From NCBI GenBank assembly GCA_026003235.1, contig BPGW01000008.1, positions 1-64,000 of the forward strand: a DNA stretch of 64,000 bases. Direction: 5' to 3'. The notes beneath the pieces were generated by a model that saw nothing but the letters and a program-made list of their open reading frames with translations, was not told the DNA's origin and did no database searches. Made by a program: the position numbers and the translations under genes. This DNA is from Bacteroidia bacterium. Lineage in GTDB: Bacteria > Bacteroidota > Bacteroidia > SpSt-205. Positions 1 to 64,000 of the stretch are shown piece by piece; position 1 is the stretch's first letter; every line of letters starts with the position of its first letter.

Positions 1-611
1 TAGGGCGAGATGTAGCCCCGGTCAAATTGCATCCCCTCCACCACTTCCAGGTAGGTTTCAATGTTGCGGGACTCTTCTACGGTGATCACGCCGTCTTTGC
101 CCACCTTGTCCATGGCATCGGCGATGAGCTGGCCGATTTCTTCATCGCCATTGGCGGAGAGGGTGGCCACTTGGGCGATTTCCTTTGAGCTGGTGATAGG
201 GCGGCTGATTTTCTTCAGTTCGGCCACGACCACTTTGACGGCTTCGTCGATGCCCCGCTTGATTTCCATGGGGTTCGCGCCGGCCGTGACGTTTTTGAGG
301 CCTTCTCGGAAGATCGCCTGAGCCAGCAGCGTAGCGGTGGTGGTCCCATCACCTGCCACGTCCGCCGTTTTAGAGGCGACTTCCTTGACCATCTGGGCGC
401 CGAGGTTTTCCAGCGGATCCTTGAGAGAAATCTCCTTGGCTACGGTGACGCCGTCTTTGGTTACCAGCGGCGCTCCAAACTTCTTCTCAATGGCTACATT
501 GCGGCCGCGTGGACCCAACGTCACTTTGACCGCATTAGCGAGTGCATCTACACCTGCGAGCAGCTTGGCTCGCGCTTCTGCATTGTACCGAATGATCTTT
601 CCGGTTGCCAT
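1..611 (-). CDS. groL: 60 kDa chaperonin GroEL, N-terminal part (runs off the window)
   Basis: About 203 N-terminal residues of GroEL, the ATP-dependent chaperonin that folds client proteins inside a double-ring cage in the cytoplasm. The ATG is at 611. The N-terminus starts [10 protein letters not shown], and the phosphate-binding motif DGTTT is at residues 88-92, matching its position in other GroELs. The reading continues in frame to base 1, so the gene is cut by the window edge and is not truncated biologically as far as can be seen. It follows groES by 20 bases on the same strand, the usual groESL operon. No CIRCE-type inverted repeat was found upstream of the pair, so heat-shock control is not visible. 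Identification is secure. Confidence 0.97.
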
Positions 612-631
612 AGTTCTGGTTGGTTAGGTTT

Positions 632-910
632 TTAGCTGATGATAGCGTAAATGTCTGATTCCCGCATGATCAGGTACTCCTTGCCATCTATCGTGATTTC
701 AGTGCCGGCGTATTTGCCGTACAACACCTTGTCCCCGACTTTGACGGTGAGGGGTTCGTCTTTCTTGCCGGGGCCGATGGCCACGATGGTACCTTTCTGC
801 GGTTTTTCCTTGGCGGTGTCAGGGATGATGATACCAGCTGCGGTTTTTTCTTCGGCTGGAGCCGGTTCTACCACGACTCGATCCGCTAAGGGCTTGATGT
901 TGATCGCCAT
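632..910 (-). CDS. groS: 10 kDa co-chaperonin GroES
   Basis: A complete 92-residue GroES, the heptameric lid of the GroEL chamber. It shows the expected N-terminal beta strand ([14 protein letters not shown]), a mobile loop around residues 20-35 ([20 protein letters not shown]), the conserved GKYAGTEI segment and the C-terminal [12 protein letters not shown]. The length is typical of bacterial GroES (about 95 residues). It is the first gene of a two-gene operon with groEL, 20 bases downstream. The 140 bases upstream hold a terminator for the preceding gene but no clear TAnnTTTG box, unlike most other units in this window. Confidence 0.97.
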
Positions 911-995
911 ACGCTCTGTCGGTTTGGGTTTGGGGGAGGGTTAAGGCAAGGGGTGTGCCAAAAGCCCCTGCTGACAAGATGGCAGACTTGGCGCC

Positions 996-1030
996 CCAAA
1001 AAGAAAAGGCAAGGCCGAGGCCTTGCCTTT
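996..1030 (-). terminator. Intrinsic terminator after icd
   Basis: An inverted repeat AAAGGCAAGGCC / GGCCTTGCCTTT spans 1005-1030. Read on the minus strand it is followed by a T-rich tract (TTTTCTTTTT). It lies 25 bases past the icd stop codon and separates icd from groES. Confidence 0.75.
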
Positions 1031-1054
1031 GGAGGGGCTTGGTTGTGGCGTCGT

Positions 1055-2509
1055 TTATTCTCCCTGGCCTTTGGAGAAGGCGTCTACGCCATCAAAGCGG
1101 CAGAGGTGTTCGGTCTTGATAAAGTCAAGGCCGGCTTGGAGGTAGGCTTGGAGGGCTGACAAAATGTCGGCGTGGGTGAGAGGCTGGCCAGAGGCGCTTA
1201 CAACCCGGGTTCGCCAGTGGTCTGTCAGAAAAGTCTCGGCTGCCCCTGTAGGCCAGACGATCGTACCGCGGTTGGTGATCATGTGCAGCTTGAGGTGGGC
1301 TGGTAGGGCTCGTTGGATGCGTTCGGCAAGCTCTGCAGGCGTGCCTGGGGTCCAGTCCACGAAGATATCTACCCCTACCAGTTCTTTCTGAGGCCGAGGA
1401 GGCCGGACGTAAGGGGGAATCTGAATCTTGGAAGGGGCTTTGCCTTCTTTGACGTAGTAGACGGGAGGCAGTTTTTCGGGGTACTGTCCGAGGCGGCGGA
1501 CTATAGCCTGGGCAAACTCTTTCGTGCCTACTTTTTCTCGGGATACACCTTCTCGGTAAATGTCATAGGTGTGGTACCCTTCTTCAATGGTGCGCAGCCA
1601 GGCGTTGTGGACGCGCTCGGCTACGTCGGGTTGGCCGATGTGCACCAGCATCAGGATGCCGGCGTGAAGCAGGCCCGAAGGGTTGGCCAGGTTTTGACCG
1701 GCTCGGCGAGGGGCCGACCCGTGGATAGCCTCAAACATCGCCACCGAGGGACCGATATTGGCTGAGCCGGCCAGCCCCACCGACCCCGCAATCTGTGCGA
1801 CCATATCTGACAAAATGTCCCCATACAAGTTCAAGGTCACCACCACATCAAACTGCTCGGGGGTATCGGCCAGCTTAGCCGTGCCGATGTCTATGATCCA
1901 ATGTTCTTTCTCAATTTCCGGGTACTCTGCGCCGATTTCGTCAAATATTTTGTGGAAAAGACCATCTGTGAGCTTCATGATATTGTCTTTGGTCATGCAG
2001 GTCACTTTTTTACGGTTGTAAGCTCGTGCGTACTCAAAAGCGTATCGGATGATCCTTTCGGTGCCTGGGCGGGTAATGAGCTTGAGGATCTGGTACACTT
2101 CGGGGGTTTGGCGGTGCTCGATGCCGGCGTAGAGGTCTTCTTCGTTTTCGCGCACGATCACCACGTCCATGCCAGGGTATTTGGTCTCAATGAAGGGATG
2201 GTACGAAACGACAGGTCGCACATTGGCAAAGAGGTTGAAGAGCTTGCGGGTGGTGACGTTGAGGCTTTTGAAGCCGCCGCCCTGGGGGGTGGTGATAGGG
2301 GCCTTGTAGAAGACGCGGGTTTGGCGGATCATCTCCAGGGCCTCAGGAGTGATACCGGCGGAGTGGCCTTGGAGGTACACTTTTTCGCCGATCTCAATCA
2401 CATGGGGTTCAATTTGCGCGCCAGCTTCTTGGAGTACATGCAGGCAGGCCGACATGATCTCAGGGCCGATGCCATCTCCATACGCCACAGCGATGGGTAC
2501 TTTGCTCAT
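1055..2509 (-). CDS. icd: NADP-dependent isocitrate dehydrogenase, Thermus type
   Basis: Oxidative decarboxylation of isocitrate to 2-oxoglutarate in the TCA cycle. The protein is 484 residues from the ATG at 2509; an upstream ATG at 2530 would overlap the ruvA stop codon and adds residues not typical of the family. Visible motifs are the N-terminal GDGIGPEI (residues 11-18), the isocitrate-binding stretch SLNVTTRKLFNLFANVRP (82-99), the Mg/substrate segment YGDILSDM and the cofactor-loop start EAIHGSAP. The length and the roughly 140-residue C-terminal extension beyond the core fold fit the long Thermus thermophilus enzyme family, not the E. coli type (about 416 residues). It lies 13 bases downstream of ruvA and is followed by a terminator, suggesting a ruvA-icd unit. 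Cofactor preference (NADP) is inferred from family membership. Confidence 0.9.
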   Translation of the reverse strand: MSKVPIAVAYGDGIGPEIMSACLHVLQEAGAQIEPHVIEIGEKVYLQGHSAGITPEALEMIRQTRVFYKAPITTPQGGGFKSLNVTTRKLFNLFANVRPVVSYHPFIETKYPGMDVVIVRENEEDLYAGIEHRQTPEVYQILKLITRPGTERIIRYAFEYARAYNRKKVTCMTKDNIMKLTDGLFHKIFDEIGAEYPEIEKEHWIIDIGTAKLADTPEQFDVVVTLNLYGDILSDMVAQIAGSVGLAGSANIGPSVAMFEAIHGSAPRRAGQNLANPSGLLHAGILMLVHIGQPDVAERVHNAWLRTIEEGYHTYDIYREGVSREKVGTKEFAQAIVRRLGQYPEKLPPVYYVKEGKAPSKIQIPPYVRPPRPQKELVGVDIFVDWTPGTPAELAERIQRALPAHLKLHMITNRGTIVWPTGAAETFLTDHWRTRVVSASGQPLTHADILSALQAYLQAGLDFIKTEHLCRFDGVDAFSKGQGE

Positions 2510-2522
2510 ATCGGGGGCAAAT

Positions 2523-3092
2523 CTACGCATTTCTCAGTGCCAGTTGGACGAGGGTTTCGGCGCTTGCTTCGGGAGCCTGGCGTAGTGCAGCTTCCAGACG
2601 AGCCTGGGCTTCTGCGCTGGCAAAGCCCAGAGCCAGCAAGGCCTGGTAGGCGTCGTTGTAGGCGGGCGGTAGAGAAGAGGGCGGGAGCTTGGCGAAAGCT
2701 TGCCCCAGATCCAGGAGGATCTGGTGGGCTAATTTCTTTCCAATGCCTTTTACAGCCGTGAGGGCCTGGGCGTTACCGGTCCGGATGAGCTGGGTAATCT
2801 GGGCTGGGGAGAAATGCGACAAAAGGGCCAGGGCTTTCTGGGCGCCTACGCCCGATACCCCTCTCAGGAGCAGAAAGAGGCGGCGCTCCTCTTCGGTGAG
2901 GAAACCGTAGAGAAGAGGCTCACCTTCTTCCCGGGGTAGGATCAGCACAGTGAGCAAGGTGATGTCGGTTCCGGGAGCCAGCTCTCGGCTCACGGAGAGG
3001 GGCACCCGCACAAGCCAACCCAAGTTGCTTACTTCAATGAGTAGTTGGTGGGGGGCCACCCGGACCACCCGTCCGCGAAGAGAGTCCAGCAT
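2523..3092 (-). CDS. ruvA: Holliday junction branch migration protein RuvA
   Basis: RuvA binds four-way DNA junctions and loads the RuvB helicase during recombination repair. The chosen start (ATG 3092, MLDSLRGRVVRV) gives 189 residues and matches the usual N-terminus; a longer open frame to 3206 has no family resemblance. The N-terminal OB domain (1-64) is followed by two helix-hairpin-helix motifs (GVSGVGAQKALALL and AVKGIGKKLAHQIL) and the C-terminal RuvB-contacting domain (DAYQALLALGFASAEAQ). It precedes icd on the same strand. A CACATTTG box, one base off the consensus, sits 6 nt before the start codon. Confidence 0.95.
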   Translation of the reverse strand: MLDSLRGRVVRVAPHQLLIEVSNLGWLVRVPLSVSRELAPGTDITLLTVLILPREEGEPLLYGFLTEEERRLFLLLRGVSGVGAQKALALLSHFSPAQITQLIRTGNAQALTAVKGIGKKLAHQILLDLGQAFAKLPPSSLPPAYNDAYQALLALGFASAEAQARLEAALRQAPEASAETLVQLALRNA

Positions 3093-3098
3093 CGCTTG

Positions 3099-3106
3099 CA
3101 AATGTG
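3099..3106 (-). promoter_or_regulatory. Putative -7 box (CACATTTG) for ruvA
   Basis: One mismatch to TAnnTTTG on the minus strand, ending 6 nt before the ruvA ATG at 3092. It is supported mainly by its position, which matches the many exact boxes elsewhere in the window. Confidence 0.45.
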
Positions 3107-3120
3107 CGACCGAAAAGTCA

Positions 3121-3128
3121 TACCTTTG
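3121..3128 (+). promoter_or_regulatory. Putative -7 box (TACCTTTG) for the coiled-coil lipoprotein
   Basis: An exact Bacteroidota -7 consensus. A TTG at 3096-3098 could serve as the -33 element. The ATG is 18 nt downstream, so this unit would have a short leader, longer than most others here. Confidence 0.7.
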
Positions 3129-3146
3129 CGCCCAAACACACACACT

Positions 3147-3677
3147 ATGCGGTACGCACAGTACATCGCAGGAGCAGCCCTTCTGTGGGCTGTAGTGGCC
3201 TGCCAAAGCGGGCCTAGCAAGGAGTTCATCAATCAGGTTACGACCGAGCTGGGTGACCTCAAGGGTGCGGCAGACAAGCTCAATGCCTTAAAGAACGAGG
3301 TAGCGAGCCTGCAGGATCCCTTCGCAGCGCTCAAGCAGGAGCTGGGCAAAACCTGGACGGACAAGGTGGAAAAGGACAAAGAGCTGAGCGCCAAGATCGC
3401 TTCTCTGGAAAAAGAGGCCAAGGATCTTGCTGGGGAGGTGCCTGAAGTGGAGAACCAGCTCAACAGTGCGCTTAGTGAAGCCCAAGCTTTTGTAGATGGG
3501 TTGGCTACCCAAAAGAAGAATGAGGAGGAGCTGAAAAAAGAGTGGGAGGCAATAAAGGGCAAAGTCTCCGAAATGATGAAGGAGTTAGACGAGCTCCAGG
3601 GCAAGCTGACTAACTTCAAAACTAACCTCCAGGCCCAGCAAGAAGCCATCAAGTCTAAGTACGCTCCTAAGAAGTAA
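3147..3677 (+). CDS. Coiled-coil lipoprotein of unknown function
   Basis: A 176-residue protein with a lipoprotein signal peptide (MRYAQYIAGAALLWAVVAC, lipidated Cys at residue 19). Almost all the remainder is charged and heptad-like, rich in K, E, L and A, so it is predicted to be one long alpha-helical coiled coil anchored in a membrane on the periplasmic or outer side. The start at 3147 is chosen because it begins the signal peptide; the open frame extends upstream without family support. The gene stands alone between a promoter and a strong terminator. It superficially resembles Lpp-like or OmpH-like periplasmic spacer proteins, but no specific family is recognised. Confidence 0.75.
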   Translation: MRYAQYIAGAALLWAVVACQSGPSKEFINQVTTELGDLKGAADKLNALKNEVASLQDPFAALKQELGKTWTDKVEKDKELSAKIASLEKEAKDLAGEVPEVENQLNSALSEAQAFVDGLATQKKNEEELKKEWEAIKGKVSEMMKELDELQGKLTNFKTNLQAQQEAIKSKYAPKK

Positions 3678-3702
3678 GCTCTTCCGTCAGCGGAGCGTAA
3701 GG

Positions 3703-3736
3703 AAGGCGCAGGTCCTTGAGCCTGCGCCTTTTTTCT
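3703..3736 (+). terminator. Intrinsic terminator after the coiled-coil lipoprotein
   Basis: A perfect 10-bp stem AAGGCGCAGG / CCTGCGCCTT (3703-3712 and 3721-3730) with an 8-nt loop, followed by a run of six T residues. Confidence 0.9.
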
Positions 3737-3744
3737 TAACCTTG
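3737..3744 (+). promoter_or_regulatory. Putative -7 box (TAACCTTG) for the exopolysaccharide operon
   Basis: One mismatch to TAnnTTTG, directly after the terminator T-tract and ending 6 nt before the ATG at 3751. This is the same spacing as the exact boxes in the window. Confidence 0.4.
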
Positions 3745-3750
3745 CAGGGG

Positions 3751-4524
3751 ATGCGGTGGAAAGCCTGCTTGGGCGTGCTTCTTCTCGGCTGGGTAGCTTC
3801 AGGCTGTGGAAAGCAGGCCGATCTCTTTCGTACGCCTTACGATAGGGCCCTTCAGCGCGCGCTGCGAAAACAGGGGGGGGGATGGGTGAGTCAAGGCCCG
3901 CTTACCCAAGCCTCTGAGGACGCCTCTGGACGTATTCTGCCAGGGCAATTTTTACGCGTGGTACTGGAAACAGCTCAGCCGCTGGGAGAAGAATCTTCTC
4001 ACTGGACCGTTATTCGGGTAGATACGCTGCGGGTGTATGAAGATAGCCTTGTATACCTGCCGTGGGCAGGTGGGATACGCATTGGGGGGTTGCCTCGTGA
4101 CTCGGTGCAGAAGCTCTTGGAGGGGGCTGCGCAGCGCATCTTTGTCGGCGCCCGCTTGCGAGTCTATCCGCTTTATCCCTACTATATCTTCGGGGCCGTG
4201 CCGCAACCAGGAACCGTCTTCCTGGACCGAAGAAAAGTCTCCTTTGTGGAGATCCTCCCTTTTTTAGGAGCGCAAACGAGAGAAGCCGATTTCAGTCAGG
4301 TAAAAATACTACGGGGCAATGTAGACTCTATGCAAGTTTTTTTGGTAGATGTGCGAGATGTACCTACCCTGATTTATGATTTTCATTTACAAAGTGGAGA
4401 TATCCTTTACATACAACAAAGAGGTATTGTGCGTTTGCGCCTTGAGCTACAAAATTACCTTGCTTTGATCGGTCTTCTGCAAATAGCCAATCTGCTCTTG
4501 TTTTTCGTTTATCGTGTCAGGTAG
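3751..4524 (+). CDS. Polysaccharide biosynthesis/export lipoprotein (SLBB)
   Basis: A 257-residue Wza-like outer-membrane export component for capsule or exopolysaccharide. The signal peptide ends in a lipobox (VASGC). The first half carries the Poly_export-type region (LPGQFLRVVL, then VYLPWAGGIRIGGLPRDSVQKLL) and the second a SLBB-like segment (YYIFGAVPQPGTVFL, then VSFVEILPFLGAQ). A C-terminal hydrophobic stretch (ALIGLLQIANLLLFFVY) could span the outer membrane or pack against it. The ATG at 3751 is preferred over a TTG at 3742. It is followed after 3 bases by the tyrosine autokinase, the usual partner in Wzx/Wzy-type export. No Shine-Dalgarno sequence is apparent. Confidence 0.85.
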   Translation: MRWKACLGVLLLGWVASGCGKQADLFRTPYDRALQRALRKQGGGWVSQGPLTQASEDASGRILPGQFLRVVLETAQPLGEESSHWTVIRVDTLRVYEDSLVYLPWAGGIRIGGLPRDSVQKLLEGAAQRIFVGARLRVYPLYPYYIFGAVPQPGTVFLDRRKVSFVEILPFLGAQTREADFSQVKILRGNVDSMQVFLVDVRDVPTLIYDFHLQSGDILYIQQRGIVRLRLELQNYLALIGLLQIANLLLFFVYRVR

Positions 4525-4527
4525 CCT

Positions 4528-6888
4528 ATGCGCGTTCAGCAAGAGTGGGATTTTCGGAGAATCCTGATTGTGCTGAGTCGGCAGTGGTGGTGGCCTGCTC
4601 TCTCTTTGGTTTTTGCGGCTTTCACGGCGTGGGCCTACTTACGGTATACGGAAGCTACGTACCAGACTACCGCCGTAGTGCAAGTCAACTTGACCCAAAT
4701 GGTAGGGGGTTTCCAAGCGCAAAACGCCGGCCAAGGTTTTTTCCCCATGGAGATGCTGACCGACGCATACCTTGAGTTGTGGAGTCGGTATGACCTGATT
4801 GCTCAGGTTGTTGAGCAGCTTAAGCTCAACTATGAGGTATACTCAGTAGGCAAAGTAGGCCGAAGTTTGGTTTTTCCTCATCCTTTTGAAATGACCTTCA
4901 GTTCCCCGAGGGCAGAGACTTTATTTTGGCAGGCAGGTAAGGTAAGGGTTATCTTTCAGGCAGAAAACAAGGTGGAAGTGTGGCGCGGGGAAGATAAGGT
5001 GGCTTCGGGCAAAGTAGGCCAGTGGATGACCTTGCCTGGCGCTTTGTCTGCCCACGTGAAGATAGACTGTGAGCCTACCTGCCCAAGTGAGGGCGTGTAT
5101 GAAGTGGCGCTCTTTTCTCCCCAAGCCGCGGCGTTCGCTTGGCAGCGTCGCGTAAGCGTCATCCCTAAGCGGGGGCTCACCATTTTACAGGTGGGTGTAA
5201 CCGATATTTCGCCGGTGAGAGCGGCTCGCTTTCTTACTACCCTCATTGAGCGGGCGCGCGAACATGAGCGAAACATTCGCCAAGTCCAATATACTAAGGC
5301 ACTAAGCTACATAGATACGCTTATAAGCTTCTTTCAAAACCAGCTTCTCATTGCCCAGGATACTTTGTATAAGGTGGAAATCAAAGGTGATGTTTTATTC
5401 ATGGAAGCAAGAAAAGGCAGAGCGTTGAGCTTATACCAGGATGTAGAAAAAATAGATAAGAATCTGCTCTTAAAAAACCTGAATGTTATCTCAGAAAGGC
5501 TTCAAAGTGTGGTGGATACTTTGAGGAAAGATCCAGGAGCTGAGGTAGGGCCTCTTCCTGGTGGGACTTTGCCCGAGCTGCAGGGGCCGCTTGCCGATCT
5601 GAATCAACTCTTAGAGCAGCGCCTTCGGCTTCTCAAGATCTATCAACCTCGCTCTCCTATTCTACTGACGCATAATCAACTTGTTCTTTCCCGTTTAATG
5701 GCTTTATTGCAGCTGGTGGAGCAAAGGAAACAAGAGCTGCTTTACGAGCTTAGCGCCCTTCGCCAAAATTTCCTGCAGGGTAGAGCGCAGTTATACAGGG
5801 ATGTACTCTCTGAGAGGCAAATCGCTCTTTTGCAAGAAGACATCGAGCTTCGTCGGGAGGTTTACAAGAGCCTCCTCGAGAAAAAAATGCAAATAGCCAT
5901 TGAACGAGAAGCGGTACTCTCGGCCATCCAGGTTACACAGCCGCCGCTGGTTCCCTCAACGCCTTTGTATCCCAATCCTCTGCAAGTCTATGTGCTTTTT
6001 CTCGTGGGGGGGGGTATTATAGGGGTAGGCGGGGTACTGGTGCGCCACCTTGTTGAGCAGAAAGTGTCCTATCGTGTGGATCTTGAGCAGATAGCTCCAG
6101 TGCCGATCCTGGGGGAGCTGCCCTACCAGCGTCCGAAGTCCCAAGCGGGGTTTTCTCTTGCGCCCTTGCAGCTGGAGGTTCTGCGGGCCTTACGGGGAGC
6201 GCTGGGATTCGTATGGGAAAGCGAAAAGCCCCGCCTCTTGCTGGTCACCTCCACGGTGAGCGGGGAAGGAAAGACGTTTGTAGCTCGCAGCTTAGCTTAT
6301 GTGCATGCGCTGGCGGGATATCGGGTGCTCCTAATAGATGCCGATTTACGGCGAGCTTCGCTTTCTCAGGGTGTTGGGGTGCGCGAACGAGGGCTATCGC
6401 TTATTTTGGCCCGGTTGGTGGACATAGAACGCTATGAAGAGCTCTTAGTGCCCTTGGAGCAATCGGGGTTATTCCTCTTGCCGGCTGGGCCCAGCGCCCC
6501 GAATCCTCCGGAATTGTTGGAAACGCCAGCTTTCTCCCATCTTATAGCCGAAGCCAGTCGTACTTTTGATTATATCGTGATTGACACCGCCCCTGTGGGC
6601 ATTGTGCCCGATACCCTCGCGATTTTGCATCACCTGGAAAATGCCGTTACGCTGTATGTATTCCGGGCCGATTACTCGCGAATCCCTTTTCTTTCGCATC
6701 TGGCGGACATCGTTGAGAAACATCACCTGAAGAAAGTCTACCTTCTCTTCAATGGCACCCGGCTATCTCGCCCTCGGTATGGGTACGGGTACGGCTATGG
6801 CTACTATGGGGAAAGCTACGCTCGTAAGTACTACCGCAGCGGCTCCACCAGCTTCTGGGAGCGGGTTCGCGAATGGATTCCCGTCTGA
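4528..6888 (+). CDS. Polysaccharide co-polymerase with BY-kinase domain (Wzc-like)
   Basis: A 786-residue inner-membrane protein controlling polysaccharide chain length and export. An N-terminal transmembrane helix (about 16-34) leads into a periplasmic Wzz/GNVR-type region with long coiled coils (about 230-460), then a second transmembrane helix (about 490-512), then a cytoplasmic bacterial tyrosine kinase domain. That domain has Walker A SGEGKTFVARSL (about 578), Walker A' VLLIDADLRR (about 600) and Walker B YIVIDTAPVG (about 683). The C-terminus has a tyrosine cluster (RYGYGYGYGYYGE, about 750-765, then more Tyr), the usual autophosphorylation tail. It lies directly downstream of the export lipoprotein and overlaps the phosphatase gene by 16 bases, a complete kinase/phosphatase module. 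Confidence 0.93.
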   Translation: MRVQQEWDFRRILIVLSRQWWWPALSLVFAAFTAWAYLRYTEATYQTTAVVQVNLTQMVGGFQAQNAGQGFFPMEMLTDAYLELWSRYDLIAQVVEQLKLNYEVYSVGKVGRSLVFPHPFEMTFSSPRAETLFWQAGKVRVIFQAENKVEVWRGEDKVASGKVGQWMTLPGALSAHVKIDCEPTCPSEGVYEVALFSPQAAAFAWQRRVSVIPKRGLTILQVGVTDISPVRAARFLTTLIERAREHERNIRQVQYTKALSYIDTLISFFQNQLLIAQDTLYKVEIKGDVLFMEARKGRALSLYQDVEKIDKNLLLKNLNVISERLQSVVDTLRKDPGAEVGPLPGGTLPELQGPLADLNQLLEQRLRLLKIYQPRSPILLTHNQLVLSRLMALLQLVEQRKQELLYELSALRQNFLQGRAQLYRDVLSERQIALLQEDIELRREVYKSLLEKKMQIAIEREAVLSAIQVTQPPLVPSTPLYPNPLQVYVLFLVGGGIIGVGGVLVRHLVEQKVSYRVDLEQIAPVPILGELPYQRPKSQAGFSLAPLQLEVLRALRGALGFVWESEKPRLLLVTSTVSGEGKTFVARSLAYVHALAGYRVLLIDADLRRASLSQGVGVRERGLSLILARLVDIERYEELLVPLEQSGLFLLPAGPSAPNPPELLETPAFSHLIAEASRTFDYIVIDTAPVGIVPDTLAILHHLENAVTLYVFRADYSRIPFLSHLADIVEKHHLKKVYLLFNGTRLSRPRYGYGYGYGYYGESYARKYYRSGSTSFWERVREWIPV

Positions 6889-7610
6889 AGCGTATGGTTT
6901 TCTTTTCCCGCAGGTCCCTACCTATCAACCTCGGAGCGGAACTGGTGGTAGAGGTGCATAACCACGTTCTGCCGGCCGTGGACGATGGGGCTCGTACCGT
7001 GGAAGAGGCGATGCAAATGCTTCTTTTCTGGGCAGAGATGGGCTACCAGAAAGTCATCGCCACCCCCCACCAGAATACCTACATGCAGGTTTCCCCCGAA
7101 GCGATAGAGGCTGCAGCTCAGCGGCTGCACGCGCAGCTGCTGGAGCAGGAAATTCCTCTTCACCTCACGGTGGCGGCGGAATACCTCCTTGAGCCGGAAC
7201 TGCAGACCCAACTTTCTTCTCTGCGTACCTTTGGCCCTAAGCGATATGTGCTTATTGAACTCGGCTGGTGGGCGGCTCCCCTAGGATGGGAAGGTTTCTT
7301 TTTCACGCTGCACGCAGCGGGCTATACGCCTATACTGGCTCATCCAGAGCGGTATGATTATGCTGACGAGAAAAACCTAAAAGAATGGTACGAGAAGGGC
7401 GTGCTCATGCAGATTAATTTGCTTTCTCTTGCCAACAAATACGGCAGAAAAGCCCAGCATAAGGCCGAATACCTTCTGGAGAAGAACTGGGTGGCTTTTG
7501 CTGGCAGCGACTTGCATCATGCAACGGATATTGCGGCCTTGCGCGAGGCGCTCCAGCATAAGCTGCTTAGAAAGCGCTTGGATCGTCTGCTCAACCCTAC
7601 CCTCTTATGA
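6873..7610 (+). CDS. CpsB/CapC-family tyrosine-protein phosphatase (PHP domain)
   Basis: A 245-residue metal-dependent phosphatase of the PHP superfamily that dephosphorylates the tyrosine tail of the neighbouring BY-kinase. Metal-ligand motifs are EVHNHVLPAVDDGA (His29, His31, Asp37-Asp38), ATPHQN, AHPERY and GSDLHH, in the order and spacing of CpsB/YwqE proteins. The ATG at 6873 overlaps the end of the kinase gene; an internal ATG at 6894 is possible. The length matches the family (about 240-260). Translation is probably coupled to the kinase. Confidence 0.92.
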   Translation: MDSRLKRMVFFSRRSLPINLGAELVVEVHNHVLPAVDDGARTVEEAMQMLLFWAEMGYQKVIATPHQNTYMQVSPEAIEAAAQRLHAQLLEQEIPLHLTVAAEYLLEPELQTQLSSLRTFGPKRYVLIELGWWAAPLGWEGFFFTLHAAGYTPILAHPERYDYADEKNLKEWYEKGVLMQINLLSLANKYGRKAQHKAEYLLEKNWVAFAGSDLHHATDIAALREALQHKLLRKRLDRLLNPTLL

Positions 7611-8080
7611 AGGACAGCTGGGGAAAAATATGGCTTCTGGTTCTGGGGGGGGCGATTCTGGGGCTTAGTCTCTCGCTCTGGCGCCAGGGGACTACGATTC
7701 GTGAAGAGGCTCGCGAAACGTACTTGCATGCTGAAGCGCAGCGTCTCTTAGGTTGCCGTGTTTACCTTCTGAATGCGGGGCTGCCGTTAGACATCAACGA
7801 AAACGGCATCCGAGAATACCTGTTTTCCTGCGATTCGGCGCTTTCAGCCCAGCATGTGCGTTTTGTGTGGCTTGAGGTGCGAGAGAAGAAAGTCTCGGTG
7901 TTGCTGGCTCATTCGGAGAAGGGGTGGGAAGTGGGAGGGGCTGCGGGGCCTTCGTCCGGGGTCTCTTGGCTTTTGGACCGAAGAAAGAAAACCTTCCTTG
8001 TCGTGCCGGCCGGCCAAGAAGAACCCCTGCAACTCCAATGGAAAGCTGACAAACAATGCATAGAACTCGTCGAGCCGTAG
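7607..8080 (+). CDS. Hypothetical membrane-anchored protein
   Basis: A 157-residue protein with one N-terminal hydrophobic segment (IWLLVLGGAILGLSLSLW, about 8-25), either a signal anchor or an uncleaved signal peptide, followed by a mixed alpha/beta soluble part with two cysteines (LLGCRVY and LFSCDS). It overlaps the phosphatase stop by 4 bases (ATGA) and the folB start by 25 bases, so it belongs to the same transcription unit. No family is recognised. The codon use is like its neighbours and there is no sign of truncation. Confidence 0.65.
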   Translation: MKDSWGKIWLLVLGGAILGLSLSLWRQGTTIREEARETYLHAEAQRLLGCRVYLLNAGLPLDINENGIREYLFSCDSALSAQHVRFVWLEVREKKVSVLLAHSEKGWEVGGAAGPSSGVSWLLDRRKKTFLVVPAGQEEPLQLQWKADKQCIELVEP

Positions 8081-8421
8081 GCCTGTGTGGGATAGAAGTC
8101 TATGGTCACATAGGCTACTTTCCCGAAGAGCGGAAGATGGGCCGCCGCTTCCGCGTGGAAGCGCATGTGGAATACCGGGTAGAGGAGGTGGGCCAGGCGC
8201 CGCCTATAGACTATCGGGAGATAGCTGCGCTGGTCCGAGAACGGTTTGCCACCGAAGGGTATTTGATAGAGCACTTGGCTGAAGGGCTGGCACAGGCGAT
8301 TTTGGAGAAGTGGAAAAGTGTGGAAAAGGTGCGCGTGCGTGTGCATAAACTTCATCCGCCAGTCGGTATCTTAGCCGAGAGTGCTTATGCGGAAGTGGAA
8401 GTGGTTCGTTCTGGTGAGTAG
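8056..8421 (+). CDS. folB: Dihydroneopterin aldolase
   Basis: A 121-residue FolB, which converts 7,8-dihydroneopterin to 6-hydroxymethyl-dihydropterin and glycolaldehyde in folate synthesis. Family marks are GIEVYGHIGYFPEERKMGRRF near the N-terminus (with the conserved Glu of the YFPEE stretch), IDYREIA, the pterin-binding LIEHLAEGLAQAIL and the lysine in VRVHKLHPPVG that serves as catalytic base. The length matches FolB (about 120). It overlaps both its neighbours and has no separate promoter box. No other folate gene is visible in the window. Confidence 0.9.
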   Translation: MHRTRRAVGLCGIEVYGHIGYFPEERKMGRRFRVEAHVEYRVEEVGQAPPIDYREIAALVRERFATEGYLIEHLAEGLAQAILEKWKSVEKVRVRVHKLHPPVGILAESAYAEVEVVRSGE

Positions 8422-9001
8422 CGCCCTGGCGCAATCGCCTAAGCTCCCTAAGTGGGATACGCTGGTCGTCATAGAGACGCCTAAGGGCGTGATGAAGCTG
8501 CAGTTGTATCGGGAGACGCCGCTCCATCGGTCTAACTTTTTCAGGCTGGCTCAGGCTAAGTTTTACGACAGCACGACTTTTCACCGGGTGGTGCCAGGAT
8601 TCGTAATACAAGGCGGCGACCCGAACTCCCGGGATGCTGATCCCAATAACGACGGTATGGGTGGGCCTGGCTATACAATCCCCGCTGAAATCCGTCCGGA
8701 TCTCAAGCATACCTTGGGGGCGGTAGGAGCGGCTCGTCTGGGTGATGCCGTGAATCCCACTCGCGCCTCAAGCGGAAGCCAGTTTTACATCGTGGTCGCG
8801 CCGCAAGGAACCCCTTTTCTGGATGGGGGCTACACGGTATTTGGGCAAGTCCTGGAAGGGATAGAAGTGGCCAAGGCGATCTCTGAGGTGGAAAGGGATG
8901 CGCGAGACCGTCCTTTAGAGAACGTGCCCATGCGGGTTCGGCTGGAAAGACACAAGACACGGCAGCTTCGGCAGCGATACGGCGATGGCTATAAGCTATA
9001 G
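8387..9001 (+). CDS. Secreted peptidyl-prolyl cis-trans isomerase, cyclophilin type
   Basis: A 204-residue cyclophilin, catalysing prolyl cis-trans isomerisation. An N-terminal signal peptide (MRKWKWFVLVSSALAQ) suggests a periplasmic location. Core motifs are FHRVVPGFVIQGGDPNS (catalytic Arg and the FxxxQxG pattern), GMGGPGYTIPAE, SGSQFYIVVAPQGTPFLDG and YTVFGQVLEGIEVAKAIS. The gene overlaps folB by 35 bases and the PP2C gene by 17 bases. The ATG at 8387 is used because it starts the signal peptide. Confidence 0.92.
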   Translation: MRKWKWFVLVSSALAQSPKLPKWDTLVVIETPKGVMKLQLYRETPLHRSNFFRLAQAKFYDSTTFHRVVPGFVIQGGDPNSRDADPNNDGMGGPGYTIPAEIRPDLKHTLGAVGAARLGDAVNPTRASSGSQFYIVVAPQGTPFLDGGYTVFGQVLEGIEVAKAISEVERDARDRPLENVPMRVRLERHKTRQLRQRYGDGYKL

Positions 9002-9719
9002 GGCGGCGGCGCTGTCGGATCCGGGGCGGGTTCGTCCTCACAACGAAGACCGGGTGGCTCATACCCGTACGCCCCGTGGTATTCTCTGGATGGTGTGTGA
9101 TGGCATGGGCGGGCATGTAGCGGGGGAGAAAGCCGCCGAACTGGCTATTCAGGCGGTGGTGGATTTTTTCTCCAGGGCTCCTGAAGAGGCCCCTCCTCGG
9201 CTTCTGGAGCTGGCCCTTTACGAAGCCAACGAAGCTATCTACAAAATCGGCCAGCTGTATCCCCAGTACCGCCGCATGGGCACCACGTGCGTGCTGGCTT
9301 TGTACACCCATGGGCAGGTATACTATGCGCATGTGGGGGATAGCCGACTGTATTTGTATCGCGAGGGTCAGCTGGTGCAAAAAACGCAAGATCACTCGTA
9401 TGTCCAGTTTCTGATTTCGCAGGGGCTGCTCACGCCGGAGGAGGCGCAGTTTCATCCGAGGCGGCATGTAATCTTGAGGGCGCTGGGTCTGTCCTCACGG
9501 CCTGAGCCTGAAGTAGCCCCTGAACCCCTGGAGGTGCAGCCGGGTGATATGCTTTTGCTCTGTAGTGACGGGCTAAGTGGTATGCTGACGGACGAAGAGA
9601 TAGCGGCTATTCTGGCGCAGCCAGCTGCCGTGGAGGTGAGGGCCCGGCGCCTGGTGGAGGCGGCCAACGCCGCCGGCGGCCATGACAACATCTCGGTGGT
9701 GCTGGTGGAGTTTGTGTAA
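8985..9719 (+). CDS. PP2C-type serine/threonine protein phosphatase
   Basis: A 244-residue single-domain PPM phosphatase that removes phosphate from Ser/Thr using two metal ions. All expected motifs are present: RPHNEDRV, CDGMGGHVAGE (metal-binding Asp-Gly), GTTCVLAL, HVGDSRLYLYR, LLCSDGLSGMLTDEEI and GHDNISVVLV. It has no transmembrane or regulatory domain, so it resembles the PrpC/Stp type that normally opposes a Hanks-type kinase. No such kinase gene is in the window. It is the last gene of the run starting at 3751. Confidence 0.93.
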   Translation: MAISYRAAALSDPGRVRPHNEDRVAHTRTPRGILWMVCDGMGGHVAGEKAAELAIQAVVDFFSRAPEEAPPRLLELALYEANEAIYKIGQLYPQYRRMGTTCVLALYTHGQVYYAHVGDSRLYLYREGQLVQKTQDHSYVQFLISQGLLTPEEAQFHPRRHVILRALGLSSRPEPEVAPEPLEVQPGDMLLLCSDGLSGMLTDEEIAAILAQPAAVEVRARRLVEAANAAGGHDNISVVLVEFV

Positions 9720-9725
9720 AGTATC

Positions 9726-9733
9726 TACCTTTG
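9726..9733 (+). promoter_or_regulatory. Putative -7 box (TACCTTTG) for the TonB-dependent receptor
   Basis: An exact consensus ending 4 nt before the ATG at 9738, so the transcript would begin at or next to the start codon. Confidence 0.7.
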
Positions 9734-9737
9734 TGAC

Positions 9738-12700
9738 ATGCGTTTTTCTCTCCTACTCTGCTTCATAGCCGTTTTCCTGTATGCGCAGGAGGAGCGGGAG
9801 CAGCCTCGTGTCGTCCCTCCTCGTAAGGAAGCTCCGGCCAAGGCGCCCACCAGCGTTGTGGTGCAGGGGAAAGTCCTCTCTGCCGAGGGTGAGCCGTTGC
9901 CAGGCGCTTATGTGAAGGTAAAAGGCACCATCCAAGGCACCGTAGCAGGGGCGGATGGGAGCTTTCGGCTGGTACTTCTCTCGCCTTCGGACCCGATTGA
10001 GCTGGAAGCCTCGTTTGTGGGCTACGATCCGGCGGCGGTTTCTGTGCCGCTTGGTCAAGTGGGGCAGCCGGTGGTGTTTCAGCTGCAGGAGACGGGGGTT
10101 CGTGCCCAGGAGGTGGTCATTTCCGCCAGCCGTGTCAGCGAAACGGTGATGAATTCCGCCGTTACGGTCCTCAAAATGAGCGCGCGCGAGGTGCAGGAAG
10201 CCCCTGGCCTCAACCTTTTCCAGAACATCACCTTTGTCAAAGGCGTGGAGCAGGTTTCTCCAGCTTGACCTTCCAAGTGGTCAATACGCGTGGCTTCAAT
10301 AGCACGACGAATACACGGTTTGTTCAGCGCCTGGATGGAATAGAGATGCAAGCCCCTGCCCTAAACTTTCCGGTTGGGGCTATTTCCAACACAGGAGATT
10401 TAGACATTGAGAGCATAGAGATTTTACCTGGACCTGCCTCTGCTTTGTATGGTCCAAACGCTTTTAGCGGCATTATGAATGTGTACAGCAAAGATCCTTT
10501 TCGGTTTCCGGGGCTTTCGGCTTCTGTGCGGTTAGGCGTCAACCATCTGGACCGCATAGATACCACGCCACAGCCTCTTTATGATGTAGCTGTGCGCTAT
10601 GCCAAGGTGTGGAACAACCGCTTGGGCATAAAAGTGTTTGCTAATTGGTTTGATGGGCACGATTGGATTGCCCAAGACCCCACGGATCGGGGGGTGTATG
10701 CAGGGGCGGTGGGGCGGTATGCGGTGCCTGGGCCCCAAAATCCTGGTTATGATGCGGTAAATATCTACGGGGACGAAGCGCGCATCGATCCGGCCACGGT
10801 ACGCACTATCGCCACGAATCTTGGGCCGAGCATAGGAGGTGGCGTTCCCAACGATACGAACGATCTGGGGTTTTACCTCGCTCGGACGGGCTACTGGGAG
10901 CGGGATGTGATTCGCTACAACGCCCGGGTCGGAAAAGCCGTAGTGGGTCTATACTATAGGCTTTCTGATCGCTTACAGCTTAGTTATACAGGGTTTGTCT
11001 CTACGGGGGCTACGGTGTACCAAGGCGTGAATCGGTATAGCTTGCGTGATTTTCTCTTTGGGGTCAATAAGGTGGAAGTAGCAGGGCCAGACTTTCGGGT
11101 GTGGGCGTATGCGGCTCTGGAAAACTCCGGCGGCAGTTACGATAGCCGTTTTGCGGCGCTCAACCTGCTCAATGCGGTCAAACCCCACACCAATTGGATG
11201 GTACAGTATATTTTGGCTTATACGGGGCAGTTGTATCGCGCTGTGCAGAACTACTTAGGACTCAACCCGGTGGATTATGGTATTCCGCAGGGGGGTGATC
11301 ATGCGGCGGCGAGAAATTATGCCGACTCGGATCGGGCGGCGCAGCTCGTTCCAGTGATGCAGGGCTTTGGTTTTCCTTCTGAGATATACAGCCTTTTCCA
11401 GGGGGGAGCTCGTCCGGAGCCAGGGAGTGCGGCTTTTCAGGAGGCGCTCCGGCGTGTCATCGAGCAGCCTAACTTCGCTCAGGGCGGCGCCAAGTTTTTC
11501 GATCGCAGTTCGTTCTACCATGTGGAAGGGCAATATGACCTTTCACGCCGGATTCAGGTGGTGAATCTCCTGGTTGGGGGCAACTTCCGCTACTTCCTGA
11601 TGAACTCCCGGGGGACGATATTTTCCGATACCAGCGGACCGATTGGCGTGTGGGAAGGCGGAGCTTTTGTGCAGGCCACCAAACCTTTTTGGGGAGAGCG
11701 GCTGCGTCTGATTGGGTCTCTTCGCTACGATAAAAACGTCAACTTTCAGGGGCGCTTCACGCCCAGGATTGGAGCCCTTTTTGCCTTAGACAAGCAAAAA
11801 AATCATAACTTGCGCGCTTCTTACCAGACAGGGTTTCGCATGCCTACCCTTCAAGCCCAATACTTAGACTTGAATATTGGACCGTTCAAACTGATAGGGG
11901 GGCTTCGGCCTTCGGATGAGTACTACGGCATTATTGGCAACAACTACTCTGGGGAGTCGGTGCGGGCTTTTCGGGATTCCCTGGCTCGGCGCACGCGGGG
12001 CAGCAGCAATCCCGCCGATTATGCGGACCTTCTGCGGGTGCTTCCTATTCAGAACGTCAAGCCCGAGCGGGTGGCTGCCTTTGAGGTAGGGTCTCGTCAT
12101 CTGATTGCGAACCGGCTTTATATTGACCTGGATTACGCTTACTCACGGTTTACGGATTTCTTGGGTAGTATAGACCTGGTAGGGCCTCGAAGGTATCTGC
12201 AGCCGGATGGCACCTGGTTTATAGGTCGGCTTACACCGGATTCAGCGGCGGCGGGTGCCTATGTGCCCTACCGGCGTTACTACAATACTTCTTCGCGGGT
12301 ATTCACCCATCATTTTTCGTTCACAGCGCAGTATACGATTAGTCGCCGATTTTTCCTCAATGCTAACTTCACTTATGCTGAGATTATCCTTAGTGAAGAG
12401 GCCAGAACGGATAAGCTCATCGCGCAGTTTAATACTCCCAGGTACAAAGCCAATGTCTACTTTTCTGCGCGTGAGCTTCTCAAAAATCGGCGTCTGAGTG
12501 CGACCGCAGGTTATCGCTGGGTCAACGCCTATCTTTTTGAGGAGTCTTTCCATGAGCGCATTATCCCCACTTACCAGCTTGTGGACCTGCAAGTGAGCTA
12601 TAAGTTCCCCAAAATCAAGAGCCAACTTCGTATAGGTGGGCAAAACATCCTCAACAACCGCCATGTGGAAGTGCCAGGGGGGCCGACCTTAGGCTCGCTG

Positions 12701-12739
12701 TACTATGTACAGTGGGTGTACGATCCCTTCTTGCCGTGA
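9738..12739 (+). CDS. TonB-dependent outer-membrane receptor (single frameshift at about 10,264)
   Basis: An outer-membrane active transporter of about 1000 residues if one missing base is restored. Signal peptide MRFSLLLCFIAVFLYAQ; a carboxypeptidase-regulatory-like beta domain (about 43-110, GKVLSAEGEPLPGAYVKVKG); a plug domain beginning EVVISASRVSETVMNSAV and continuing after the break with VVNTRGFNSTTNTRFVQRLDG and LPGPASALYGPNAFSGIMN; then a long beta barrel ending with LRIGGQNILNNRHVEVPGG and a C-terminal aromatic region. The first frame stops at TGA 10266-10268 inside the plug, and the second frame continues from 10265. Joined at that point the reading is GVEQVSPA-LTFQVVNTRGFN, a normal family sequence. 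There is no slippery heptamer. Substrate unknown. Confidence 0.88.
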
Positions 12740-12767
12740 AGGGGATGCTTTTTCGGGGGTAAAGCGA

Positions 12768-12804
12768 AGAGGCGGAGGCTATAGGGCCTCCGCCTCTGGT
12801 TTTT
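12768..12804 (+). terminator. Intrinsic terminator after the TonB receptor
   Basis: A 12-bp perfect stem AGAGGCGGAGGC / GCCTCCGCCTCT (12768-12779, 12786-12797) followed by GGTTTTT. It lies between convergent genes. Confidence 0.85.
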
Positions 12805-12822
12805 GAGAGGTAGCTGGGGTTT

Positions 12823-13908
12823 TCAGGCGATGGTGATGCGGGGGTCTTTATAGACGGCCTGCACGGAGCGGATGAGGGCTATGCCTTCGTCCATGGGCCG
12901 CTGGAAGGCCTTTCGGCCCATGATGAGGCCCATACCACCGGCGCGTTTGTTGATGACGGCGGTGCGTACCGCTTCTGCTAGGTCTGACTGGCCCGAAGAT
13001 GCGCCCCCCGAGTTGATAAGGCCAATGCGGCCCATGTAGTTATTGACCACCTGGTACCGGCACAGGTCTATAGGGTGGTCGGTGGTGAGCTTTTCGTAGA
13101 CTTTGCTGCTGGTTTTACCGAACTTGAGCGCGTTGTAGCCGCCGTTGTTTTCAGGCAGCTTTTGTTTGATGAGGTCGGCTTGGAGGGTGGCGCCGAGGTG
13201 GTTGGCTTGGCCGGTGAGGTCGGCAGCGAGATGGTAGTCTTTGTCGGCGTTGAAGGCTTTATTGCGGAGGTAGCACCACAAGATCGTCACCATCCCCAGC
13301 TCATGGGCATAGGCAAAGGCTTCCGCGATTTCCTGGATTTGGCGGCTGGATTCTTCTGAGCCGAAGTAGATGGTGGCTCCTACGGCGACGGCTCCCATAT
13401 CCCAGGCCTGTTTCACCGTGCCGAAGAGGATCTGGTCGTACTTGTTGGGGTAAGTGAGCAGTTCGTTGTGGTTGATTTTGACGATGAAGGGGATTTTGTG
13501 AGCGTACTTACGGGCTACGCTGCCCAGCACGCCGAAGGTGGAGGCCACGGCGTTACATCCCGCTTCAAGGGCCAGGCGCACGATGTTTTCAGGGTCAAAG
13601 TAGATGGGGTTAGGCGCGAAGGAAGCCCCCGCGGAATGTTCCACCCCCTGGTCTACCGGTAAGATGGAGAGGTAGCCTGTGCCCGCTAAGTTTCCATGGG
13701 AGAAGAGGGCTTGGAGATTGCGCAGCACCTGGGGATTGCGGTCACTGTGCACCCACACCCGGTCCACGAAGTCGGGCCCCGGCAAGTGGAGCTGTTCTTT
13801 GGGAACGGTTTGGCAGGTGTGATGGAGGAGGCTCTCCGCTTCCTTTCCTAAGAGGTCTGCGATGTCCTCAAGCGAACGGACTTCTCGGATTGTCGTAGCA
13901 GTGGCCAT
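12823..13908 (-). CDS. fbaB: Class I fructose-bisphosphate aldolase, archaeal/DhnA type
   Basis: A 361-residue aldolase of the DhnA/FbaB family, cleaving or forming fructose-1,6-bisphosphate through a Schiff base in glycolysis and gluconeogenesis. Family features are [75 protein letters not shown] and the phosphate-binding end [15 protein letters not shown]. The length (361) fits the bacterial long form. It lies 7 bases downstream of metK on the same strand, so the two are probably co-transcribed. Which lysine forms the Schiff base was not assigned. Confidence 0.92.
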
Positions 13909-13915
13909 AGGTTAT

Positions 13916-15215
13916 TTAGTTAGAGAGAGTTTCTGGTACGGCGAAAGCTTCGCGCAGGCGTTCTACCTGGTCCAGTTTTTCCCAAGGGAAGGTGAGGGCT
14001 TTGCGGGTTTCGGAGCGGTAGATTTCGCGGGGGCCGTCTGAGGTCTGCTCCACGAGGCAGGTGGTGTGGGTGAAGGTGATTTCGGTGGGCGTGCGGCCCA
14101 AATGGCCGTAAGCTGCCGTGGGGCGGTAGATAGGCGCCTGCAAGCCTAAGTGTTCAATGATGGCGGCGGGCCGCAGGTCAAAAAGCTCAAACAGTTTTTG
14201 GGCGATGTCGCTGTCGGAGAGGGGTACTCGGGCTGTGCCGTAGGTGTTCACATAGAGGGCCACGGGTTGAGCGATACCAATGGCGTAAGCCACCTGAATG
14301 AGGACTTCGTCGGCGATGCCGGCGGCCACGAGGTTTTTTCGCCATGTAGCGGGCCATGTAAGCGGCACTGCGGTCTACTTTGGTGGGGTCCTTTCCCGAA
14401 AAAGCCCCTCCCCCATGAGGAGCCCGCCCCCCGTACGTGTCTACAATGATTTTGCGGCCGGTAAGGCCTGTATCGGCATGGGGCCCTCCCAGAACAAAAC
14501 GGCCCGTAGGATTGACAAAAAGGCGGGTTCGCTCGTCTATCATCTGGGGCGGTAACACCCGGGGCAGAAGGATGGTGCGTATGTCTTCTTCAATGCGGCG
14601 ATGCATGGTGCGCCAATCCTCGGCAAACTCCTCATGTTGGGTAGAGAGGACGATGGTATGCACGCGTAGCGGTTGGCCGGCATCGGTGTACTCAATCGTG
14701 ACCTGGCATTTGGCATCAGGACGCAGGTAAGGCATCAGATGGGGTTCGGCTTTGCGGATGTGGGCAAGCTCACGCAGAAGTCGGTGGGCGTAGGCAATCG
14801 GCATGGGCATGTACTCTTCGGTCTCCCGGCACGCATAGCCGAACATCATGCCCTGGTCGCCGGCTCCTAAGTCCGGATCCAGGCCTTGACCCCGGTTGAC
14901 TCCTTGCGCAATGTCAGGGGATTGCCGGTGAATCGTTACGATTACCCCGCAGCTGTCTGCATCAAAGCGCAACTCCGAGCGGTTATAGCCGATTTCTCGT
15001 ATGGTTTCTCGGGCTATAGCTTCGTAGTCAATGCGGGCTGAGGTGGTGATTTCGCCCGCCAGCACCACCAAGCCTGTGGTTACGAGGGTTTCGCAGGCCA
15101 CGCGGGCTTGGGGATCCTGCGCTAAGATGGCATCTAAAATGGCATCGGAGATCTGGTCCGCCACTTTGTCGGGGTGCCCTTCTCCTACCGACTCTGAGGT
15201 GAAGAGGTACGACAT
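13916..15215 (-). CDS. metK: S-adenosylmethionine synthetase (single frameshift in an A6 run at 14,334-14,339)
   Basis: MetK makes S-adenosylmethionine from methionine and ATP. From the ATG at 15215 ([17 protein letters not shown]) the first frame carries [55 protein letters not shown] and [20 protein letters not shown]. It then breaks after MARYMAKK in a run of six A (T on the plus strand). Removing one A gives [21 protein letters not shown] and a normal C-terminus to 13916, 432 residues in all, which fits the family. Because metK is normally single-copy and essential, an indel error in the sequence is the likeliest cause. fbaB follows after 7 bases. Confidence 0.92.
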
Positions 15216-15220
15216 CGCCG

Positions 15221-15228
15221 CAAATATG
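15221..15228 (-). promoter_or_regulatory. Putative -7 box (CATATTTG) for metK-fbaB
   Basis: One mismatch to TAnnTTTG on the minus strand, ending 5 nt before the metK ATG at 15215. The same C-for-T change is seen at two other boxes (3099 and 60329). Confidence 0.45.
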
Positions 15229-15253
15229 CGTAAAACTCTGCACCTTAGAGCCG

Positions 15254-15883
15254 ATGCCAACCCTTGTTATCGGTTCGGCGCAGCGGTTGGAAGCGCTCAT
15301 GCGGGGGGTAGGGGCCCGATGGAATCCTGACACATGGGTTTGGCCCAGCCGTGTGGGCCCTGGCTGGAATGTCTACGACGTGATCGTGGACCTTGAGGCG
15401 GATGAACGTCCTTCGCCTGCGTTTTCTGTGCCGAGCCGCGCCCTGTGGGTGCTCCAGAGTGTCAAGCGCCCTTTGCGGAAAATCCTTCCAAGCCCTGCGT
15501 GGGCTGAACGGTGCGTGGGGGTGAACCTGCTGCCGGGGTTTTGTGAGCGGCCCCTTGTGGAAGCGACCGCCCTTTCCGAGGAGGCGTGGGCCCGCTTCCA
15601 GGCTTGGGAACCCCAAAGTGTGCGTGTGCCAGATGCTACAGGCATGGTAAGCGCCCGGATCGTATGCCTGCTTCTCAACGAGGCGCTTCTCTTAGCGGGG
15701 GAAGCTGCTCTGCCGATGGAGGTTCTGGACTTGGCTGTCAGGTTGGGCCTGAATTACCCCCGTACGATTTCGGAGTGGGGTCAGACGATAGGTTGGCGGC
15801 ATGTCCGGGAAGTGGTAGAGGCCCTCAGCGCCGAATATGGCGCAGGCACTTATCCTGTGGCGCCGCTTTTGTGGGCTCTGTAG
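15254..15883 (+). CDS. 3-hydroxyacyl-CoA dehydrogenase C-terminal-domain protein with degenerate N-terminal half
   Basis: A 209-residue protein. Residues about 120-205 match the 3HCDH C-terminal domain: [39 protein letters not shown], then a helix to the end, as in the substrate-binding dimerisation domain of short-chain hydroxyacyl-CoA dehydrogenases. The N-terminal half retains a stretch resembling the late part of the NAD domain ([21 protein letters not shown]) but lacks the GxGxxG dinucleotide motif and is about 100 residues short. It is therefore unlikely to be a classical dehydrogenase by itself; a binding or regulatory role is possible. Its 3' end overlaps the convergent M16 protease gene by 34 bases. 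Confidence 0.7.
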
Positions 15884-17078
15884 TGCAGGCGCACAAGCCT
15901 TTCAGGCCTGAGGTATTTTTGGGCGGCTTCTTGCAGGGCGGAGGGACTCAGTTCCTCGTAAGGGCGGAGAGGATCAAGGTACCACTCCAGATGACCGGCA
16001 AGGGCCGCATGGACTAAAGCCAGGGCTTGATCCAGGGCCTTTTCGCGCTGCTTGTGAAGGTGCAGGTACTTGGGAGGGCGGGTAGCGCTTGAGTACGGTT
16101 TCCAGCGGCAGGGTAGGAAGCTTTTCCAGGGTTTGGGCGAGGGCGGCTTCGTAAGCCTCTATGCTTGTGTCTGGCGTTAAGTAGCCTTCTATGAGCCAGA
16201 GCCCCCCCTGATGGAAGTGCCACACATACGATTGCACCTGGGAAGCCAGCCGTTTTGTGCGAACCAGTGTTTCAGATAGCAGGCCGCTTCGGGCATCTCC
16301 GATAAAGTCGTCCAGCAAGTCTATGGCTGGCACATCCGGGTCGTCTAAGGGGGGCAAGCGAAAGGCCCAAGTGACGAGGGTCGTGGGAACCTTTTTTTCT
16401 AATTCCACCAGCGGCTCACGGGGCAGGCCTTCTGTGGAGGGGACGGGGGGTAGAGGTTGGCCGGGCTTGGGGTGCTCAAAAGTCTCCCGAATGAAAGCCG
16501 AGAGCCCTTCGTCTAAGCCGCCCGCCACGCACAGCACGGCGTGGGAAGGGGCGTAGTACGACCGGTAGAAGGCTTCAAGCGCCTGGTAGGGGAGCTGGAG
16601 GATGCTTTCGGGGCTTTCGCCAATCACCATGTGCGCGTAGGGATGGCCCGGAAAGGCGGCTTTCAGCAGGTAAAAAAAACCGGTCGGCGTAGGGGGGATT
16701 CAGGTAGCGTTGGCGGAACTCCTCAGCCACGACGCGCTGTTGGATGGCCACCTTCTCGGGGGTCAGGTCCAGCGCAAAGAGACGCTGGGCTTCCAGCTGA
16801 AGGGGAAGGGAGACGGCCTCGCGTCCTACCCGTGCGTAATACACCGTGTAGTCTTTGCCGGTGTAGGCGTTGGTGCTGCCGCCTATTTGCTGAATTCGTT
16901 TATCGTAGCCGATGTGTTCGTCTTCAAAGAGGAGGTGCTCAAGCAGGTGAGCCAGCCCCCACGTGCCGGGGCTTTCGTGGGCCGCGCCTACGCGATAAGC
17001 CAGCACCACCGCCGCAAAAGGGCTTTCTGAGGGCAGGAGAAAAACCTCCAGCCCGTTGGATAGGGTGAAGCGGATCAT
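15850..17078 (-). CDS. M16 family zinc peptidase (two frameshifts, at 16,672-16,679 and about 16,072)
   Basis: A pitrilysin/insulinase-type peptidase of about 408 residues once two extra bases are removed. The N-terminal frame carries the inverted zinc motif HLLEH (in WGLAHLLEHLLFEDEH), NAYTGKDYTVYY and the distal VVAEEFRQRY. It then breaks in a run of eight T (A on the plus strand). The next frame continues FYLLKAAFPGHPYAH, MVIGESPESILQLPYQALEA, then breaks again in a CCC run after LKRYPPS. The last frame reads KYLHLHKQREKALDQALALV and ends at TAA 15850-15852 with [16 protein letters not shown]. The start overlaps the parB stop by 4 bases. Zinc peptidase activity is inferred from the motif. 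Confidence 0.85.
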
Positions 17079-17947
17079 GGTTTGACCTGCAAAAGCTCCA
17101 GCAGCCGTTCCAGGTCTTCGGTGGAGCTGAAGTGGATGCGCAGTTCGCCTTGGCCGTTGGGCCGAGCCCGGATCTGCACTGGTGCGTGGAAGCGGTAGGT
17201 GAGGGTTTTAGCCAGCTCGTTGAGGTGCACTTCCCACTCGGAGAGGGGGCGCTGGGCTTTCTGGGCTTTTTGTGCCGGCGAAGGGGTGGTATAAGCCTGG
17301 ACAAGCGCTTCCACTTGGCGGACGGTAAGGCCTTTTTCCTGGATTTCCCGAAAGATCTGGAGCTGCAGGTCGGGCGAGTCAAGGGTGAGGAGCGGGCGGG
17401 CGTGCCCTTCGGTGAGGGTGCCCTCTTTGAGGGCTTTTTGGATTTCGGGCGGCAGGCGCAAGAGCCGTAGGGTATTGGCGATGGTGGGCCGGCTTTTGCC
17501 CACATAGCGGGCTACTTCTTCCTGGGAAAGGCCGCACTCTTCCATGAGGCGCTTATAGGCCAGGGCCAGTTCAATGGGGTTGAGGTTGGAACGCTGGACA
17601 TTTTCCACGAGGGCAAAGGCCAGCATTTCAGTGGAATCGGCCGTCCGCACGTAAGCGGGGAGATGGGTGAGGCCCGCTTTTTTCGCGGCTCGCCAGCGCC
17701 TCTCGCCGGCAATGAGCTGGTAGGTCTGCCCTACTTGCCTGACGGTGATGGGCTGAATCAGACCATGCTGGCGAATAGACTCGGCCAGCTCTTGCAGTTC
17801 CTCTTCGGGAAAATCCAGGCGCGGCTGATAAGGGTTAGGCTCAATGGCTTCTATGGGGATCTCTTGGACAGCGTGGGAGCTCTGGACGGCCTCTTCGTCA
17901 ACGGGTAGGATAGCGCCCAGCCCTCGCCCTAAGCCCCGGGGTTTCAT
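17075..17947 (-). CDS. parB: Chromosome partitioning protein ParB
   Basis: A 290-residue CTP-dependent DNA clamp that loads at parS sites and works with ParA in chromosome segregation. It shows the N-terminal ParA-contacting region ([12 protein letters not shown]), the ParB/Srx CTP-binding domain ([22 protein letters not shown], the [12 protein letters not shown] signature), a helix-turn-helix DNA-binding domain ([27 protein letters not shown]) and a C-terminal dimerisation domain. It lies downstream of parA with a 4-base overlap. No parS-like palindrome was found nearby. Confidence 0.96.
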
Positions 17948-18729
17948 GCGGGTACGGGGATGTTGTTACGCTGGAGGATTTCTTCCGCCAAGGCCATGTA
18001 GTCCTGCGCGCCGCGCGAAGAGGCATCGTACTGAATCACCGGTTTGCCGTGGCTGGGGGCCTCACTTAGGCGGGTGTTGCGCTGGATCACGGTCCGGAAT
18101 ACAATTTCTGAGAAGTGGTGGCTCACTTCCTCTACCACCTGCCGGGAGAGGCGCAGGCGGGTGTCGTGCATGGTCAGCAAAATCCCCTCAATGGTTAGGC
18201 TGGGGTTCAGGCGCTGCTGCACGATCTTGATGGTGTTGAGGAGCTTGCCCAGGCCCTCCAGGGCGAAGTATTCGCACTGCACGGGAATCAGCACGCTGTC
18301 GGCCGCTACCAGGGCGTTGACCGTGATTAGCCCCAGCGAAGGCGCGCAGTCAAAAAAGATAAAGTCATACTCGCCTCGCACGGGTTCAATCGCCTTGCGG
18401 AGGCGGAATTCCCGCTGCGGCAGGTTGATCATGTCTACTTCGGCGCCAACGAGGTCAATATGCGCTGGGATCAGGTGGAGCGTCTCTAAGCCCGGTATGC
18501 GGTGGAGGAGCTGATGGGGGTCGGTGATGTTGCCCAGGATCACGTCGTAAATGGTTTGTCTGACGTTGCGGGGGTCAATGCCCAGGCCGGAGGTGGCGTT
18601 GGCTTGGGGGTCTACGTCAATGAGCAGCACTTTGAATTCGTACGCCGCCAGCGAAGCGGCCAGGTTGATAGCGGTGGTGGTTTTGCCGACGCCACCCTTC
18701 TGGTTGGCGATGGCGATGACTTTGCCCAT
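17944..18729 (-). CDS. parA: Chromosome partitioning ATPase ParA (Soj)
   Basis: A 261-residue Walker-type ATPase that positions the chromosome origin region. The deviant Walker [16 protein letters not shown] is at the N-terminus ([15 protein letters not shown]); Walker A' reads [17 protein letters not shown] and Walker [19 protein letters not shown]. The start at 18729 is chosen because it begins at the family N-terminus; an open frame runs further upstream to 19296 without homology, antisense to the next gene. A TAGCTTTG box lies 9 nt upstream. It is the first gene of parA-parB-M16 peptidase. Confidence 0.96.
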
Positions 18730-18738
18730 ACTGCAGTA

Positions 18739-18746
18739 CAAAGCTA
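18739..18746 (-). promoter_or_regulatory. Putative -7 box (TAGCTTTG) for parAB
   Basis: An exact TAnnTTTG on the minus strand, ending 9 nt before the parA ATG at 18729. Confidence 0.65.
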
Positions 18747-18771
18747 CGCAAACCCCGCTACTTTGTGAGGG

Positions 18772-20433
18772 ATGGTGTGGCGGCTGCGGTGGACAATCGG
18801 TGTGCAAGTGCTGGGGTGGGGGCTCCTGGGCTGTCAAAGGGAAGCTCCCCCTCCGGCAGGGGTATTCCGCATTGGGCTTTTTGCGCCTTATACCAGTTTG
18901 GATCCCCTCTATGCGCGAGACCAGATAAGTGCGTGGTTGGTGCAGCAGCTTTTTGCCGGGCTGGTGGGCTACGATAGCCTGCTGCGGCCTATTCCGAGCC
19001 TTGCCACGAGATGGGAGATCTCCCCAGATGCTCGGGTTTATCGGTTTTACCTGCGCAAAGGCGTCACCTTCCATGGGCGGCCTTTTCGGCGTTTGCGGGC
19101 CTCCGATGTGGTCTACAGCTGGCATCGGCTTGCTTCGCCGAAGTGGGCTTCGCCGGGCGCCTACCTTTTCCGAGGGCTCATCCGAGGCTGGAAAGACTTC
19201 CAGGAAGGAAAAACCCCCACCATCGCAGGCCTGAGGGCCTTGAGCGACTCTGTCCTTGAAGTAGAGCTTGAGGCCCCCTATGGGCCTTTTTTGCACTTGC
19301 TGACTCTGCCTTATGCGATGGTGGTGCTACCGGAAGCGGCGGAAAGCCTCGGTCGGGCCTTTGGTCGGCAGCCTGTGGGGTGTGGGCCTTTCCAGCTGGA
19401 GTGGCAGGAGCCAGGACGGCTGCTGGTTTTTCGGCGGCATGAGCCGGCACCCGCCCCTTTCGTGCAGAAGCTGGTTTTTCGCTGGTTTCCCAATCGGCTT
19501 TGGGCTTGGGAGGCCCTAAAGCGGGGTGAAATAGACGCCTTTGAAGGCCAAGACCGGGCCTTGGAGTACCTTTTTCGTTCAGACTCTACGTGGCGCCGGT
19601 GGGCCGTGCGGATAGAGACCCCTCAGCTGGGCACAGAATACTTGGGCATGGACGGGAGACCGGGTCGCCCGCTGGCCGATCCAGGGGTGAGGCGGGCTCT
19701 ACGAGCCGTGATCTGGCGGCTCCCCCTTGTGGAGCAGCTTCTGGGGGGGCATGCCACGCCAGCCCGTTCTTTTGTGCCGCCCCCCCTTCTGGCTTACCTC
19801 CCGCGGTGCGATACCACCCTCGCTGATACGCTCCTCCAAAAACTCCAGGGGCTTCGTCTGACGCTGTATGCCCAGCCGGCTTTCCGGGAGCTGTGCGACT
19901 ACCTTGAATTGCATTTGCGCTCCTACGGCGTAGACCTCCGCATAGAATACCTTCTGGGGCCCTCGCTGCGAGAATTCATTAGCAAAGGTCAAGTCGCCTT
20001 CTGGAAAGCAAGCTGGCTGGCAGATTACCCCGACGGGGAAAATTTCCTCTTGCTTTTTGAGTCTTCGCAGTGGGTTCCGCAAGGTCCGAACACCACTCGT
20101 TTTGCGCATCGGCTGCTGGATAGCCTTTTGCAGGCGGCCAGGCGGTCGGTCTCGGATTCGGTCCGGCGCACGCTGTATGCCCAGGCGGAGTCCCTGCTGA
20201 GCCAGGAGGTGCCGGTGATACCTCTTTATCATGGGCACGGTATCTGGCAGGTGAGTCGTCGGTGGGCGGGCTTTCCTTGCAGTCCTTTGCCGGTGTGGCT
20301 GCCCTTGGGACAGGTGCGGTACTTAGGCTTGCAGGAGCTGCCAGAGGGCTTTCCAGCTCAGCTTTTGCCCGTACAGAAGCAGGGCCGCGCGATAAACCCG
20401 CGCCGCAAAGTACCCTCCCCCAGCGGCGGTTAA
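18772..20433 (+). CDS. Solute-binding lipoprotein, peptide/nickel type (SBP family 5)
   Basis: A 553-residue extracytoplasmic binding protein with a lipoprotein signal peptide (lipobox GLLGC, Cys21). Family 5 marks include the N-terminal [41 protein letters not shown] (the classic signature region), [21 protein letters not shown] and, near the end, [13 protein letters not shown] and [12 protein letters not shown]. The permease and ATPase genes usually found with it are absent; the ABC exporter downstream is of a different type and on the opposite strand. The last 111 bases overlap that convergent gene, and the final 35 or so residues are atypical, so the natural C-terminus may be shorter. Confidence 0.85.
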
Positions 20434-21498
20434 AAGCAGAAGAAGGAGCGAAAGGCTTTCTTCCACGAGACTTACGCTTCCGGCTATGAGGCGGATGGGC
20501 ATGGCCAGGGGGGCCGTGAGCGGGAAATGGGAGAGAAACCGCAGGAGGGGATGCGCCGGGTCGCTTGACAGGGTCAACAGGGCAAAAAAACCCAGCAAAA
20601 GGGGCCATTGGAGCGCCTGAGCCAGGCCAGAAAGTTCGGTCACCGATTCGGAAGTGGCCCCGGCTGCTGCATAGAGAAAGGTGTACAGCACGACTCCTGC
20701 CAGCACGAAAAAGCCTATCTCAAGCCAAGGCACGCCGCGCAGCATCCCGGTCAGGGTGCTAAGGAGGCTTTCCGGCACCTGGGTCAGGGCCAGGAGTCCC
20801 ATCCCCGCCCATCCCGCCAGCTGTAGCATCGTCAGGCTCAGCATAGCCAGCACCTTGGCCGTAAGGAGCTGCCCAGGCTTTACATAAATCAGCAGGTATT
20901 CCACCAGCCGGTTTGTCTTTTCCTCCAGCGTGCTGAGCAAAATGCTGTAGCCTGTCATCATGATCAGGATGTAGAGCAAACTGCTTGTCAGAGAAGAGAG
21001 CAGCATAACCAAGCCTTTGCGACTTTCTGTGCTTTTGCCCAGCACGTAGAAGTGCACTTCGGGGGGTTCCTGGAGCTCGGCCAGGGCCTGGGTGGATAGC
21101 CCGAGGGTTCGGGCTTTTTCCAGCGTTTTCACCTGGTGGAGTAGCCGCCGTAGGGCCTCTTCCTGCGTGAGGGACAGGTCCTCTGTGGAGAAGATTTGGA
21201 AGGCTTTTCCGGCCTTTCCTGCGACGATCAGGGCTTGGTTAGGGCCCAGGTGTTCTTTCAGGCTGTCAGGGCTTGCGGCAGAAACGGGCACGAAGGCCAT
21301 CTCTGCTACCCTGATCTGGGCGAGGTTGCTGTCGCCTATCACATACACCTGGAGGGGCTTGGGGGGGCGCTCCAGCAAGCGAGGCAGCAAGAGGCTCAGC
21401 CCTCCTATCAAAGGCAAAAGCAGAAAACCGAGCCAGAACCGCCAGTCTCGCAGCCGTACTTTTATTTCTCGCAGGTAGATAAGGGCGAAGGATCTCAT
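20323..21498 (-). CDS. ABC-2 type transport permease (NatB-like)
   Basis: A 391-residue inner-membrane permease. A first transmembrane helix (FWLGFLLLPLIGGLSLLLP, about 22-40) is followed by a large extracytoplasmic domain (about 45-165) and then five or more hydrophobic segments (LLSSLTSSLLYILIMMTGYS, VLAMLSLTMLQLAGWAGMGL, IGFFVLAGVVLYTFLYAAAG, PLLLGFFALLTLSSD and a C-terminal one). This is the layout of NatB/YhaP-type exporters. The internal EEKTNRLVEYLL segment is typical of the family. It starts 4 bases inside the end of the ATPase gene. Substrate unknown; a sodium or drug exporter role is only a family guess. Confidence 0.85.
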   Translation of the reverse strand: MRSFALIYLREIKVRLRDWRFWLGFLLLPLIGGLSLLLPRLLERPPKPLQVYVIGDSNLAQIRVAEMAFVPVSAASPDSLKEHLGPNQALIVAGKAGKAFQIFSTEDLSLTQEEALRRLLHQVKTLEKARTLGLSTQALAELQEPPEVHFYVLGKSTESRKGLVMLLSSLTSSLLYILIMMTGYSILLSTLEEKTNRLVEYLLIYVKPGQLLTAKVLAMLSLTMLQLAGWAGMGLLALTQVPESLLSTLTGMLRGVPWLEIGFFVLAGVVLYTFLYAAAGATSESVTELSGLAQALQWPLLLGFFALLTLSSDPAHPLLRFLSHFPLTAPLAMPIRLIAGSVSLVEESLSLLLLLLTAAGGGYFAARVYRAALLLYGQKLSWKALWQLLQA

Positions 21499-22400
21499 AC
21501 GGTTTCGGTGACTTTGAGGAAGATGTCTTTTATGGTAGGGAGCTTTTCCGTAAAGAAGCGGATGTCGGTTTGGCGCAGGACCGCTTCAAGGAAGGGGCGG
21601 ATGGGCTGGTCGGGGGGGATCCGCAGCAGGGCGCGGTGGGAACCCAAGGCCTGCCAAGTTGTGCCTTCAGGCCAGGTTATTTCTGCGATAGGCAGCGTCG
21701 TCTCTATCTCGTAGGTGTGGTCCCAGTAGGTTCTGCGGAGGGTGGGGACGTCGCCGGCCAGGCGCAGCACCCCCTTGTGAATAAGCAGCACATGCTGGCA
21801 CAGGAGGTCTACCTGTTCAAGGCGGTGGGTGGAAAGCAGGATCAGCAGGCCTTTTTGGGCTTCTTCTTGGAGTAGGGCCTCTATGTCTGCGGCGACGAGG
21901 GGGTCCAGACCGGAGAACGGCTCATCCAGCAGCAGAGCCCAAGGTTGGCCGGCCAGCGCCAGGATAAGTTGCACTTTCTGTTGCATGCCTTTGGAGAGGG
22001 TGCGGGCTTGCCGGTCAAGCCAGGGCGTGTCCAGCCTTTTGGCCCAGCGCTGGATCTCCGCTTCCGCCTCGGGGCGAGAGAGGCCTTTCAGCTGGAGGAG
22101 ATACAGAAGCTGGCTTCGGGCGGTCATGCGAGGGTACAGCCCTCGTTCCTCGGGCATGTAGCCAAAGTGCTGTCGGATGGCAGCGTGCATGGGTTCGTCG
22201 CCGTAGCGGATTTCCCCTGCGTCAGGTAAAGCCAACCCCATGATGAGCCGTAGGAGGGTCGTTTTACCTGAACCGTTTGGACCCAATAGGCCTACCACCT
22301 TTCCTGGAGGGATTGTGGTGGAGAGGGCTGAGAGGGCCTGTACAGGACCTTGAGGCCCCCGGAAGGCCTTGCTCACACCCGCGATCACAAGGGAGCGCAC
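21495..22400 (-). CDS. ABC transporter ATP-binding protein (NatA-like)
   Basis: A 301-residue ATPase partner of the permease downstream. Walker A is GPNGSGKTTLL, Q-loop FGYMPEERGLYP, signature TLSKGMQQKVQL, Walker B WALLLDEPFSGLD and H-loop LLSTHRLEQ. A C-terminal extension of about 80 residues (ending LPTIKDIFLKVTETV) corresponds to the domain common in NatA-type exporters. The coding regions overlap by 4 bases. A TACCTTTG box ends 4 nt before the ATG, back to back with the promoter of the divergent CPBP gene. Confidence 0.92.
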   Translation of the reverse strand: MRSLVIAGVSKAFRGPQGPVQALSALSTTIPPGKVVGLLGPNGSGKTTLLRLIMGLALPDAGEIRYGDEPMHAAIRQHFGYMPEERGLYPRMTARSQLLYLLQLKGLSRPEAEAEIQRWAKRLDTPWLDRQARTLSKGMQQKVQLILALAGQPWALLLDEPFSGLDPLVAADIEALLQEEAQKGLLILLSTHRLEQVDLLCQHVLLIHKGVLRLAGDVPTLRRTYWDHTYEIETTLPIAEITWPEGTTWQALGSHRALLRIPPDQPIRPFLEAVLRQTDIRFFTEKLPTIKDIFLKVTETV

Positions 22401-22404
22401 CGCC

Positions 22405-22412
22405 CAAAGGTA
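22405..22412 (-). promoter_or_regulatory. Putative -7 box (TACCTTTG) for the ABC exporter
   Basis: An exact consensus on the minus strand, ending 4 nt before the ATG at 22400. The divergent box for the CPBP gene begins 12 bases away. Confidence 0.7.
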
Positions 22413-22424
22413 AGCCTAATCTCA

Positions 22425-22432
22425 TACCTTTG
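22425..22432 (+). promoter_or_regulatory. Putative -7 box (TACCTTTG) for the CPBP protease and cdsA
   Basis: An exact consensus ending 4 nt before the GTG at 22437. The position helped choose that GTG as the start codon. Confidence 0.7.
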
Positions 22433-22436
22433 CCGA

Positions 22437-23285
22437 GTGGTAAAAGAATTTTTGCGGTTAGCAGGGCTTTTGGTGCTGGTTGGATTGCTACTATTGGCAG
22501 GGAGCTTCCTGGTACAAGGCCTGGGGCTGGGAGTGAGTGGAGAACCTACAACCCAGGCGGAAGCCCATCGCGCCGCTGGAGGAAACGCCCTGCTTTTGCT
22601 GCTTGGTTTTGGCGGAGCCGGGTTTCTGTACCTGCTTCTTGTGCGGCCTGAGCAGGGGTGGCGCCTCTTGAAGGGGTCGGGGGGAGGTCTCGCCCTCTAT
22701 GGGTGGATAGCCCTTTTCATGGCGGGGCTTTTCCTGGTGCTTCCTTGGCTGGGGCTGGATGCGGAGAGTTTTCGTTTGCCCTCCAGCCTATCAAGCTGGG
22801 AGGCTCGCCTGGAAGCGCAGGAAGCGCAGATAGAGGCCCTCATGAAAGCCCTCATCCGGCATGGGGCCTTACCGGTGCTGGTGGTGTGTCTGGCTGCCGC
22901 CCCTGGCCTGGCTGAGGAGCTTTTCTTTCGGGGAGCTCTCCAAACCCAGCTTAGCCGCCTCATGAATCGCCACGCCGCCGTGTGGGTGACGGCGGTTCTC
23001 TTTAGTTTGGTGCACTTTCAAGTCTATGGGCTGCTCCCAAGGGCTTTGCTGGGGGTCGTGATGGGATATCTCACGCTGGGCAGTGGGCGTTTATGGCCTG
23101 CGGTATGGGCCCACTTCCTGAATAACTTTTACGCTACGGTCGTGGCTTATGTAGGCTTGCACTATCTGCAGGCACCAGAATGGGTGGAGTCGTCCTATCG
23201 GCCGCCGTTGGAACTGGCTTTTGTGGGAGCTGCGATAGCTGGCCTGGCAGGGTATCAGCTTTATCGTCGCCTCGCGCGTGGGTAA
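22437..23285 (+). CDS. CPBP family intramembrane metalloprotease
   Basis: A 282-residue polytopic membrane protein of the CAAX protease and bacteriocin-processing (Rce1-like) family. Catalytic motifs are LAEELFFRGALQTQL (the EExxxR pattern), SLVHFQVYG and HFLNNFYATVV, each in a hydrophobic segment. Several transmembrane helices precede them (FLRLAGLLVLVGLLLLAGS, ALLLLLGFGGAGFLYLLLV, LALYGWIALFMAGLFLVLP). The start is the GTG at 22437, placed 4 nt after a promoter box; the longer open frame upstream would overlap that promoter. It overlaps cdsA by 8 bases. The natural substrate is unknown. Confidence 0.88.
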   Translation: MVKEFLRLAGLLVLVGLLLLAGSFLVQGLGLGVSGEPTTQAEAHRAAGGNALLLLLGFGGAGFLYLLLVRPEQGWRLLKGSGGGLALYGWIALFMAGLFLVLPWLGLDAESFRLPSSLSSWEARLEAQEAQIEALMKALIRHGALPVLVVCLAAAPGLAEELFFRGALQTQLSRLMNRHAAVWVTAVLFSLVHFQVYGLLPRALLGVVMGYLTLGSGRLWPAVWAHFLNNFYATVVAYVGLHYLQAPEWVESSYRPPLELAFVGAAIAGLAGYQLYRRLARG

Positions 23286-24045
23286 GCGCGTGCTGACCGC
23301 CATAGTGGGCATAGCGGTGGTGGTAGCCTTCTTGGGGATAGGGAGGGTGGGTTTTGGCCTACTGTGGCTGCTGGGAGGGCTGATGCTGATAGAAGAGTGG
23401 CGCCGAGGCGAAGGCCTCCCCTGGCCCTGGGCGCTGGCTTTCGCTTTGTTCTCCGTCCTCTTGTGGGTAGCTCCCCTGTACCCCTACGGTTGGAAAGTTT
23501 TTGTGGGGGCGGTTTTGGTGGGGTTGGGGGCCTCGGTGTTCTTCCTGGAGCCCAAAAGGGACCTTGATGCCTTCTATCGTGTAGTCTGGGGCATGGCTTT
23601 CGTGAGTGTGGGGTGGGGGGCGATTCTGTGGCTTTTCTGGCCGCGCTACGCCATGAGCTCTGTCCTGGCGTTTCTCTCGCTGGTGTGGGTAGCTGACACG
23701 GCCGCTTACCTGACAGGCAAAGCGGTGGGACGGCTTCGGATTTTACCCCGGGTCAGCCCCCACAAAACCTGGGAAGGCCTTGTGGGTTCTGTCCTGGCTA
23801 CGGCGGCGTGGGGTCATTGGGCGGTACCTTGGAGCGGTCTTCCAGACCAAGGCCTGCCTGGAGCTCTCCTTGGGGCCGGCGTGGCTCTCGTGGCTTTCTG
23901 GGGCGATGCATGGGAGTCGGCCTGGAAAAGAAAAAAGGACCTCAAAGACTCTGGCGCGCTGCTGCCTGGCCATGGAGGGGTGTGGGACCGAGTGGATGCG
24001 ATGCTGTGGGTAGCTGCGGCGTGGTACTTGCTGCTTGCCAGCTAA
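23278..24045 (+). CDS. cdsA: Phosphatidate cytidylyltransferase
   Basis: A 255-residue CdsA, which makes CDP-diacylglycerol from CTP and phosphatidic acid in the inner membrane, the branch point of phospholipid synthesis. Several hydrophobic helices are followed by the CDS signature at the C-terminus: WESAWKRKKDLKDSGALLPGHGG, with the KR, KD and HGG residues in place, preceded by VADTAAYLTGKAVG and SPHKTWEG. The GTG start at 23278 overlaps the CPBP gene. The length is close to the family's usual 260-285. Confidence 0.95.
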   Translation: MGKRVLTAIVGIAVVVAFLGIGRVGFGLLWLLGGLMLIEEWRRGEGLPWPWALAFALFSVLLWVAPLYPYGWKVFVGAVLVGLGASVFFLEPKRDLDAFYRVVWGMAFVSVGWGAILWLFWPRYAMSSVLAFLSLVWVADTAAYLTGKAVGRLRILPRVSPHKTWEGLVGSVLATAAWGHWAVPWSGLPDQGLPGALLGAGVALVAFWGDAWESAWKRKKDLKDSGALLPGHGGVWDRVDAMLWVAAAWYLLLAS

Positions 24046-24057
24046 GGGGCCTCTTGC

Positions 24058-25410
24058 TCAAAAGGTGTGCCCGGTCGTAAAGTGCAGTTGCCAGCCTTCA
24101 GCCCCATAAGCGGCATCGGCGCGCAACACAGTGGTCATATTCCACAGAATGCGCATTCCTACGCCTCCCCCGTGAATGACATAGCGGGGCAAACGAAGCC
24201 TGTCGCTCCCCCCGGCGGCATCCCAGAAGAGGAGGGGTCCTCCGGTGAAGTGCTGATGCAGGATCCGCACTTCGCCTATCCGACTGCGAAGCTCTATTTG
24301 CAGCAGGTAAACGAACGGCGTGACAAAGCGATTTTCGCGGAAGGCGCGCACGCTGGTGGGTCCCGTTAAGATCGCAAATGAGCGTCCTTCGGACCAGCGG
24401 TTGGCGTAGTATAGGTCGGTGAAAAACACCTGGCGACCGTAGGTGAAGGAAACAAGCCCATTCACGGCGCTCACGAGCTGGATTTTATCAGAAGGGCTAC
24501 GGTACAAGGTGTGGTAAGCTCGCCCGCTAAGAAAGGTTTTTTGCGTGGGGGCAGCGCTCAGGCTTATTTCATGGGCCAGCTCTGCGCACCAGCCCGCACT
24601 CGGGCTAATCTCAAAATCTCGGCTATCCCATACCCACGCTCCCCCTACGAAGAGACGGGTGCTGAGGCCTGGGCGCACGATCACCCCAGGCGGCGTAGGG
24701 ATAAGCCCCGCAGCCGCCGAATCTAAGAGGGTAGGTCCTTGCAGCGCTGAGACCTTTTGGCCGTGAGAGGCGTAAAGGTCATAGGATTGGCCTGCCAGGG
24801 AAAGGGCTTTTTCATGCACAGCCCGTATGCCTCCCAGCAGGCGGACGAGCCCCCGGTAAGCGATGCGTTCGCCAATCAGCCAACCCTGACCCTGGTGAAT
24901 CTCAAAGTGATACTGCCCCAGCCGTGTATACCAGCGCCCATCCGGGCTCAGGAAGGGCGTCTGAAGGGCCTTTTCGTAACGGGCCAGCGAAGTGGGCAGC
25001 CACTCACCCAGGTAGGAGCTTCCCAGCCCCCAGAATTGCGCTTGGGTTTCATAGCGGTACTGGGCTCGCAGCGTCAAGCGGTAGGGCCGCTCACGAAGCC
25101 ACGGCGCATCGTAAACCAGACGAACATACCGAGCACCTTTTAGAAAACCGCCCGCTTGCAGGAAAAGGTAGTGTTTGTAAGGCTGGTAAGCAAAAGTGGG
25201 GCTGGTGCGTAGCCCATTGTAGGCGATAGAGCCTACTATAGCGGCTCCGAGCCCACGTAAGGGGTCGTATCCAGCCGTTGGATAGCCCACAATCACCCAT
25301 CCTTCTTGTTTGCGAGCCAGTTCGTAGGGATGAAGGCGCTTTCGGGGGTCTAAGGAATCTTGCGGGTATCCCCAACCCAAGCTGCCTATGACGAGCGCGG
25401 CCCACCGCAT
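24058..25410 (-). CDS. Outer-membrane beta-barrel protein, Omp85/BamA-barrel-like
   Basis: A 450-residue protein with a signal peptide (MRWAALVIGSLGWGYPQ) and alternating amphipathic strands typical of an outer-membrane barrel. The region TSVRAFRENRFVTPFVYLLQ followed by IELRSRIGEVRILHQ resembles the late barrel strands of the bacterial surface antigen (Omp85) family, although no POTRA domains precede it. The N-terminal KRLHPYELARKQEGWVIVGYP to GLGAAIVGS part is common in Bacteroidota barrels of this kind. The start at 25410 is chosen for the signal peptide; an upstream in-frame extension to 25485 would overlap the divergent gene. The exact role is unknown. Confidence 0.65.
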   Translation of the reverse strand: MRWAALVIGSLGWGYPQDSLDPRKRLHPYELARKQEGWVIVGYPTAGYDPLRGLGAAIVGSIAYNGLRTSPTFAYQPYKHYLFLQAGGFLKGARYVRLVYDAPWLRERPYRLTLRAQYRYETQAQFWGLGSSYLGEWLPTSLARYEKALQTPFLSPDGRWYTRLGQYHFEIHQGQGWLIGERIAYRGLVRLLGGIRAVHEKALSLAGQSYDLYASHGQKVSALQGPTLLDSAAAGLIPTPPGVIVRPGLSTRLFVGGAWVWDSRDFEISPSAGWCAELAHEISLSAAPTQKTFLSGRAYHTLYRSPSDKIQLVSAVNGLVSFTYGRQVFFTDLYYANRWSEGRSFAILTGPTSVRAFRENRFVTPFVYLLQIELRSRIGEVRILHQHFTGGPLLFWDAAGGSDRLRLPRYVIHGGGVGMRILWNMTTVLRADAAYGAEGWQLHFTTGHTF

Positions 25411-25442
25411 CCTCACCTCAGCAATATAAGGCGCCCGTTGCG

Positions 25443-25450
25443 TATCTTTG
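25443..25450 (+). promoter_or_regulatory. Putative -7 box (TATCTTTG) for the hypothetical gene at 25,457
   Basis: An exact TAnnTTTG ending 6 nt before the ATG at 25457. Confidence 0.65.
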
Positions 25451-25456
25451 GCCAAT

Positions 25457-26530
25457 ATGCTGGCCGCCCCTTCGGATGCCGTCATTGAGGCTTTTTCTCG
25501 GGAGCTTCAACGCACCTGGTTGGCAGGGAAGGTCTACTCCACCTGGTCCCTGCCCACTCTCCAGGAAAACTTCCCCTCCCAGCAAGTGGTGAAGCTCATT
25601 CTCTTCCAAATAGAGAGCAAAGTGCTGCAGCAGATGCAGGATATGGGTTTTTGGGACTGGGAAGATGGGCAGCTCATCGCCCAAATGGGCGATTTTTTTG
25701 ATCGGATCGAGGGAAAACTGGCTCTCAGTCCTGCCCAGCTTTCAACGCTACTCTTCAATGCCCTGTACCATAGCCTGCAGATTCTTTTGCGGCCGCAGGC
25801 GGCGTTGGGTCAGTTTTACTTTGGGCAGCGTGCAGCCCTTATGCTGGAAGAGTTCGGTTTTTACACCCGATACGTGGTGTACTTTGACTTTTTGCCTTCG
25901 GCTCTCTTGTCTTACGCTGAGCGCCAGGGGCTGAAAGTCATAGATAAAAAGCTCTGGGAGGAAAAGGCCCCACGCGTCCTCACGGTTTACGAAGAAGAGA
26001 CCCAAGAACCCATTGAGGCTTATCAGAAGCGCCTATTGGAAGAGCTTGTGCAGAAAAGATGGCCGCAGATCCAAGAGCACTGGCAAAGGCTGGAGGAGCA
26101 GTCCGAGGAGCTCATCAAGTCGGTCATTACAGAAGACACAGGGGAGGATGTCCTGCTCAAGAACCTCTTTGGCACCTCTCCGAAAGGCCCCTCCGAAGCC
26201 GGAGAGGCTCGCGCTCGCAACCCCTTGCTTTCAGCGATTGATTACGAGCCCCGCCAAGTGCTGCGTGAGCGCTTTCAGGCCCCGCCTCGCCGGGCCGATA
26301 CCCTCAAGCGCTTTGATTTGGATGCGATTCCTATCCACAAGCAGTTTGTGTTTATTCAGCGGATATTTGAAGGGGATCCGATAGCCTTTCGGCAGGCCCT
26401 GGAGCGCTTGAACGAGGCGCATTCCCTGCAGGAAGCGCAGGCGCTACTTCAGACCTGGAAAAGCCCCCAATCAGACCCCCAGACCTTCCAAGAGTTTGAG
26501 AAGTGGGTCATCTCCCGGTTCAGCGCTTGA
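25457..26530 (+). CDS. Conserved-looking hypothetical protein, probably cytoplasmic
   Basis: A 357-residue soluble, mostly helical protein without a signal peptide or transmembrane helix. Visible features are a Glu/Lys-rich helical middle (about 170-235, including EAYQKRLLEELVQKRWPQIQ), a likely disordered linker around SPKGPSEAGEARARNP, and a C-terminal helical segment (IPIHKQFVFIQRIFEGDPIA, then RQALERLNEAHSLQEAQALL). This last part resembles helical repeats seen in many Bacteroidota hypothetical proteins. I do not recognise the family. The ATG at 25457 is preferred to a TTG at 25448 because of the promoter box. It is followed after 17 bases by the TIGR02757 gene, likely in the same unit. 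Confidence 0.75.
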   Translation: MLAAPSDAVIEAFSRELQRTWLAGKVYSTWSLPTLQENFPSQQVVKLILFQIESKVLQQMQDMGFWDWEDGQLIAQMGDFFDRIEGKLALSPAQLSTLLFNALYHSLQILLRPQAALGQFYFGQRAALMLEEFGFYTRYVVYFDFLPSALLSYAERQGLKVIDKKLWEEKAPRVLTVYEEETQEPIEAYQKRLLEELVQKRWPQIQEHWQRLEEQSEELIKSVITEDTGEDVLLKNLFGTSPKGPSEAGEARARNPLLSAIDYEPRQVLRERFQAPPRRADTLKRFDLDAIPIHKQFVFIQRIFEGDPIAFRQALERLNEAHSLQEAQALLQTWKSPQSDPQTFQEFEKWVISRFSA

Positions 26531-26547
26531 GGGGGGAAGGCCCAGCC

Positions 26548-27324
26548 ATGCCGTCGCGCAAGGGAGGGTTCTCTGAGGGGGCGCCATCGGAGCTTTCTAC
26601 CCTAAAGGCGCATCTGGAAGCCCTGCATGAGCGGTATCATCGTCTGGCTTATCGGGACCGGGATCCCGTATCGGTCGTGTGGGAGTATTCTGATCCGGCT
26701 GATGAGGAGGTAGTAGGGTTATGGGCAGCCCTTTTTGCGTGGGGGCGGCGCGAAGTAGCCATGCAGAAGGTTCGCCTGCTCTTGCAGGCTGTGGGGCCCC
26801 ATCCCGCTGCTGCCCTTCGGGAGGGCTATCCCTTACAGGTCTCGTTCCGCCATCGCACCTGGAGTCCTACCGATATAGCTGCGCTGTGGCAAGCCCTCAT
26901 GCGCCTATATCGGCGATACGGCCGCTTGGAAGCGTTTTTTTACCCTTATCGCCAGCGGTGGGAGGAGGGCATTGCCGCTTTTCAGGAAGCTATCCTAAGC
27001 TCAGCCCCTTCCTTGCGGCGACATATAGGCTACATCCGAGCCGGCAGCGCTTCAAAGAGGCTTCAACTTTGGCTGCGGTGGATGGTCCGGCGGGATGTGA
27101 TCGATCCCGGCCCCTGGGAAGGTTTTTCTCCAGCGGTGCTCTTCATGCCCGTAGATGTGCATGTAGCCCGCTGGGCCGCTCAGTGGGGACTCCTCCCTCA
27201 CCGACCCCCCACCTGGAAAGCCGTCCTGGCCCTCACTAGCCTCTTCCGCCAACTTTCCCCAACCGATCCACTCCGCTACGACTTCGCCCTCGTCACCGCT
27301 CAGACCCTCTTGCCACATAAATGA
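26548..27324 (+). CDS. TIGR02757 (DUF2400) family protein
   Basis: A 258-residue protein of a family widespread in Bacteroidota and Spirochaetes, possibly related to HhH-GPD DNA glycosylases. Family marks are the N-terminal DPVSVVWEYSDPADEEVVGL and LFAWGRREVAMQKV, the central QALMRLYRRYGRLEAFF, the diagnostic GSASKRLQLWLRWMVRRD and the C-terminal MPVDVHVARWAAQWGLL, then SPTDPLRYDFAL. The biochemical function is not established. The ATG at 26548 is used; upstream in-frame codons overlap the previous gene. It ends just before a promoter box for the next unit. Confidence 0.82.
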   Translation: MPSRKGGFSEGAPSELSTLKAHLEALHERYHRLAYRDRDPVSVVWEYSDPADEEVVGLWAALFAWGRREVAMQKVRLLLQAVGPHPAAALREGYPLQVSFRHRTWSPTDIAALWQALMRLYRRYGRLEAFFYPYRQRWEEGIAAFQEAILSSAPSLRRHIGYIRAGSASKRLQLWLRWMVRRDVIDPGPWEGFSPAVLFMPVDVHVARWAAQWGLLPHRPPTWKAVLALTSLFRQLSPTDPLRYDFALVTAQTLLPHK

Positions 27325-27335
27325 ATTTCCATACG

Positions 27336-27343
27336 TATATTTG
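27336..27343 (+). promoter_or_regulatory. Putative -7 box (TATATTTG) for the small ORF / YbjN unit
   Basis: An exact TAnnTTTG ending 6 nt before an ATG (27350) that opens a 34-codon frame, and 135 nt before the YbjN start at 27479. Confidence 0.55.
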
Positions 27344-27349
27344 ACAAAG

Positions 27350-27454
27350 ATGGCTCGCGTGAGGCCTAAAGCTCCTCTGAGCCCTTTTGTCGGACTTAGA
27401 GGGAAAGGTGGGCTCAATGACGGAGGTTTATGCATACGTGGGCCTTCTCACTAA
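27350..27454 (+). CDS. Possible 34-residue small protein or leader peptide
   Basis: A short frame, ATG to TAA, placed with the same box-to-ATG spacing (6 nt) as the annotated genes of this window. The peptide is basic and Gly/Pro-rich (MARVRPKAPLSPF at the N-terminus, a single Cys at residue 28). It is in the same frame as the YbjN gene, separated from it by the stop codon and 24 bases. It has no recognisable family. The support is purely positional; it could be a leader peptide, an independent small protein, or simply part of a 5' leader. Confidence 0.35.
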   Translation: MARVRPKAPLSPFVGLRGKGGLNDGGLCIRGPSH

Positions 27455-27478
27455 ACTCAATCCAAAAATGCTGAAACT

Positions 27479-27958
27479 ATGGAAGAGAACATTGCAGAGC
27501 GGTTAGACCAGGCGATCCGCAGCTACCTGGACAAGCATCAGCTCAAGTATAAGGTAGATGACGATGGCGATTTTCACTTGGTGGTGGGATTTTCGGATCT
27601 GCCGGTTCGGGTTCGGTTGCTCCTCTTGAAGGAAGGTGCCAAAGGAGAGATTCTGTCCTTGGTGGCTCGGTATGAGGGGCCTTATGTTTTCTCAGAGGAG
27701 GAAGCCCTGCGCAAAGCTAACCAATGGAACAGGGAGCGGCGCTGGCCCCGTATCTACTGGCGAGAAAGCTACTTTTACGGGGACTTCCATCTGGACTGTG
27801 AGGTGGGTATTCCTGATCAGCTTGTAGAGCTCACCATCCACCGCTTCCTGATGGGGGCCCTTCAGTTTCTCCTTACCCTTTCTGGGCACGAAGAGGACCA
27901 TGACATGCTCGCCAATCTACTCAAGCAAGCTTTGAAGCGTTCTTCCCTACCGAACTGA
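27479..27958 (+). CDS. YbjN domain-containing protein
   Basis: A 159-residue protein of the YbjN family (putative sensory transduction regulators, also related to type III chaperone-like folds). It begins with a helix (IAERLDQAIRSYLDKHQLKY), then strands DDDGDFHLVVGFSDLPVRV and a middle with LRKANQWNRERRWPRIYW, the family's conserved Asn-Trp segment. It ends with the helix TIHRFLMGALQFLLTLSG. It is cytoplasmic and has no membrane segment. Its exact function is unknown. The 3' end overlaps the convergent DUF4296-like gene by 12 bases. Confidence 0.75.
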   Translation: MEENIAERLDQAIRSYLDKHQLKYKVDDDGDFHLVVGFSDLPVRVRLLLLKEGAKGEILSLVARYEGPYVFSEEEALRKANQWNRERRWPRIYWRESYFYGDFHLDCEVGIPDQLVELTIHRFLMGALQFLLTLSGHEEDHDMLANLLKQALKRSSLPN

Positions 27959-28258
27959 ATCGGCTACGAGCAGGCGATCCAGGAGCCGTTCCCACTGGTC
28001 GGGGTAGGTGAGGTAGTAGTGCCGGAGCTTGGCCCAGCGGAGGCTATCTATGCGGTAGTGGGCTAAAAGATGGAAAGTTTGCCTTCTCAAGAGAGACTCT
28101 TGGTAGGCGGGTGGGGCGTTTTCAAGCTGAAGGAGGGCTTTGTAGGCGTAAATAGGGCTTAAGATAGCCACCACGGTGTCTTCGGCCACAGGCGGGGGGG
28201 GAGCAGCCGGTCTGCATGCTTCAAGAGACAGCAGCCAGAGCCAGGATTTCCTCCACAT
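27947..28258 (-). CDS. DUF4296-like small lipoprotein
   Basis: A 103-residue protein with a short signal peptide and lipobox-like end (MWRKSWLWLLSLEAC, Cys15), followed by a helical domain: VAILSPIYAYKALLQLENA, then FHLLAHYRIDSLRWAKLRHY and a C-terminal helix. The layout (lipoprotein, about 100-130 residues, helix with YxxY-type core) matches the Bacteroidota-specific DUF4296 family, whose function is unknown. It starts inside the 3' end of the GH3 gene (38-base overlap), so it is the last gene of the OlsF-LptB-GH3 unit. Confidence 0.6.
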   Translation of the reverse strand: MWRKSWLWLLSLEACRPAAPPPPVAEDTVVAILSPIYAYKALLQLENAPPAYQESLLRRQTFHLLAHYRIDSLRWAKLRHYYLTYPDQWERLLDRLLVADSVR

Positions 28259-29741
28259 AGGTGCGATCGTTGGAGAGACGCGGAACTTTGTTTTGGCCAC
28301 CGAGCTTGCCTTTTTGGGCGAGCCATCGGTGAAAAGTGCCGGGGGGTACCACTGTTATTTGAGGGGGCCCCAGCGCCAAATCGCCTTCGCGTTTGGCGTC
28401 GTAGTCAGAGTTGAGGCGGCGCAGCTCGCGATCCAGTACCGCCGTAAAATCCGCTAAGTCCGCTGGAGGGGTGATAAACTCAATGACCCACTGGTGCGCG
28501 CCCCGTCGGCCTTGTTCCAAATACACCGGCGCTACAGTAAAGTCCCGCACAATGGCGCCGCTGGCTTCACAGGCCGAGCGGAGAGCGGCTTCGGCGTTTT
28601 CTACCATCACTTCCTCGCCAAAGGCATTGATGTAGTGCCGCGTGCGCCCCACAATCCGTAACCGATAAGGACGAGTGCTTACAAACCGGATCGTGTCTCC
28701 AATCAGATAGCGCCACAAGCCCCCCGTAGTCGTCAGAATAAGCGCGTAGGTTTCTCCCGTTTTTACCGCTTCAAGGGGTACGGCTTCATCTAAGGAACCT
28801 CTTTCCCAGCTTGAGAGGGGCAGAAACTCATAAAACACCCCATGATCGCACAAAAGCAGCAGATCCTTTGACTCTGGCTGGTCCTGAAAGGCAAAAAACC
28901 CTTCAGAGGCGTTGTAGATCTCCATGTAGCGCACGCGGGGGGAGGGTAGGTACCTTTGAAAGAGGCTTTCATACGGGGTGAAGCTCACGGCGCCATGAAA
29001 GAACACCTCAAAGCGGGGGAAGACCTCCAGGATGTGGGCGGCTCCGGTGCGCCGCAGAAGCTCCTCAAAGAGCACAGCGGTCCACGTAGGCACGCCGGCC
29101 AGGCCTACGATAGAGCGGCGCTGACGCAGGAGGGCTTCGGCCATACGGGGCAGTTTTTCTTCCCAGCGGGCCAGCAGCGCAATCTCCAGCTCCGGCGCCC
29201 GAAACAGCCGATAAAACGCCGGCATTTGCGCAAGCAGGACCGCACTCAGGTCCCCATACCGGGCATGAGGGCCCACATGGCTGATCTGGTGGCTGCCCCC
29301 AATGCTGATAAGCTTGCCTTCCAGAAGGTGGGTATCCTCCCGGTAAAGCGTGAGGTACGTGGCGAAAAGCTCTCTTCCCGCCTTGAAGTGGGTGTAGCGC
29401 AAACTCTCAGGGGGTATGGGAATAAACTTGCTGCGGTCGTTGGTCGTGCCGGAGGAGCGGGCAAACCAGCGCACGCGCCCAGGCCATAAAACACTGGCTT
29501 CTCCCTGCAGGGCTCGCTCAATCCAAGGGTAGAGCTCTTCGTAGGAGCGAACCGGCACGCGGGCCCGGAAAGCCTCGTAAGAGAGGCCGGCGGCAAGCCG
29601 GTGAGCTTGCCCAAAACGCGTCTTAGCCCCTTGCCGGAGTAGATAAGCCAACCATCTTTGCTGAAAGGCAAGAGGGTTTTCACGCATGGCTTTGAGCTGG
29701 CGGTATGGTCGCCGGACTAACCCATACAAAAGGCTGCGCAT
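28221..29741 (-). CDS. GH3 auxin-responsive-promoter family protein (acyl-adenylating enzyme-like)
   Basis: A 506-residue member of the GH3 branch of the ANL adenylating superfamily, known in plants as amino-acid conjugases and found in many Bacteroidota with unknown substrates. Nucleotide motifs are ARSSGTTNDRSKFIPI (phosphate loop), YNASEGFFAFQD (adenine/ribose region) and TTTGGLWRYLIGDTIRF (hinge-side motif). LAGVPTWTAVLFEELLRRTG and GRTRHYINAFGEEVMVENAE are also characteristic. It sits between lptB and a DUF4296 gene, 1 base after lptB. The context suggests an acyl or amino-acid ligation step in envelope lipid synthesis, which is inference. Confidence 0.88.
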   Translation of the reverse strand: MRSLLYGLVRRPYRQLKAMRENPLAFQQRWLAYLLRQGAKTRFGQAHRLAAGLSYEAFRARVPVRSYEELYPWIERALQGEASVLWPGRVRWFARSSGTTNDRSKFIPIPPESLRYTHFKAGRELFATYLTLYREDTHLLEGKLISIGGSHQISHVGPHARYGDLSAVLLAQMPAFYRLFRAPELEIALLARWEEKLPRMAEALLRQRRSIVGLAGVPTWTAVLFEELLRRTGAAHILEVFPRFEVFFHGAVSFTPYESLFQRYLPSPRVRYMEIYNASEGFFAFQDQPESKDLLLLCDHGVFYEFLPLSSWERGSLDEAVPLEAVKTGETYALILTTTGGLWRYLIGDTIRFVSTRPYRLRIVGRTRHYINAFGEEVMVENAEAALRSACEASGAIVRDFTVAPVYLEQGRRGAHQWVIEFITPPADLADFTAVLDRELRRLNSDYDAKREGDLALGPPQITVVPPGTFHRWLAQKGKLGGQNKVPRLSNDRTYVEEILALAAVS

Positions 29742-29742
29742 C

Positions 29743-30471
29743 TCAGCGGATCAGTTGAAACTTTTCTCCGAGGTACACGCGGCGCACTTCGGGGTCGGTG
29801 GCCAGCGTTTCGGCATCGCCTTCTTTGAGGAGGCGGCCTTCGTAGAGCAGGTAAGCGCGGCGGGTAATGCTGAGGGTCTCGTGCACATTGTGGTCGGTGA
29901 TGAGGATGCCGATCCCCCGCTGGGCCAGCCGTACAATGATGGCTTGGATTTCCTCCACGGCAATGGGGTCCACGCCAGCGAAAGGTTCATCCAGCAACAA
30001 ATAGCGGGGTTCGGTGGCTAAGGCGCGGGCGATCTCGGTTCGGCGCCGCTCCCCCCCCGACAGCTGCTGGCCCAATGATTTGCGCACGTGGGTCAGGCTG
30101 AACTCTTCCAGGAGCGCTTCCACGCGGGCGCGAATGTCCTTTTTTGAGAGGCCTCCCCGCAATTCCAGCACGGTGCGAAGGTTGTCTTCCACGCTCATGC
30201 GCCGAAAGACGGACGCTTCCTGGGGTAAGTACCCGATACCTCGCTGAGCTCGGCGGTACATAGGCAGCGGGGTAATCCGTTCCTGGCCCAGGTAAATTTC
30301 GCCTTCATCGGGCCGGATGAACCCCACAATCATGTAAAAAGTGGTGGTTTTCCCTGCGCCGTTGGGGCCAAGGAGCCCTACGATCTCGCCCGGCTCCAGG
30401 TAAAGCGAGACTTGATCCACCACCCGCCGCTGCCCGTAGGTTTTCCGAAGCTTTTCAGCCCTTAGTTTCAT
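29743..30471 (-). CDS. lptB: LPS export ABC transporter ATP-binding protein LptB
   Basis: A 242-residue ATPase that powers lipopolysaccharide transport to the outer membrane through LptFGC. Walker [19 protein letters not shown]-loop [19 protein letters not shown], signature [15 protein letters not shown], Walker [14 protein letters not shown] and [22 protein letters not shown] are all LptB-type. The length (242) is exact for the family. It overlaps the OlsF-like gene by 4 bases and precedes GH3. No lptF, lptG or lptC gene is present in the window. Confidence 0.95.
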
Positions 30472-32309
30472 GGCTGCGAAGAGGGTTGGACTTGATGATA
30501 GGCCAGATAGCGGGCATAGCCGTCTTCACCCATGTACTTGCGCATTTGGTCGGGATCGGCTTTGAGGAGGTCGGTAACCATCAAGATGTCCAGCGCATCA
30601 CTGAAAGAATGATCAATATTGAAAGCTAAGATGCGAGCACCCATTCGTAGGTAGTGCTTGATGAGGATGGGTATTTTGATGTGGCTGCCTTCCAGCTCTT
30701 CAATCAGGTCTTGTACGTCTTGGAGGCTTTGCACAGAGATGGTGTAGTAGTAGTCGCGGTACTTTTTGGGTATCTCGTAGGGTGTGCGGCCGCGGATTTC
30801 AGCCATAAGGTCGGCTTCTTTGTGTTTATCCTCCAGGAAAGCCAGCAAGAGCGCTTTAGAGAGGTCAGGGAAGTGTGCGCTGATGCTGACAGGTCCCAGG
30901 AGGAAGCGATAGTGGGGATACTGGAGGAGGTACTGGCCTATGCCTCTCCATAGGAGGTAGAGCGGCGCGTAAGAGCGCTGGTACTTTTCCTGGATGAAGG
31001 CGCGGCCCAGTTCCAGGGCGGGGTGGATTTCGTGGAAAAGCCGGCGCTTCATGTGGAAGAGGGAGTAGGTATAGAGCCCTCGCAGGCCCAGGGTGCGCAG
31101 GATTTCATCACAACGGCCGATCCGATAAGCCCCTGCAAGGGTCTCATCGGTGGTGTGGTAAAGAACCAAGTGGTCATACCATTGGTCGTAGGGGTCGTTG
31201 TCGCGGCTTTTGCCAGTGCCTTCGCCTACAGCTCGGAAGGTCATTTCCCGCAAGCGTCCGAGTTCTGCCAGGAGGAGGGGTTGCTGACTGCCCCGGAAGT
31301 AATACACGACCCACTCACCCTGGGCAAGGAGCTTTTGGGAGGCCGGCAGGGCCTCCAGCTGGGCCCGCAGAAGGTGGGGGGGGAGCGGTTCGGCCAGGGG
31401 TTCGGGATGAGCGGGTTCTGGGCTTGACCGAACCCGGCTTTTGCGCAGAAGCAGCCGCTTTCGCCGGCTTTCCACGCTCTCGCCGAGCAGGTAGGTCCGG
31501 GTGCGCAGGTATTCGGTGATCTGTTCGGCCGTGCCGAGGGAAGCTAACTTCTCATAGGGCAGAAGCCGCCCCATGCGGTAATGCACCTTACGGGAGGCGG
31601 GGTTCACGAACTCCCGAATCAGCAGGCCGGTGCGCAGCCGAGCATCAAGGAGACCGGCCAGGTGAAACAGCCAGCTATTGGTGCCATGAAAATACAAGGG
31701 CAGAGCGGTAGCCTGGCTTTGCAGGATGAGCTTGCCGACAAAGGGGTTCCATTGGGGTTCTCGGATGCGGCCTGTGCGCAGGTCCAGGCTGGCCACCTCA
31801 CCCGAGGGAAAGAGGCCGAGCAGCCCTCCTTCTTTCAGGTACTGGATAGCCTGTTTGATGGGCTGCAGGTTGAATTGCCGTGCGCCCGTACCTCCGAAGG
31901 GGTCCACCAGCAGGAGGGTGTCTTTCACTTCTGTCACGCGCTCCAGGAAGAGGTTCGCCAGGATGCGGAAGTCTTTGCGGATCTCGCTCAGGAAAAGCAC
32001 CAGGAAGATAGCCTCTATGCCGCCGAAGGGGTGGTTGCACACCACGAGGAGGGGTCCGGTGTGGGCGCGCAGGGGGGCCATGTCGGCTTCGGGGGGGAGC
32101 GCATAGCGCACGCCAATGAGCTCTAAGACTCGCCGAGCAAACTCCCCCGGACTGGCCCCGCTGTCCTCGCACAATGCATAAAAACGGTTGAGTTTTTCTA
32201 TGCCCAGGAGCTTTTCTACCCAGGGTCCGGCCAGGCGGTAAACCACGCGCTGCCACGGTGTGTCCAGGATTTCTTCCAGCTTGAGCAGGGGGCGCCGATA
32301 CCGGGCCAT
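30468..32309 (-). CDS. Bifunctional lysophospholipid acyltransferase / OlsB-like N-acyltransferase (OlsF-type fusion)
   Basis: A 613-residue two-domain protein. The N-terminal half (about 1-290) is a PlsC-type O-acyltransferase with [11 protein letters not shown] in place of NHxxxxD, the [16 protein letters not shown] segment and [11 protein letters not shown]. The C-terminal half (about 320-600) is a GNAT-like OlsB domain with [49 protein letters not shown] and [12 protein letters not shown]. Such fusions, or adjacent gene pairs, make ornithine or glycine N-acyl lipids in Bacteroidota; which amino acid is used here cannot be told. The catalytic Asp of the acyltransferase motif is replaced by Glu. 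It is the first gene of a unit with lptB, GH3 and DUF4296. Confidence 0.85.
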
Positions 32310-32314
32310 ACAGA

Positions 32315-32322
32315 CAAAGGTA
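32315..32322 (-). promoter_or_regulatory. Putative -7 box (TACCTTTG) for the OlsF-LptB-GH3 operon
   Basis: An exact consensus on the minus strand, ending 5 nt before the ATG at 32309. Confidence 0.7.
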
Positions 32323-32353
32323 AGTCAGCCTCTTGCATTTTCCCGGAAAGCCG

Positions 32354-32361
32354 TATATTTG
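32354..32361 (+). promoter_or_regulatory. Putative -7 box (TATATTTG) for the secreted-protein remnant at 32,369
   Basis: An exact TAnnTTTG ending 7 nt before the ATG at 32369. Confidence 0.65.
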
Positions 32362-32368
32362 TTCTGGT

Positions 32369-33267
32369 ATGCGGTACGTAGTAGTATTGTATGCAGTAGG
32401 CGCGTTTCTGTACGCGCAATGCGGGAATTGCACCCCTAACAGTAGCCAAAGTCCGACGCCTTACGGGTTCAACCCGGCTTTCCTGGAGGTGCGATCAGGC
32501 GTGGATACGAGCCTCACGATTTATTTTACTTTCCCTGACTCAGTGCGCCGAGATAACCTTCTAGTGTATCCCAACTATGCCATCTGGGTAGATAGCCTTA
32601 AGCTCGATCGGGGGCTCATTACTACTCAGTCTCGGCGCGCCTTTCGCTTATAATACAAGCAATCCTACGGCGGGTCCGATTGCCTTTGATCAAATGCACC
32701 GATACAAGCAGTATGCCTCCAATCCCGATCGGTATGCCAACTTCGTGGTGTATCGAAATCCTGGAGGCGCAGCGGGGGGATCGCCTCCTATTGGCTGTGC
32801 GCGCGTATGTGTCAAGGGAGGGCCCACGGCGGGCTCGGACACCCTTCGGGTGAGAGTGCGGGCTTTTATTCCAGGCCTTGGCGATGGTCCAAACAAGGAT
32901 ACTACGAATTTGACCCCCACGACTGCTGGGTCAAGATGCCTGGCTTGACACCACTTTCCGGTATCCTGGTCGTCGTCACGCTCTACCATCTCCTTCGGCG
33001 CTATCGCAGGGGCGGGGAGAAGTGGCCAGCTTTGTGGTTTCACCGAATCCGGCGTATGGCGAGGCGGAAGTGCGCTTTGGTTTGCATGTACCTGCGCCGG
33101 TCACGGTTGAAGCTTATACGGCGGACGGCCGTCAGGTGTATGCGTATAGGGCCTTGTACAGTGCGGGCGAGCAGCGGCATACCCTTTCGCTGCCGGCAGG
33201 CTTGTATCGGGTTGTGTTGAGTACCGGCACGGTCCGCCTCTCGCAGAGCTTGGTCGTAGTACGCTAA
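32369..33267 (+). pseudogene. Secreted T9SS-sorted protein with at least two frameshifts
   Basis: The start (MRYVVVLYAVGAFLYAQ) is a signal peptide. The first frame ends at about 32,650 (ITTQSRRAFRL then stop). A second frame continues from about 32,630 with APFAYNTSNPTAGPIAFDQ, MHRYKQYASNPDRYANFVVY and a Cys-containing segment, stopping at 32,948. A third frame from about 32,914 carries the C-terminal sorting domain (FVVSPNPAYGEAEVRF, then LPAGLYRVVLSTG). Removing two extra bases gives about 298 residues. Either two sequence indels or real decay would explain this. The promoter box and the terminator are both intact. The exact second break point is uncertain, because a further frame is also open between 32,880 and 32,940. 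Confidence 0.7.
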
Positions 33268-33284
33268 AGCCAGCTAAGCAAGAA

Positions 33285-33320
33285 GGGGGGGCTGGCTGGG
33301 GTCAGCCCCCCCTTTTCTTT
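33285..33320 (+). terminator. Intrinsic terminator upstream of the tRNA pair
   Basis: A 10-bp stem GGGGGGGCTG / CAGCCCCCCC (33285-33294, 33303-33312) with an 8-nt loop and a TTTTCTTT tract. Confidence 0.9.
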
Positions 33321-33333
33321 GGGGAGAAGTTCG

Positions 33334-33341
33334 TACCTTTG
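33334..33341 (+). promoter_or_regulatory. Putative -7 box (TACCTTTG) for the tRNA operon
   Basis: An exact consensus ending 10 nt before the first base of tRNA-Tyr. Confidence 0.65.
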
Positions 33342-33351
33342 TGCAGCAGAC

Positions 33352-33434
33352 GGGGAGTTGCCGGAGCGGTCAAACGGGCCTGACTGTAAATCAGGTGGCA
33401 CTTGCCTACGGAGGTTCGAATCCTCCACTCCCCA
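33352..33434 (+). tRNA. tRNA-Tyr (anticodon GTA)
   Basis: An 83-nt class II tRNA. Acceptor arm GGGGAGT / ACTCCCC with discriminator A, an anticodon arm around CTGTAAA (GTA), a long variable arm and the T arm GGAGGTTCGAATCCTCC. The CCA end is not encoded. It lies 4 bases before tRNA-Gly; a Tyr-Gly pair is common in Bacteroidota. Confidence 0.95.
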
Positions 33435-33438
33435 CGCT

Positions 33439-33511
33439 GCGGGAGTAGCTCAGCCGGTAGAGCATCAGCCTTCCAAGCTGAGGGCCGCGGGTTCGAATCC
33501 CGTCTCCCGCT
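33439..33511 (+). tRNA. tRNA-Gly (anticodon TCC)
   Basis: A 73-nt tRNA. Acceptor arm GCGGGAG / CTCCCGC with discriminator T, D arm AGCTCAGCCGGTAGAGC, anticodon loop CTTCCAA (TCC) and T arm CGCGGGTTCGAATCCCG. The CCA end is not encoded. A terminator follows directly. Confidence 0.95.
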
Positions 33512-33512
33512 C

Positions 33513-33545
33513 AGCTCCACCTGTATAGAGGTGGAGCTTTTTCTT
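33513..33545 (+). terminator. Intrinsic terminator after the tRNA pair
   Basis: A 10-bp stem AGCTCCACCT / AGGTGGAGCT (33513-33522, 33529-33538) followed by TTTTCTTT. It ends 8 bases before the UbiA start. Confidence 0.88.
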
Positions 33546-33552
33546 TGTGGGG

Positions 33553-34410
33553 ATGATAGGCAAGTATGCGCGGCTGGTGGTGTTGGCGCATTCGGTGTTT
33601 GCGCTGCCCTTTGCGTTGTGGGGGTTTGCTGTGGGGGTCAGGGAAGCGCTGCCTTCTGATTGGCCGCGTCGTCTGGCGTGGGTGATCGTGGCTGTGGTGA
33701 GCGCCCGCACGGCGGCTATGGCTTTCAACCGGTGGGCCGATCGTCAGCTTGATGCCCGCAATCCCCGCACGGCGATGCGAGAAATCCCCCGGGGAGAGGT
33801 ACGCCCTCGCGAAGCGCTCGCCCTCACGGGTTTTGCGGCTGGGGTGTTCGTGCTGGCGGCCTGGCAGCTGGCTCCGATCTGCGGATGGCTGGCCCCTGTG
33901 GCGCTCCTGGTGCTACTGGGCTATTCCTACACTAAGCGCTTCACGGCCCTCTCGCATTATGTATTGGGCCTGGCCCTGGGCCTGGCCCCCGTGGGAGCCT
34001 ACCTTGCCGTCACCGAACGCTTCTCGCTGCCGGTGGTGGGCATAGGCCTGGCGGTCCTGCTGTGGGTGGGGGGCTTTGATACCCTGTATGCCCTCCAAGA
34101 TGAGGCTTTTGACAGAGCAGAAGGGCTGTATAGCCTTCCTGCGCGAGTGGGGGAGGCCGCTGCGCGACGCATGGCGTTCCTTAGTCATCTTGCGGCCATC
34201 GCCTTGCTGGCTGCGGTAGGGGCTATGCTATACTCGGAGCGTGGGAGGTGGCTCTATGCTGTAGGCTGGCTGGCCTTTGCGCTTTTTGTGCTGCGCCAGC
34301 ACGGGGTGAGCCGAGACAAAAGCCGCATTGACCGGGCTTTTTTCACCCACAACGGCCTGGCTTCGGTGGTGTTTGGCGCTTTCGCTATCGCCGCATTGTG
34401 GGTAAAATAA
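33553..34410 (+). CDS. UbiA-family polyprenyltransferase, menaquinone (futalosine) type
   Basis: A membrane prenyltransferase of 285 residues from the ATG at 33553 (a GTG at 33547 would add two). The first Asp-rich motif is NRWADRQLDARNPRT and the second DTLYALQDEAFDRAEG, with about eight hydrophobic helices. NRWADRxxDAxNPRTAxRExP is the pattern of 4-hydroxybenzoate prenyltransferase-like proteins, which in Bacteria using the futalosine route act as MqnP. The ubiquinone alternative is unlikely in Bacteroidota; involvement in menaquinone synthesis is inferred. It follows the tRNA terminator and shows no clear promoter box of its own. Confidence 0.85.
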   Translation: MIGKYARLVVLAHSVFALPFALWGFAVGVREALPSDWPRRLAWVIVAVVSARTAAMAFNRWADRQLDARNPRTAMREIPRGEVRPREALALTGFAAGVFVLAAWQLAPICGWLAPVALLVLLGYSYTKRFTALSHYVLGLALGLAPVGAYLAVTERFSLPVVGIGLAVLLWVGGFDTLYALQDEAFDRAEGLYSLPARVGEAAARRMAFLSHLAAIALLAAVGAMLYSERGRWLYAVGWLAFALFVLRQHGVSRDKSRIDRAFFTHNGLASVVFGAFAIAALWVK

Positions 34411-34437
34411 AAAGGGCCCCGCTTTTAGCGAGGCCCT
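34403..34437 (-). terminator. Intrinsic terminator for the T9SS protein gene
   Basis: A stem AGGGCC..CGC / GCG.GGCCCT (34413-34422, 34428-34437). Read on the minus strand it is followed by TTTTTATTTTA, 28 bases past the stop of the 34465-36330 gene. It may also end the UbiA transcript. Confidence 0.7.
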
Positions 34438-34464
34438 ATGCGTGCTATGCGTAAGGTGCTTGGG

Positions 34465-36330
34465 TCAGCGGCTCAGATCGGCCTTGATGAGGCGCAGGGT
34501 GCGCATCTCGCCGCCCCAGGATACCAGCGCGTTGTAGTTGCCGGCAGCTACCTGAGCCAGGACGGGAGAGAGGTCGATCTGATGGGTGCCCGCCTGGAGG
34601 TCGTAGCTGCTCTGAGCGACGAGCTTGCCCGCCGCATCGTACAACTGGAAGCTGAGCGTGCCGGCCGCAGGGAGCGTAGCTACCAGGTACCCCTCGGTCA
34701 GGATGGGGTTGGGCTGGAGCTGGGCGGAGAAGGACCCTTCGCTGGCGGGCAGCATCGCCTCCACCGTGTTGGAGTAGCGTACGTCACCGAATATATCATG
34801 CTGGCCTACCCGGTAGAAGTAGCGGGTCAGAGGCTGCACATACGCATCGCGGTGGTTGTAAGTGGTGCGGCCCTGCTTGTCTACCTGGGCGATGCGGGAG
34901 AAGTTCACGCCGTCGGTGCTGCGGTACAGTTCGTAGCCGAGCACATATTCCCGCTCGGGGCTCACAGTCCAGGTGAGAGCGATAGCAGAACCTGCTGGCG
35001 CAGCCGTAAGGCGAATATCCTCGGCAGGTAGGGGGTGGTTAGCGGTCCAGGAGGTAGCGAAAAGCACACTCCCGTTGGTGTTGTATCCAGCCCCCGTGAA
35101 GCCGGTACGGGTCACCGTGAGGCCGCTGTTGCTGCCTTCGCAGTTGTTAGGAAGGACAAGCTGGACAGCGGGGGCGGCAGTGGCGTTGAAGCCAACATAG
35201 CACCGGTCGGTAGGCCTGGTCGGCCAGTAGTCGTCTGGCGAGGTTCCCGCAGCCGGGCAAGCGCCTGAACCCGCATTCGTGACTACCCGGTTGTACATGG
35301 TTATGCTGGCAGGCCCTGTTTGGGTGCCCGGGGTGGTCGCATCTACGGCGCTGAAGGGCTCTATTCGCCATCGGCCGTTATCCAAAGCAGTGTAGAGGTA
35401 AGAGGGTGTAGGATCCCCTGGGCGGCAGTAGGTAGGCAGGGTAGCGTCCGCTACGGGCGTGGACTCAAAGTACACCCGCACATAGTGGTCGCTTGCTGCG
35501 GTTACATCTATGCCTTGCAGGCCTTTTGTGGTGGCTGCGCCGCCGACAGGAAAACGATAAGCTCCATTTGCTGCCACGAGGTTTCGGCGCAGGTAGCCGT
35601 GCACGTACCTGTCCTGGTTGTCTGCAACGAGGGTAGTGAAGCTGGAAGCGTCAGGCGGCCAAGGGGTACGGCTTATGGCGGTGGTAGCGCTATTCAGCAC
35701 GCGCACTTCGGCGGGCGCGCCGCCGCTCAGGGTGGCTCCTTCGGTGTGTATCCGCCCAGAAGTGAAGGTCAGCGTGCCCGCTATCCACATATCCCGGTCG
35801 CTGTCAGCGCCGCCGGTGGGGTGGTTGGCGATCTGGATATGTCGGCTGGCGAGGGCAGCCGTGTTGTTGATCACGACATTGTTGAGGGTCCAATTCTGGG
35901 CGTTAGCTCCGGTGGTGGCGTCTACGCTCACCTGGAAGGTCTGCGTCTGGGTGCCGTTGAAGGTCACGGTGCCGCCCAGGTTCGTGTTGCCATTAGCGGC
36001 GTAGGTGCCGGTGGAGCGGTGGTAGCCGTCGTTGTTGTGGTAGTTGCCCTGGATGAAGATGTCTGAATTGGGGCGGGAGTTGACTTCGCCGCCCGGGCCG
36101 ATGTAAAAGTGTCCCAGGTAGCCTCCTGCACCGTCTACCAGCCTGATGGTGCCCAGGTTCTCCAGCACGCCATTGTTAGCGCCGTTGTCGTTGGTCTGCA
36201 TGCCGCCCTGCACGTAGACGAGGGCACCTGACTGTACGTAGACGAGGGCTCCCTGATTGTAGAAAAGGTAGGGCTGGGCAAGGCCTGCCCCCACGCAAGC
36301 CAGCAGTAGCGTGAAGCTTATCGCGCGCAT
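34465..36330 (-). CDS. Secreted surface protein with FN3-like domain and type IX sorting signal
   Basis: A 621-residue secreted protein. Signal peptide MRAISFTLLLACVGAGLAQ. The N-terminal part is rich in Asn, Gly and Thr with a short tandem repeat (GALVYVQ twice at about 27-41, mirrored in the DNA around 36,213-36,245). A long beta-rich middle has several Cys. A fibronectin-type region runs about 455-535 (ALTWTVSPEREYVLGYELYR, then YRVGQHDIFGDVRYSN), and a type A C-terminal sorting domain occupies the last 75 residues or so (FSAQLQPNPILTEGYLVATL, then YDAAGKLV and MRTLRLIK). It should be exported by type IX secretion and anchored on the cell surface. Its ligand or activity is unknown. A terminator follows. 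Confidence 0.85.
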   Translation of the reverse strand: MRAISFTLLLACVGAGLAQPYLFYNQGALVYVQSGALVYVQGGMQTNDNGANNGVLENLGTIRLVDGAGGYLGHFYIGPGGEVNSRPNSDIFIQGNYHNNDGYHRSTGTYAANGNTNLGGTVTFNGTQTQTFQVSVDATTGANAQNWTLNNVVINNTAALASRHIQIANHPTGGADSDRDMWIAGTLTFTSGRIHTEGATLSGGAPAEVRVLNSATTAISRTPWPPDASSFTTLVADNQDRYVHGYLRRNLVAANGAYRFPVGGAATTKGLQGIDVTAASDHYVRVYFESTPVADATLPTYCRPGDPTPSYLYTALDNGRWRIEPFSAVDATTPGTQTGPASITMYNRVVTNAGSGACPAAGTSPDDYWPTRPTDRCYVGFNATAAPAVQLVLPNNCEGSNSGLTVTRTGFTGAGYNTNGSVLFATSWTANHPLPAEDIRLTAAPAGSAIALTWTVSPEREYVLGYELYRSTDGVNFSRIAQVDKQGRTTYNHRDAYVQPLTRYFYRVGQHDIFGDVRYSNTVEAMLPASEGSFSAQLQPNPILTEGYLVATLPAAGTLSFQLYDAAGKLVAQSSYDLQAGTHQIDLSPVLAQVAAGNYNALVSWGGEMRTLRLIKADLSR

Positions 36331-36348
36331 AGGTTTTGAGGTTTGAGG

Positions 36349-37296
36349 CTAAGGTACGGCGATTTCGGGAAACTTCCAAATGGGCTGGTCAGGTTGGGTG
36401 AGGGCATAGGCGGCGAGGGTGGTAGGGGTGAGGTGCCAAAGGCCCACGGTCGCCCGGGCCCAGGTGGCTCGGCGGCGCGAGACGGGCTCAGTCTTGCATC
36501 CGCTGCCGCTCACTATCATCCAGCTGCTTGTCCCCAGGCGGTGAACCTGAAGGTTGTGATCATGCCCAGAAGCGATGTAGGTGGGCACGGCAAGGGAGTC
36601 CACGCGCCGCAGCAGCTCTTGGCTAAGCTGTCGGTAGGTGGGATAGCTCAGATCCGTAGGGTGGTGAGCCGCTTTACGCAGCAGGATGAAGGCTGTACCC
36701 AGCCCTGGTAGGGGCAGGTAAAGGTACCGGCTCAGGATGCGCAGCGGAAACACATGAGCGCCAAGAGGAAAGTACCCCCCGTGAGCCCCCGCTGTCTTAG
36801 GGGGATGATGTAAGAGCAGGAGGGGATGAAGGTTTTTCTTGTGGGCCGCTACCACCAGAGAGTCCAGGGCCTGCCAAGGGAAGGCCTTTCCGCCTGTTTG
36901 GATGTACAGCTCCGAGTCCAGGGCGATCAGCAGCCAAGGCGGATTCTCCAGGGCGGCGGGACCTATCTGACCTGGTGGGGGCAGCAGGGGAAGGTCGCGA
37001 TCTTCGCGCAGGAGCCCCGCTATCCCGCTTTTCCAGTCGTGGTTGCCTGCCAGGGCGTAGACTTTGCCCGGGAAGGCCCGGGAAACCGCCAGCAAGCGAT
37101 TCCACCGGCGGACCGCACGAGGAGAACCATCATGCCCGCGGGGGTAGATATTGTCTCCGAGCCAAATGAGCACGTCTTCCTTGTGGGCATGCTTCTGCCA
37201 GAAGATCGTGTACTTTCGCACCTGGGTCTCCGTAAGAGCCCCTGCGTCCCCCACCAGGAAGATCGCTTGCTGGAGCCAGAGGAGCCCTATCAGCAT
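36349..37296 (-). CDS. Metallophosphoesterase
   Basis: A 315-residue calcineurin-like phosphoesterase. The five metal-binding blocks are clear: FLVGDAG, IWLGDNIYPRG, ALAGNHDWK, LLLHHPPKTAGAHGG and IASGHDHNLQVH. The N-terminal MLIGLLWLQQAIFLVGD has no cleavable signal, so it may be cytoplasmic or anchored. In Bacteroidota the same type is sometimes fused to an outer-membrane barrel; here no barrel follows. The start abuts the SPOR-gene stop codon. Substrate unknown. Confidence 0.88.
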   Translation of the reverse strand: MLIGLLWLQQAIFLVGDAGALTETQVRKYTIFWQKHAHKEDVLIWLGDNIYPRGHDGSPRAVRRWNRLLAVSRAFPGKVYALAGNHDWKSGIAGLLREDRDLPLLPPPGQIGPAALENPPWLLIALDSELYIQTGGKAFPWQALDSLVVAAHKKNLHPLLLLHHPPKTAGAHGGYFPLGAHVFPLRILSRYLYLPLPGLGTAFILLRKAAHHPTDLSYPTYRQLSQELLRRVDSLAVPTYIASGHDHNLQVHRLGTSSWMIVSGSGCKTEPVSRRRATWARATVGLWHLTPTTLAAYALTQPDQPIWKFPEIAVP

Positions 37297-37929
37297 CTAT
37301 TGGGAGCTGCCCTTGGCTAAGATTTCCTTGGCTTCCTTCATGGTGATGCGCACGCCGTCTTTGAAGGGCACGACCCACGCATCGCGGATGCCCAGCCTCT
37401 TGAGGTCCTTCTGGAAGGCCTCCGCCAACTCAAGGCTACGAAAGCGGCCTACGGTATAGCGGTTGATGTCGCCCAGCGCTTCGGCCTCAAAGAAGGGGTT
37501 GTCTTGGGCATACTTGCGCATGTCAAAGAGCCGAAAAGCCCCTATCTGGACCTTGAACACCAGGCCTGGCATCACATCAAGGCGCGCTTGTTTTTTCTCC
37601 GCTTCGTAGGCGGCTTTGAGCCGGATGATCTCGCTTTGCAGCGAGTCAAACGAATACTGCCGGGCTCGCAGCTGATCTTCAAGTTGGGCCAGCTGCTCAG
37701 AGAGTTCGCGATTGCGTCGCTGAAGCTCTTCTATCTGGCGGTCCCGATCTTGCACTTGTTTTTGATAACTTTCCTCACGGGCTTTGAGCGCTAAGGGATT
37801 TTTGACGTACTGCTTGGCTTTCTTTTTCCACTCTTTTTTTAGCTGTTTTTGGGGGTCGCCGCCTTTTTTCTTTTGCTGAGCCCACCCCAAAGGAAAGGAG
37901 AGGAGGGCGATACCAAGTAGCCATCGCAT
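37297..37929 (-). CDS. Secreted coiled-coil protein with SPOR-like domain
   Basis: A 210-residue protein with a signal peptide (MRWLLGIALLSFPLGWAQ), a Lys/Glu/Gln-rich coiled coil (about 25-115, KAREESYQKQVQDRDRQI and following) and a C-terminal SPOR-like domain (about 125-205). In that domain FKVQIGAFRLFD is the first strand, INRYTVGRFRSLELAEAFQK the middle and IRDAWVVPFKDGVRITMKEA the end. SPOR domains bind denuded peptidoglycan, so a periplasmic cell-wall role is likely. It is the first gene of a pair with the metallophosphoesterase. The start at 37929 is fixed by the signal peptide and the promoter box 5 nt upstream. Confidence 0.82.
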   Translation of the reverse strand: MRWLLGIALLSFPLGWAQQKKKGGDPQKQLKKEWKKKAKQYVKNPLALKAREESYQKQVQDRDRQIEELQRRNRELSEQLAQLEDQLRARQYSFDSLQSEIIRLKAAYEAEKKQARLDVMPGLVFKVQIGAFRLFDMRKYAQDNPFFEAEALGDINRYTVGRFRSLELAEAFQKDLKRLGIRDAWVVPFKDGVRITMKEAKEILAKGSSQ

Positions 37930-37934
37930 ATCGG

Positions 37935-37942
37935 CAAATGTA
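37935..37942 (-). promoter_or_regulatory. Putative -7 box (TACATTTG) for the SPOR gene
   Basis: An exact TAnnTTTG on the minus strand, ending 5 nt before the ATG at 37929. Only 2 bases separate it from the oppositely oriented box at 37945. Confidence 0.7.
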
Positions 37943-37944
37943 AG

Positions 37945-37952
37945 TAGATTTG
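37945..37952 (+). promoter_or_regulatory. Putative -7 box (TAGATTTG) for the FG-GAP protein gene
   Basis: An exact TAnnTTTG ending 6 nt before the ATG at 37959, back to back with the box of the divergent SPOR gene. Confidence 0.7.
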
Positions 37953-37958
37953 CTGGGT

Positions 37959-40082
37959 ATGCGGAGCGTCTGGGTGGTAGGGCTAAGCTGGGCTTTTGCA
38001 CAATTTGTCTTCACACCCCTCCAGTGGCCGGTAGCCGGCTTCCCCAACGCCTGGACAGGCGGCTGGAACGCGCCGCAATTTTCCCGGATAGACTTGGATG
38101 GAGACGGCCAGGAGGAGCTTTTCGTCTTTGACCGCACTGACAACAGCCTACAGATTTTTCGCTGGGTAGCAGGCTCGTGGCAATATCTTCCCCAGGCTGA
38201 TACGCTCTTTCCAACCCGGCACCTTTCGGCGTGGGTGCTCCTGCGGGATGCCGACGGCGATGGCGACAAAGACCTTTTCACCAACCGCAACTCCAATGTG
38301 CGTGTCTTTCGTAACCTGGCTCCTTCTGGAACTGCCCCCCTCTGGTCGGCTTGGTACGATACGCTCCGCTCCAGCTATTATAATTACGTCACCCCACTGT
38401 ATGCCAGCTCTACCGATATCCCTGGGCTGGTGGATGTAGATAGCGATGGCGACCTGGATGTGCTGGTTTATGAAGTGCTGGGCACCCTCATAGAGTGGCA
38501 CCGCAACCAGGCCCAAGAACTCTATGGCCGTCCCGATACCCTCGTTCTGCAGCTCCAGTCCGCCTGCTGGGGCCATGTGTTTGAAAACTACGACTACCAA
38601 ACGAATGTATTTTCCTTTCAGCCTTACTTTTGTGGTCCAGGCCAGCGCTTGGAAGGGGAACCGCCCCTTGGCCGAACCTACCACAGCGGCGGTACGCTGT
38701 TGGTAACCGATCTGGATGGCAACGGCCTAAAAGACTTGATCGTCGGGGACAATGGCCCCCCCTATTTGATTGCGGGGTTCAATGAGGGTACGCTGGACAG
38801 TGCTCATATCCCCACCTCTACGGCGATCGCTCCTTACCCTCCGGCTAATCCGGTCTATCTGCCCAGCTTTCCTGCTGCGTATTACGAGGACGTTACGGGG
38901 GACGGTAAGCCGGACCTTATCGTGGCCAACAACGATCCCTTAGCGGGCGAGGATAGCCGCAGCGTGTGGATGTACGAAAACCTCGGTCGGGTGGATTCTC
39001 CGTCTTGGGCGATGCCGCAGATTGGCTGGCTTCATACCACCCAGTTGGACGTGGGCACAGCTGCGCATCCTACCTTGGCCGACCTGAATCGGGACGGCTT
39101 CCTGGATCTTATCCTGAGCTGCGAGAGCTACTACACCCCCAGTGGACCGAAAGCCCGCGCGTTCCTCTTGTGGGGGGGGCCAAGCGGCCTTAGCCTCGCC
39201 GATACCGATTGGCTCAGCCTCTCCAGCTACAGCCTGCGCAACCCGGTCTTTGCGGTGGGCGATTTGGACAACGATGGCCGGACCGACCTGCTGGCTGGCA
39301 CCAGCACAGGGGCTTTTTGGCATTGGGAGGAGACGGCGGCCGGCGCCGCGGACTTTTCGCTGGTCACGCAAAATTTCGCTGGCCTGTCGGGGCCTCCTTA
39401 TGCAGCGCCGCTGCTCTATGACTACGATGGAGATGGTGACTTGGACCTTATCGTAGGAGGCCGAAACGGCCGGCTCTCCTTGTATCGCCAGGATGCGGGC
39501 GGGGCTTTTACCCTGGTTACCGACTTTTTGGGCCAGATTGAGGTGCGGGATACGGTCAGTACGTTGCTGGGCTTTGCGCGGCCGGCCCTCATAGACCTGG
39601 ACACCAACGGCGTGCCCGAACTGCTGGTAGGGAATCTCACAGGCTTTTTGCGGGTGTACCTGCCCCAGTGGTCCCAGCCAACGGCGAGCTGGACGCTGGT
39701 CGGCGATCTGTCGCAGGGGGGCCTGGGGATTCGCCGCGCTAGCCCTACCACCTGGCTCACCCCCGATAGCGTGGTGATCCTTATTGGTACGCAGCGCGGG
39801 GGCGTCCAACCGTTTCGTATAGAGTACGGCGGAAGCCCTACCGCCCTTCTTACTTCCGCCGAGAGCGCCTTTCCCCTGCGCCTAAGGTCGGGTCAGGGCC
39901 TTCTGGAGGTGGAAGCGGAAGCTGAGGGCTACCTCCTCCTTTACAGCTCCTTAGGTCAGCTGGTGCACCAGCAGCCTCTAAGCAAAGGCCAGCAGCTTAC
40001 CCTTTCTCTTCCCGCGGGGGTATACGCTGTCAGCTTTTGGGGGAGCCAAGGGGGCGTAGCCCGACGAGTAAGGGTTTGGTAG
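37959..40082 (+). CDS. FG-GAP/VCBS repeat surface protein
   Basis: A 707-residue secreted protein. Signal peptide MRSVWVVGLSWAFAQ. At least nine calcium-binding FG-GAP/VCBS loops lie along the chain: DLDGDGQEEL, DADGDGDKDL, DVDSDGDLDV, DLDGNGLKDL, DVTGDGKPDL, DLNRDGFLDL, DLDNDGRTDL, DYDGDGDLDL and DLDTNGVPEL. This predicts a seven- or eight-bladed propeller. The C-terminal 70 residues or so (LLYSSLGQLVHQQPLSKGQQ, then LPAGVYAVSFWG) look like a type IX sorting domain. A role in adhesion or extracellular binding is likely. The ATG at 37959 is fixed by the signal peptide and the box 6 nt upstream. Confidence 0.88.
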   Translation: MRSVWVVGLSWAFAQFVFTPLQWPVAGFPNAWTGGWNAPQFSRIDLDGDGQEELFVFDRTDNSLQIFRWVAGSWQYLPQADTLFPTRHLSAWVLLRDADGDGDKDLFTNRNSNVRVFRNLAPSGTAPLWSAWYDTLRSSYYNYVTPLYASSTDIPGLVDVDSDGDLDVLVYEVLGTLIEWHRNQAQELYGRPDTLVLQLQSACWGHVFENYDYQTNVFSFQPYFCGPGQRLEGEPPLGRTYHSGGTLLVTDLDGNGLKDLIVGDNGPPYLIAGFNEGTLDSAHIPTSTAIAPYPPANPVYLPSFPAAYYEDVTGDGKPDLIVANNDPLAGEDSRSVWMYENLGRVDSPSWAMPQIGWLHTTQLDVGTAAHPTLADLNRDGFLDLILSCESYYTPSGPKARAFLLWGGPSGLSLADTDWLSLSSYSLRNPVFAVGDLDNDGRTDLLAGTSTGAFWHWEETAAGAADFSLVTQNFAGLSGPPYAAPLLYDYDGDGDLDLIVGGRNGRLSLYRQDAGGAFTLVTDFLGQIEVRDTVSTLLGFARPALIDLDTNGVPELLVGNLTGFLRVYLPQWSQPTASWTLVGDLSQGGLGIRRASPTTWLTPDSVVILIGTQRGGVQPFRIEYGGSPTALLTSAESAFPLRLRSGQGLLEVEAEAEGYLLLYSSLGQLVHQQPLSKGQQLTLSLPAGVYAVSFWGSQGGVARRVRVW

Positions 40083-40091
40083 CCCCGTAGC

Positions 40092-40838
40092 CTACCGAAG
40101 CCACACCCGCACAGCGGCTATGCCGAGGGACTCATCGGGAGCAGCTTGATCTAACACCGCGCTTATTCGTACGGTGAGCGTAGCCGCTGTGTGCTCAGCC
40201 CATCCGACCAGGAGGTAAGGCCCCCGATCGATCCAGCTGCGACCGACTGCCCGCTGGCTTGCCGCAGGGTGGCCCCCAGCAGCTCTGTCTGCGGGCTGGG
40301 CCCCACTTCGCGTCTACCGGAGGTCCCGCTACCAGTGACGCTATGAGCAAGGCCACATGGTCGTAGTAAGAAGGAGTTTGTCTCAGCTCCCAGCTATCTA
40401 CTGGCCCAGTACTGACCTCTACCATGACCTTCGCTGTGGAGTGGTAGACCTGTGAAAGTTTTTTCAAAGTAGCATCCATCTTCCGCATACGTTGCAGCCT
40501 CCGAGCAGGCGCATTTGGCCGCAGGTGCTGGTCCAAGGTGTGCTGGCACAGCCTGTACAGGACCATCCTCGGTACTCTGTGGCGGAGGTGGCGGGGTTCC
40601 AGGCGTCTACAGCGAAGAGCTTGTAGTAGGGGCCTTCCCAGACAGGGGAGGTGTTAGGGCCGCGGGAGACGAGCACTTGTCCGATGGCACCGGGGTTGCC
40701 AGCTGGCATGAGAGCCCCTGAGAACTGCACATTACCGTTTACATCCAACCGCTGGGTCGGCGTAGCCGTGCCAATGCCCACATTTTGAGCAGCCACAAAG
40801 GTCGCAATAGCAAGCCCAAGTAGTACCAGGTTTCGCAT
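40092..40838 (-). pseudogene. Secreted surface protein with three apparent single-base deletions
   Basis: A signal peptide (MRNLVLLGLAIATFVAAQ) and the NVGIGTATPTQRLDVNGNV motif typical of Bacteroidota secreted tail-fibre-like proteins open the gene. The first frame runs to about 40,475 (LLGGCNVCGRWML). The second gives KKLSQVYHSTAKVMVEVSTG and SWELRQTPSYYDHVALLIAS. The third gives SGRREVGPSPQTELLGATLR. The last returns to the starting frame and gives WIDRGPYLLVGWAEHTAATL and ends DESLGIAAVRVWLR at TAG 40092. All three shifts are in the same direction (a missing base each), giving about 249 residues if repaired. Sequence error and real decay are both possible. The promoter is intact. Confidence 0.65.
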
Positions 40839-40842
40839 ACCC

Positions 40843-40850
40843 CAAAGTTA
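40843..40850 (-). promoter_or_regulatory. Putative -7 box (TAACTTTG) for the gene at 40,838
   Basis: An exact TAnnTTTG on the minus strand, ending 4 nt before the ATG. Confidence 0.65.
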
Positions 40851-40915
40851 TAAAGAGACTTTCGGAAATATGCAAGCCTGGGGTGGGGGAAGTAGAGTAG
40901 TAATTGGGAGAGTAG

Positions 40916-40923
40916 TACCTTTG
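40916..40923 (+). promoter_or_regulatory. Putative -7 box (TACCTTTG) for SUI1-rdgB
   Basis: An exact consensus ending only 3 nt before the ATG at 40927, the tightest spacing of an exact box in the window. Confidence 0.7.
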
Positions 40924-40926
40924 GGC

Positions 40927-41247
40927 ATGGCTGATGTATCTGAGGATCGGTGGGTGTATTCCACGCGTGGGCTGCCTGAGCGGGGGCCGGAGGAGGAGCC
41001 CACGCCGGCGCGGCAGAACCTCCGAGTGCAGCGGCGTAGCCTACCAGGCGGCCGGGAAGCGACGGTCATCACGGGCTTTGTAGGGCGAAAAGCCGACCGA
41101 GAAGCCCTGGCTAAGCGCCTGCGTCAGGCCTGCGCCACCGGCGGTAGCGCCTCTGAAAAAGAAATCCTTCTCCAAGGCAATTTCGTGGAAAAGGTCATAG
41201 AGCTGCTTCGGGCTGAGGGGCATACGGTGAAGCGAAGTGGCGGATAA
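40927..41247 (+). CDS. SUI1/eIF1-like translation initiation factor (YciH family)
   Basis: A 106-residue homologue of eukaryotic eIF1 and archaeal aIF1, found sporadically in bacteria (YciH). The C-terminal SUI1 fold is clear: NLRVQRRSLPGGREATVITG, then KRLRQACATGGSASEKEILL and QGNFVEKVIELLRAEGH. A charged, Pro-rich N-terminal tail precedes it. It presumably binds the small ribosomal subunit and affects start-site choice; that role is established for eIF1 and only suggested for bacterial YciH. The 3' end overlaps rdgB by 11 bases. Confidence 0.9.
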   Translation: MADVSEDRWVYSTRGLPERGPEEEPTPARQNLRVQRRSLPGGREATVITGFVGRKADREALAKRLRQACATGGSASEKEILLQGNFVEKVIELLRAEGHTVKRSGG

Positions 41248-41794
41248 GTGGGTTTTTGCCACGAAGAACCCCCACAAGCTGGCCGAGGTGCAGGCGATCG
41301 TGGGCCAGGTGCTGCGGCTGGAGGCGCTGCCGGCTGACCTGCCCGAAGCGGAGGAGCCGCACGATGCTCTGCATGCCAACGCTTTAGCCAAGGCGGCGTT
41401 TTATGGGGAGCTGTTGGGGCGGCCGGTGTTGGCGGAGGACAGTGGGCTTTTTGTGGTGGCGCTGGGGGGGCAGCCAGGTGTGCGGTCGGCGCGGTATGGA
41501 GGCCCCCTTCGGCTGCTGCAAGCGATGGAGGGCGTGGCGCTTCGGCGTGCCTACTTTGCGGCGGTGGTGGTGGCCTGGTGGTCCCCCAGCAAGTACCGGT
41601 TTTTTACGGGTTACTTGCCAGGCAGGGTGGCCGAAGCCCCGCGAGGGGAAGGCGGCTTTGGGTACGATCCGATTTTCCTCCCAGCGGGCGAGTCGCGCAC
41701 GGTAGCTGAGCTGGGAGAGGCCTGGAAGCAGGTGCATTCCCACCGAGCCCAGGCGTTTCAAAAGGCGATGGCTTACCTTACCACAGGCCGGTAA
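41237..41794 (+). CDS. rdgB: Non-canonical purine NTP pyrophosphatase (RdgB/HAM1)
   Basis: A 185-residue house-cleaning enzyme that hydrolyses XTP, ITP and dITP to monophosphates. Family motifs are FATKNPHKLAEVQAI at the N-terminus, NALAKAAFYGELLGRPVLAE, DSGLFVVALGGQPGVRSARY (with the catalytic EDSGL), GEGGFGYDPIFLP and SHRAQAFQKA near the end. The GTG start at 41237 overlaps the SUI1 gene by 11 bases. It is slightly shorter than the E. coli protein (197). The 3' end overlaps the next, convergent gene by 17 bases. Confidence 0.94.
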   Translation: MADKWVFATKNPHKLAEVQAIVGQVLRLEALPADLPEAEEPHDALHANALAKAAFYGELLGRPVLAEDSGLFVVALGGQPGVRSARYGGPLRLLQAMEGVALRRAYFAAVVVAWWSPSKYRFFTGYLPGRVAEAPRGEGGFGYDPIFLPAGESRTVAELGEAWKQVHSHRAQAFQKAMAYLTTGR

Positions 41795-43709
41795 TGCGGG
41801 GGATGTCCCACATATTTTGGTAGAGGGGGCTCCAGCGGCCTTCTTTGAGCTGGCTGAGTTCTCGCCGCCAGAAGTGCAGGCTAAGGGCGGGCTGCAAGTA
41901 GCCAAAGCGGTAGCTGGGGTGAGGATGGCGGCAAGGGCGACGGCCCGAACGGCAGAGGCGTGGGGCTGCGCTCCAAGGGTAGCGGATAGGGAGGCTCCTT
42001 ACGAGGATGTCGGCCTGCTTGAGCAGGTGGGCAAGGGTGTCTAAGTGGGCGGCTTCTTGGGGGCTTTTTCGCTGGCTGAGGAGCCCTTCAAGCCAGTGGT
42101 ACCGAAAAAGGACGCGCAAACGGGTGATTTCCCAGGCTAAGGCCAGCTCTTGGGCTATCCTGGCGCGGGCGCTGTCTGGAGGGTGTACCTTCGGCCAAGT
42201 AGGCCAGGTTCGCAGCGCCGCAGCCCACCCGTCCAGCACCGGCCTAAATAGGCTCTGGTAGCGATGGGGGCGCCGGTATATTTTCCATGGGGGCACGGGC
42301 AGCCGAGGCTGAAAGGCAGGTAGGTGGTTCCAGCTTATTTCGTCTATGGGGGTGGTGGGGGTGATGTAGCTGAGGAGGTTTCGGCCTACGAGCAGGCTAT
42401 CTTGGAAGCGAAGGAGGGTAGCCCAAGAGGCGGTGTCGCCGCCGAGGAGCCGGACAAGCCCTTCGGCAGGGTGGGGGTGAGCTTCCTTGCCGTCGTACTG
42501 GTAGCGCCAGCTCCAGCGAGCTACGCTCCAGTCAAAAAGCCAGTACCCTACGTCCCAGCCCGAGGAAAAAGTCAGGTGCCCTTCTGCAAGGCCTTCTACG
42601 AGCAGCATGTCTTCTGCACGGCTACGCAGGTACGACAGCAGCCACACAGGAACGCTGTTGTCAAAGGTGACCCAATAGGCGGTTTCGGGGTAGTACCATA
42701 CTGGGCGGCGTTTTTTCTCGGTGCGGAGGGTTTCGTACAGGTGGGAGAAATTCCGGCAGCGGTAGACGGGGGCCAGCGTGTCTTGGAGGCTGTAGCACAT
42801 GACGGAGTGGACGCACAAGGTGAGGGAGGGGGGCAGCTGAGCGGGGGAGAAGGTCCCAGCGGCGTAAGCTTCGGGAGGCACCACATGCTGGCGAGACAGT
42901 ACTGTAAGGCCCAGTTCACGGGCGTAGGCCAGGAGGCTATCTATCCAAGGCCCCCAATCTTTCCCCACAAACTCGGCTGCGGTGAGCTCTACATTGAGGT
43001 GGGAGATGCCGGTGGAGGCCAGCTGGCAGAGGCGGGAGCGGAGGCGATAGCGCTTGCTTCGGAGGCTATAGCGGGGCAGCAACTGAAAGGCCCGCTGCTG
43101 CTGCATGCGCAGCGACAGGTCTAACCCCACCGCCACGCCTCGGGCCTTCGCATAGCTGACAATCCGCCGAAAATAGGGCACCCACCGCCGCAGGTCTACG
43201 GTACGCAGCAGGCAAAACTCAAAGTAGTTTTGCCGATTGCGGGCCAGCCAGGTTAGGTATGCCTTCACAAGCTGCTCGCCTTGGGGGAAGTCGGGATCGT
43301 GGAGGGGTTCGGTCAGTTCAATCGGGTGCTGCGTGTGCAGGTGGAAGCCTCGCCAAGAAAACCTTGGCACCGCACGCAGGCTGACCCAGGGGCGTACATG
43401 CGGGGTGCGCACGGTAAGCTGGGGATGCACGAAGGCCAGACCGTGTTTTTCCTCCAGGAGGAGGTAGAGGGCATGGGCTGCGCTTAGGCTATCGGGGGCC
43501 AGGAGGGTGGTAGGCTGGCTTCGCTTGAGGTGGATCGCTTCCTGGGAAGGGTCTATGAGAAGGGTGAGGGTGTCCTGCAGCCCAAAAGCGCGAAGTAGGC
43601 TATCCGCGTCTTGCAGAGCGTAGGTGAGCGGATCCACCGCCGGCCAAGCCTGCGCTGGCTGAAGGAGCGCCCCCACTTGGACCCACAGCTGCAAGAAAAA
43701 GCTTCCCAC
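41778..43709 (-). CDS. Large secreted protein of unknown family, possible TIM-barrel glycosidase-like
   Basis: A 643-residue protein from a GTG at 43709 with a signal-like N-terminus (SFFLQLWVQVGALLQPAQA). The early region TLLAPDSLSAAHALYLLLEE resembles the N-terminal carbohydrate-side domain found ahead of some glycosidase barrels. It is followed by FSWRGFHLHTQHPIELTEPL and alternating strands and helices (FEFCLLRTVDLRRWVPYF, GISHLNVELTAAEF, YYPETAYWVTFDN), which suggests a TIM barrel like those of GH20 or GH67-type enzymes. A helical C-terminal part ends in GYLQPALSLHFWRRELSQL. No catalytic pair could be assigned and the family is not recognised. It has its own promoter, back to back with gldE. 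Confidence 0.6.
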   Translation of the reverse strand: MGSFFLQLWVQVGALLQPAQAWPAVDPLTYALQDADSLLRAFGLQDTLTLLIDPSQEAIHLKRSQPTTLLAPDSLSAAHALYLLLEEKHGLAFVHPQLTVRTPHVRPWVSLRAVPRFSWRGFHLHTQHPIELTEPLHDPDFPQGEQLVKAYLTWLARNRQNYFEFCLLRTVDLRRWVPYFRRIVSYAKARGVAVGLDLSLRMQQQRAFQLLPRYSLRSKRYRLRSRLCQLASTGISHLNVELTAAEFVGKDWGPWIDSLLAYARELGLTVLSRQHVVPPEAYAAGTFSPAQLPPSLTLCVHSVMCYSLQDTLAPVYRCRNFSHLYETLRTEKKRRPVWYYPETAYWVTFDNSVPVWLLSYLRSRAEDMLLVEGLAEGHLTFSSGWDVGYWLFDWSVARWSWRYQYDGKEAHPHPAEGLVRLLGGDTASWATLLRFQDSLLVGRNLLSYITPTTPIDEISWNHLPAFQPRLPVPPWKIYRRPHRYQSLFRPVLDGWAAALRTWPTWPKVHPPDSARARIAQELALAWEITRLRVLFRYHWLEGLLSQRKSPQEAAHLDTLAHLLKQADILVRSLPIRYPWSAAPRLCRSGRRPCRHPHPSYRFGYLQPALSLHFWRRELSQLKEGRWSPLYQNMWDIPRITGLW

Positions 43710-43714
43710 CTCCC

Positions 43715-43722
43715 CAAAATTA
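43715..43722 (-). promoter_or_regulatory. Putative -7 box (TAATTTTG) for the large secreted protein
   Basis: An exact TAnnTTTG on the minus strand, ending 5 nt before the GTG at 43709. One base separates it from the gldE box. Confidence 0.65.
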
Positions 43723-43723
43723 T

Positions 43724-43731
43724 TACCTTTG
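43724..43731 (+). promoter_or_regulatory. Putative -7 box (TACCTTTG) for gldE-gldD-tatD
   Basis: An exact consensus ending 8 nt before the proposed TTG start at 43740; it lies 1 base from the divergent box. Confidence 0.65.
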
Positions 43732-43739
43732 TAGCAGGT

Positions 43740-45029
43740 TTGGACCCTGTACCGCTTGCTGCCGCTGGGGGCTTCCTGCTGCTTTCTGCGCTGTTTTCGG
43801 GCTACGAGACGGCTTTTTTCCGTCTTAGCCCGGAAGAAATCGCTGCCTTAGGGCACAAGCACCGACGCCGCCCCTGGGCCTACTGGCTACTCTACTTTTC
43901 ACAAGCGCCTCAGCTCCTTTTGAGCGTGATCTTGGTTGGCAACACCCTGGCAAACCTGGGCCTGACCCTCTTGCTTTTTTACCTGGGCCGGGCATGGGGC
44001 CCTTACGGCGAACTCCTCTCAGGCCTGCTTGCCATAGCTCTGATCGTGGTCGTGGGCGAGATTCTGCCCAAAAGCCTGGCGTTGTCCAAGCCTCTCTTCT
44101 TTTTGCGTGCCGGCACGCCTTGGGTCCAGCTGGTCTTGTGGCTGAGCTATCCTTTGGGGCAGGGGCTGGAGGGGCTGCGCTCCTGGGTGGAACGGCGCTG
44201 GCAGCCAGGAGCCTCCTCCGAAACGCTGGCCCACCTGATTGAAGAGCTTCCTCCCGAGCTGTCCCCCCCTATTGAGAAACGAGTGCTGAAGAATATCCTT
44301 CTCTTGCGCCAGCTGCCTGTACGCTCTTTCATGATATCCCGCATGGATATGAAGGCCGTTCCGGACAGCTTGAGCTGGGACGAGCTAAAACAAGCCCTCT
44401 CTGAGATTCCTTACATACGCGTGCCTGTTTATGGCAAGAGCCTGGACGAAGTGCGAGGCATTTTGCTGGTGAAGGACCTTTTGCCGCACTGGGATAAAGC
44501 CGAGGTAGCCAACTGGCAAGCGCTGATTCGGCCGGCCTACTTCGTGCCTGAGGGAAAAAACGCCTACGAACTTCTTTTGGAGTTCAAGAGCCGTCGCCAG
44601 CATGTGGCCATTGTGGTGGACGAATACGGGAGCGTGGCTGGCTTGATTTCGCTCCAGCGCCTTTTGGAGGGTATTTTCGGCTACGGGGAAGAGGAAGAGC
44701 AATCCCCTGAGCCCCTTTATGAACTCCAGCCCGATGGAAGCGTCTGCTTCCGCGCTGAGGTGCCTCTCCTCCTTGTCCAGGAGCAATTGGGCCTTCCCAG
44801 CGACTTTTTCGCCGAAGAAAGCGTGCGCAACGCTGAGAACCTTGCAGAGTTCTTACTTTCGCTGGCCGAACGCATTCCCGCCCCCGGCGAGGTGCTTACT
44901 TATCGCAACTATGCCTTTGAAGTGGTGGAAAGTACTCCTCATCGCATTGAGCGGGTTCGGGCTTATGCCCTCTTGTCGGGAGAGCCCTCTGCCCCGCCCG
45001 AAAACCTACCCTCGCTTGACGCTTCCTGA
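43740..45029 (+). CDS. gldE: Gliding motility-associated protein GldE (CNNM/CBS/CorC-like)
   Basis: About 429 residues from a TTG at 43740, chosen because it follows the promoter box and begins just before the first transmembrane helix (AAAGGFLLLSALFSGYETAF, the DUF21/CNNM start). The DUF21 membrane domain (to about 165) is followed by a CBS pair (about 200-320, RSFMISRMDMKAVPDSLSWD and VAIVVDEYGSVAGLISLQRL) and a C-terminal CorC/HlyC domain (about 335-415). This architecture alone also fits general HlyC/CorC transporters; assignment as GldE rests on the gldD gene immediately downstream, the conserved arrangement in gliding or T9SS-bearing Bacteroidota. It overlaps gldD by 119 bases. Confidence 0.83.
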   Translation: MDPVPLAAAGGFLLLSALFSGYETAFFRLSPEEIAALGHKHRRRPWAYWLLYFSQAPQLLLSVILVGNTLANLGLTLLLFYLGRAWGPYGELLSGLLAIALIVVVGEILPKSLALSKPLFFLRAGTPWVQLVLWLSYPLGQGLEGLRSWVERRWQPGASSETLAHLIEELPPELSPPIEKRVLKNILLLRQLPVRSFMISRMDMKAVPDSLSWDELKQALSEIPYIRVPVYGKSLDEVRGILLVKDLLPHWDKAEVANWQALIRPAYFVPEGKNAYELLLEFKSRRQHVAIVVDEYGSVAGLISLQRLLEGIFGYGEEEEQSPEPLYELQPDGSVCFRAEVPLLLVQEQLGLPSDFFAEESVRNAENLAEFLLSLAERIPAPGEVLTYRNYAFEVVESTPHRIERVRAYALLSGEPSAPPENLPSLDAS

Positions 45030-45525
45030 GGTGGGCCGGTACGACACCCTGGACTGCGCCATTTGCCCCGTGCGCTTTGCTTATCCAGCTTATGCTCGGC
45101 TCCAGTATGTGCCCAAAGACTCCTGCTGGTTTGACCTGTACTTTCCGGACTTAGATGCGTACTGGCATGTGACGGCCCACGACTTGCAGAGTTTGCACAC
45201 CACCCCTGCTAAAGCCCTTGAGATCTACCGCAAGCTCATCTACAAGCACGCCATTCGGGCCACTGACATTGGAGAACGGCCCGTTCGCGGACCGTACGGG
45301 AAAGGCTTTCTCTACGAATTGTATGGCGATGTGCCCACCCATGCGCTGTTGTTTTTTACCGATTCGGTGCGGTATGCGGTAATGATTGCCTCGTACTTCA
45401 AGGTGGCTGGGGCTGAGGATTCGCTGGCCCCTATCATAGAACGCATGCGCTACGAGTTAGAACGCATTTATCCTACGATCCGATGGCGATCCGTGCGGTG
45501 GACACCCACGCGCACCTGTTTTTGA
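44911..45525 (+). CDS. gldD: Gliding motility lipoprotein GldD
   Basis: A 204-residue lipoprotein required for gliding and type IX secretion in model Bacteroidota. Signal peptide MPLKWWKVLLIALSGFGLMPSC with the lipidated Cys at residue 22, then the family's PRPKTYPRLTLPEVGRYD, CPVRFAYPAYARL, KHAIRATDIGE, FLYELYGDVPTHALLFFTDS and DSLAPIIERMRYELERI. The start at 44911 lies well inside gldE, because only this start provides the signal peptide; the overlap is 119 bases in a different frame. The 3' end overlaps tatD by 43 bases. Its molecular role is not known. Confidence 0.85.
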   Translation: MPLKWWKVLLIALSGFGLMPSCRESPLPRPKTYPRLTLPEVGRYDTLDCAICPVRFAYPAYARLQYVPKDSCWFDLYFPDLDAYWHVTAHDLQSLHTTPAKALEIYRKLIYKHAIRATDIGERPVRGPYGKGFLYELYGDVPTHALLFFTDSVRYAVMIASYFKVAGAEDSLAPIIERMRYELERIYPTIRWRSVRWTPTRTCF

Positions 45526-46265
45526 AGGAGTTTGAGGGCCAGTGGGACGCGGTCACTTATCGTGCGCAGCAGGTATGCCAGGCTGTTTTGCTGCCCAACC
45601 TGGACGCGGCAAGCTTGCCGGACCTGCTGGCTCTCTGGCAGAGAGCGCCCCACTTTTATTACGGTATGGTGGGGCTGCATCCCACGCACGTAAAGGAAAA
45701 CTTTCACGAGGAGCTGGCGCAGCTTAGGCGGGTGCTGGACGAACATCCCTGGGTGGCGATCGGGGAGGTTGGCCTGGACCTGTATTGGGACCCTTCCACG
45801 CTTAGCTGGCAACAGGAGGCGTTGTACATCCAAGCAGAGTGGGCTCGGCAGCGAGGCCTCCCGCTGTCCGTGCATTTTCGTCAGGCGCTTCACGAGACCC
45901 TTCAGGTGCTGCGGCCCTTGGTGGGCCAGGTGAAAGGCGTCTTTCACTGCTTTACGGGCAGCTACGAGGAAGCTCGGGCTATCCTGGATGCGGGCTTTCA
46001 CCTGGGGATAGGGGGCGTCCTCACTTACCCCAAGGCCGAACCCCTTAGACAGGCCGTGCGACGCCTGCCCCTGGAAAGCCTCGTCTTGGAAACCGATAGC
46101 CCTTACTTGGCGCCGGTGCCCCTCCGAGGCCGCCGCAACGAAAGCGCTTACCTCACCTACGTCGTCAAGGCGATAGCGGAGCTCAAAGGCCTTTCCGAGG
46201 ATCAAGTCCTGGAAGGGACCACCCAAACCGCTTGTAAGCTATTCGGTCTGCCTTGGGTCGGGTGA
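45483..46265 (+). CDS. tatD: TatD family metal-dependent DNase/hydrolase
   Basis: A 260-residue TIM-barrel hydrolase of the TatD/YcfH family, 3'-5' exonuclease-like in E. coli. Metal ligands are AVDTHAHL (N-terminal HxH), GEVGLDLYWD, LSVHFRQ, FHCFTGS and ETDSPYLAPVPLRGRRNE. The length is typical. It overlaps gldD, so it is probably expressed with gldE-gldD. The 3' end overlaps the convergent pcm gene by 27 bases. Confidence 0.95.
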   Translation: MAIRAVDTHAHLFLKEFEGQWDAVTYRAQQVCQAVLLPNLDAASLPDLLALWQRAPHFYYGMVGLHPTHVKENFHEELAQLRRVLDEHPWVAIGEVGLDLYWDPSTLSWQQEALYIQAEWARQRGLPLSVHFRQALHETLQVLRPLVGQVKGVFHCFTGSYEEARAILDAGFHLGIGGVLTYPKAEPLRQAVRRLPLESLVLETDSPYLAPVPLRGRRNESAYLTYVVKAIAELKGLSEDQVLEGTTQTACKLFGLPWVG

Positions 46266-46886
46266 GCGAAGCGGCACAAAGCGGAAAAGCCCTTTCTCCT
46301 CGCGCAGCAGCTGAGAGCCTTGACGGGTGATGACCACCATAGTTTGGTTGGGGCCTTTTCCGACGGGGGCCACGAGCCGCCCTCCGTCCGCAAGCTGATC
46401 CAAAAGGGCAGGGGGGATTTCGGGGGTTCCCGCCGTCACCAAAATCCTATCAAACGGCGCATAGGTGGGCCACCCCAGCCGGCCGTCCCCCCATCGCAAG
46501 AAAGGCCTATAGCCCAGCTGCGTTAGCTTTTCCCGCGCCTGCTCGTATAAGGTCCTCTCCAGCTCTACTGAATACACCTCCGCGCCCAGTTCGCACAGGA
46601 TGGCACACTGGTAGCCTGAGCCCGTTCCGATCTCTAACACCTTTAGGCCGGGGCCCACCTGGAGCAGCTCCGTCTGGTAAGCTACGGTGTAAGGCTGGCT
46701 AATGGTCTGATCGCAGGCAATAGGCAAAGCTCGGTCTTCATACGCCAGCTCTACAAACGTCGGCTCTACGAAGAGGTGCCGGGGAACCCGCTGCAGGGCT
46801 TCCAAGACAGCCTGGTCCCGAATGCCCTTTCGTTGGAGCTGCTGGACCAGCTTCCGGCGCAGGCCTTGCTGCCGGGGCGAATCCAT
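46239..46886 (-). CDS. pcm: Protein-L-isoaspartate O-methyltransferase
   Basis: A 215-residue repair methyltransferase that methylates isoaspartyl residues in damaged proteins using S-adenosylmethionine. Motif I is VLEIGTGSGYQCAILCELG, preceded by the family's ACDQTISQPYTVAYQTELL, and followed by VYSVELERTLYEQA and FDRILVTAGTPEIPPALLDQ. The length matches Pcm. It starts directly after the stop codon of the upstream outer-membrane protein gene, so both are likely one unit. Confidence 0.94.
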   Translation of the reverse strand: MDSPRQQGLRRKLVQQLQRKGIRDQAVLEALQRVPRHLFVEPTFVELAYEDRALPIACDQTISQPYTVAYQTELLQVGPGLKVLEIGTGSGYQCAILCELGAEVYSVELERTLYEQAREKLTQLGYRPFLRWGDGRLGWPTYAPFDRILVTAGTPEIPPALLDQLADGGRLVAPVGKGPNQTMVVITRQGSQLLREEKGLFRFVPLRSPDPRQTE

Positions 46887-47696
46887 TCAGAAAGCTGTGG
46901 CGGTAAAGCCGGCCTTTCGGCGTTTTCCCTTGGAGGTGCTGGGGGTAGGATCAAAGAAGTAAAGCCCCACCTGGAGAGGACGCACGTCTGCGGGACCCTT
47001 GCCTTTCTCCCACAAAGTAGTGAGATTGTAGGAGGCAAAAATCCCTATCCCTCGGTACCCCAACCGGGCACCTACCCCATATTGAAAAGGCGTAGTGAGA
47101 AAAGTGCGGTTTCCGTAAAAAACCAACCTGGCCAGGTCGTCTCCTTCGCGGTACTTGCGTTTGTGTTTGGCCCACAGGAGGTATTCGCCGTAACCGAAGA
47201 CAGCCAGGTGAAACTTTTTATACAAGAGGCCCAGCTCAATGGGCAGGCGTAGGTAGCCCAGCTGAAGTTTGCTTTTGGCTTGGACCGAAGCGGGCAGGCT
47301 GTCTAAGGTGTAAGATAGGGCTTCGCCGCTGCGGTAGAGGTTTACGGGCTCCTCAAAGCGGGTCTCCCGAATCGTAAGACCCAACCCTGTGCCCAGGTAG
47401 AGGGCACCTAACCGCAGATGAGGCAGCCAACTGAAATTGAGCTTGATAGAGCCCAGCCCTTCCAACGAACCGCGCAGGGAGTCCGGCGCATTAAGCCAGT
47501 GGTTGTAGGCTATCTCGGTATAGGCCTGGTGCCCACTACGGAGGGTGCGCTTGGCTTTTTCTGGAGTAAGAGGGGGTTCTTCTACAAGGGGGGCAGGTTC
47601 GGGTCGGTCTTCTTGGGCTGATGTGTCGGGTTTTTCTTGGGCCCATGAGAGAGCCAAGAGGAGGGCTATGCCCAAAGCTCGGCAGGTAGCAGGCAT
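46887..47696 (-). CDS. Outer-membrane beta-barrel protein, PorT-like fold
   Basis: A 269-residue protein with a signal peptide (ALGIALLLALSWAQ), a Pro/Glu-rich linker (about 22-50) and about eight predicted amphipathic strands (LRLGALYLGTGLGLTIRETR, LQLGYLRLPIELGLLYKKFH, TTPFQYGVGARLGYRGIGIF). This layout is that of the small 8-stranded barrels annotated as outer-membrane beta-barrel or PorT proteins in Bacteroidota. Family membership in PorT itself is not certain. It ends with a basic tail after YFFDPTPSTSKGKRRK. It is the first gene of a pair with pcm, with a TACCTTTG box 4 nt upstream of the ATG. Confidence 0.6.
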   Translation of the reverse strand: MPATCRALGIALLLALSWAQEKPDTSAQEDRPEPAPLVEEPPLTPEKAKRTLRSGHQAYTEIAYNHWLNAPDSLRGSLEGLGSIKLNFSWLPHLRLGALYLGTGLGLTIRETRFEEPVNLYRSGEALSYTLDSLPASVQAKSKLQLGYLRLPIELGLLYKKFHLAVFGYGEYLLWAKHKRKYREGDDLARLVFYGNRTFLTTPFQYGVGARLGYRGIGIFASYNLTTLWEKGKGPADVRPLQVGLYFFDPTPSTSKGKRRKAGFTATAF

Positions 47697-47700
47697 GCTG

Positions 47701-47708
47701 CAAAGGTA
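47701..47708 (-). promoter_or_regulatory. Putative -7 box (TACCTTTG) for the barrel gene and pcm
   Basis: An exact consensus on the minus strand, ending 4 nt before the ATG at 47696. Confidence 0.7.
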
Positions 47709-47714
47709 AGCATT

Positions 47715-48377
47715 TCAGGCAGGCGTGGAAGGGGGGAGGCGGAGGGCTTGGAGGGCTTGGGCCCGGTCAGCTGCGCGTACCAGACCCTGACCGGCTACCA
47801 GAACGTCGGCTTGGGGTACCCACGCAGCAGTCTCTGAAGTAATGCCCCCGTCTACTTCAATGAGGGCGTGGGCTCGGCAGCGCGCCCGAAGCTCAGCCAA
47901 CCGCTGCACCTTAGCTGCTACGTAGGGGATAAAGCGCTGGCCTCCAAAGCCCGGGTTCACGCTCATCACGCATACCAGGTCCACTTCCGGCAGGATGTCT
48001 TGTAAGACTTCCACGGGGGTGGCGGGGTTGAGGGCGATGCCGGCTTTTTTGCCCAGTCGGTGAATCTCCTGGACTAACCGGTCCGCATGGGGCGTGGCCT
48101 CCCAGTGAAAGGTAAGCACATCCGCTCCAGCTTGGGCAAACGCTTCAAGGTACCGTTCGGGGTGGATGATCATCAGGTGTACGTCTAAGGGGAGGGTGGT
48201 AACCTGGCGGATGGCTTCTAAGACGGGCAAGCCGAAGGAGAGGTTTGGGACAAAGACGCCGTCCATGATGTCGCAGTGGAGCCAATCTACCCCAAGGGCT
48301 TCCAGGGCGGTGATTTCTTCCCCTAAGCGGGTGAAGTCCGCCGCCAAGAGGGAAGGTGCGATCAGGGGCCGCCGCAT
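47715..48377 (-). CDS. rpe: Ribulose-phosphate 3-epimerase
   Basis: A 220-residue TIM-barrel enzyme interconverting ribulose-5-phosphate and xylulose-5-phosphate in the pentose phosphate pathway. Motifs are IAPSLLAADFTRLGEE, HCDIMDGVFVPNLSFG (catalytic Asp), LDVHLMIIHPERYL, VMSVNPGFGGQRFIP and ALIEVDGGITSETA. The ATG at 48377 gives the usual N-terminus; one at 48383 adds two residues. It lies about 10 bases after the likely end of the GT2 gene. A GATATTTG sequence (48381-48388, minus strand, one mismatch to TAnnTTTG) ends 3 nt before the ATG and may be an extra promoter. Confidence 0.95.
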   Translation of the reverse strand: MRRPLIAPSLLAADFTRLGEEITALEALGVDWLHCDIMDGVFVPNLSFGLPVLEAIRQVTTLPLDVHLMIIHPERYLEAFAQAGADVLTFHWEATPHADRLVQEIHRLGKKAGIALNPATPVEVLQDILPEVDLVCVMSVNPGFGGQRFIPYVAAKVQRLAELRARCRAHALIEVDGGITSETAAWVPQADVLVAGQGLVRAADRAQALQALRLPPSTPA

Positions 48378-48386
48378 GCGCAAATA

Positions 48387-49386
48387 TCAGGTAAGAAGGC
48401 GAGGTTCCGGGAAGGTCTCGGGGTTGAGGCGGAGGCGGGTCCTTGAAAAGCCAATCTAAAAAGCCGACAAACGAGGCCAGGTCGGTGGCTAAAAGCAGGG
48501 CGGTGGCGCTTAGCAGAGTCAGAGGATGTAGAGGGGGGCGAGTCAGCGGAGGCCGCGGATAACGGCCGAAGCGCCGGATCCGCCGAAAGGCCCGAAACCC
48601 AGCTCCCCCCATCGTGAGCAGCGGAAAGGCCAGAGCCCCCCAAGCGCCGCTCCAGGTAACGGCTCCTACGGTGAGAGCAGCATACAGACCGTACACGCGC
48701 AAAAGGCCCCCGTACCAGTCTTTAGGCTTGCCAGATAGGAGGTTATGGCGGCCGTAGAGACGGACCTTTCTCAGGAGGGAACCCCAACTTTCCGCAGGTT
48801 CCCAGTAGGTGATAGCTCTGGGCTCAAAGTGCACGCGGATCCCTAACGCTTCCACCCGCTGGCGAAAGTCGCTGTCTTCGCGGGCTCGCCAAGGCCGAAA
48901 TCCACCCACCGCTTCCCAGAGAGCTTTAGGCAGAGCGGTGCAAGCTACAGGGGGAGCATTAAAAGGGTGCCCAGCTATCTCGTGGGTGTAGGGAGGGATC
49001 AGCACTAAAAAAGTAAGTTGGGAAGGAAGGCTTTGGGGACGAACCTCCAAGTGGCCTTGGACCAAGTCCGCTTTGTTTTGGAGGAGGGGGGTAACCAGGT
49101 GCGCTAAGCACGTTGGGGCTGCCCACATGCTGGCATCCCAAAAGGCCAAGAAGGGATACTTGGCGTGGGCGGCGCCGACGTTTCGGGCTTGGCCGGGGTA
49201 GGCCCTATCTACCCGCACCACCCGCGCGCCCTGCGCTTCAGCGAGGGCGGCGGTGGAGTCGGTAGAGCCCGCGTCTACCACGATGATTTCGGCGGGGGGT
49301 TGGGTCTGCGCCTGGAGGCTTGCCAGCAGCCGCCCCAGGTTGGAAGCTTCGTTCCGAGCCGGGATAATGACGCTCACGGGGAGCAT
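48387..49386 (-). CDS. Glycosyltransferase family 2 (probable frameshift near 48,442)
   Basis: A GT-A fold glycosyltransferase starting at ATG 49386 (MLPVSVIIPARNEASNLGRL). It shows VDAGSTDSTAAL, the DXD-like WDASMWA region, FRPWRAREDSDFRQRVE (the acceptor-side ED) and two C-terminal hydrophobic helices (LYAALTVGAVTWSGAWGALA and LTLLSATALLLATDLASFVG). As written, the frame runs on to 48145, through the rpe gene. Dropping one G at about 48,442 instead gives FLDWLFKTRLRLNPETFPEP and a stop at 48387, 332 residues, ending 10 bases before rpe. I consider the repaired form the real one. The start overlaps the GT4 gene by 13 bases. It resembles membrane-associated GT2 enzymes of polysaccharide or lipid glycosylation. 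Confidence 0.78.
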
Positions 49387-50540
49387 AGGCGCTGATACAA
49401 GGTCTCGTAGTGGGCATTGATGGAGGTGTAGGCGAGCTGGCTTCGGAGGCGGGCAGCGGCTTGGCGGCCTATCTCTTGGCGGAGGCCTTCTTGGGTCAGG
49501 AGGACCGTCAGGGCTTCTTGTAGGGCGGCTTCGTCTTGAATGGGCACGATCCACGCGTCGGTGGAATGGTGAAGCCATTCTTTTACGCCGGATACAGGGG
49601 TAATCACCAACGGCCGCTGGTGCATAAGGGCCTCTACCATGACTTGGGGGAAGGCTTCGGAGTGGGTGGGGTGGGCGACTATATCGCAGCTGCCCATAAG
49701 CAGCCGCACTTGGTCGGCCTTTTGCCAGCCTAAGAACCGACAGGGTGGGTCAGCCTCGGGCTCCGTAAGCCCAAGCTGCCGCGCCTTGTCGCGAAGGGCA
49801 GGGGTCTCAGGGCCTTCCCCCACAAACCACAGACGGGCATGGGGATGCTGGGCAAATACTTGGCTAAAAGCCTGCAGCAGCTCAAACTGCCCCTTTTGCC
49901 GGCGATGAGAGCCAAAGTTGGCGATGACTACGGTTTTTTCTCCTGTTCCATACCGTTGGCGAGTTGCTTGCCTTTCCTCGGGAGTGAGGGGTCTATAGCG
50001 GGGAGCTTCCCAATCAAAGCCATAAGGGATTTCATGGATGGGGGTTGGGAGGGTAGGGTGGGTCTGGCGAACGATCTCGGCGATGGTGCGGGTCGGCACC
50101 ACCAGGGCATCTGCTTGCCGGTAGCTCCACCTTTCGGCCTTCAGGAGCACCTTTCGCTTGAGGCCTTGTAGATGGAGCACATCGTAAGTGTAGTGCCGGT
50201 GTAAAACCAGCCGGAGTTGGGGGTTAACTCGCCGTACCAAAGCCCCTACAAGCCCTTCGTAGTAATGGTGGGTATGCAGAAGGTGTATTTGACGCCTGCG
50301 TACCAAGCGGTGGAGCTTCCACGCTGCCCGCAAATAAGACGGGTAAGCGTTTAGGGCAGGAACAGAAAGGAGGTGGTGGGGAACCCCCGCTTCAGCGTAA
50401 GCTGGGTCCTCAATGTTGGCCTCTTTTACAAAGGTGGCCACCTCTACCGCAAAGCGATCCCGAGGTACATGCCGCACAACCGTATCTATGAAGTCGTAGC
50501 GGTTGATGACACCGGCCAGGTGCAGCACTCGTATGGCCAT
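49374..50540 (-). CDS. Glycosyltransferase family 4
   Basis: A 388-residue GT-B fold retaining glycosyltransferase. The N-terminal acceptor domain begins VLHLAGVINRYDFIDTVVRH and includes HLLHTHHYYEGLVGALVR. The C-terminal donor-binding domain has VVIANFGSHRRQKGQFELLQ, ARLWFVGEGPETPALRDKA, FLGWQKADQVRLLMGSCDIV and the EX7E-type stretch HSEAFPQVMVEALMHQRPLV. It is probably cytoplasmic or peripheral, acting in cell-surface glycan synthesis with the overlapping GT2. The unit GT4-GT2-rpe starts from its own promoter box. Confidence 0.92.
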   Translation of the reverse strand: MAIRVLHLAGVINRYDFIDTVVRHVPRDRFAVEVATFVKEANIEDPAYAEAGVPHHLLSVPALNAYPSYLRAAWKLHRLVRRRQIHLLHTHHYYEGLVGALVRRVNPQLRLVLHRHYTYDVLHLQGLKRKVLLKAERWSYRQADALVVPTRTIAEIVRQTHPTLPTPIHEIPYGFDWEAPRYRPLTPEERQATRQRYGTGEKTVVIANFGSHRRQKGQFELLQAFSQVFAQHPHARLWFVGEGPETPALRDKARQLGLTEPEADPPCRFLGWQKADQVRLLMGSCDIVAHPTHSEAFPQVMVEALMHQRPLVITPVSGVKEWLHHSTDAWIVPIQDEAALQEALTVLLTQEGLRQEIGRQAAARLRSQLAYTSINAHYETLYQRLCSP

Positions 50541-50548
50541 TTTGCCCG

Positions 50549-50556
50549 CAAAAGTA
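50549..50556 (-). promoter_or_regulatory. Putative -7 box (TACTTTTG) for the GT4-GT2-rpe unit
   Basis: An exact TAnnTTTG on the minus strand, ending 8 nt before the ATG at 50540. Confidence 0.6.
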
Positions 50557-50565
50557 GCGCTGCTG

Positions 50566-50573
50566 TATATTTG
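50566..50573 (+). promoter_or_regulatory. Putative -7 box (TATATTTG) for the pnt operon
   Basis: An exact TAnnTTTG ending 7 nt before the pntAA ATG at 50581. Confidence 0.65.
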
Positions 50574-50580
50574 CCTGCGG

Positions 50581-51696
50581 ATGAAAGTAGGGGTGCTGCG
50601 CGAGCGAAGGGAAGGGGAGCGTCGGGTGGCTCTTACGCCGGAGCAGGTGGTGCGACTGAAGGGATGGGGCTTTACGGTGTATGTAGAAGCAGGGGCGGGC
50701 GAGGGCGCTTTCTTCCCTGACGAGGCCTACCGCGAAGCGGGGGCTGAACTCCTTCCTTCTGGGGCGGCGGTCGTCCAGGCCAGTGACCTGATCCTACGGC
50801 TCCACAGCCCTTCTGGGGAAGAGATTCGGGCTTTTCCTTCGGGCAAGACGCTGGTAGGGCTGCTTCAGGCTTGGCGGCACCCCGAGGCCATCGCTGCGCT
50901 GCAAGAGAAAGGCTGGACCGTCTTCGCGCTGGAGCGCCTGCCTCGCATCACGCGCGCGCAAAGCATGGATGTGCTCTCGTCTATGGCGGCGCTGGCGGGC
51001 TATAAGGCGGTGTTGATGGCGGCGGATCATTTTGTTCGGGTCTTTCCGATGCTCACGACGGCGGCGGGTACGCTGGTGCCGGCTCGGGTGCTGGTGATTG
51101 GAGCGGGGGTGGCTGGACTCCAAGCGATTGCGACCGCTCGCCGCTTAGGCGCGCAGGTGGAGGGGTACGACATTCGTCCGGCCGCCAAAGAGCAAGTAGA
51201 AAGCCTGGGCGCTAAGTTTCTCCCCCTTACCTTGGACGGTTCGGGTGAAGGGACAGGGGGCTATGCGCGCGAGCTTACCCCTGAGGAACAAGCTCGTCAG
51301 CGTGAAGCCCTGGCCCAGTATGTGGCCCGAGCCGATGTGGTGATTACGACGGCGGCGGTACCGGGCCGCCCGGCTCCGAAGCTCCTCACCGCAGCTATGC
51401 GCAAAGCGATGCGACCCGGCTCCGTCATCGTGGATTTGGCAGCCGAAACAGGCGGCAACTGCGAAGAATCGGTTCCAGGCCAAACCCAAGTGTTAGACGG
51501 GGTAACCCTCCTTGCGCCCGTCAACCTCCCCGCTACCTTACCCGTACACGCCTCCCAGATGCTGGCACGTAACTTTACAGAGTTCTTGGGTCTTTTCCGG
51601 CAAAAGGAAGGCTCCCCTGCGCTTCATACCCGGGATGAGATTCTCCAAGCTACCTGCCTTGTGTGGCAGGGCGAGCCTATAACCCAAACCGCATAA
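50581..51696 (+). CDS. pntAA: NAD(P) transhydrogenase alpha subunit, part 1 (NAD-binding)
   Basis: A 371-residue soluble domain I of the proton-translocating transhydrogenase, which binds NAD(H). Family marks are the N-terminal MKVGVLRERREGERRVALTP, SMDVLSSMAALAGYKAVLMA, the Rossmann motif VLVIGAGVAGLQAIATARRL followed by YDIRPAAKEQVESLGAKFLP, and VDLAAETGGNCE. The enzyme is split into three genes (alpha1, alpha2, beta), a common bacterial form. The ATG at 50581 follows the promoter box by 7 nt. pntAB begins 4 bases after the stop codon. Confidence 0.95.
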   Translation: MKVGVLRERREGERRVALTPEQVVRLKGWGFTVYVEAGAGEGAFFPDEAYREAGAELLPSGAAVVQASDLILRLHSPSGEEIRAFPSGKTLVGLLQAWRHPEAIAALQEKGWTVFALERLPRITRAQSMDVLSSMAALAGYKAVLMAADHFVRVFPMLTTAAGTLVPARVLVIGAGVAGLQAIATARRLGAQVEGYDIRPAAKEQVESLGAKFLPLTLDGSGEGTGGYARELTPEEQARQREALAQYVARADVVITTAAVPGRPAPKLLTAAMRKAMRPGSVIVDLAAETGGNCEESVPGQTQVLDGVTLLAPVNLPATLPVHASQMLARNFTEFLGLFRQKEGSPALHTRDEILQATCLVWQGEPITQTA

Positions 51697-51700
51697 GCAC

Positions 51701-51979
51701 ATGACCGAAGCGCTTTTCCTCGTGTTTATCTTCATGCTTGCGGCCTTTTTAGGCTTTGAGCTTATCAGCAAGGTACCTCCCACGCTGCACACGCCTCTTA
51801 TGTCTGGCTCCAACGCTATTTCTGGGGTTACCCTTGTGGGGGCGCTGGTGGTGGCAGGTGAGCAGCAGACACCTCTCCTCACAGCGGTCGGGGTATTGGC
51901 CGTCGTGCTGGCTACCCTCAATGCTGTGGGGGGATTCCTCGTGACAGACCGGATGCTCAAATTTTTCCGGCGCCGATGA
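51701..51979 (+). CDS. pntAB: NAD(P) transhydrogenase alpha subunit, part 2 (membrane)
   Basis: A 92-residue membrane subunit with three hydrophobic helices (LFLVFIFMLAAFLGFELIS, GVTLVGALVVAG, AVGVLAVVLATLNAVGGFLV) and the conserved KVPPTLHTPLMSGSNAISG stretch that contributes to the proton channel. It matches the usual length. It overlaps pntB by 4 bases. Confidence 0.94.
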   Translation: MTEALFLVFIFMLAAFLGFELISKVPPTLHTPLMSGSNAISGVTLVGALVVAGEQQTPLLTAVGVLAVVLATLNAVGGFLVTDRMLKFFRRR

Positions 51980-53358
51980 CGGAGCTGCTGGTGCAGGGGG
52001 GGTACCTGATAGCCTCCGTGCTGTTTATTTTGGCGATTAAGCTGCTGGCCTCGCCCCGTACAGCCCGGCAAGGGAATCTCTTGGGCGCGCTGGGCATGCT
52101 GATCGGGGTGGTGGTCACGCTCTTACATCGGCAGATCGTGCGCTACGAGTGGATAGGGGTAGGGGTAGGCGTGGGGGCTGCTTTGGCGGCTTGGCTGGCG
52201 CTCACCGTCAAAATGACCGCTATGCCGCAAATGGTATCCCTTCTGAATGGCTTTGGGGGGGCGGCTTCTGCGCTGGTGGCGGGCGCCGAAGCCGGCCGCG
52301 CCTTGTACACCGGCTCCCTCGCAGACTTGTCCTTCTTTTCGCTACTTACCATTGGGCTGAGTGTGCTCATTGGCGCCGTGACCTTCACCGGTAGTCTTAT
52401 CGCCTTTGCCAAACTCCAGGAGGTGATGACGGGCCGGCCCATAGTCCTACCTGCGCACCACGGGCAGAGTCTCCTCCTCCTCGGGGTGAGCTTAGCGGGC
52501 ATGGGGTACCTCTTGTACGCGCAGCAAGAGCTGGGGCTGTGGGTGCTTGCGGCGGCAGCGGCTATCCTTGGGGTGTGGATTACCCTGCCAGTAGGAGGCG
52601 CCGACATGCCCGTCATCGTGGCTTTCCTTAACTCCTTATCAGGCTTGGCGGCCGCCGCCACCGGTTTCGTCTTGACCAACTACCTCCTCATCATCGCGGG
52701 GGTGCTGGTGGGGGCTTCAGGCCTCATCCTCACGCAAATCATGGCCCGCGCCATGAATCGCTCCCTCTGGAATGTGCTTTTTGGGGCTGTCGGGGCCCAA
52801 GGGCCCGCGGCTACCGCCGAGGGCCGCACCGTCCGCTCTACCACGGCCGAGGATGTGGCGCTCATGCTTGCTTACGCCAAGGAAGTCGTCATCATCCCCG
52901 GCTACGGCATGGCGGTGGCGCAGGCCCAGCATGCGGTCAAAAAACTCACCGACGCCTTGGAAAAAAGAGGGGTTCAGGTGCGATTTGCCATCCACCCTGT
53001 CGCAGGGCGCATGCCCGGCCACATGAATGTGCTCCTGGCCGAAGCCGACATCCCCTACGAGAAGCTCTACGAGATGGAACGCATCAACCCCGACATGCCC
53101 CAAGTGGATGTAGCCCTGGTGATTGGGGCCAACGATGTGGTGAACCCCGCCGCGCGCACTGACCCTCATAGCCCTCTCTACGGCATGCCCATCATAGACG
53201 CAGACAAGGCCCGGACCGTGGTGGTGCTCAAGCGTTCCATGAATCCAGGCTTTGCCGGCGTGGAAAATGCCCTCTTTTACCAGCCTAACACCTACATGCT
53301 TTTCGGGGATGCCCGCAAGAGCCTTGAAGCGGTCGTGGAAGCGCTCAAAGAGGTATGA
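51976..53358 (+). CDS. pntB: NAD(P) transhydrogenase beta subunit
   Basis: A 460-residue subunit with an N-terminal membrane domain of about eight helices and a C-terminal NADP(H)-binding domain III. Domain III shows VVIIPGYGMAVAQAQHAVKK, FAIHPVAGRMPGHMNVLLAE, VALVIGANDVVNPAARTDPH, GMPIIDADKARTVVVLKRSM and GFAGVENALFYQPNTYMLFG, all diagnostic. The complex couples hydride transfer from NADH to NADP+ to proton re-entry, supplying NADPH. The 3' end overlaps bamD by 4 bases. Confidence 0.96.
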   Translation: MTELLVQGGYLIASVLFILAIKLLASPRTARQGNLLGALGMLIGVVVTLLHRQIVRYEWIGVGVGVGAALAAWLALTVKMTAMPQMVSLLNGFGGAASALVAGAEAGRALYTGSLADLSFFSLLTIGLSVLIGAVTFTGSLIAFAKLQEVMTGRPIVLPAHHGQSLLLLGVSLAGMGYLLYAQQELGLWVLAAAAAILGVWITLPVGGADMPVIVAFLNSLSGLAAAATGFVLTNYLLIIAGVLVGASGLILTQIMARAMNRSLWNVLFGAVGAQGPAATAEGRTVRSTTAEDVALMLAYAKEVVIIPGYGMAVAQAQHAVKKLTDALEKRGVQVRFAIHPVAGRMPGHMNVLLAEADIPYEKLYEMERINPDMPQVDVALVIGANDVVNPAARTDPHSPLYGMPIIDADKARTVVVLKRSMNPGFAGVENALFYQPNTYMLFGDARKSLEAVVEALKEV

Positions 53359-54158
53359 GGCGGCTCGGAACTTACCTGGTTGGGTTCGTAGGGATGGGGC
53401 TGGTGGTGGGGGGGTGTGACCCGTATCGTCGGTTAGCTAAAAGCCCTAACCTTGCTGACCGGGATTCGGCGGCGTTTGGCTACTTTCGCAAACGGCAGTA
53501 CGAGTCGGCTTCTCAGCTTTTTGAGGAGCTTGTGGGACTCTACCGGGGCAACGCCCGCGCCGCCGAAGTTCTGTATCATCTTGCGCTGGCCCGTATGCAC
53601 CTCAAGGACTATTATGCGGCGGAAAAGTACTTCGGCCAGCTGGTGGAGCAGTACCCCCTTAGTCCCCGGGCCTCTGAGGCGCTTTTCCAGCAGGCTCGGC
53701 TGAATTACCTGCTTTCGGCGGACTATGACTTTGACCAGCGGGAGACACGCCGCGCCATAGACCAGCTCCAGGTGTACCTCACCCTGTATCCGGACGGCCC
53801 TCACGCCGCCGAAGCCGAAACCATGCTCCGAGAGCTGGAGCGCAAACTAGAGCTGAAGGCTTTCCATACGGCGGAAGTCTTCTACCGAATCGGGCGCTAC
53901 CGAGCGGCCAAGGTGCTTTTTGGCGACTTTCTGACTTACGCTACCCAACCTGACCTGCGCGAAGAGGCCGCCTTCAAACAAGCGATGGCTGCCCTCCTTG
54001 TGGCTGAAAACAGCATCACCGAAAAGCAGCTCCCCCGCTTTCGCGAAGCTGAAGAGCTTTATCGTACCTTTGTTCAGGCCTATCCAACCAGCCGGTATTT
54101 GCCAACTTTGCATAGCCAGTATGAGCACGCGCAGAGAGTACTACAAGTCCCTCGCTGA
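53355..54158 (+). CDS. bamD: Outer membrane assembly lipoprotein BamD
   Basis: A 267-residue lipoprotein of the BAM complex, which inserts beta barrels into the outer membrane. Lipoprotein signal peptide (VGMGLVVGGC), then TPR-like repeats: DSAAFGYFRKRQYESASQLF, AEVLYHLALARMHLKDYYAA, EKYFGQLVEQYPLSPRASEA, FDQRETRRAIDQLQVYLTLY and RFREAEELYRTFVQAYPTSR. Position upstream of rpoZ and coaBC is the conserved arrangement in Bacteroidota, which supports the call. The 3' end overlaps rpoZ by 38 bases. Confidence 0.92.
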   Translation: MRRLGTYLVGFVGMGLVVGGCDPYRRLAKSPNLADRDSAAFGYFRKRQYESASQLFEELVGLYRGNARAAEVLYHLALARMHLKDYYAAEKYFGQLVEQYPLSPRASEALFQQARLNYLLSADYDFDQRETRRAIDQLQVYLTLYPDGPHAAEAETMLRELERKLELKAFHTAEVFYRIGRYRAAKVLFGDFLTYATQPDLREEAAFKQAMAALLVAENSITEKQLPRFREAEELYRTFVQAYPTSRYLPTLHSQYEHAQRVLQVPR

Positions 54159-54477
54159 CCAACTGGGGGTGCCCCAGGAATTGGAAGCCATACCCATCAG
54201 TTTGCTTCTCCAGCGAGCACCGAAGGGAAATATCTACCAGGTGGTATCCGAGATGAGCCGAAGGGCGGAGACTATCCTGGATGAGCTTACGCAAGAACTA
54301 AGGCAAAAGCTACAGGAGTTAGACACCTACGAGGATGCGGCTTTGCGTGATGAGGAGGCTTCGCGAGAGCTGCAGCGGGAGATCCGGCAGTGGGTAGAAA
54401 TGTATCGGGGCTTGCCTAAGCCCACCCTTATTGCCTTGTGGGAGAAGCTCTACGGGCAGGAAGCTACGGGTGGCTGA
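54121..54477 (+). CDS. rpoZ: RNA polymerase omega subunit, Bacteroidota type
   Basis: A 118-residue omega-like protein. Sequence support is the PKGNIYQVVSEMSRRAETIL helix pair, corresponding to the conserved NxYEavxixsxRAxqi core of Bacteroidota omega, followed by a long helix (DELTQELRQKLQELDTYEDA). The start at 54121 lies inside the bamD 3' end and is the only ATG giving this N-terminus. Its place between bamD and coaBC is the syntenic position of rpoZ in this phylum. The C-terminal half is more charged than usual. The call rests about equally on motif and synteny. Confidence 0.75.
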   Translation: MSTRREYYKSLADQLGVPQELEAIPISLLLQRAPKGNIYQVVSEMSRRAETILDELTQELRQKLQELDTYEDAALRDEEASRELQREIRQWVEMYRGLPKPTLIALWEKLYGQEATGG

Positions 54478-55678
54478 GGTTCTTCTGGTTGTTACGGGCA
54501 GCATTGCGGCTTACAAGGCGCCCCAGATAGTTCGGGCTTTGCAGAAGCGGGGTCATGCGGTTACGGCGCTGCTGACGCGTGCTGCGGAGTCGTTTGTGGC
54601 TCCGCTTACGCTGGAGGTGCTAACGCGGCGGCCCGTGCTGCGTGACCTATGGAGCACGGCCGAAGCCGGCTCCGCCCCTGGCGAGTGGACCCAGCATATT
54701 GCGCTGGCTCAGCGCGTGGATGCAATACTCTTTGCTCCAGCGACCGCCCATACGATTGCCCGGTTGGCTCAGGGCCTTTGCGACGACCTCAGTAGCGCCG
54801 TGTTTTTGGCCACACGCAAGCCTGTCCTCATAGCCCCAGCTATGGAAGGCCAGATGTATCGCCACCCTTTCGTGCAGGCCAACCTTCGGCGCTTGGCTAC
54901 ATTGCCTCATGTCCAGATTATTCCGCCGGGGAAGGGGTTTCTAGCCAGCGGAGCCCACGATATCGGGCGTTTGGCGGCGTTGTCGCGCCTGGTGGCCGCC
55001 GTGGAACGCGCCGTCTCCCCCCCTCTCCTGGCAGGCAAGAAAATCCTCCTAACAGCGGGGGCTACCCGGGAGTACTGGGATCCTGTTCGGTTTCTGTCTA
55101 ACGGGTCTACCGGCCAAATGGCGCTGGCGCTGGCCGAAGCGGCGTATGCCCTGGGTGCAGCGGAGGTCCATGTGCTGGCCGCCCATACCGAAGTGTGCTT
55201 TCCCCGGGGGCTTTTTCGCCTTACCTCTACACCCACCGCCGAGGCTTTGCTACAGGCTTTCCAGGCGGTGTACCAGCGTTACGACTGGCTCATCTTTGCG
55301 GCGGCGGTGAGCGATTTTACCTTTGCGCAGCGCCAGCCGAAAAAACACAAAAAGACCGGCGAAAACCTTACCCTTTCCCTGGTGCCGGCTCCGGATATTC
55401 TGGCTTGGGCGGCGGCCCATCGTCGGCCTGGCCAGCTCCTCGTAGGCTTTGCCTTAGAAGAGGAAGGCGCAGAGTCCACAGCCCGCGAGAAGCTCCTGCG
55501 CAAAGGGGCTGACTGGTTGGCTTACAACCCTATCACCCCTCAGACGGGGATGGCCAGCCCTACCAACGCTATCACGCTGCTGAGCCGCTGGGGCCACCGC
55601 TACGAACTGCCTTTGGCCTCCAAACCGGTTATCGCCCGCCAACTTCTGACTTACCTGGCTCAATCTACGGGCGCCTAA
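54470..55678 (+). CDS. coaBC: Bifunctional phosphopantothenoylcysteine decarboxylase / phosphopantothenate-cysteine ligase
   Basis: A 402-residue CoaBC for two steps of coenzyme A synthesis. The CoaC flavin domain (about 1-175) starts VLLVVTGSIAAYKAPQIVRA and includes FAPATAHTIARLAQGLCDDL and APAMEGQMYRHP (the catalytic His region is in TQHIALAQRVD). The CoaB domain (about 185-400) has LLTAGATREYWDPVRFLSNG, FAAAVSDFTFAQRQPKKHKK and LVGFALEEEGAESTAREKLL. The GTG at 54470 is chosen as start: it overlaps the rpoZ stop by 8 bases and gives the standard N-terminus; earlier in-frame codons overlap rpoZ further. Confidence 0.95.
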   Translation: MAEVLLVVTGSIAAYKAPQIVRALQKRGHAVTALLTRAAESFVAPLTLEVLTRRPVLRDLWSTAEAGSAPGEWTQHIALAQRVDAILFAPATAHTIARLAQGLCDDLSSAVFLATRKPVLIAPAMEGQMYRHPFVQANLRRLATLPHVQIIPPGKGFLASGAHDIGRLAALSRLVAAVERAVSPPLLAGKKILLTAGATREYWDPVRFLSNGSTGQMALALAEAAYALGAAEVHVLAAHTEVCFPRGLFRLTSTPTAEALLQAFQAVYQRYDWLIFAAAVSDFTFAQRQPKKHKKTGENLTLSLVPAPDILAWAAAHRRPGQLLVGFALEEEGAESTAREKLLRKGADWLAYNPITPQTGMASPTNAITLLSRWGHRYELPLASKPVIARQLLTYLAQSTGA

Positions 55679-55684
55679 AATCCT

Positions 55685-55692
55685 TACTTTAG
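55685..55692 (+). promoter_or_regulatory. Possible -7 box variant (TACTTTAG) for porD-aroK
   Basis: One mismatch to TAnnTTTG (TTAG for TTTG), ending 4 nt before the ATG at 55697. The gene could equally be read from the upstream operon. Confidence 0.35.
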
Positions 55693-55696
55693 GGGT

Positions 55697-56593
55697 ATGC
55701 GAGGCTGGCTGATAGGCTGGACGGGGTGGCTCCTGGCCCAAGAGCTGCTCCCCATCGTCAATATCCAGGCGCCAGGCATACAAGGCGTGGATAGGACTAT
55801 TCTCCAGCAGCTTCAGCGGGACATCACGCAATACCTTAGCACCACGCGCTTTTCTGAGGACCAGTTCGCTCCCAACGAGCGCATCAAATGCCTCCTCAAC
55901 ATCGTCATCACGGCCTTACCTAACCCTACCCGCTTTGAGGGGACTCTGCAAATACAAGCCATCCGCCCCGTCTACGGCAGCACCTACGAAACCCTCACCT
56001 TCAACTTCAACGATCCGGACTTCAAAATTGATTACAACGCCACGACAACGCTGCAGTTTTCGGAAAATACTTACGTGGACAATCTCACCTCCCTGCTCAA
56101 CTTTTACGCCTACCTCATATTGGGGATGGACTACGATTCGTTTGGGCCGGAGGCGGGGCTGCCTTTTTTTCAGAAGGCGCAGCAAGTGATGAATCTGGCC
56201 GCAGCCAACAGCGCAGAACCTGGCTGGCAACCCGGCGGCAACTTCCTCCGCTCGCGCTACTGGATCCTGGAAAACCTCCTCAACGCCAGCTACAAAAACT
56301 TCCACAAGCTTTTTTACCGTTACCACCGAGAAGGCTTGGATAAGTTTCATAAAGACCCTGTGGCCGCTCGGGAGGTGCTCTTGCAGGTGCTGGCTGAGAT
56401 GGTGCGCTTCAGCCAGGAGAACCCCAATAGTGCGCTCGTGCGGCTTTTTGTAGACACCAAGGGCACAGAACTCATGCAAGCTTTTCGTAGATCTACGCCG
56501 GAGCAGAAGCAGCGTTTTGTAGCGGCGATGAAGCTTTTGGACCCCAACAACCTCAGCGTGTATGAGAACCTCCTTCAGGAGGAGGGTCCTTGA
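55697..56593 (+). CDS. porD: Type IX secretion-associated protein PorD (DUF4835)
   Basis: A 298-residue secreted protein of the DUF4835/PorD family, found next to coaBC in Bacteroidota with type IX secretion. Signal peptide MRGWLIGWTGWLLAQELLP, then VDRTILQQLQRDITQYLSTT, RFSEDQFAPNERIKCLLNIV, a strand-rich middle (FNFNDPDFKIDYNATTTLQF) and LTSLLNFYAYLILGMDYDSF, all characteristic. The C-terminal third is helical. Its role in secretion is genetic and undefined at the molecular level. The ATG at 55697 is 18 bases after coaBC; it overlaps aroK by 4 bases. Confidence 0.88.
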   Translation: MRGWLIGWTGWLLAQELLPIVNIQAPGIQGVDRTILQQLQRDITQYLSTTRFSEDQFAPNERIKCLLNIVITALPNPTRFEGTLQIQAIRPVYGSTYETLTFNFNDPDFKIDYNATTTLQFSENTYVDNLTSLLNFYAYLILGMDYDSFGPEAGLPFFQKAQQVMNLAAANSAEPGWQPGGNFLRSRYWILENLLNASYKNFHKLFYRYHREGLDKFHKDPVAAREVLLQVLAEMVRFSQENPNSALVRLFVDTKGTELMQAFRRSTPEQKQRFVAAMKLLDPNNLSVYENLLQEEGP

Positions 56594-57096
56594 AGCCGGC
56601 GAGGCTGTTTTTGGTGGGGCCGCCTGCAGCAGGCAAGACCTGGTGGGGGCGGCGCTGGGCCGCTGAACTGGACCTGCCCTTCTACGATACAGATGCCGAA
56701 ATAGAGCGGCGTACAGGCCTCTCCATCACCCAGTGGTTTGCGCAAGGAGAAGGGGCTTTCCGTGCCCAAGAATGGCAGATCCTGAAGGCGCTTGTGCAAG
56801 AAAGCGCTTACGGAATCTATGCGGTGGGAGGGGGCTTTCCAGCGCAGCCTGGAGCGATGGACTACCTGCTTAGCCAGGGTTACTGCCTGTGGATCGATCC
56901 TCCTTGGCCGGAGCTGCGGCAGCGTCTCAAAGCCGCAACAGATAGGCCCCTGCTGGTGGGGCGCTCCGAAGAGGCATGGCACACCCTGATAGAAGCTCGC
57001 CGACCTGCTTATCGGAGAGCCGACCTGCACTGGTATACGGCCCAGATACCTGCCTCGCAGGTGCTGAAATGGGTCTGGCGGGTGCTCGTTACTTAG
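56590..57096 (+). CDS. aroK: Shikimate kinase
   Basis: A 168-residue P-loop kinase phosphorylating shikimate in aromatic amino acid synthesis. Walker A GPPAAGKTWWGRRWA, shikimate-binding DTDAEIERRTGLSITQWFA and FRAQEW, VGGGFPAQPGAM (the GGG motif) and the lid/adenine part DRPLLVGR with YRRADLHW. The TTG start at 56590 overlaps the porD stop (TTGA), which suggests translational coupling. The glycine-rich P-loop has Trp-Trp after the Thr, slightly unusual. It is the last gene before a convergent unit, overlapping it by 8 bases. Confidence 0.92.
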   Translation: MKPARLFLVGPPAAGKTWWGRRWAAELDLPFYDTDAEIERRTGLSITQWFAQGEGAFRAQEWQILKALVQESAYGIYAVGGGFPAQPGAMDYLLSQGYCLWIDPPWPELRQRLKAATDRPLLVGRSEEAWHTLIEARRPAYRRADLHWYTAQIPASQVLKWVWRVLVT

Positions 57097-57919
57097 GGGG
57101 TGAGGCAGGTTTTTTAGGCTTGGAAGGGGGGCCCTCCAGGTCTTCTAATCCCATGTCCAAGTCGGCATCCAGGTCCAGGTCTTCCACACCGAGGCCTTCA
57201 GAACCGCCCAGGTCTTCGTCCAGGTTGATGTCTTCCAGTCCGCCCAGGTCCTCGTCTAAGGTGAGGTCTTTTTCGTTGAGGGGGGTGCTTTCAGGGAGGA
57301 GTTCCGCTTCAAGTTCTGCCTCCAATTCTGTCATGCCTTCGGTGACCTCCGGAGCGGGCAGGGCAAGGGGGTTTTGCTCGGGTGCTGAGGGGGCAGAAGC
57401 CACGACGCAGCAGGGAGACAAAATAGGGTCCAGCGGAAGCTCCTCCTCCACTTCATAGCCGTAAGCCAGTAGCACGGTGCGAATAGTATCCCACCGAACC
57501 TGCTGGGTGTCTATATCCAGGATCACCTCCTGGGTGGTGCTATCGTAGGAAGCTGCTACAAACCCTGCAGGAAAGAAAACCCGCAGGAGCGAGTCTACCC
57601 GGCTCACGGGGCAGGCCGAGCATTCCCCATGGTAAGGCATGCGGATGCGCAGGTTGGCTTCGGGGTCTGATTGACAGCCGAAAAGGGTCGCCAGCCCCAC
57701 AAACGCCAAAGCCCCTGGTGGCAAGCGTCCGCTTCGCCGTCGCCACAACAGGTAAGCGCTAAAGCCTGCCCGGAAAAGGCCATATCCCATGAGCAGAAAG
57801 GGGACACTTCCGACAAGCCAGCCGGGCCCCCCTTGCAGAGGGTGCAGGTAAAGGTAAACCCCCATGCCGGTGATGAGGGTTCCTGTGAAAAGACCCAGGT
57901 AAGCGCTTAGGGGGGCCAT
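57089..57919 (-). CDS. Membrane protein with heavy-metal-associated-like domain and acidic repeat tail
   Basis: A 276-residue protein in three parts. Two or three transmembrane helices lie at the N-terminus (about 5-27, 33-58 and perhaps 67-83). A domain at about 90-165 contains CSACPVSRVDSLLRVFF, then VAASYDSTTQEVILDIDTQQ and WDTIRTVLLAYGYEVEE, which looks like a heavy-metal-associated (HMA) ferredoxin-like fold with CxxC. The tail (about 185-276) is acidic and repetitive (DLTLDEDLGGLEDINLDEDL and similar). It is not a known family to me. It follows the E1 dehydrogenase gene after 1 base, downstream of secG. Metal binding and function are conjecture. Confidence 0.6.
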   Translation of the reverse strand: MAPLSAYLGLFTGTLITGMGVYLYLHPLQGGPGWLVGSVPFLLMGYGLFRAGFSAYLLWRRRSGRLPPGALAFVGLATLFGCQSDPEANLRIRMPYHGECSACPVSRVDSLLRVFFPAGFVAASYDSTTQEVILDIDTQQVRWDTIRTVLLAYGYEVEEELPLDPILSPCCVVASAPSAPEQNPLALPAPEVTEGMTELEAELEAELLPESTPLNEKDLTLDEDLGGLEDINLDEDLGGSEGLGVEDLDLDADLDMGLEDLEGPPSKPKKPASPPK

Positions 57920-57920
57920 A

Positions 57921-59933
57921 TCAGAAAGCGGCAAGTTTTAGTACAGCTTCTCGCAGGCGGCCCCAGGGCAAGAAGGCGGCCTCCAGGGTGAGGCTGAAAG
58001 GCACGGGCGTGTCCAGCGAAGCCACCCTCAAAACGGGGGCATCCAGCCAGGTAAAAAGATGCTCCCCGATCCAGGCGGCGATTTCGGCCCCTACGCCCCC
58101 TGTGTAGGTGCCTTCGTACAGCACAAGCGCCCGGTGGGTCTTGCGCACAGAAGCAGCCACGGTTTCCTTGTCCCAGGGCAGGAGGGTGCGCAGGTCTATT
58201 ACTTCTATATCCAGTTCGGGCATCTCTTGGGCCAGCTGCAGGGCTTTGACCACGCCCATGCCGTAAGTGATGAGGGAAAGGCGGCTTCCGGGTCGGGCTA
58301 TGCGGGCTACCCCCAAAGGCAGGTTGTAGTACGGTTCCGGTACGGCATCCTGCAGGCTCCGGTAAAGGGCTTTGTGCTCAAAGAACAAGACGGGGTTGGG
58401 GTCGCGCAAAGCCGTGGTTAAGAGCCCCTTGGCGTCGTAGGCCGTGGCCGGATAGACGATCTTCAGGCCGGGCACATGCAGGAAAATCCCCTCCAGGCTT
58501 TGCGAGTGAAAGGGTCCTGCCCCCACACCCGCTCCCGTCGGCAGACGCACCACCACTTTCGGCGGCACGCCCCACCGGTAAAAGTTCTTCGCCAGGTTAT
58601 TCACGATCTGCGTGAAGCCATAGCTCACAAAGTCCGCAAACTGCATTTCCACCATGCTGGAGAAGCCTCGCAGCCCCAGCCCCAGGCTCATACCCAGGAT
58701 GGCGGATTCGCAGAGGGGGGTATTGCGCACGCGCGCCTTGCCAAATTTTTCCACCAGCCCTTCCGTTACTTTGAAGACGCCCCCATACTCTGCGATATCC
58801 TGCCCCATGAGGATCAGGCGCTGATCTCTTTCCATGGCTTGGCGCAGCGCCTCGGAAATAGCATCTACGAAGCGGAGCGTGCGAGGGCCGGGGTCAGGGG
58901 GAGGAGGCACCAAAGGCTCAGAAAAAGGGGCATACACAGAGGCTTCCTCATAGGCTGGGTCAGGCGTGGGCTCAGGCTCCTCCAACACAGGTTTGATAGC
59001 CGCTTCAATGTGCTTCTTCAGGGCCTGAAGGGTTTCTTGCCTTTCCTTTTCAGTCAGCAGGCCCTCTTGCAACAGGAACTGTTCGTAGTTGGTTATGGGG
59101 TCTTTTCGGCGCCACTCCTCAAAGAGGTGCGGGGGCACGTATTTGGTTCCGGAAGCTTCTTCGTGGCCGCGCATGCGGAAGGTGATCGCTTCGATGAGGC
59201 GGGGCCTGCGGTCGCGACGGGCCTGCTCGGCTAAGGTGCGCACCGTACGGTAGACTTCCAGGACGTTGTTGCCTTCTATCACCAAGCCCTCCATGCCATA
59301 GCCTACGGCCCGATCAGCCAGATGGGTGCAGCGGTACTGCTCCGAGAGGGGCGTAGAGAGGCCGTAGCCGTTGTTTTCAATCAGGAAGAGGACCGGCAGG
59401 TCCCATACGCTGGCCACGTTGAGGGCTTCGTGAAAGTCGCCTTCGCTGGTGCCGCCATCCCCGATGAAGGCCAGGGCTATGTACTCGGCGCCCTCCAGGT
59501 TGCTGGCTAAGGCTACGCCATCTGCTACGGGCAGCATGGCCGCCAAGTGGGAAATCATCCCGATCACGCGGTACTCTGGCGCGCCGAAGTGAAACGACCG
59601 TTCCCGCCCTTGGGTAAAGCCCGAAGCTTTCCCTTGCCACTGCGCAAAGAGCTTCTGGAGGGGCATGCCCCGGCTGGTAAAAACCCCCAAGTTGCGATGC
59701 AGGGGAAAGATATAGTCTTCTTCTCGCAGGGCCAGGGTGGCTCCTACGGCGATGGCTTCCTGGCCGATGCCGGAGAACCACTTGCTGATTTTGCCCTGGC
59801 GGAGGAGGGAGAGCATTTTTTCCTCAATCAGGCGGGCGTAGCGCATTTCTCGCCAGAGCCGCAGAAGCAGTTCTCGGTCCAGCCCTGTGGCGTCGTACGC
59901 GAAAGCCAGGGCTTGCTGGGCGGGTGCAGCCAT
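57921..59933 (-). CDS. 2-oxo acid dehydrogenase E1, alpha and beta subunits fused
   Basis: A 670-residue thiamine-diphosphate-dependent E1 component of the branched-chain 2-oxo acid (or pyruvate) dehydrogenase complex, with alpha and beta joined in one chain. The alpha half (about 15-320) carries SKWFSGIGQEAIAVGATLAL, the TPP motif GDGGTSEGDFHEALNVASVW ending in ENNGYGLSTP, and FRMRGHEEASGTKY. The beta half (about 345-670) carries LILMGQDIAEYGGVFKVTEG, LCESAILGMSLGLGLRGFSS, MVEMQFADFVSYGFTQIVNN and VLYEGTYTGGVGAEIAAWIG. The ATG at 59933 starts just after secG. Fused E1 is common in Bacteroidota; the substrate is likely 2-oxoisovalerate by family resemblance. No E2 or E3 gene is in the window. 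Confidence 0.93.
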   Translation of the reverse strand: MAAPAQQALAFAYDATGLDRELLLRLWREMRYARLIEEKMLSLLRQGKISKWFSGIGQEAIAVGATLALREEDYIFPLHRNLGVFTSRGMPLQKLFAQWQGKASGFTQGRERSFHFGAPEYRVIGMISHLAAMLPVADGVALASNLEGAEYIALAFIGDGGTSEGDFHEALNVASVWDLPVLFLIENNGYGLSTPLSEQYRCTHLADRAVGYGMEGLVIEGNNVLEVYRTVRTLAEQARRDRRPRLIEAITFRMRGHEEASGTKYVPPHLFEEWRRKDPITNYEQFLLQEGLLTEKERQETLQALKKHIEAAIKPVLEEPEPTPDPAYEEASVYAPFSEPLVPPPPDPGPRTLRFVDAISEALRQAMERDQRLILMGQDIAEYGGVFKVTEGLVEKFGKARVRNTPLCESAILGMSLGLGLRGFSSMVEMQFADFVSYGFTQIVNNLAKNFYRWGVPPKVVVRLPTGAGVGAGPFHSQSLEGIFLHVPGLKIVYPATAYDAKGLLTTALRDPNPVLFFEHKALYRSLQDAVPEPYYNLPLGVARIARPGSRLSLITYGMGVVKALQLAQEMPELDIEVIDLRTLLPWDKETVAASVRKTHRALVLYEGTYTGGVGAEIAAWIGEHLFTWLDAPVLRVASLDTPVPFSLTLEAAFLPWGRLREAVLKLAAF

Positions 59934-59934
59934 A

Positions 59935-60285
59935 TCACTGGGGTTGGGCAGGGGCTGGCTGAGGTGCCGGCGAAGAGGCCGGAGGAAGCGGCGCATTCTC
60001 TACCACGCCGGCGGTACGCGGCCTGGCCGAGTTTGCGCCTCGCATCCCGCTATGGACCGCATGAATCAGAAGCGTGAGCGCAATCAGCGCCCCAAAAAGC
60101 GTCCAAGTGGCCTTTTCTGCAAAGTCCGCCGCGTGCCGCACCCCCAAAATCTGCGAAGCTTGGGCCACGCCCTGGATGTCGGTGGCCAGCCCTCCCCCCT
60201 TCCCCTGCTGAATCAGCACCAGCAGCGTCAGAAGCAGGGCATCCACCACCAGCAGGAATACCAGTATGCCTAATAGCCAGGACAT
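59935..60285 (-). CDS. secG: Preprotein translocase subunit SecG
   Basis: A 116-residue SecYEG subunit. The first helix (MSWLLGILVFLLVVDALLLT), the LLVLIQQGKGGGLA loop and the second helix (ATWTLFGALIALTLLIHAV) are typical of SecG, followed by a Pro/Ala-rich tail. The start at 60285 is used because a TACCTTTG box lies 4 nt upstream; the longer open frame is unsupported. It is the first gene of secG-E1-acidic membrane protein, with a 1-base gap to the E1 gene. Confidence 0.93.
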   Translation of the reverse strand: MSWLLGILVFLLVVDALLLTLLVLIQQGKGGGLATDIQGVAQASQILGVRHAADFAEKATWTLFGALIALTLLIHAVHSGMRGANSARPRTAGVVENAPLPPASSPAPQPAPAQPQ

Positions 60286-60289
60286 GCAG

Positions 60290-60297
60290 CAAAGGTA
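60290..60297 (-). promoter_or_regulatory. Putative -7 box (TACCTTTG) for secG
   Basis: An exact consensus on the minus strand, ending 4 nt before the ATG at 60285. Confidence 0.7.
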
Positions 60298-60328
60298 GCA
60301 CATGAGGAGGACTTCTGCCGAAAAGGGC

Positions 60329-60336
60329 CACCTTTG
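60329..60336 (+). promoter_or_regulatory. Putative -7 box variant (CACCTTTG) for the RidA gene
   Basis: One mismatch (C for T at position 1) to TAnnTTTG, ending 5 nt before the ATG at 60342. Confidence 0.5.
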
Positions 60337-60341
60337 CAAGG

Positions 60342-60803
60342 ATGAAAACCTGGATAGCTGGGGGCCTTGTGGCCGGGGCTGCCCTGTGGGGTCAGCCATT
60401 GGGAGAAAAGTCCTATACTCGCACCGTGGAGCGCCTCTCGGTTCCAGGTATTACGCCCGTAGGGCCCTACAGCCCAGCCGTACGCGTGGGGCCCTGGCTT
60501 TTCATCTCAGGACAAATCGCCCTCCGACCGGATGGCTCTGTGGAGACCAGTTCGCTGGAAAAAGAAGTCCAGCAGGTGCTGGCTAACCTGCAAGCTGTGC
60601 TGGCTGCCGCCCACGCCCGCCCCGAGCAGCTCGTCAAAGTCACCATTTTCCTCACGGACATGGCGTTTTTCCCCCTGGTGAACGAGCACTATGGTCGGCT
60701 TTTCCCGCAGGGTCAGTATCCAGCCCGCGAGACGGTGGCCGTGCACGCCCTGCCCAAAGGCGCCCGCATAGAAATCTCGGGCATAGCCTACCTCGGCGAA
60801 TGA
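60342..60803 (+). CDS. RidA family protein with a signal peptide
   Basis: A 153-residue protein. Residues about 30-150 are a RidA (YjgF/YER057c) fold: GPYSPAVRVGPWLFISGQIA, then EVQQVLANLQAVLAAAHARP and LVKVTIFLTDMAFFPLVNEH, and ETVAVHALPKGARIEISGIA, where the Arg of PKGARIEI binds the substrate carboxylate. RidA hydrolyses reactive imines and enamines in the cytoplasm. Unusually, a hydrophobic N-terminus (MKTWIAGGLVAGAALWGQP) looks like a signal peptide, predicting a periplasmic or secreted version. The start is fixed by a promoter box 5 nt upstream. It overlaps the SGNH-LysM gene by 4 bases. Confidence 0.88.
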   Translation: MKTWIAGGLVAGAALWGQPLGEKSYTRTVERLSVPGITPVGPYSPAVRVGPWLFISGQIALRPDGSVETSSLEKEVQQVLANLQAVLAAAHARPEQLVKVTIFLTDMAFFPLVNEHYGRLFPQGQYPARETVAVHALPKGARIEISGIAYLGE

Positions 60804-62506
60804 AGAGAGGAGGCTTACTGCTGCTTGGGCTTTTGACGGCTTGCTGGGGGCAGGACCCTCCTCCCCCTCCGAAGTGGGCTATCCCGGAGTCTGTAGAGGT
60901 CTGGAGCGTACCCGATACGCACCTGCCCTTCGTGAACGAAGCGGGGAATCGGCTCTTTCTGGCGGCGCACTTGCGTCCTGTATGGGCCCTCCTGCGAGAC
61001 AATACCCGCAAGGTCCGCGTGCTGCACATAGGGGACTCCCACCTCCAGGGCCAGGTGCAAGGCCGCGAGCTTCGTCGGCGGTTGTATGCGGTCTGGGGGC
61101 CTGGCGGACGAGGGTACGGGTTTCCTTACGCCATCGCAGGCACCAGTTCGCCTTACGACTGCACTTCGCTGGGGCGGGGGCAGTGGCTCTGGGCCCGCAG
61201 CGTCCATCTCCAACCCGCTCTACCCCTGGGCGTGACGGGCATGGCCGTAGGCACCTACGACCCTTCAGCCGAATGGGAAGTGCGCTGGGTGCCCCCTTGG
61301 GCTCCGGCGGCCGATTCCGGCGCGCAGCTCCTCTGCCTGACCCGCACCCTGCGAGCGGGAATCCGCCTTGAACTGGCCTTTAGCGACACCGCCCAGCCTA
61401 TCCGCCTGGATCTGCCAGCCGGCTATGCAAAGGTCTCCTGCCGGGTTCCGCAGCCCCTTGCTCTCCTGCGGGGCCGCTTCCGCTGGGAAGGCGAGGACTC
61501 CCTGGGCTATGGCGAGCTCCACGGCTTTTTCCTGGAAGAAGGCACCCGAGGCCTCTCCTGGCACACCCTGGGCGTGAACGGAGCCCGACTTTCCGACTGG
61601 GCCCAACTCCCCCTTCTCAAGGAGAGCCTGCGCTTGCTGGCGCCGGACTTGGTGGTGTTAGACCTGGGAACGAACGACCTTCACGCAGCTGAAGCGTCGC
61701 TGCCCGCTTTCCGTCAGGCCCTGGAAGCGGCCATAGACACGATTCGGGCAGCCTTACCCCAAGCGGTCATTCTGGTCACGACGCCGCAGGACTTTTACCG
61801 GCGCATGCGGCCTCTGCCTTGGCTGGCTCAGGCGGCTCAGCTTGTGCGATGGGTTGCCGCCCGCAAAGCCGTAGCCGTATGGGATGCCCACACGGTGCTC
61901 GGGAGCATGCGAGACTGGCGGCTGGCCGGCCTGGCTCTGCCAGATATGGTTCACTTGAACCCCACCGGCTACGCCCTCAAAGGGCAGTACTTTGCGCAGG
62001 CTTTCCTGCGCAGTTATGTGGACTTTCTGCGGGATAGCCTGCCTGACCCCGCGCAGGAGGCCCGAGAAGCGCTTGCGCTGCCGGAGAGCCTGTGGCGTCC
62101 TGCCCCCCCTCCGGTTCCCCTCACCCCCTCTTTGTCTCGGTTTGGCGGCGCGGGCGGGGCGCCGGCCTACGTGCCGGCCCGGCCCCTCTACCTGTACCAT
62201 AAGGTCAGGCCCGGAGAAACGCTGGGACAAATCGCTCAGCGGTATGGGGTGTCGGTGGCTGCGATCCGCCAAGCCAACGGCCTGCGAAGCTCCCTGATCC
62301 GGGTGGGGCAGACCCTTCGCATACCGGCCCAGCGGGCTTCAGGCGGGGCTGCCTCTCCCGCTGTCAGGTACCACACCGTGCGGACGGGAGAGTCGCTGTG
62401 GAGCATTGCGCAGCGCTACGGCATCTCCGTAGAAGCGCTCTGCCGCGCCAACGGCCTTACCCCCCGTAGCGCCATCCACCCCGGCCAGCGCTTGCGCGTG
62501 CCGTGA
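60800..62506 (+). CDS. Secreted SGNH hydrolase with two C-terminal LysM domains
   Basis: A 568-residue protein. Signal peptide MKRGGLLLLGLLTACWGQ. The SGNH/GDSL esterase domain (about 70-410) has block I VRVLHIGDSHLQGQ (catalytic Ser in GDS), block III VLDLGTNDLH and block V LPDMVHLNPTGYALKG (Asp and His of the triad). A Pro-rich linker leads to two LysM motifs, HKVRPGETLGQIAQRYGVS (about 470) and HTVRTGESLWSIAQRYGIS (about 532), which bind peptidoglycan or chitin. It is probably a cell-wall-bound esterase, perhaps removing acetyl groups from peptidoglycan or a glycan. It overlaps RidA by 4 bases. Confidence 0.88.
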   Translation: MKRGGLLLLGLLTACWGQDPPPPPKWAIPESVEVWSVPDTHLPFVNEAGNRLFLAAHLRPVWALLRDNTRKVRVLHIGDSHLQGQVQGRELRRRLYAVWGPGGRGYGFPYAIAGTSSPYDCTSLGRGQWLWARSVHLQPALPLGVTGMAVGTYDPSAEWEVRWVPPWAPAADSGAQLLCLTRTLRAGIRLELAFSDTAQPIRLDLPAGYAKVSCRVPQPLALLRGRFRWEGEDSLGYGELHGFFLEEGTRGLSWHTLGVNGARLSDWAQLPLLKESLRLLAPDLVVLDLGTNDLHAAEASLPAFRQALEAAIDTIRAALPQAVILVTTPQDFYRRMRPLPWLAQAAQLVRWVAARKAVAVWDAHTVLGSMRDWRLAGLALPDMVHLNPTGYALKGQYFAQAFLRSYVDFLRDSLPDPAQEAREALALPESLWRPAPPPVPLTPSLSRFGGAGGAPAYVPARPLYLYHKVRPGETLGQIAQRYGVSVAAIRQANGLRSSLIRVGQTLRIPAQRASGGAASPAVRYHTVRTGESLWSIAQRYGISVEALCRANGLTPRSAIHPGQRLRVP

Positions 62507-62534
62507 AATTTAGACTTGTCAGGGAGACTTTGCT

Positions 62535-62542
62535 TACCTTTG
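62535..62542 (+). promoter_or_regulatory. Putative -7 box (TACCTTTG) for the SBBP-repeat protein
   Basis: An exact consensus 16 nt before the ATG at 62559; a TTG at 62516-62518 may be part of the -33 element. Confidence 0.65.
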
Positions 62543-62558
62543 TCAAAACTTTTTTGCT

Positions 62559-64000
62559 ATGCGCAAGGTCGCAGTAGGGGCCGTGCTACTGGCCTTTTCT
62601 GGGTGGGCGCAGGAGGCGCCTGAGAGGGCTTCTTTTCGGTATGAGCGGGAGCCCGTTTTTATTGAGAACCGTGGGCAATGGCATCCGGATGTGCTGTACT
62701 TATGCCGGCTGAAGGGTTTGGATGCGTGGATCACGCGCTGGGGTGTGAACTACACCTTTTACCGGCTGGAGAGGGAGGAGGGGTGTGAGGAGAGGTGGAG
62801 CAGGCGGGGGGAGAGGGGTTTTTCTCGGCTGGTGGGGCATCGGGTGCTATGCCGGTATGTGGGGGCAAACAACTGCGTGCAGGCGGAGGGGCGAGCCAAG
62901 CGGCCGGGGTATTACAACTACTTTATCGGGAACGACCCCTCCAAGTATGCCACGGGGGTAGGTTTGTACGGGGAGGTTGTGGTGAAGGAGGTGTGGGAGG
63001 GGGTAGATGTGCGGTACTATGTGGAGGGGGGGTATTTGCGGTATGATTTTATAGTCAGGCCTGGGGGTGAGGCGAGTCGGGTGAGGTTTGAGCTGGAGGG
63101 GGCGGAGTGGGTGGAGGAGGCGGGGTCAAAGCTTCGGCTGGGGACGAGCTTAGGGGAGGTGGAGATAGGGGGTTTGCGTTCGTATCAGGCTGGGGATGGC
63201 CAGCTGGTGGCGAGCTGGTTTGAGGGGTCTGGGGGCGTGTACGGGGTAGGGGTGGGTCCCTACGACCGCAGCCAGACGCTGGTGATAGACCCCCTGGTGT
63301 ATTCCACCTTCCTGGGGGGGAGTAGGGATGAAAGGGGCTATGGCATTGCGGTGGATGGGCGTGGGCAGGCCTACATCACGGGCTTTACAGGGTCAGCAAA
63401 CTACGATGTGACGAGCGGGGCTTTTCAGACGACGTATGGGGGAGGGGTGGATGTGTTTGTGACGAAGCTGAATGCGGACGGTACGGCGCTGGTGTATTCC
63501 ACCTTCCTGGGGGGGAGGGGGGGTGATGATGGCCATGGCATTGCGGTGGATGGGCTTGGTCAGGCCTACATCACGGGCCTTACGTCTTCACGGGATTACC
63601 CTACCACAAGCGGGGCTTTTCAGACGACGGTTGGAGGATACGGGGATGTGTTTGTGACGAAGCTGAATGCGGACGGCACGGCGCTGGTGTATTCCACCTA
63701 CCTGGGGGGGAGTGAGAGTGAAGGGGGCATGGCATTGCGGTGGATGGGCTTGGGCAGGCCTACATCACGGGCAACACATATTCACGGATTACCCTACCAC
63801 GAGGGGGCTTTTCAGACGACGCTTGGGGGACGGGATGATGTGTTTGTGACGAAGCTGAATGCGGACGGCACGGCGCTGGTGTATTCCACCTACCTGGGGG
63901 GGAGTGGGGATGATGGGGGCACTGGCATTGCGGTGGATGGGCTTGGGCAGGCCTACATCACGGGCACTACAGGGTCATTGGATTTCCCTACCACGAGCGG
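62559..64000 (+). CDS. SBBP (beta-propeller) repeat surface protein, N-terminal part
   Basis: At least 480 residues, open to the window end. Signal peptide MRKVAVGAVLLAFSGWAQ, then an N-terminal domain found ahead of SBBP repeats (FIENRGQWHPDVLYLCR, DVRYYVEGGYLRYDFIVRPG, LVIDPLVYSTFLGG). From about residue 247 it has repeats of about 65 residues of the type YSTFLGGSRDERGYGIAVDG, GQAYITGFTGS, then VFVTKLNADGTALV, each forming propeller blades. Four repeat starts are visible. The third repeat has three apparent single-base deletions that leave the reading frame open but scramble residues between LGGSESEGG and GAFQTTLGG. It is probably secreted; the C-terminus lies outside the window. Confidence 0.85.
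   Translation, partial: MRKVAVGAVLLAFSGWAQEAPERASFRYEREPVFIENRGQWHPDVLYLCRLKGLDAWITRWGVNYTFYRLEREEGCEERWSRRGERGFSRLVGHRVLCRYVGANNCVQAEGRAKRPGYYNYFIGNDPSKYATGVGLYGEVVVKEVWEGVDVRYYVEGGYLRYDFIVRPGGEASRVRFELEGAEWVEEAGSKLRLGTSLGEVEIGGLRSYQAGDGQLVASWFEGSGGVYGVGVGPYDRSQTLVIDPLVYSTFLGGSRDERGYGIAVDGRGQAYITGFTGSANYDVTSGAFQTTYGGGVDVFVTKLNADGTALVYSTFLGGRGGDDGHGIAVDGLGQAYITGLTSSRDYPTTSGAFQTTVGGYGDVFVTKLNADGTALVYSTYLGGSESEGGMALRWMGLGRPTSRATHIHGLPYHEGAFQTTLGGRDDVFVTKLNADGTALVYSTYLGGSGDDGGTGIAVDGLGQAYITGTTGSLDFPTTS
63297..64000 (+). repeat. Tandem DNA repeats coding for SBBP blades
   Basis: Near-identical units beginning GTGTATTCCACC at 63297, 63492, 63687 and 63879, with spacings of 195, 195 and 192 bases. 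Much of each unit is identical at the DNA level, for example around ACGAAGCTGAATGCGGACGG. The array continues past the window. Confidence 0.9.

Follow-up and report, generated by a model that had tools for sequence, protein, structure and literature searches.

What does a promoter imply for its mRNA when it stands directly against the start codon? Along the window, a 64,000-nt stretch of DNA from an uncultured Bacteroidia lineage, boxes of the form TAnnTTTG repeatedly end a few nucleotides before start codons. Studied Bacteroidota translate without Shine-Dalgarno (SD) sequences on mRNAs with ordinary leaders, and leaderless mRNAs have been discounted as the reason (PMC6847099, PMC9723704). An earlier note had read the arrangement in the window as a sign of leaderless mRNAs, and the sequence analysis reported here supports that reading. 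At a probability of about 0.86, the box is a -7 element fixed against the start codon, and most box-bearing leading genes would give leaders of 0-5 nt.

The window contains 34 exact boxes. Shuffling gave an expectation of 19.1 (sd 4.2), and in no case out of 100 was a count of 34 attained. Of the 34, 15 are followed 3-9 nt later by ATG, where 100 simulated sequences averaged 1.5 and had a maximum of 5. The 17 exact boxes described in the earlier note as ending 3-9 nt before a start codon were all recovered, as were its six one-base variants, each of which departs at one fixed base. ATG is the start codon at 13 of the 17 exact sites, GTG at 22400, 22437 and 43709, and TTG at 43740. On the forward strand, TACCTTTG occupies 9726..9733 (gap 4 to ATG 9738), 22425..22432 (gap 4 to GTG 22437), 40916..40923 (gap 3 to ATG 40927) and 43724..43731 (gap 8 to TTG 43740, a CNNM/CorC-type protein). 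The same strand carries TATCTTTG at 25443..25450 (gap 6 to ATG 25457), TAGATTTG at 37945..37952 (gap 6 to ATG 37959), and TATATTTG at both 32354..32361 (gap 7 to ATG 32369, a 94-aa ORF not called as a gene) and 50566..50573 (gap 7 to ATG 50581, PntA-like). On the reverse strand, TACCTTTG is found at 22405..22412 (gap 4 to GTG 22400, an outward pair with the box at 22425), 32315..32322 (gap 5 to ATG 32309, an OlsF-like acyltransferase), 47701..47708 (gap 4 to ATG 47696) and 60290..60297 (gap 4 to ATG 60285, SecG). The other reverse-strand boxes are TAGCTTTG at 18739..18746 (gap 9 to ATG 18729, ParA), TACATTTG at 37935..37942 (gap 5 to ATG 37929; 2 bp from the opposite box at 37945), TAACTTTG at 40843..40850 (gap 4 to ATG 40838), TAATTTTG at 43715..43722 (gap 5 to GTG 43709; 1 bp from the opposite box at 43724) and TACTTTTG at 50549..50556 (gap 8 to ATG 50540, a glycosyltransferase). 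The one-base variants comprise TAACCTTG at 3737..3744 (gap 6 to ATG 3751), TACTTTAG at 55685..55692 (gap 4 to ATG 55697, PorD) and CACCTTTG at 60329..60336 (gap 5 to ATG 60342) on the forward strand, and CACATTTG at 3099..3106 (gap 6 to ATG 3092, RuvA), CATATTTG at 15221..15228 (gap 5 to ATG 15215, MetK) and GATATTTG at 48381..48388 (gap 3 to ATG 48377) on the reverse strand.

A further 17 exact boxes in the window were absent from the earlier note. Two are leader-type counter-examples, both TACCTTTG on the forward strand (3121..3128, gap 18 to ATG 3147; 62535..62542, gap 16 to ATG 62559), and one precedes tRNA-Tyr (33334..33341, forward strand, ending 10 nt ahead of the first tRNA base at 33352), where no start codon is involved. 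At 2518 (reverse strand) the box is followed at gap 8 by an ATG that lies within the called gene 1055-2530; at 27336 an ATG follows at gap 6, but without an ORF reaching 80 aa. The remaining 12 showed no tie to a gene start; among them, the box at 6561 has a GTG at gap 8, in frame within gene 4528-6888.

The same spacing recurs genome-wide. Without any gene calling, ATG lies exactly 4 nt past 48 of 232 boxes in the 464 kb analysed of the source genome (G000; background 2.8), and past 47 of 337 in a second family member analysed in the same way (G304; background about 4). This is a sharp peak, and it falls inside the 3-9 nt range on which the leaderless reading had been staked; gaps run from 3 to 9 with a mode of 4, for an expected leader under about 8-10 nt. 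Gene starts called blind to the box have an exact box 3-9 nt upstream in 88 of 372 cases (G000, 464 kb). In 2.06 Mb, the pattern TACCTTTGN{3,8}ATG gave 140 matches vs 6 for the reversed pattern, and the whole-genome count for TAHCTTTGN{4}ATG was 108 vs 0. SD cores, which had been described as missing before these genes, are barely above chance (38 of 370 genes vs 24 in one shuffle).

Whether leaderless starts are the default for operon-leading genes, as first proposed, depends on which genes are counted. Where a leading gene has an exact box within 100 nt, the leaderless type is the majority: the box is of the 3-9 nt type in 51 of 68 genes (G000) and 65 of 89 (G304), the nearest exact box lying at 10-99 nt in 17 and 24, respectively. 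Comparator genomes gave 3/15, 0/11 and 0/1 in the same count, and two other lineages were intermediate. Among all leading genes the share is lower. With one mismatch allowed, a box lies at 3-9 nt in 79 of 178 (G000) and 80 of 160 (G304). Correcting for background brings these to 42% and 48%, and even so roughly one leading gene in two has no recognisable box there. Leadered promoters, exemplified in the window by 3121 and 62535, coexist with leaderless-type ones. These percentages would suit a weaker form of the reading, in which leaderless promoters are real but serve a large minority, most mRNAs being leadered and arising from promoters that a box search misses (weak boxes, ECF sigma factors). 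We hold this to be rather unlikely given the proportions among genes with an exact box; moreover, with one mismatch allowed, G000 has a small excess of boxes at 10-39 nt (10.3 vs 75.6 at 3-9 nt), although that of G304 is larger (36.5 vs 77.0).

A different possibility is that the start-adjacent box acts in the mRNA as a conserved signal for translation, or serves as an auxiliary site, and that longer transcripts come from further upstream. Bases preceding the start codon are reported to tune initiation in F. johnsoniae (PMC6847099), and exact boxes at 3-9 nt also precede 37 of 190 genes within runs, that is, <40 nt from a same-strand upstream gene. They are, however, more frequent before divergently transcribed genes (43 of 108), and of the 13 tRNA genes in the genome stretches analysed, 9 have an exact box 4-10 nt upstream; because tRNA genes have no start codon, the box is best read as a promoter. 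Its sequence is that of the published TAnnTTTG -7 element of Bacteroidota, including the avoidance of G at the two middle positions (PMC6847099), where G makes up about 8% and 2% in 88 boxes. The -33 TTTG element left no signal in box-aligned composition; since it is much less evident in F. johnsoniae too (PMC6847099), it is not treated as defining for Bacteroidota sigma-A (sigma-ABfr) promoters. Finally, the divergent starts at 37929 and 37959 are 30 nt apart, and any other promoter would fit only within the neighbouring gene. On this evidence a signal acting in translation is very improbable.

Gene starts assigned ab initio are prone to error, and the start codons themselves could be wrong, the true starts being the next in-frame ATG or GTG and the real leaders 20-60 nt long. 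A caller using coding statistics alone matches 17 of the 23 claimed starts and differs at six: it prefers a start further in for 22400 and 22494 for 22437, chose 50533 for 50581, disagrees at 32369, and missed the genes at 60285 and 3751 altogether. Family profiles nevertheless back 50581 and 60285, beginning at residues 1 and 7. N-termini fall within 6 residues of the family-model start in 16 of 22 judgeable genes; the others are FtsX (-11), NuoD (+42), RsfS (+16), HflK (+17), an EmrB-like transporter (+10) and MsrA (+7), and NuoD, HflK and RsfS begin well ahead of their model starts. Starts of rpsU, secG, pntA, RuvA, ParA, ValS and GldF lie at or within 4 residues of orthologue or model expectation, and, by calculation, rpsA starts 4 residues from the model start in G000, G304 and G305, and infC 2 residues from it in G304 and G306. 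With these agreements, an ATG peak at exactly 4 nt that is independent of gene calling, and an exact box 3-9 nt before none of 1380 in-frame internal ATGs (out of frame, 2/2140 and 1/441), misassignment is scarcely credible.

We return to the -7 element fixed against the start codon. The premise that transcription in Bacteroidota begins a few bases after the box agrees with Flavobacterium johnsoniae, where it is reported 4-5 nt past the box (PMC6847099), and therefore the modal mRNA of the family would begin at the start codon. In the 81 genes with gap 4, the fifth nucleotide past the box is the first letter of the start codon. This position is a purine in 58%, 71% and 73% of cases at gaps 5, 6 and 7 (n=31, 14, 22); for gaps 8 and 9 (n=11, 8) the shares are no more than 55% and 38%. 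The register is a modest one, as adjacent spacer positions are equally purine-rich. The exact first nucleotide and the route of translation we infer as follows. The box would be read by the Bacteroidota housekeeping sigma factor (sigma-ABfr), and RNA polymerase would start about 4 nt after it. A transcript first nucleotide at or beside the start codon, as had been claimed, would then hold for the modal gap of 4, but gaps 5-9 would place it 1-5 nt ahead. Leaders of 0-5 nt would be expected for most operon-leading genes with a recognisable box and for some genes inside operons. Translation would start on a 5'-terminal AUG or GUG with no ribosome-binding element upstream, probably by the known leaderless route with initiator tRNA and IF2 on 30S or 70S.

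The box-start arrangement is enriched in all 12 family genomes examined. Ten of the 12 family secG loci have the box at gap 4-6, and 10 of the 11 rpsU loci at gap 4-7, one of these with one mismatch; the pntA box stands at gap 7-8 both in the window and in five named close relatives. For two further genes the box-bearing start was selected first and then compared across genomes: all 11 family loci of rpsA had an exact box at gap 7, and infC had a GTG at gap 7-8 in 5 of 9, plus one locus with one mismatch.

The ribosome would keep an intact anti-SD that bS21 probably continues to mask. The CCUCC anti-SD is retained in the only 16S tail that could be read, GGATTACCTCCTTTCT of G304. Of the 10 readable family bS21 sequences, 9 have Tyr54 and the other stops short of that position; no bS21 match was found in G305 (99% complete). 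Both features are shared with the autoregulated rpsU system described in Flavobacteriales, which uses an extended SD (PMC9976891). In contrast to that system, rpsU of the family, in 10 genomes, has its box 4-7 nt before AUG; this should leave the mRNA no room for an SD, so such autoregulation could presumably not operate. Roughly half of Chitinophagales and some 80% of Cytophagales are reported to fall outside the criteria for rpsU autoregulation (PMC9976891), and its lack is therefore not unique to the family.

Leaderless starts had been called a minority feature in other phyla, a description that understates them: they are reported for >20% of genes in Actinobacteria and Deinococcus-Thermus (PMC3160421), and in one bacterial species out of five the predictions run to as many as 40% of transcripts (PMC3160421, PMC9581028). 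Those surveys, as is done here for the family, take a promoter-like signal near the start, in their case about 10-12 bp upstream, as the mark of a leaderless gene; unlike the family, they involve the E. coli Pribnow box, and StartLink+ (PMC9581028) assigns the FCB group non-canonical AT-rich RBSs. A likeness is also seen with Deinococcus-Thermus, where a core promoter element a few bp before the ORF yields leaderless mRNA for ~30% of ORFs, an arrangement widespread in that lineage (PMC12340547). The Deinococcus-Thermus element is TANNNT, and RBS motifs are frequent as well, whereas the family has the TAnnTTTG of the divergent Bacteroidota sigma factor and hardly any SD; the word stem 'Bacteroid' is absent from the main text of this bacteria-wide scan (PMC12340547). 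F. johnsoniae (PMC6847099), F. psychrophilum (PMC9723704) and B. thetaiotaomicron (PMC7366714) share with the family the -7 box and the disuse of SD, and F. johnsoniae also the want of a clear -33 element, but their leaders are reported as longer: 87% exceed 10 nt in F. johnsoniae, the median is 24 nt with 5.5% leaderless in F. psychrophilum, and the median is 32 nt with 3.7% under 10 nt in B. thetaiotaomicron. Across these studied Bacteroidota the leaderless share is 3.7-13%.

Leaderless genomes are thus already known elsewhere; what appears particular here is that the Bacteroidota TAnnTTTG promoter adjoins the start codons. A fuller picture, to which we give slightly less than even odds, is of an uncultured, apparently hot-spring Bacteroidia lineage in which leaderless initiation is the default, including for the bS1, bS21 and IF3 genes. 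It would do without the SD-based bS21 control of its relatives while keeping the anti-SD; first codons would carry their own signal (AUG then CG), and divergent leaderless genes would share overlapping, mutually exclusive promoters. A family with the same promoter moved onto the start codon would be a natural experiment on SD-independent initiation. Since one class holds leaderless and leadered lineages together with intermediates, it can be asked when and why genomes abandon leaders, what regulates bS21 or bS1 in their absence, and whether the change is promoted by heat or by genome compactness. The box should also serve as a strong signal for correct gene starts in these MAGs, one that SD-based start models would presumably not use. 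Box-led starts use UUG in 1 of 176 cases and GUG in 25 of 176; among other genes the counts are 36 and 61 of 486.

Read back against the sequence, all 23 sites in the window at which an earlier note had placed a TAnnTTTG box (a -7 promoter element) or a one-base variant of it 3-9 nt before a start codon fit that description. The gap between the last G of the box and the start codon is 4 nt at six of the exact-box sites, 5 nt at three, 6, 7 and 8 nt at two each, and 3 and 9 nt at one each. The window (59% GC) contains 34 exact boxes, against 19.1 expected from shuffles, and ATG stands 3-9 nt after 15 of them, against 1.5 in simulation. The genome to which the window belongs (G000; 2.06 Mb, 82% complete) repeats the spacing: TACCTTTG followed by ATG after 3-8 nt occurs 140 times, and the reversed pattern 6 times. 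Gaps were analyzed in 464 kb of G000, made up of 400 kb of fetched sequence and the window. After the 232 exact boxes in these stretches, ATG occurs 48 times at gap 4 and 15, 12, 13, 10 and 7 times at gaps 5 to 9, over a background of ∼2.8 per position at 20-59 nt. A long-gap search (N15-44) also gave an excess in G000, 108 vs 27, which takes in leadered promoters and second ATGs.

Our own gene caller, which uses coding statistics only, yielded 372 genes in G000, and an exact box at gap 3-9 precedes 88 of them: 43 of 108 divergently transcribed genes, 8 of 70 genes at least 40 nt from the same-strand upstream gene, and 37 of 190 genes closer than that. The boxes of these 37 closely packed genes sit near or within the end of the preceding gene, so internal promoters may punctuate many operons. 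Internal ATGs served as a control and are almost never preceded by a box in G000 (0/1380 in frame; 2/2140 and 1/441 out of frame). G304, a genome of the same genus, is similar (400 kb, 292 genes, 337 boxes, ATG at gap 4 after 47). Chance arising from base composition is ruled out by the shuffles, the reversed patterns and the internal ATGs, and the placement of the box against the start codon is a real pattern, both genome-wide and throughout the Bacteroidia family that holds G000 and G304 (12 genomes).

The spacing would be misleading if start codons had been misassigned, and 48 of the 88 box-led G000 genes do have an upstream alternative start; the other 40 have none. Orthologues and family models rule this out for the main set, and some genes stay uncertain. 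In rpsA, where the start was chosen as the one with a box, all 11 family loci have an exact box at gap 7 to ATG, seven of them with the spacer CGCCCAC; arithmetic places this start 4 residues away from that of the model in G000, G304 and G305. In rpsU, the gap between a box (in one case a one-base variant) and the ATG of MI(I/V)I(E/Q)PQEG is 4-7 nt in 10 of 11 loci, with gaps counted by eye and the unparsed locus L059 kept in the total. Gaps of 4-6 nt separate the box and the start of secG in 10 of 12 loci, a total that retains the unparsed G300 and G303 and includes G298 and G299 read by eye. For pntA the gap is 7-8 nt in the window as in five named relatives, a count that omits two distant homologues (L005 and L006). 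For infC, GTG follows an exact box by 7-8 nt in 5 of 9 loci and a one-base variant by 5 nt in one more; the total keeps G301 (misparsed) as well as G305 and G300 (reading frame not found). IF3 appears to start with GTG adjoining the promoter box at L156, L158 and L162-L164. In E. coli, IF3 starts with the rare codon AUU.

N-termini were compared with NCBIfam models for 40 genes, 30 of them random box-led G000 genes (60-900 codons, within one stretch) and 10 chosen from the window. By our own reading 22 were judgeable, and 16 of these have an N-terminus no more than 6 residues away from that of the model: GldF, ValS, AlaS, an FAD oxidoreductase, OlsC, malate synthase, QueA, a symporter, PorE, PntA, SecG, RuvA, MetK, PorD, OlsF and ParA. 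The six that lie further away are FtsX, NuoD, RsfS, HflK, an EmrB-like protein and MsrA. The count leaves out weak or partial matches, namely SusC (+15), PurE (+5), a metzincin (+23), PRK10873 (-10) and OppA (-1), and proteins with C-terminal matches or none.

The box could alternatively be a translation signal, but in the fetched stretches it also ends 4-10 nt upstream of 9 of 13 tRNA genes (3/5 in G000, 6/8 in G304); it needs no start codon, and these tRNA promoters rule that reading out. Box-aligned composition gives TA(C/T/A)(C/T/A)TTTG, with the fourth position almost devoid of G, and shows no signal for a -33 element, both in agreement with what PMC6847099 gives for F. johnsoniae. The name sigma-ABfr, for the Bacteroidota housekeeping sigma factor, appears in PMC6847099 and PMC7366714.

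Leaderless initiation, which the earlier note had proposed for most mRNAs, is the best reading of the box-led genes. In F. johnsoniae, 241 of 434 candidates have their start site 4 or 5 nt past the box, according to PMC6847099. In the 81 genes of G000 and G304 with gap 4, the nucleotide corresponding to the F. johnsoniae start site coincides with the first base of the start codon. At larger gaps, a purine occupies the fifth position past the box in 58% (gap 5), 71% (gap 6), 73% (gap 7), 55% (gap 8) and 38% (gap 9) of genes; this register is a hint only, because gaps 8-9 are low and neighbouring positions are purine-rich too. Leaders would accordingly span 0 to about 5 nt if the F. johnsoniae register applies. 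CGN is frequent as the second codon of box-led genes (28/88 vs 34/282 in G000; 24/88 vs 29/204 in G304), and AGR is not enriched (4/88 vs 10/282; 1/88 vs 6/204), which hints at AUGCG as a nucleotide signal on the 5′ end of the mRNA and not at a preference for arginine.

Across the phylum (296 genomes), a search for TACCTTTGN{4,5}ATG gave 82 matches in G000 against 1 for the control; the next highest count was 39, in a 3.7-Mb genome. The family's 12 genomes have 29-113 pattern matches vs 1-6, and the sister family's single genome (G296) has 13 vs 0. At the gene level, scoring used the nearest box of each leading gene that has an exact one within 100 nt; a gene counts as leading if it is divergent or lies 40 nt or more from its neighbour on the same strand, and the sums are our own. 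The nearest box lies 3-9 nt from the start codon for 51 of 68 such genes in G000 and 65 of 89 in G304. The share is 3/15 in G178, which was chosen as third in the phylum count and is hence not a random comparator, 0/11 in G049, 0/1 in G033 with its single box-bearing leading gene, and 3/22 in G041; it is higher in G494 (11/25), G345 (14/36) and G296 (6/10). G045, second in the phylum count, is represented by a 25-kb contig only and stands outside this comparison. With one mismatch allowed and background corrected for, 42% (G000) and 48% (G304) of all leading genes are of the leaderless type, compared to 1-9% in G178, G049, G033 and G041, 26% in G494, 29% in G345 and 41% in G296, the last from only 15 leading genes. 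The suggestion that such starts are the default for operon-leading genes thus stands for recognizable promoters, but about half of the leading genes show none.

Within the class, TAHCTTTGN{4}ATG was searched in 395 genomes; excesses per Mb are our own calculation from rounded genome sizes. Bacteroidia show a gradient in the trait: the family is highest at 24-62, followed by families f86 (19-26) and f67 (22-24), one genus each of f7 (14-20) and f77 (15-19), and one or a few genomes from each of f84, f100, f102 and f3 (10-17). Most others have a few, and G296 about 2; its weak enrichment (12 vs 7) contrasts with its 6 of 10 leading genes, and its rpsU and rpsA lack a box at 3-9 nt. Box-against-start promoters are raised in f86 (including G345), f67 (including G494) and the f7 and f77 genera; gene-level shares are intermediate in G345 and G494 and low in G041 of f7. 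The trait may have arisen several times.

Leaderless genes are described as a minority in Bacteroidota in PMC6847099, PMC9723704 and PMC7366714. PMC10783764 presents the phylum as mainly SD-scarce with a conserved CCUCC, mentions leaderless mRNA for some Flavobacteriia without CCUCC, and gives a leaderless initiation route via IF2 and initiator tRNA. Among the matches listed, judged by title and start of abstract, none describes a lineage of Bacteroidota in which leaderless genes predominate. The family would represent a known kind of gene start, arrived at with another promoter and in a phylum for which it is reported as rare.

Loss of the anti-SD sequence, bS21, bS1 or IF3 as the driver is unsupported, as CCUCC is kept and the proteins were mostly found. 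The 16S evidence is the readable 3′ tail of one genome, G304; a 16S model search gave no match in 13 genomes, and part of the rRNA reads N. Among the 13 genomes of the order, bS21 was found in 12 (of ten readable family sequences, nine have Tyr54 and one is truncated), bS1 in 12 (missing in G297, 66% complete), and IF3 in 9 (missing in G000, G302, G297 and G296, 66-83% complete). No bS21 match was obtained in G305 (99% complete, same genus as G000), where the gene was missed, is absent from the assembly, or has been lost. With no obvious gap in the machinery, promoter placement seems to be what has shifted. The rpsU gene of many Flavobacteriales has an extended SD through which it is regulated by bS21-less ribosomes, as stated in PMC9976891; a leader of a few nucleotides would not allow such control in the family. 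High GC as the cause is likewise unsupported: G304 (53%), G296 (39%) and G345 (34%) show the trait to some degree, and G178 (58%) hardly does.

Outward-facing boxes of divergent leaderless-type genes are 1, 2 and 12 bp apart at 43715-43731, 37935-37952 and 22405-22432 of the window, so that the two promoters of a pair overlap, and a polymerase on one should block the other. Outward pairs at most 30 bp apart number 8 in G000 (464 kb) vs 3 inward pairs, 21 vs 6 in G304 (400 kb), and 1 vs 5 in three comparators pooled. The gene at 50581-51696 encodes a PntA-like protein of 371 aa whose match covers just residues 1-365 of a 510-residue model, and is probably a split transhydrogenase alpha subunit; an initial Pfam reading as alanine dehydrogenase was dropped since NCBIfam favours PntA. 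By this protein (74-78% identity), the closest named relatives are the MAGs SKYB95, SKW103, SKYB7, N1_Bin and KatS3mg025, all called 'Bacteroidia bacterium'. PMC9671151 lists a Katase hot spring sediment sample, KatS3, at 52 °C; the name KatS3mg025 suggests an origin in that sample and a hot spring habitat for the family. An OlsF-like ornithine-lipid synthase (30468-32309 of the window) and an OlsC-like hydroxylase (L016:17109-17873), both under the model cut-off, indicate that hydroxylated ornithine lipids are probably made.
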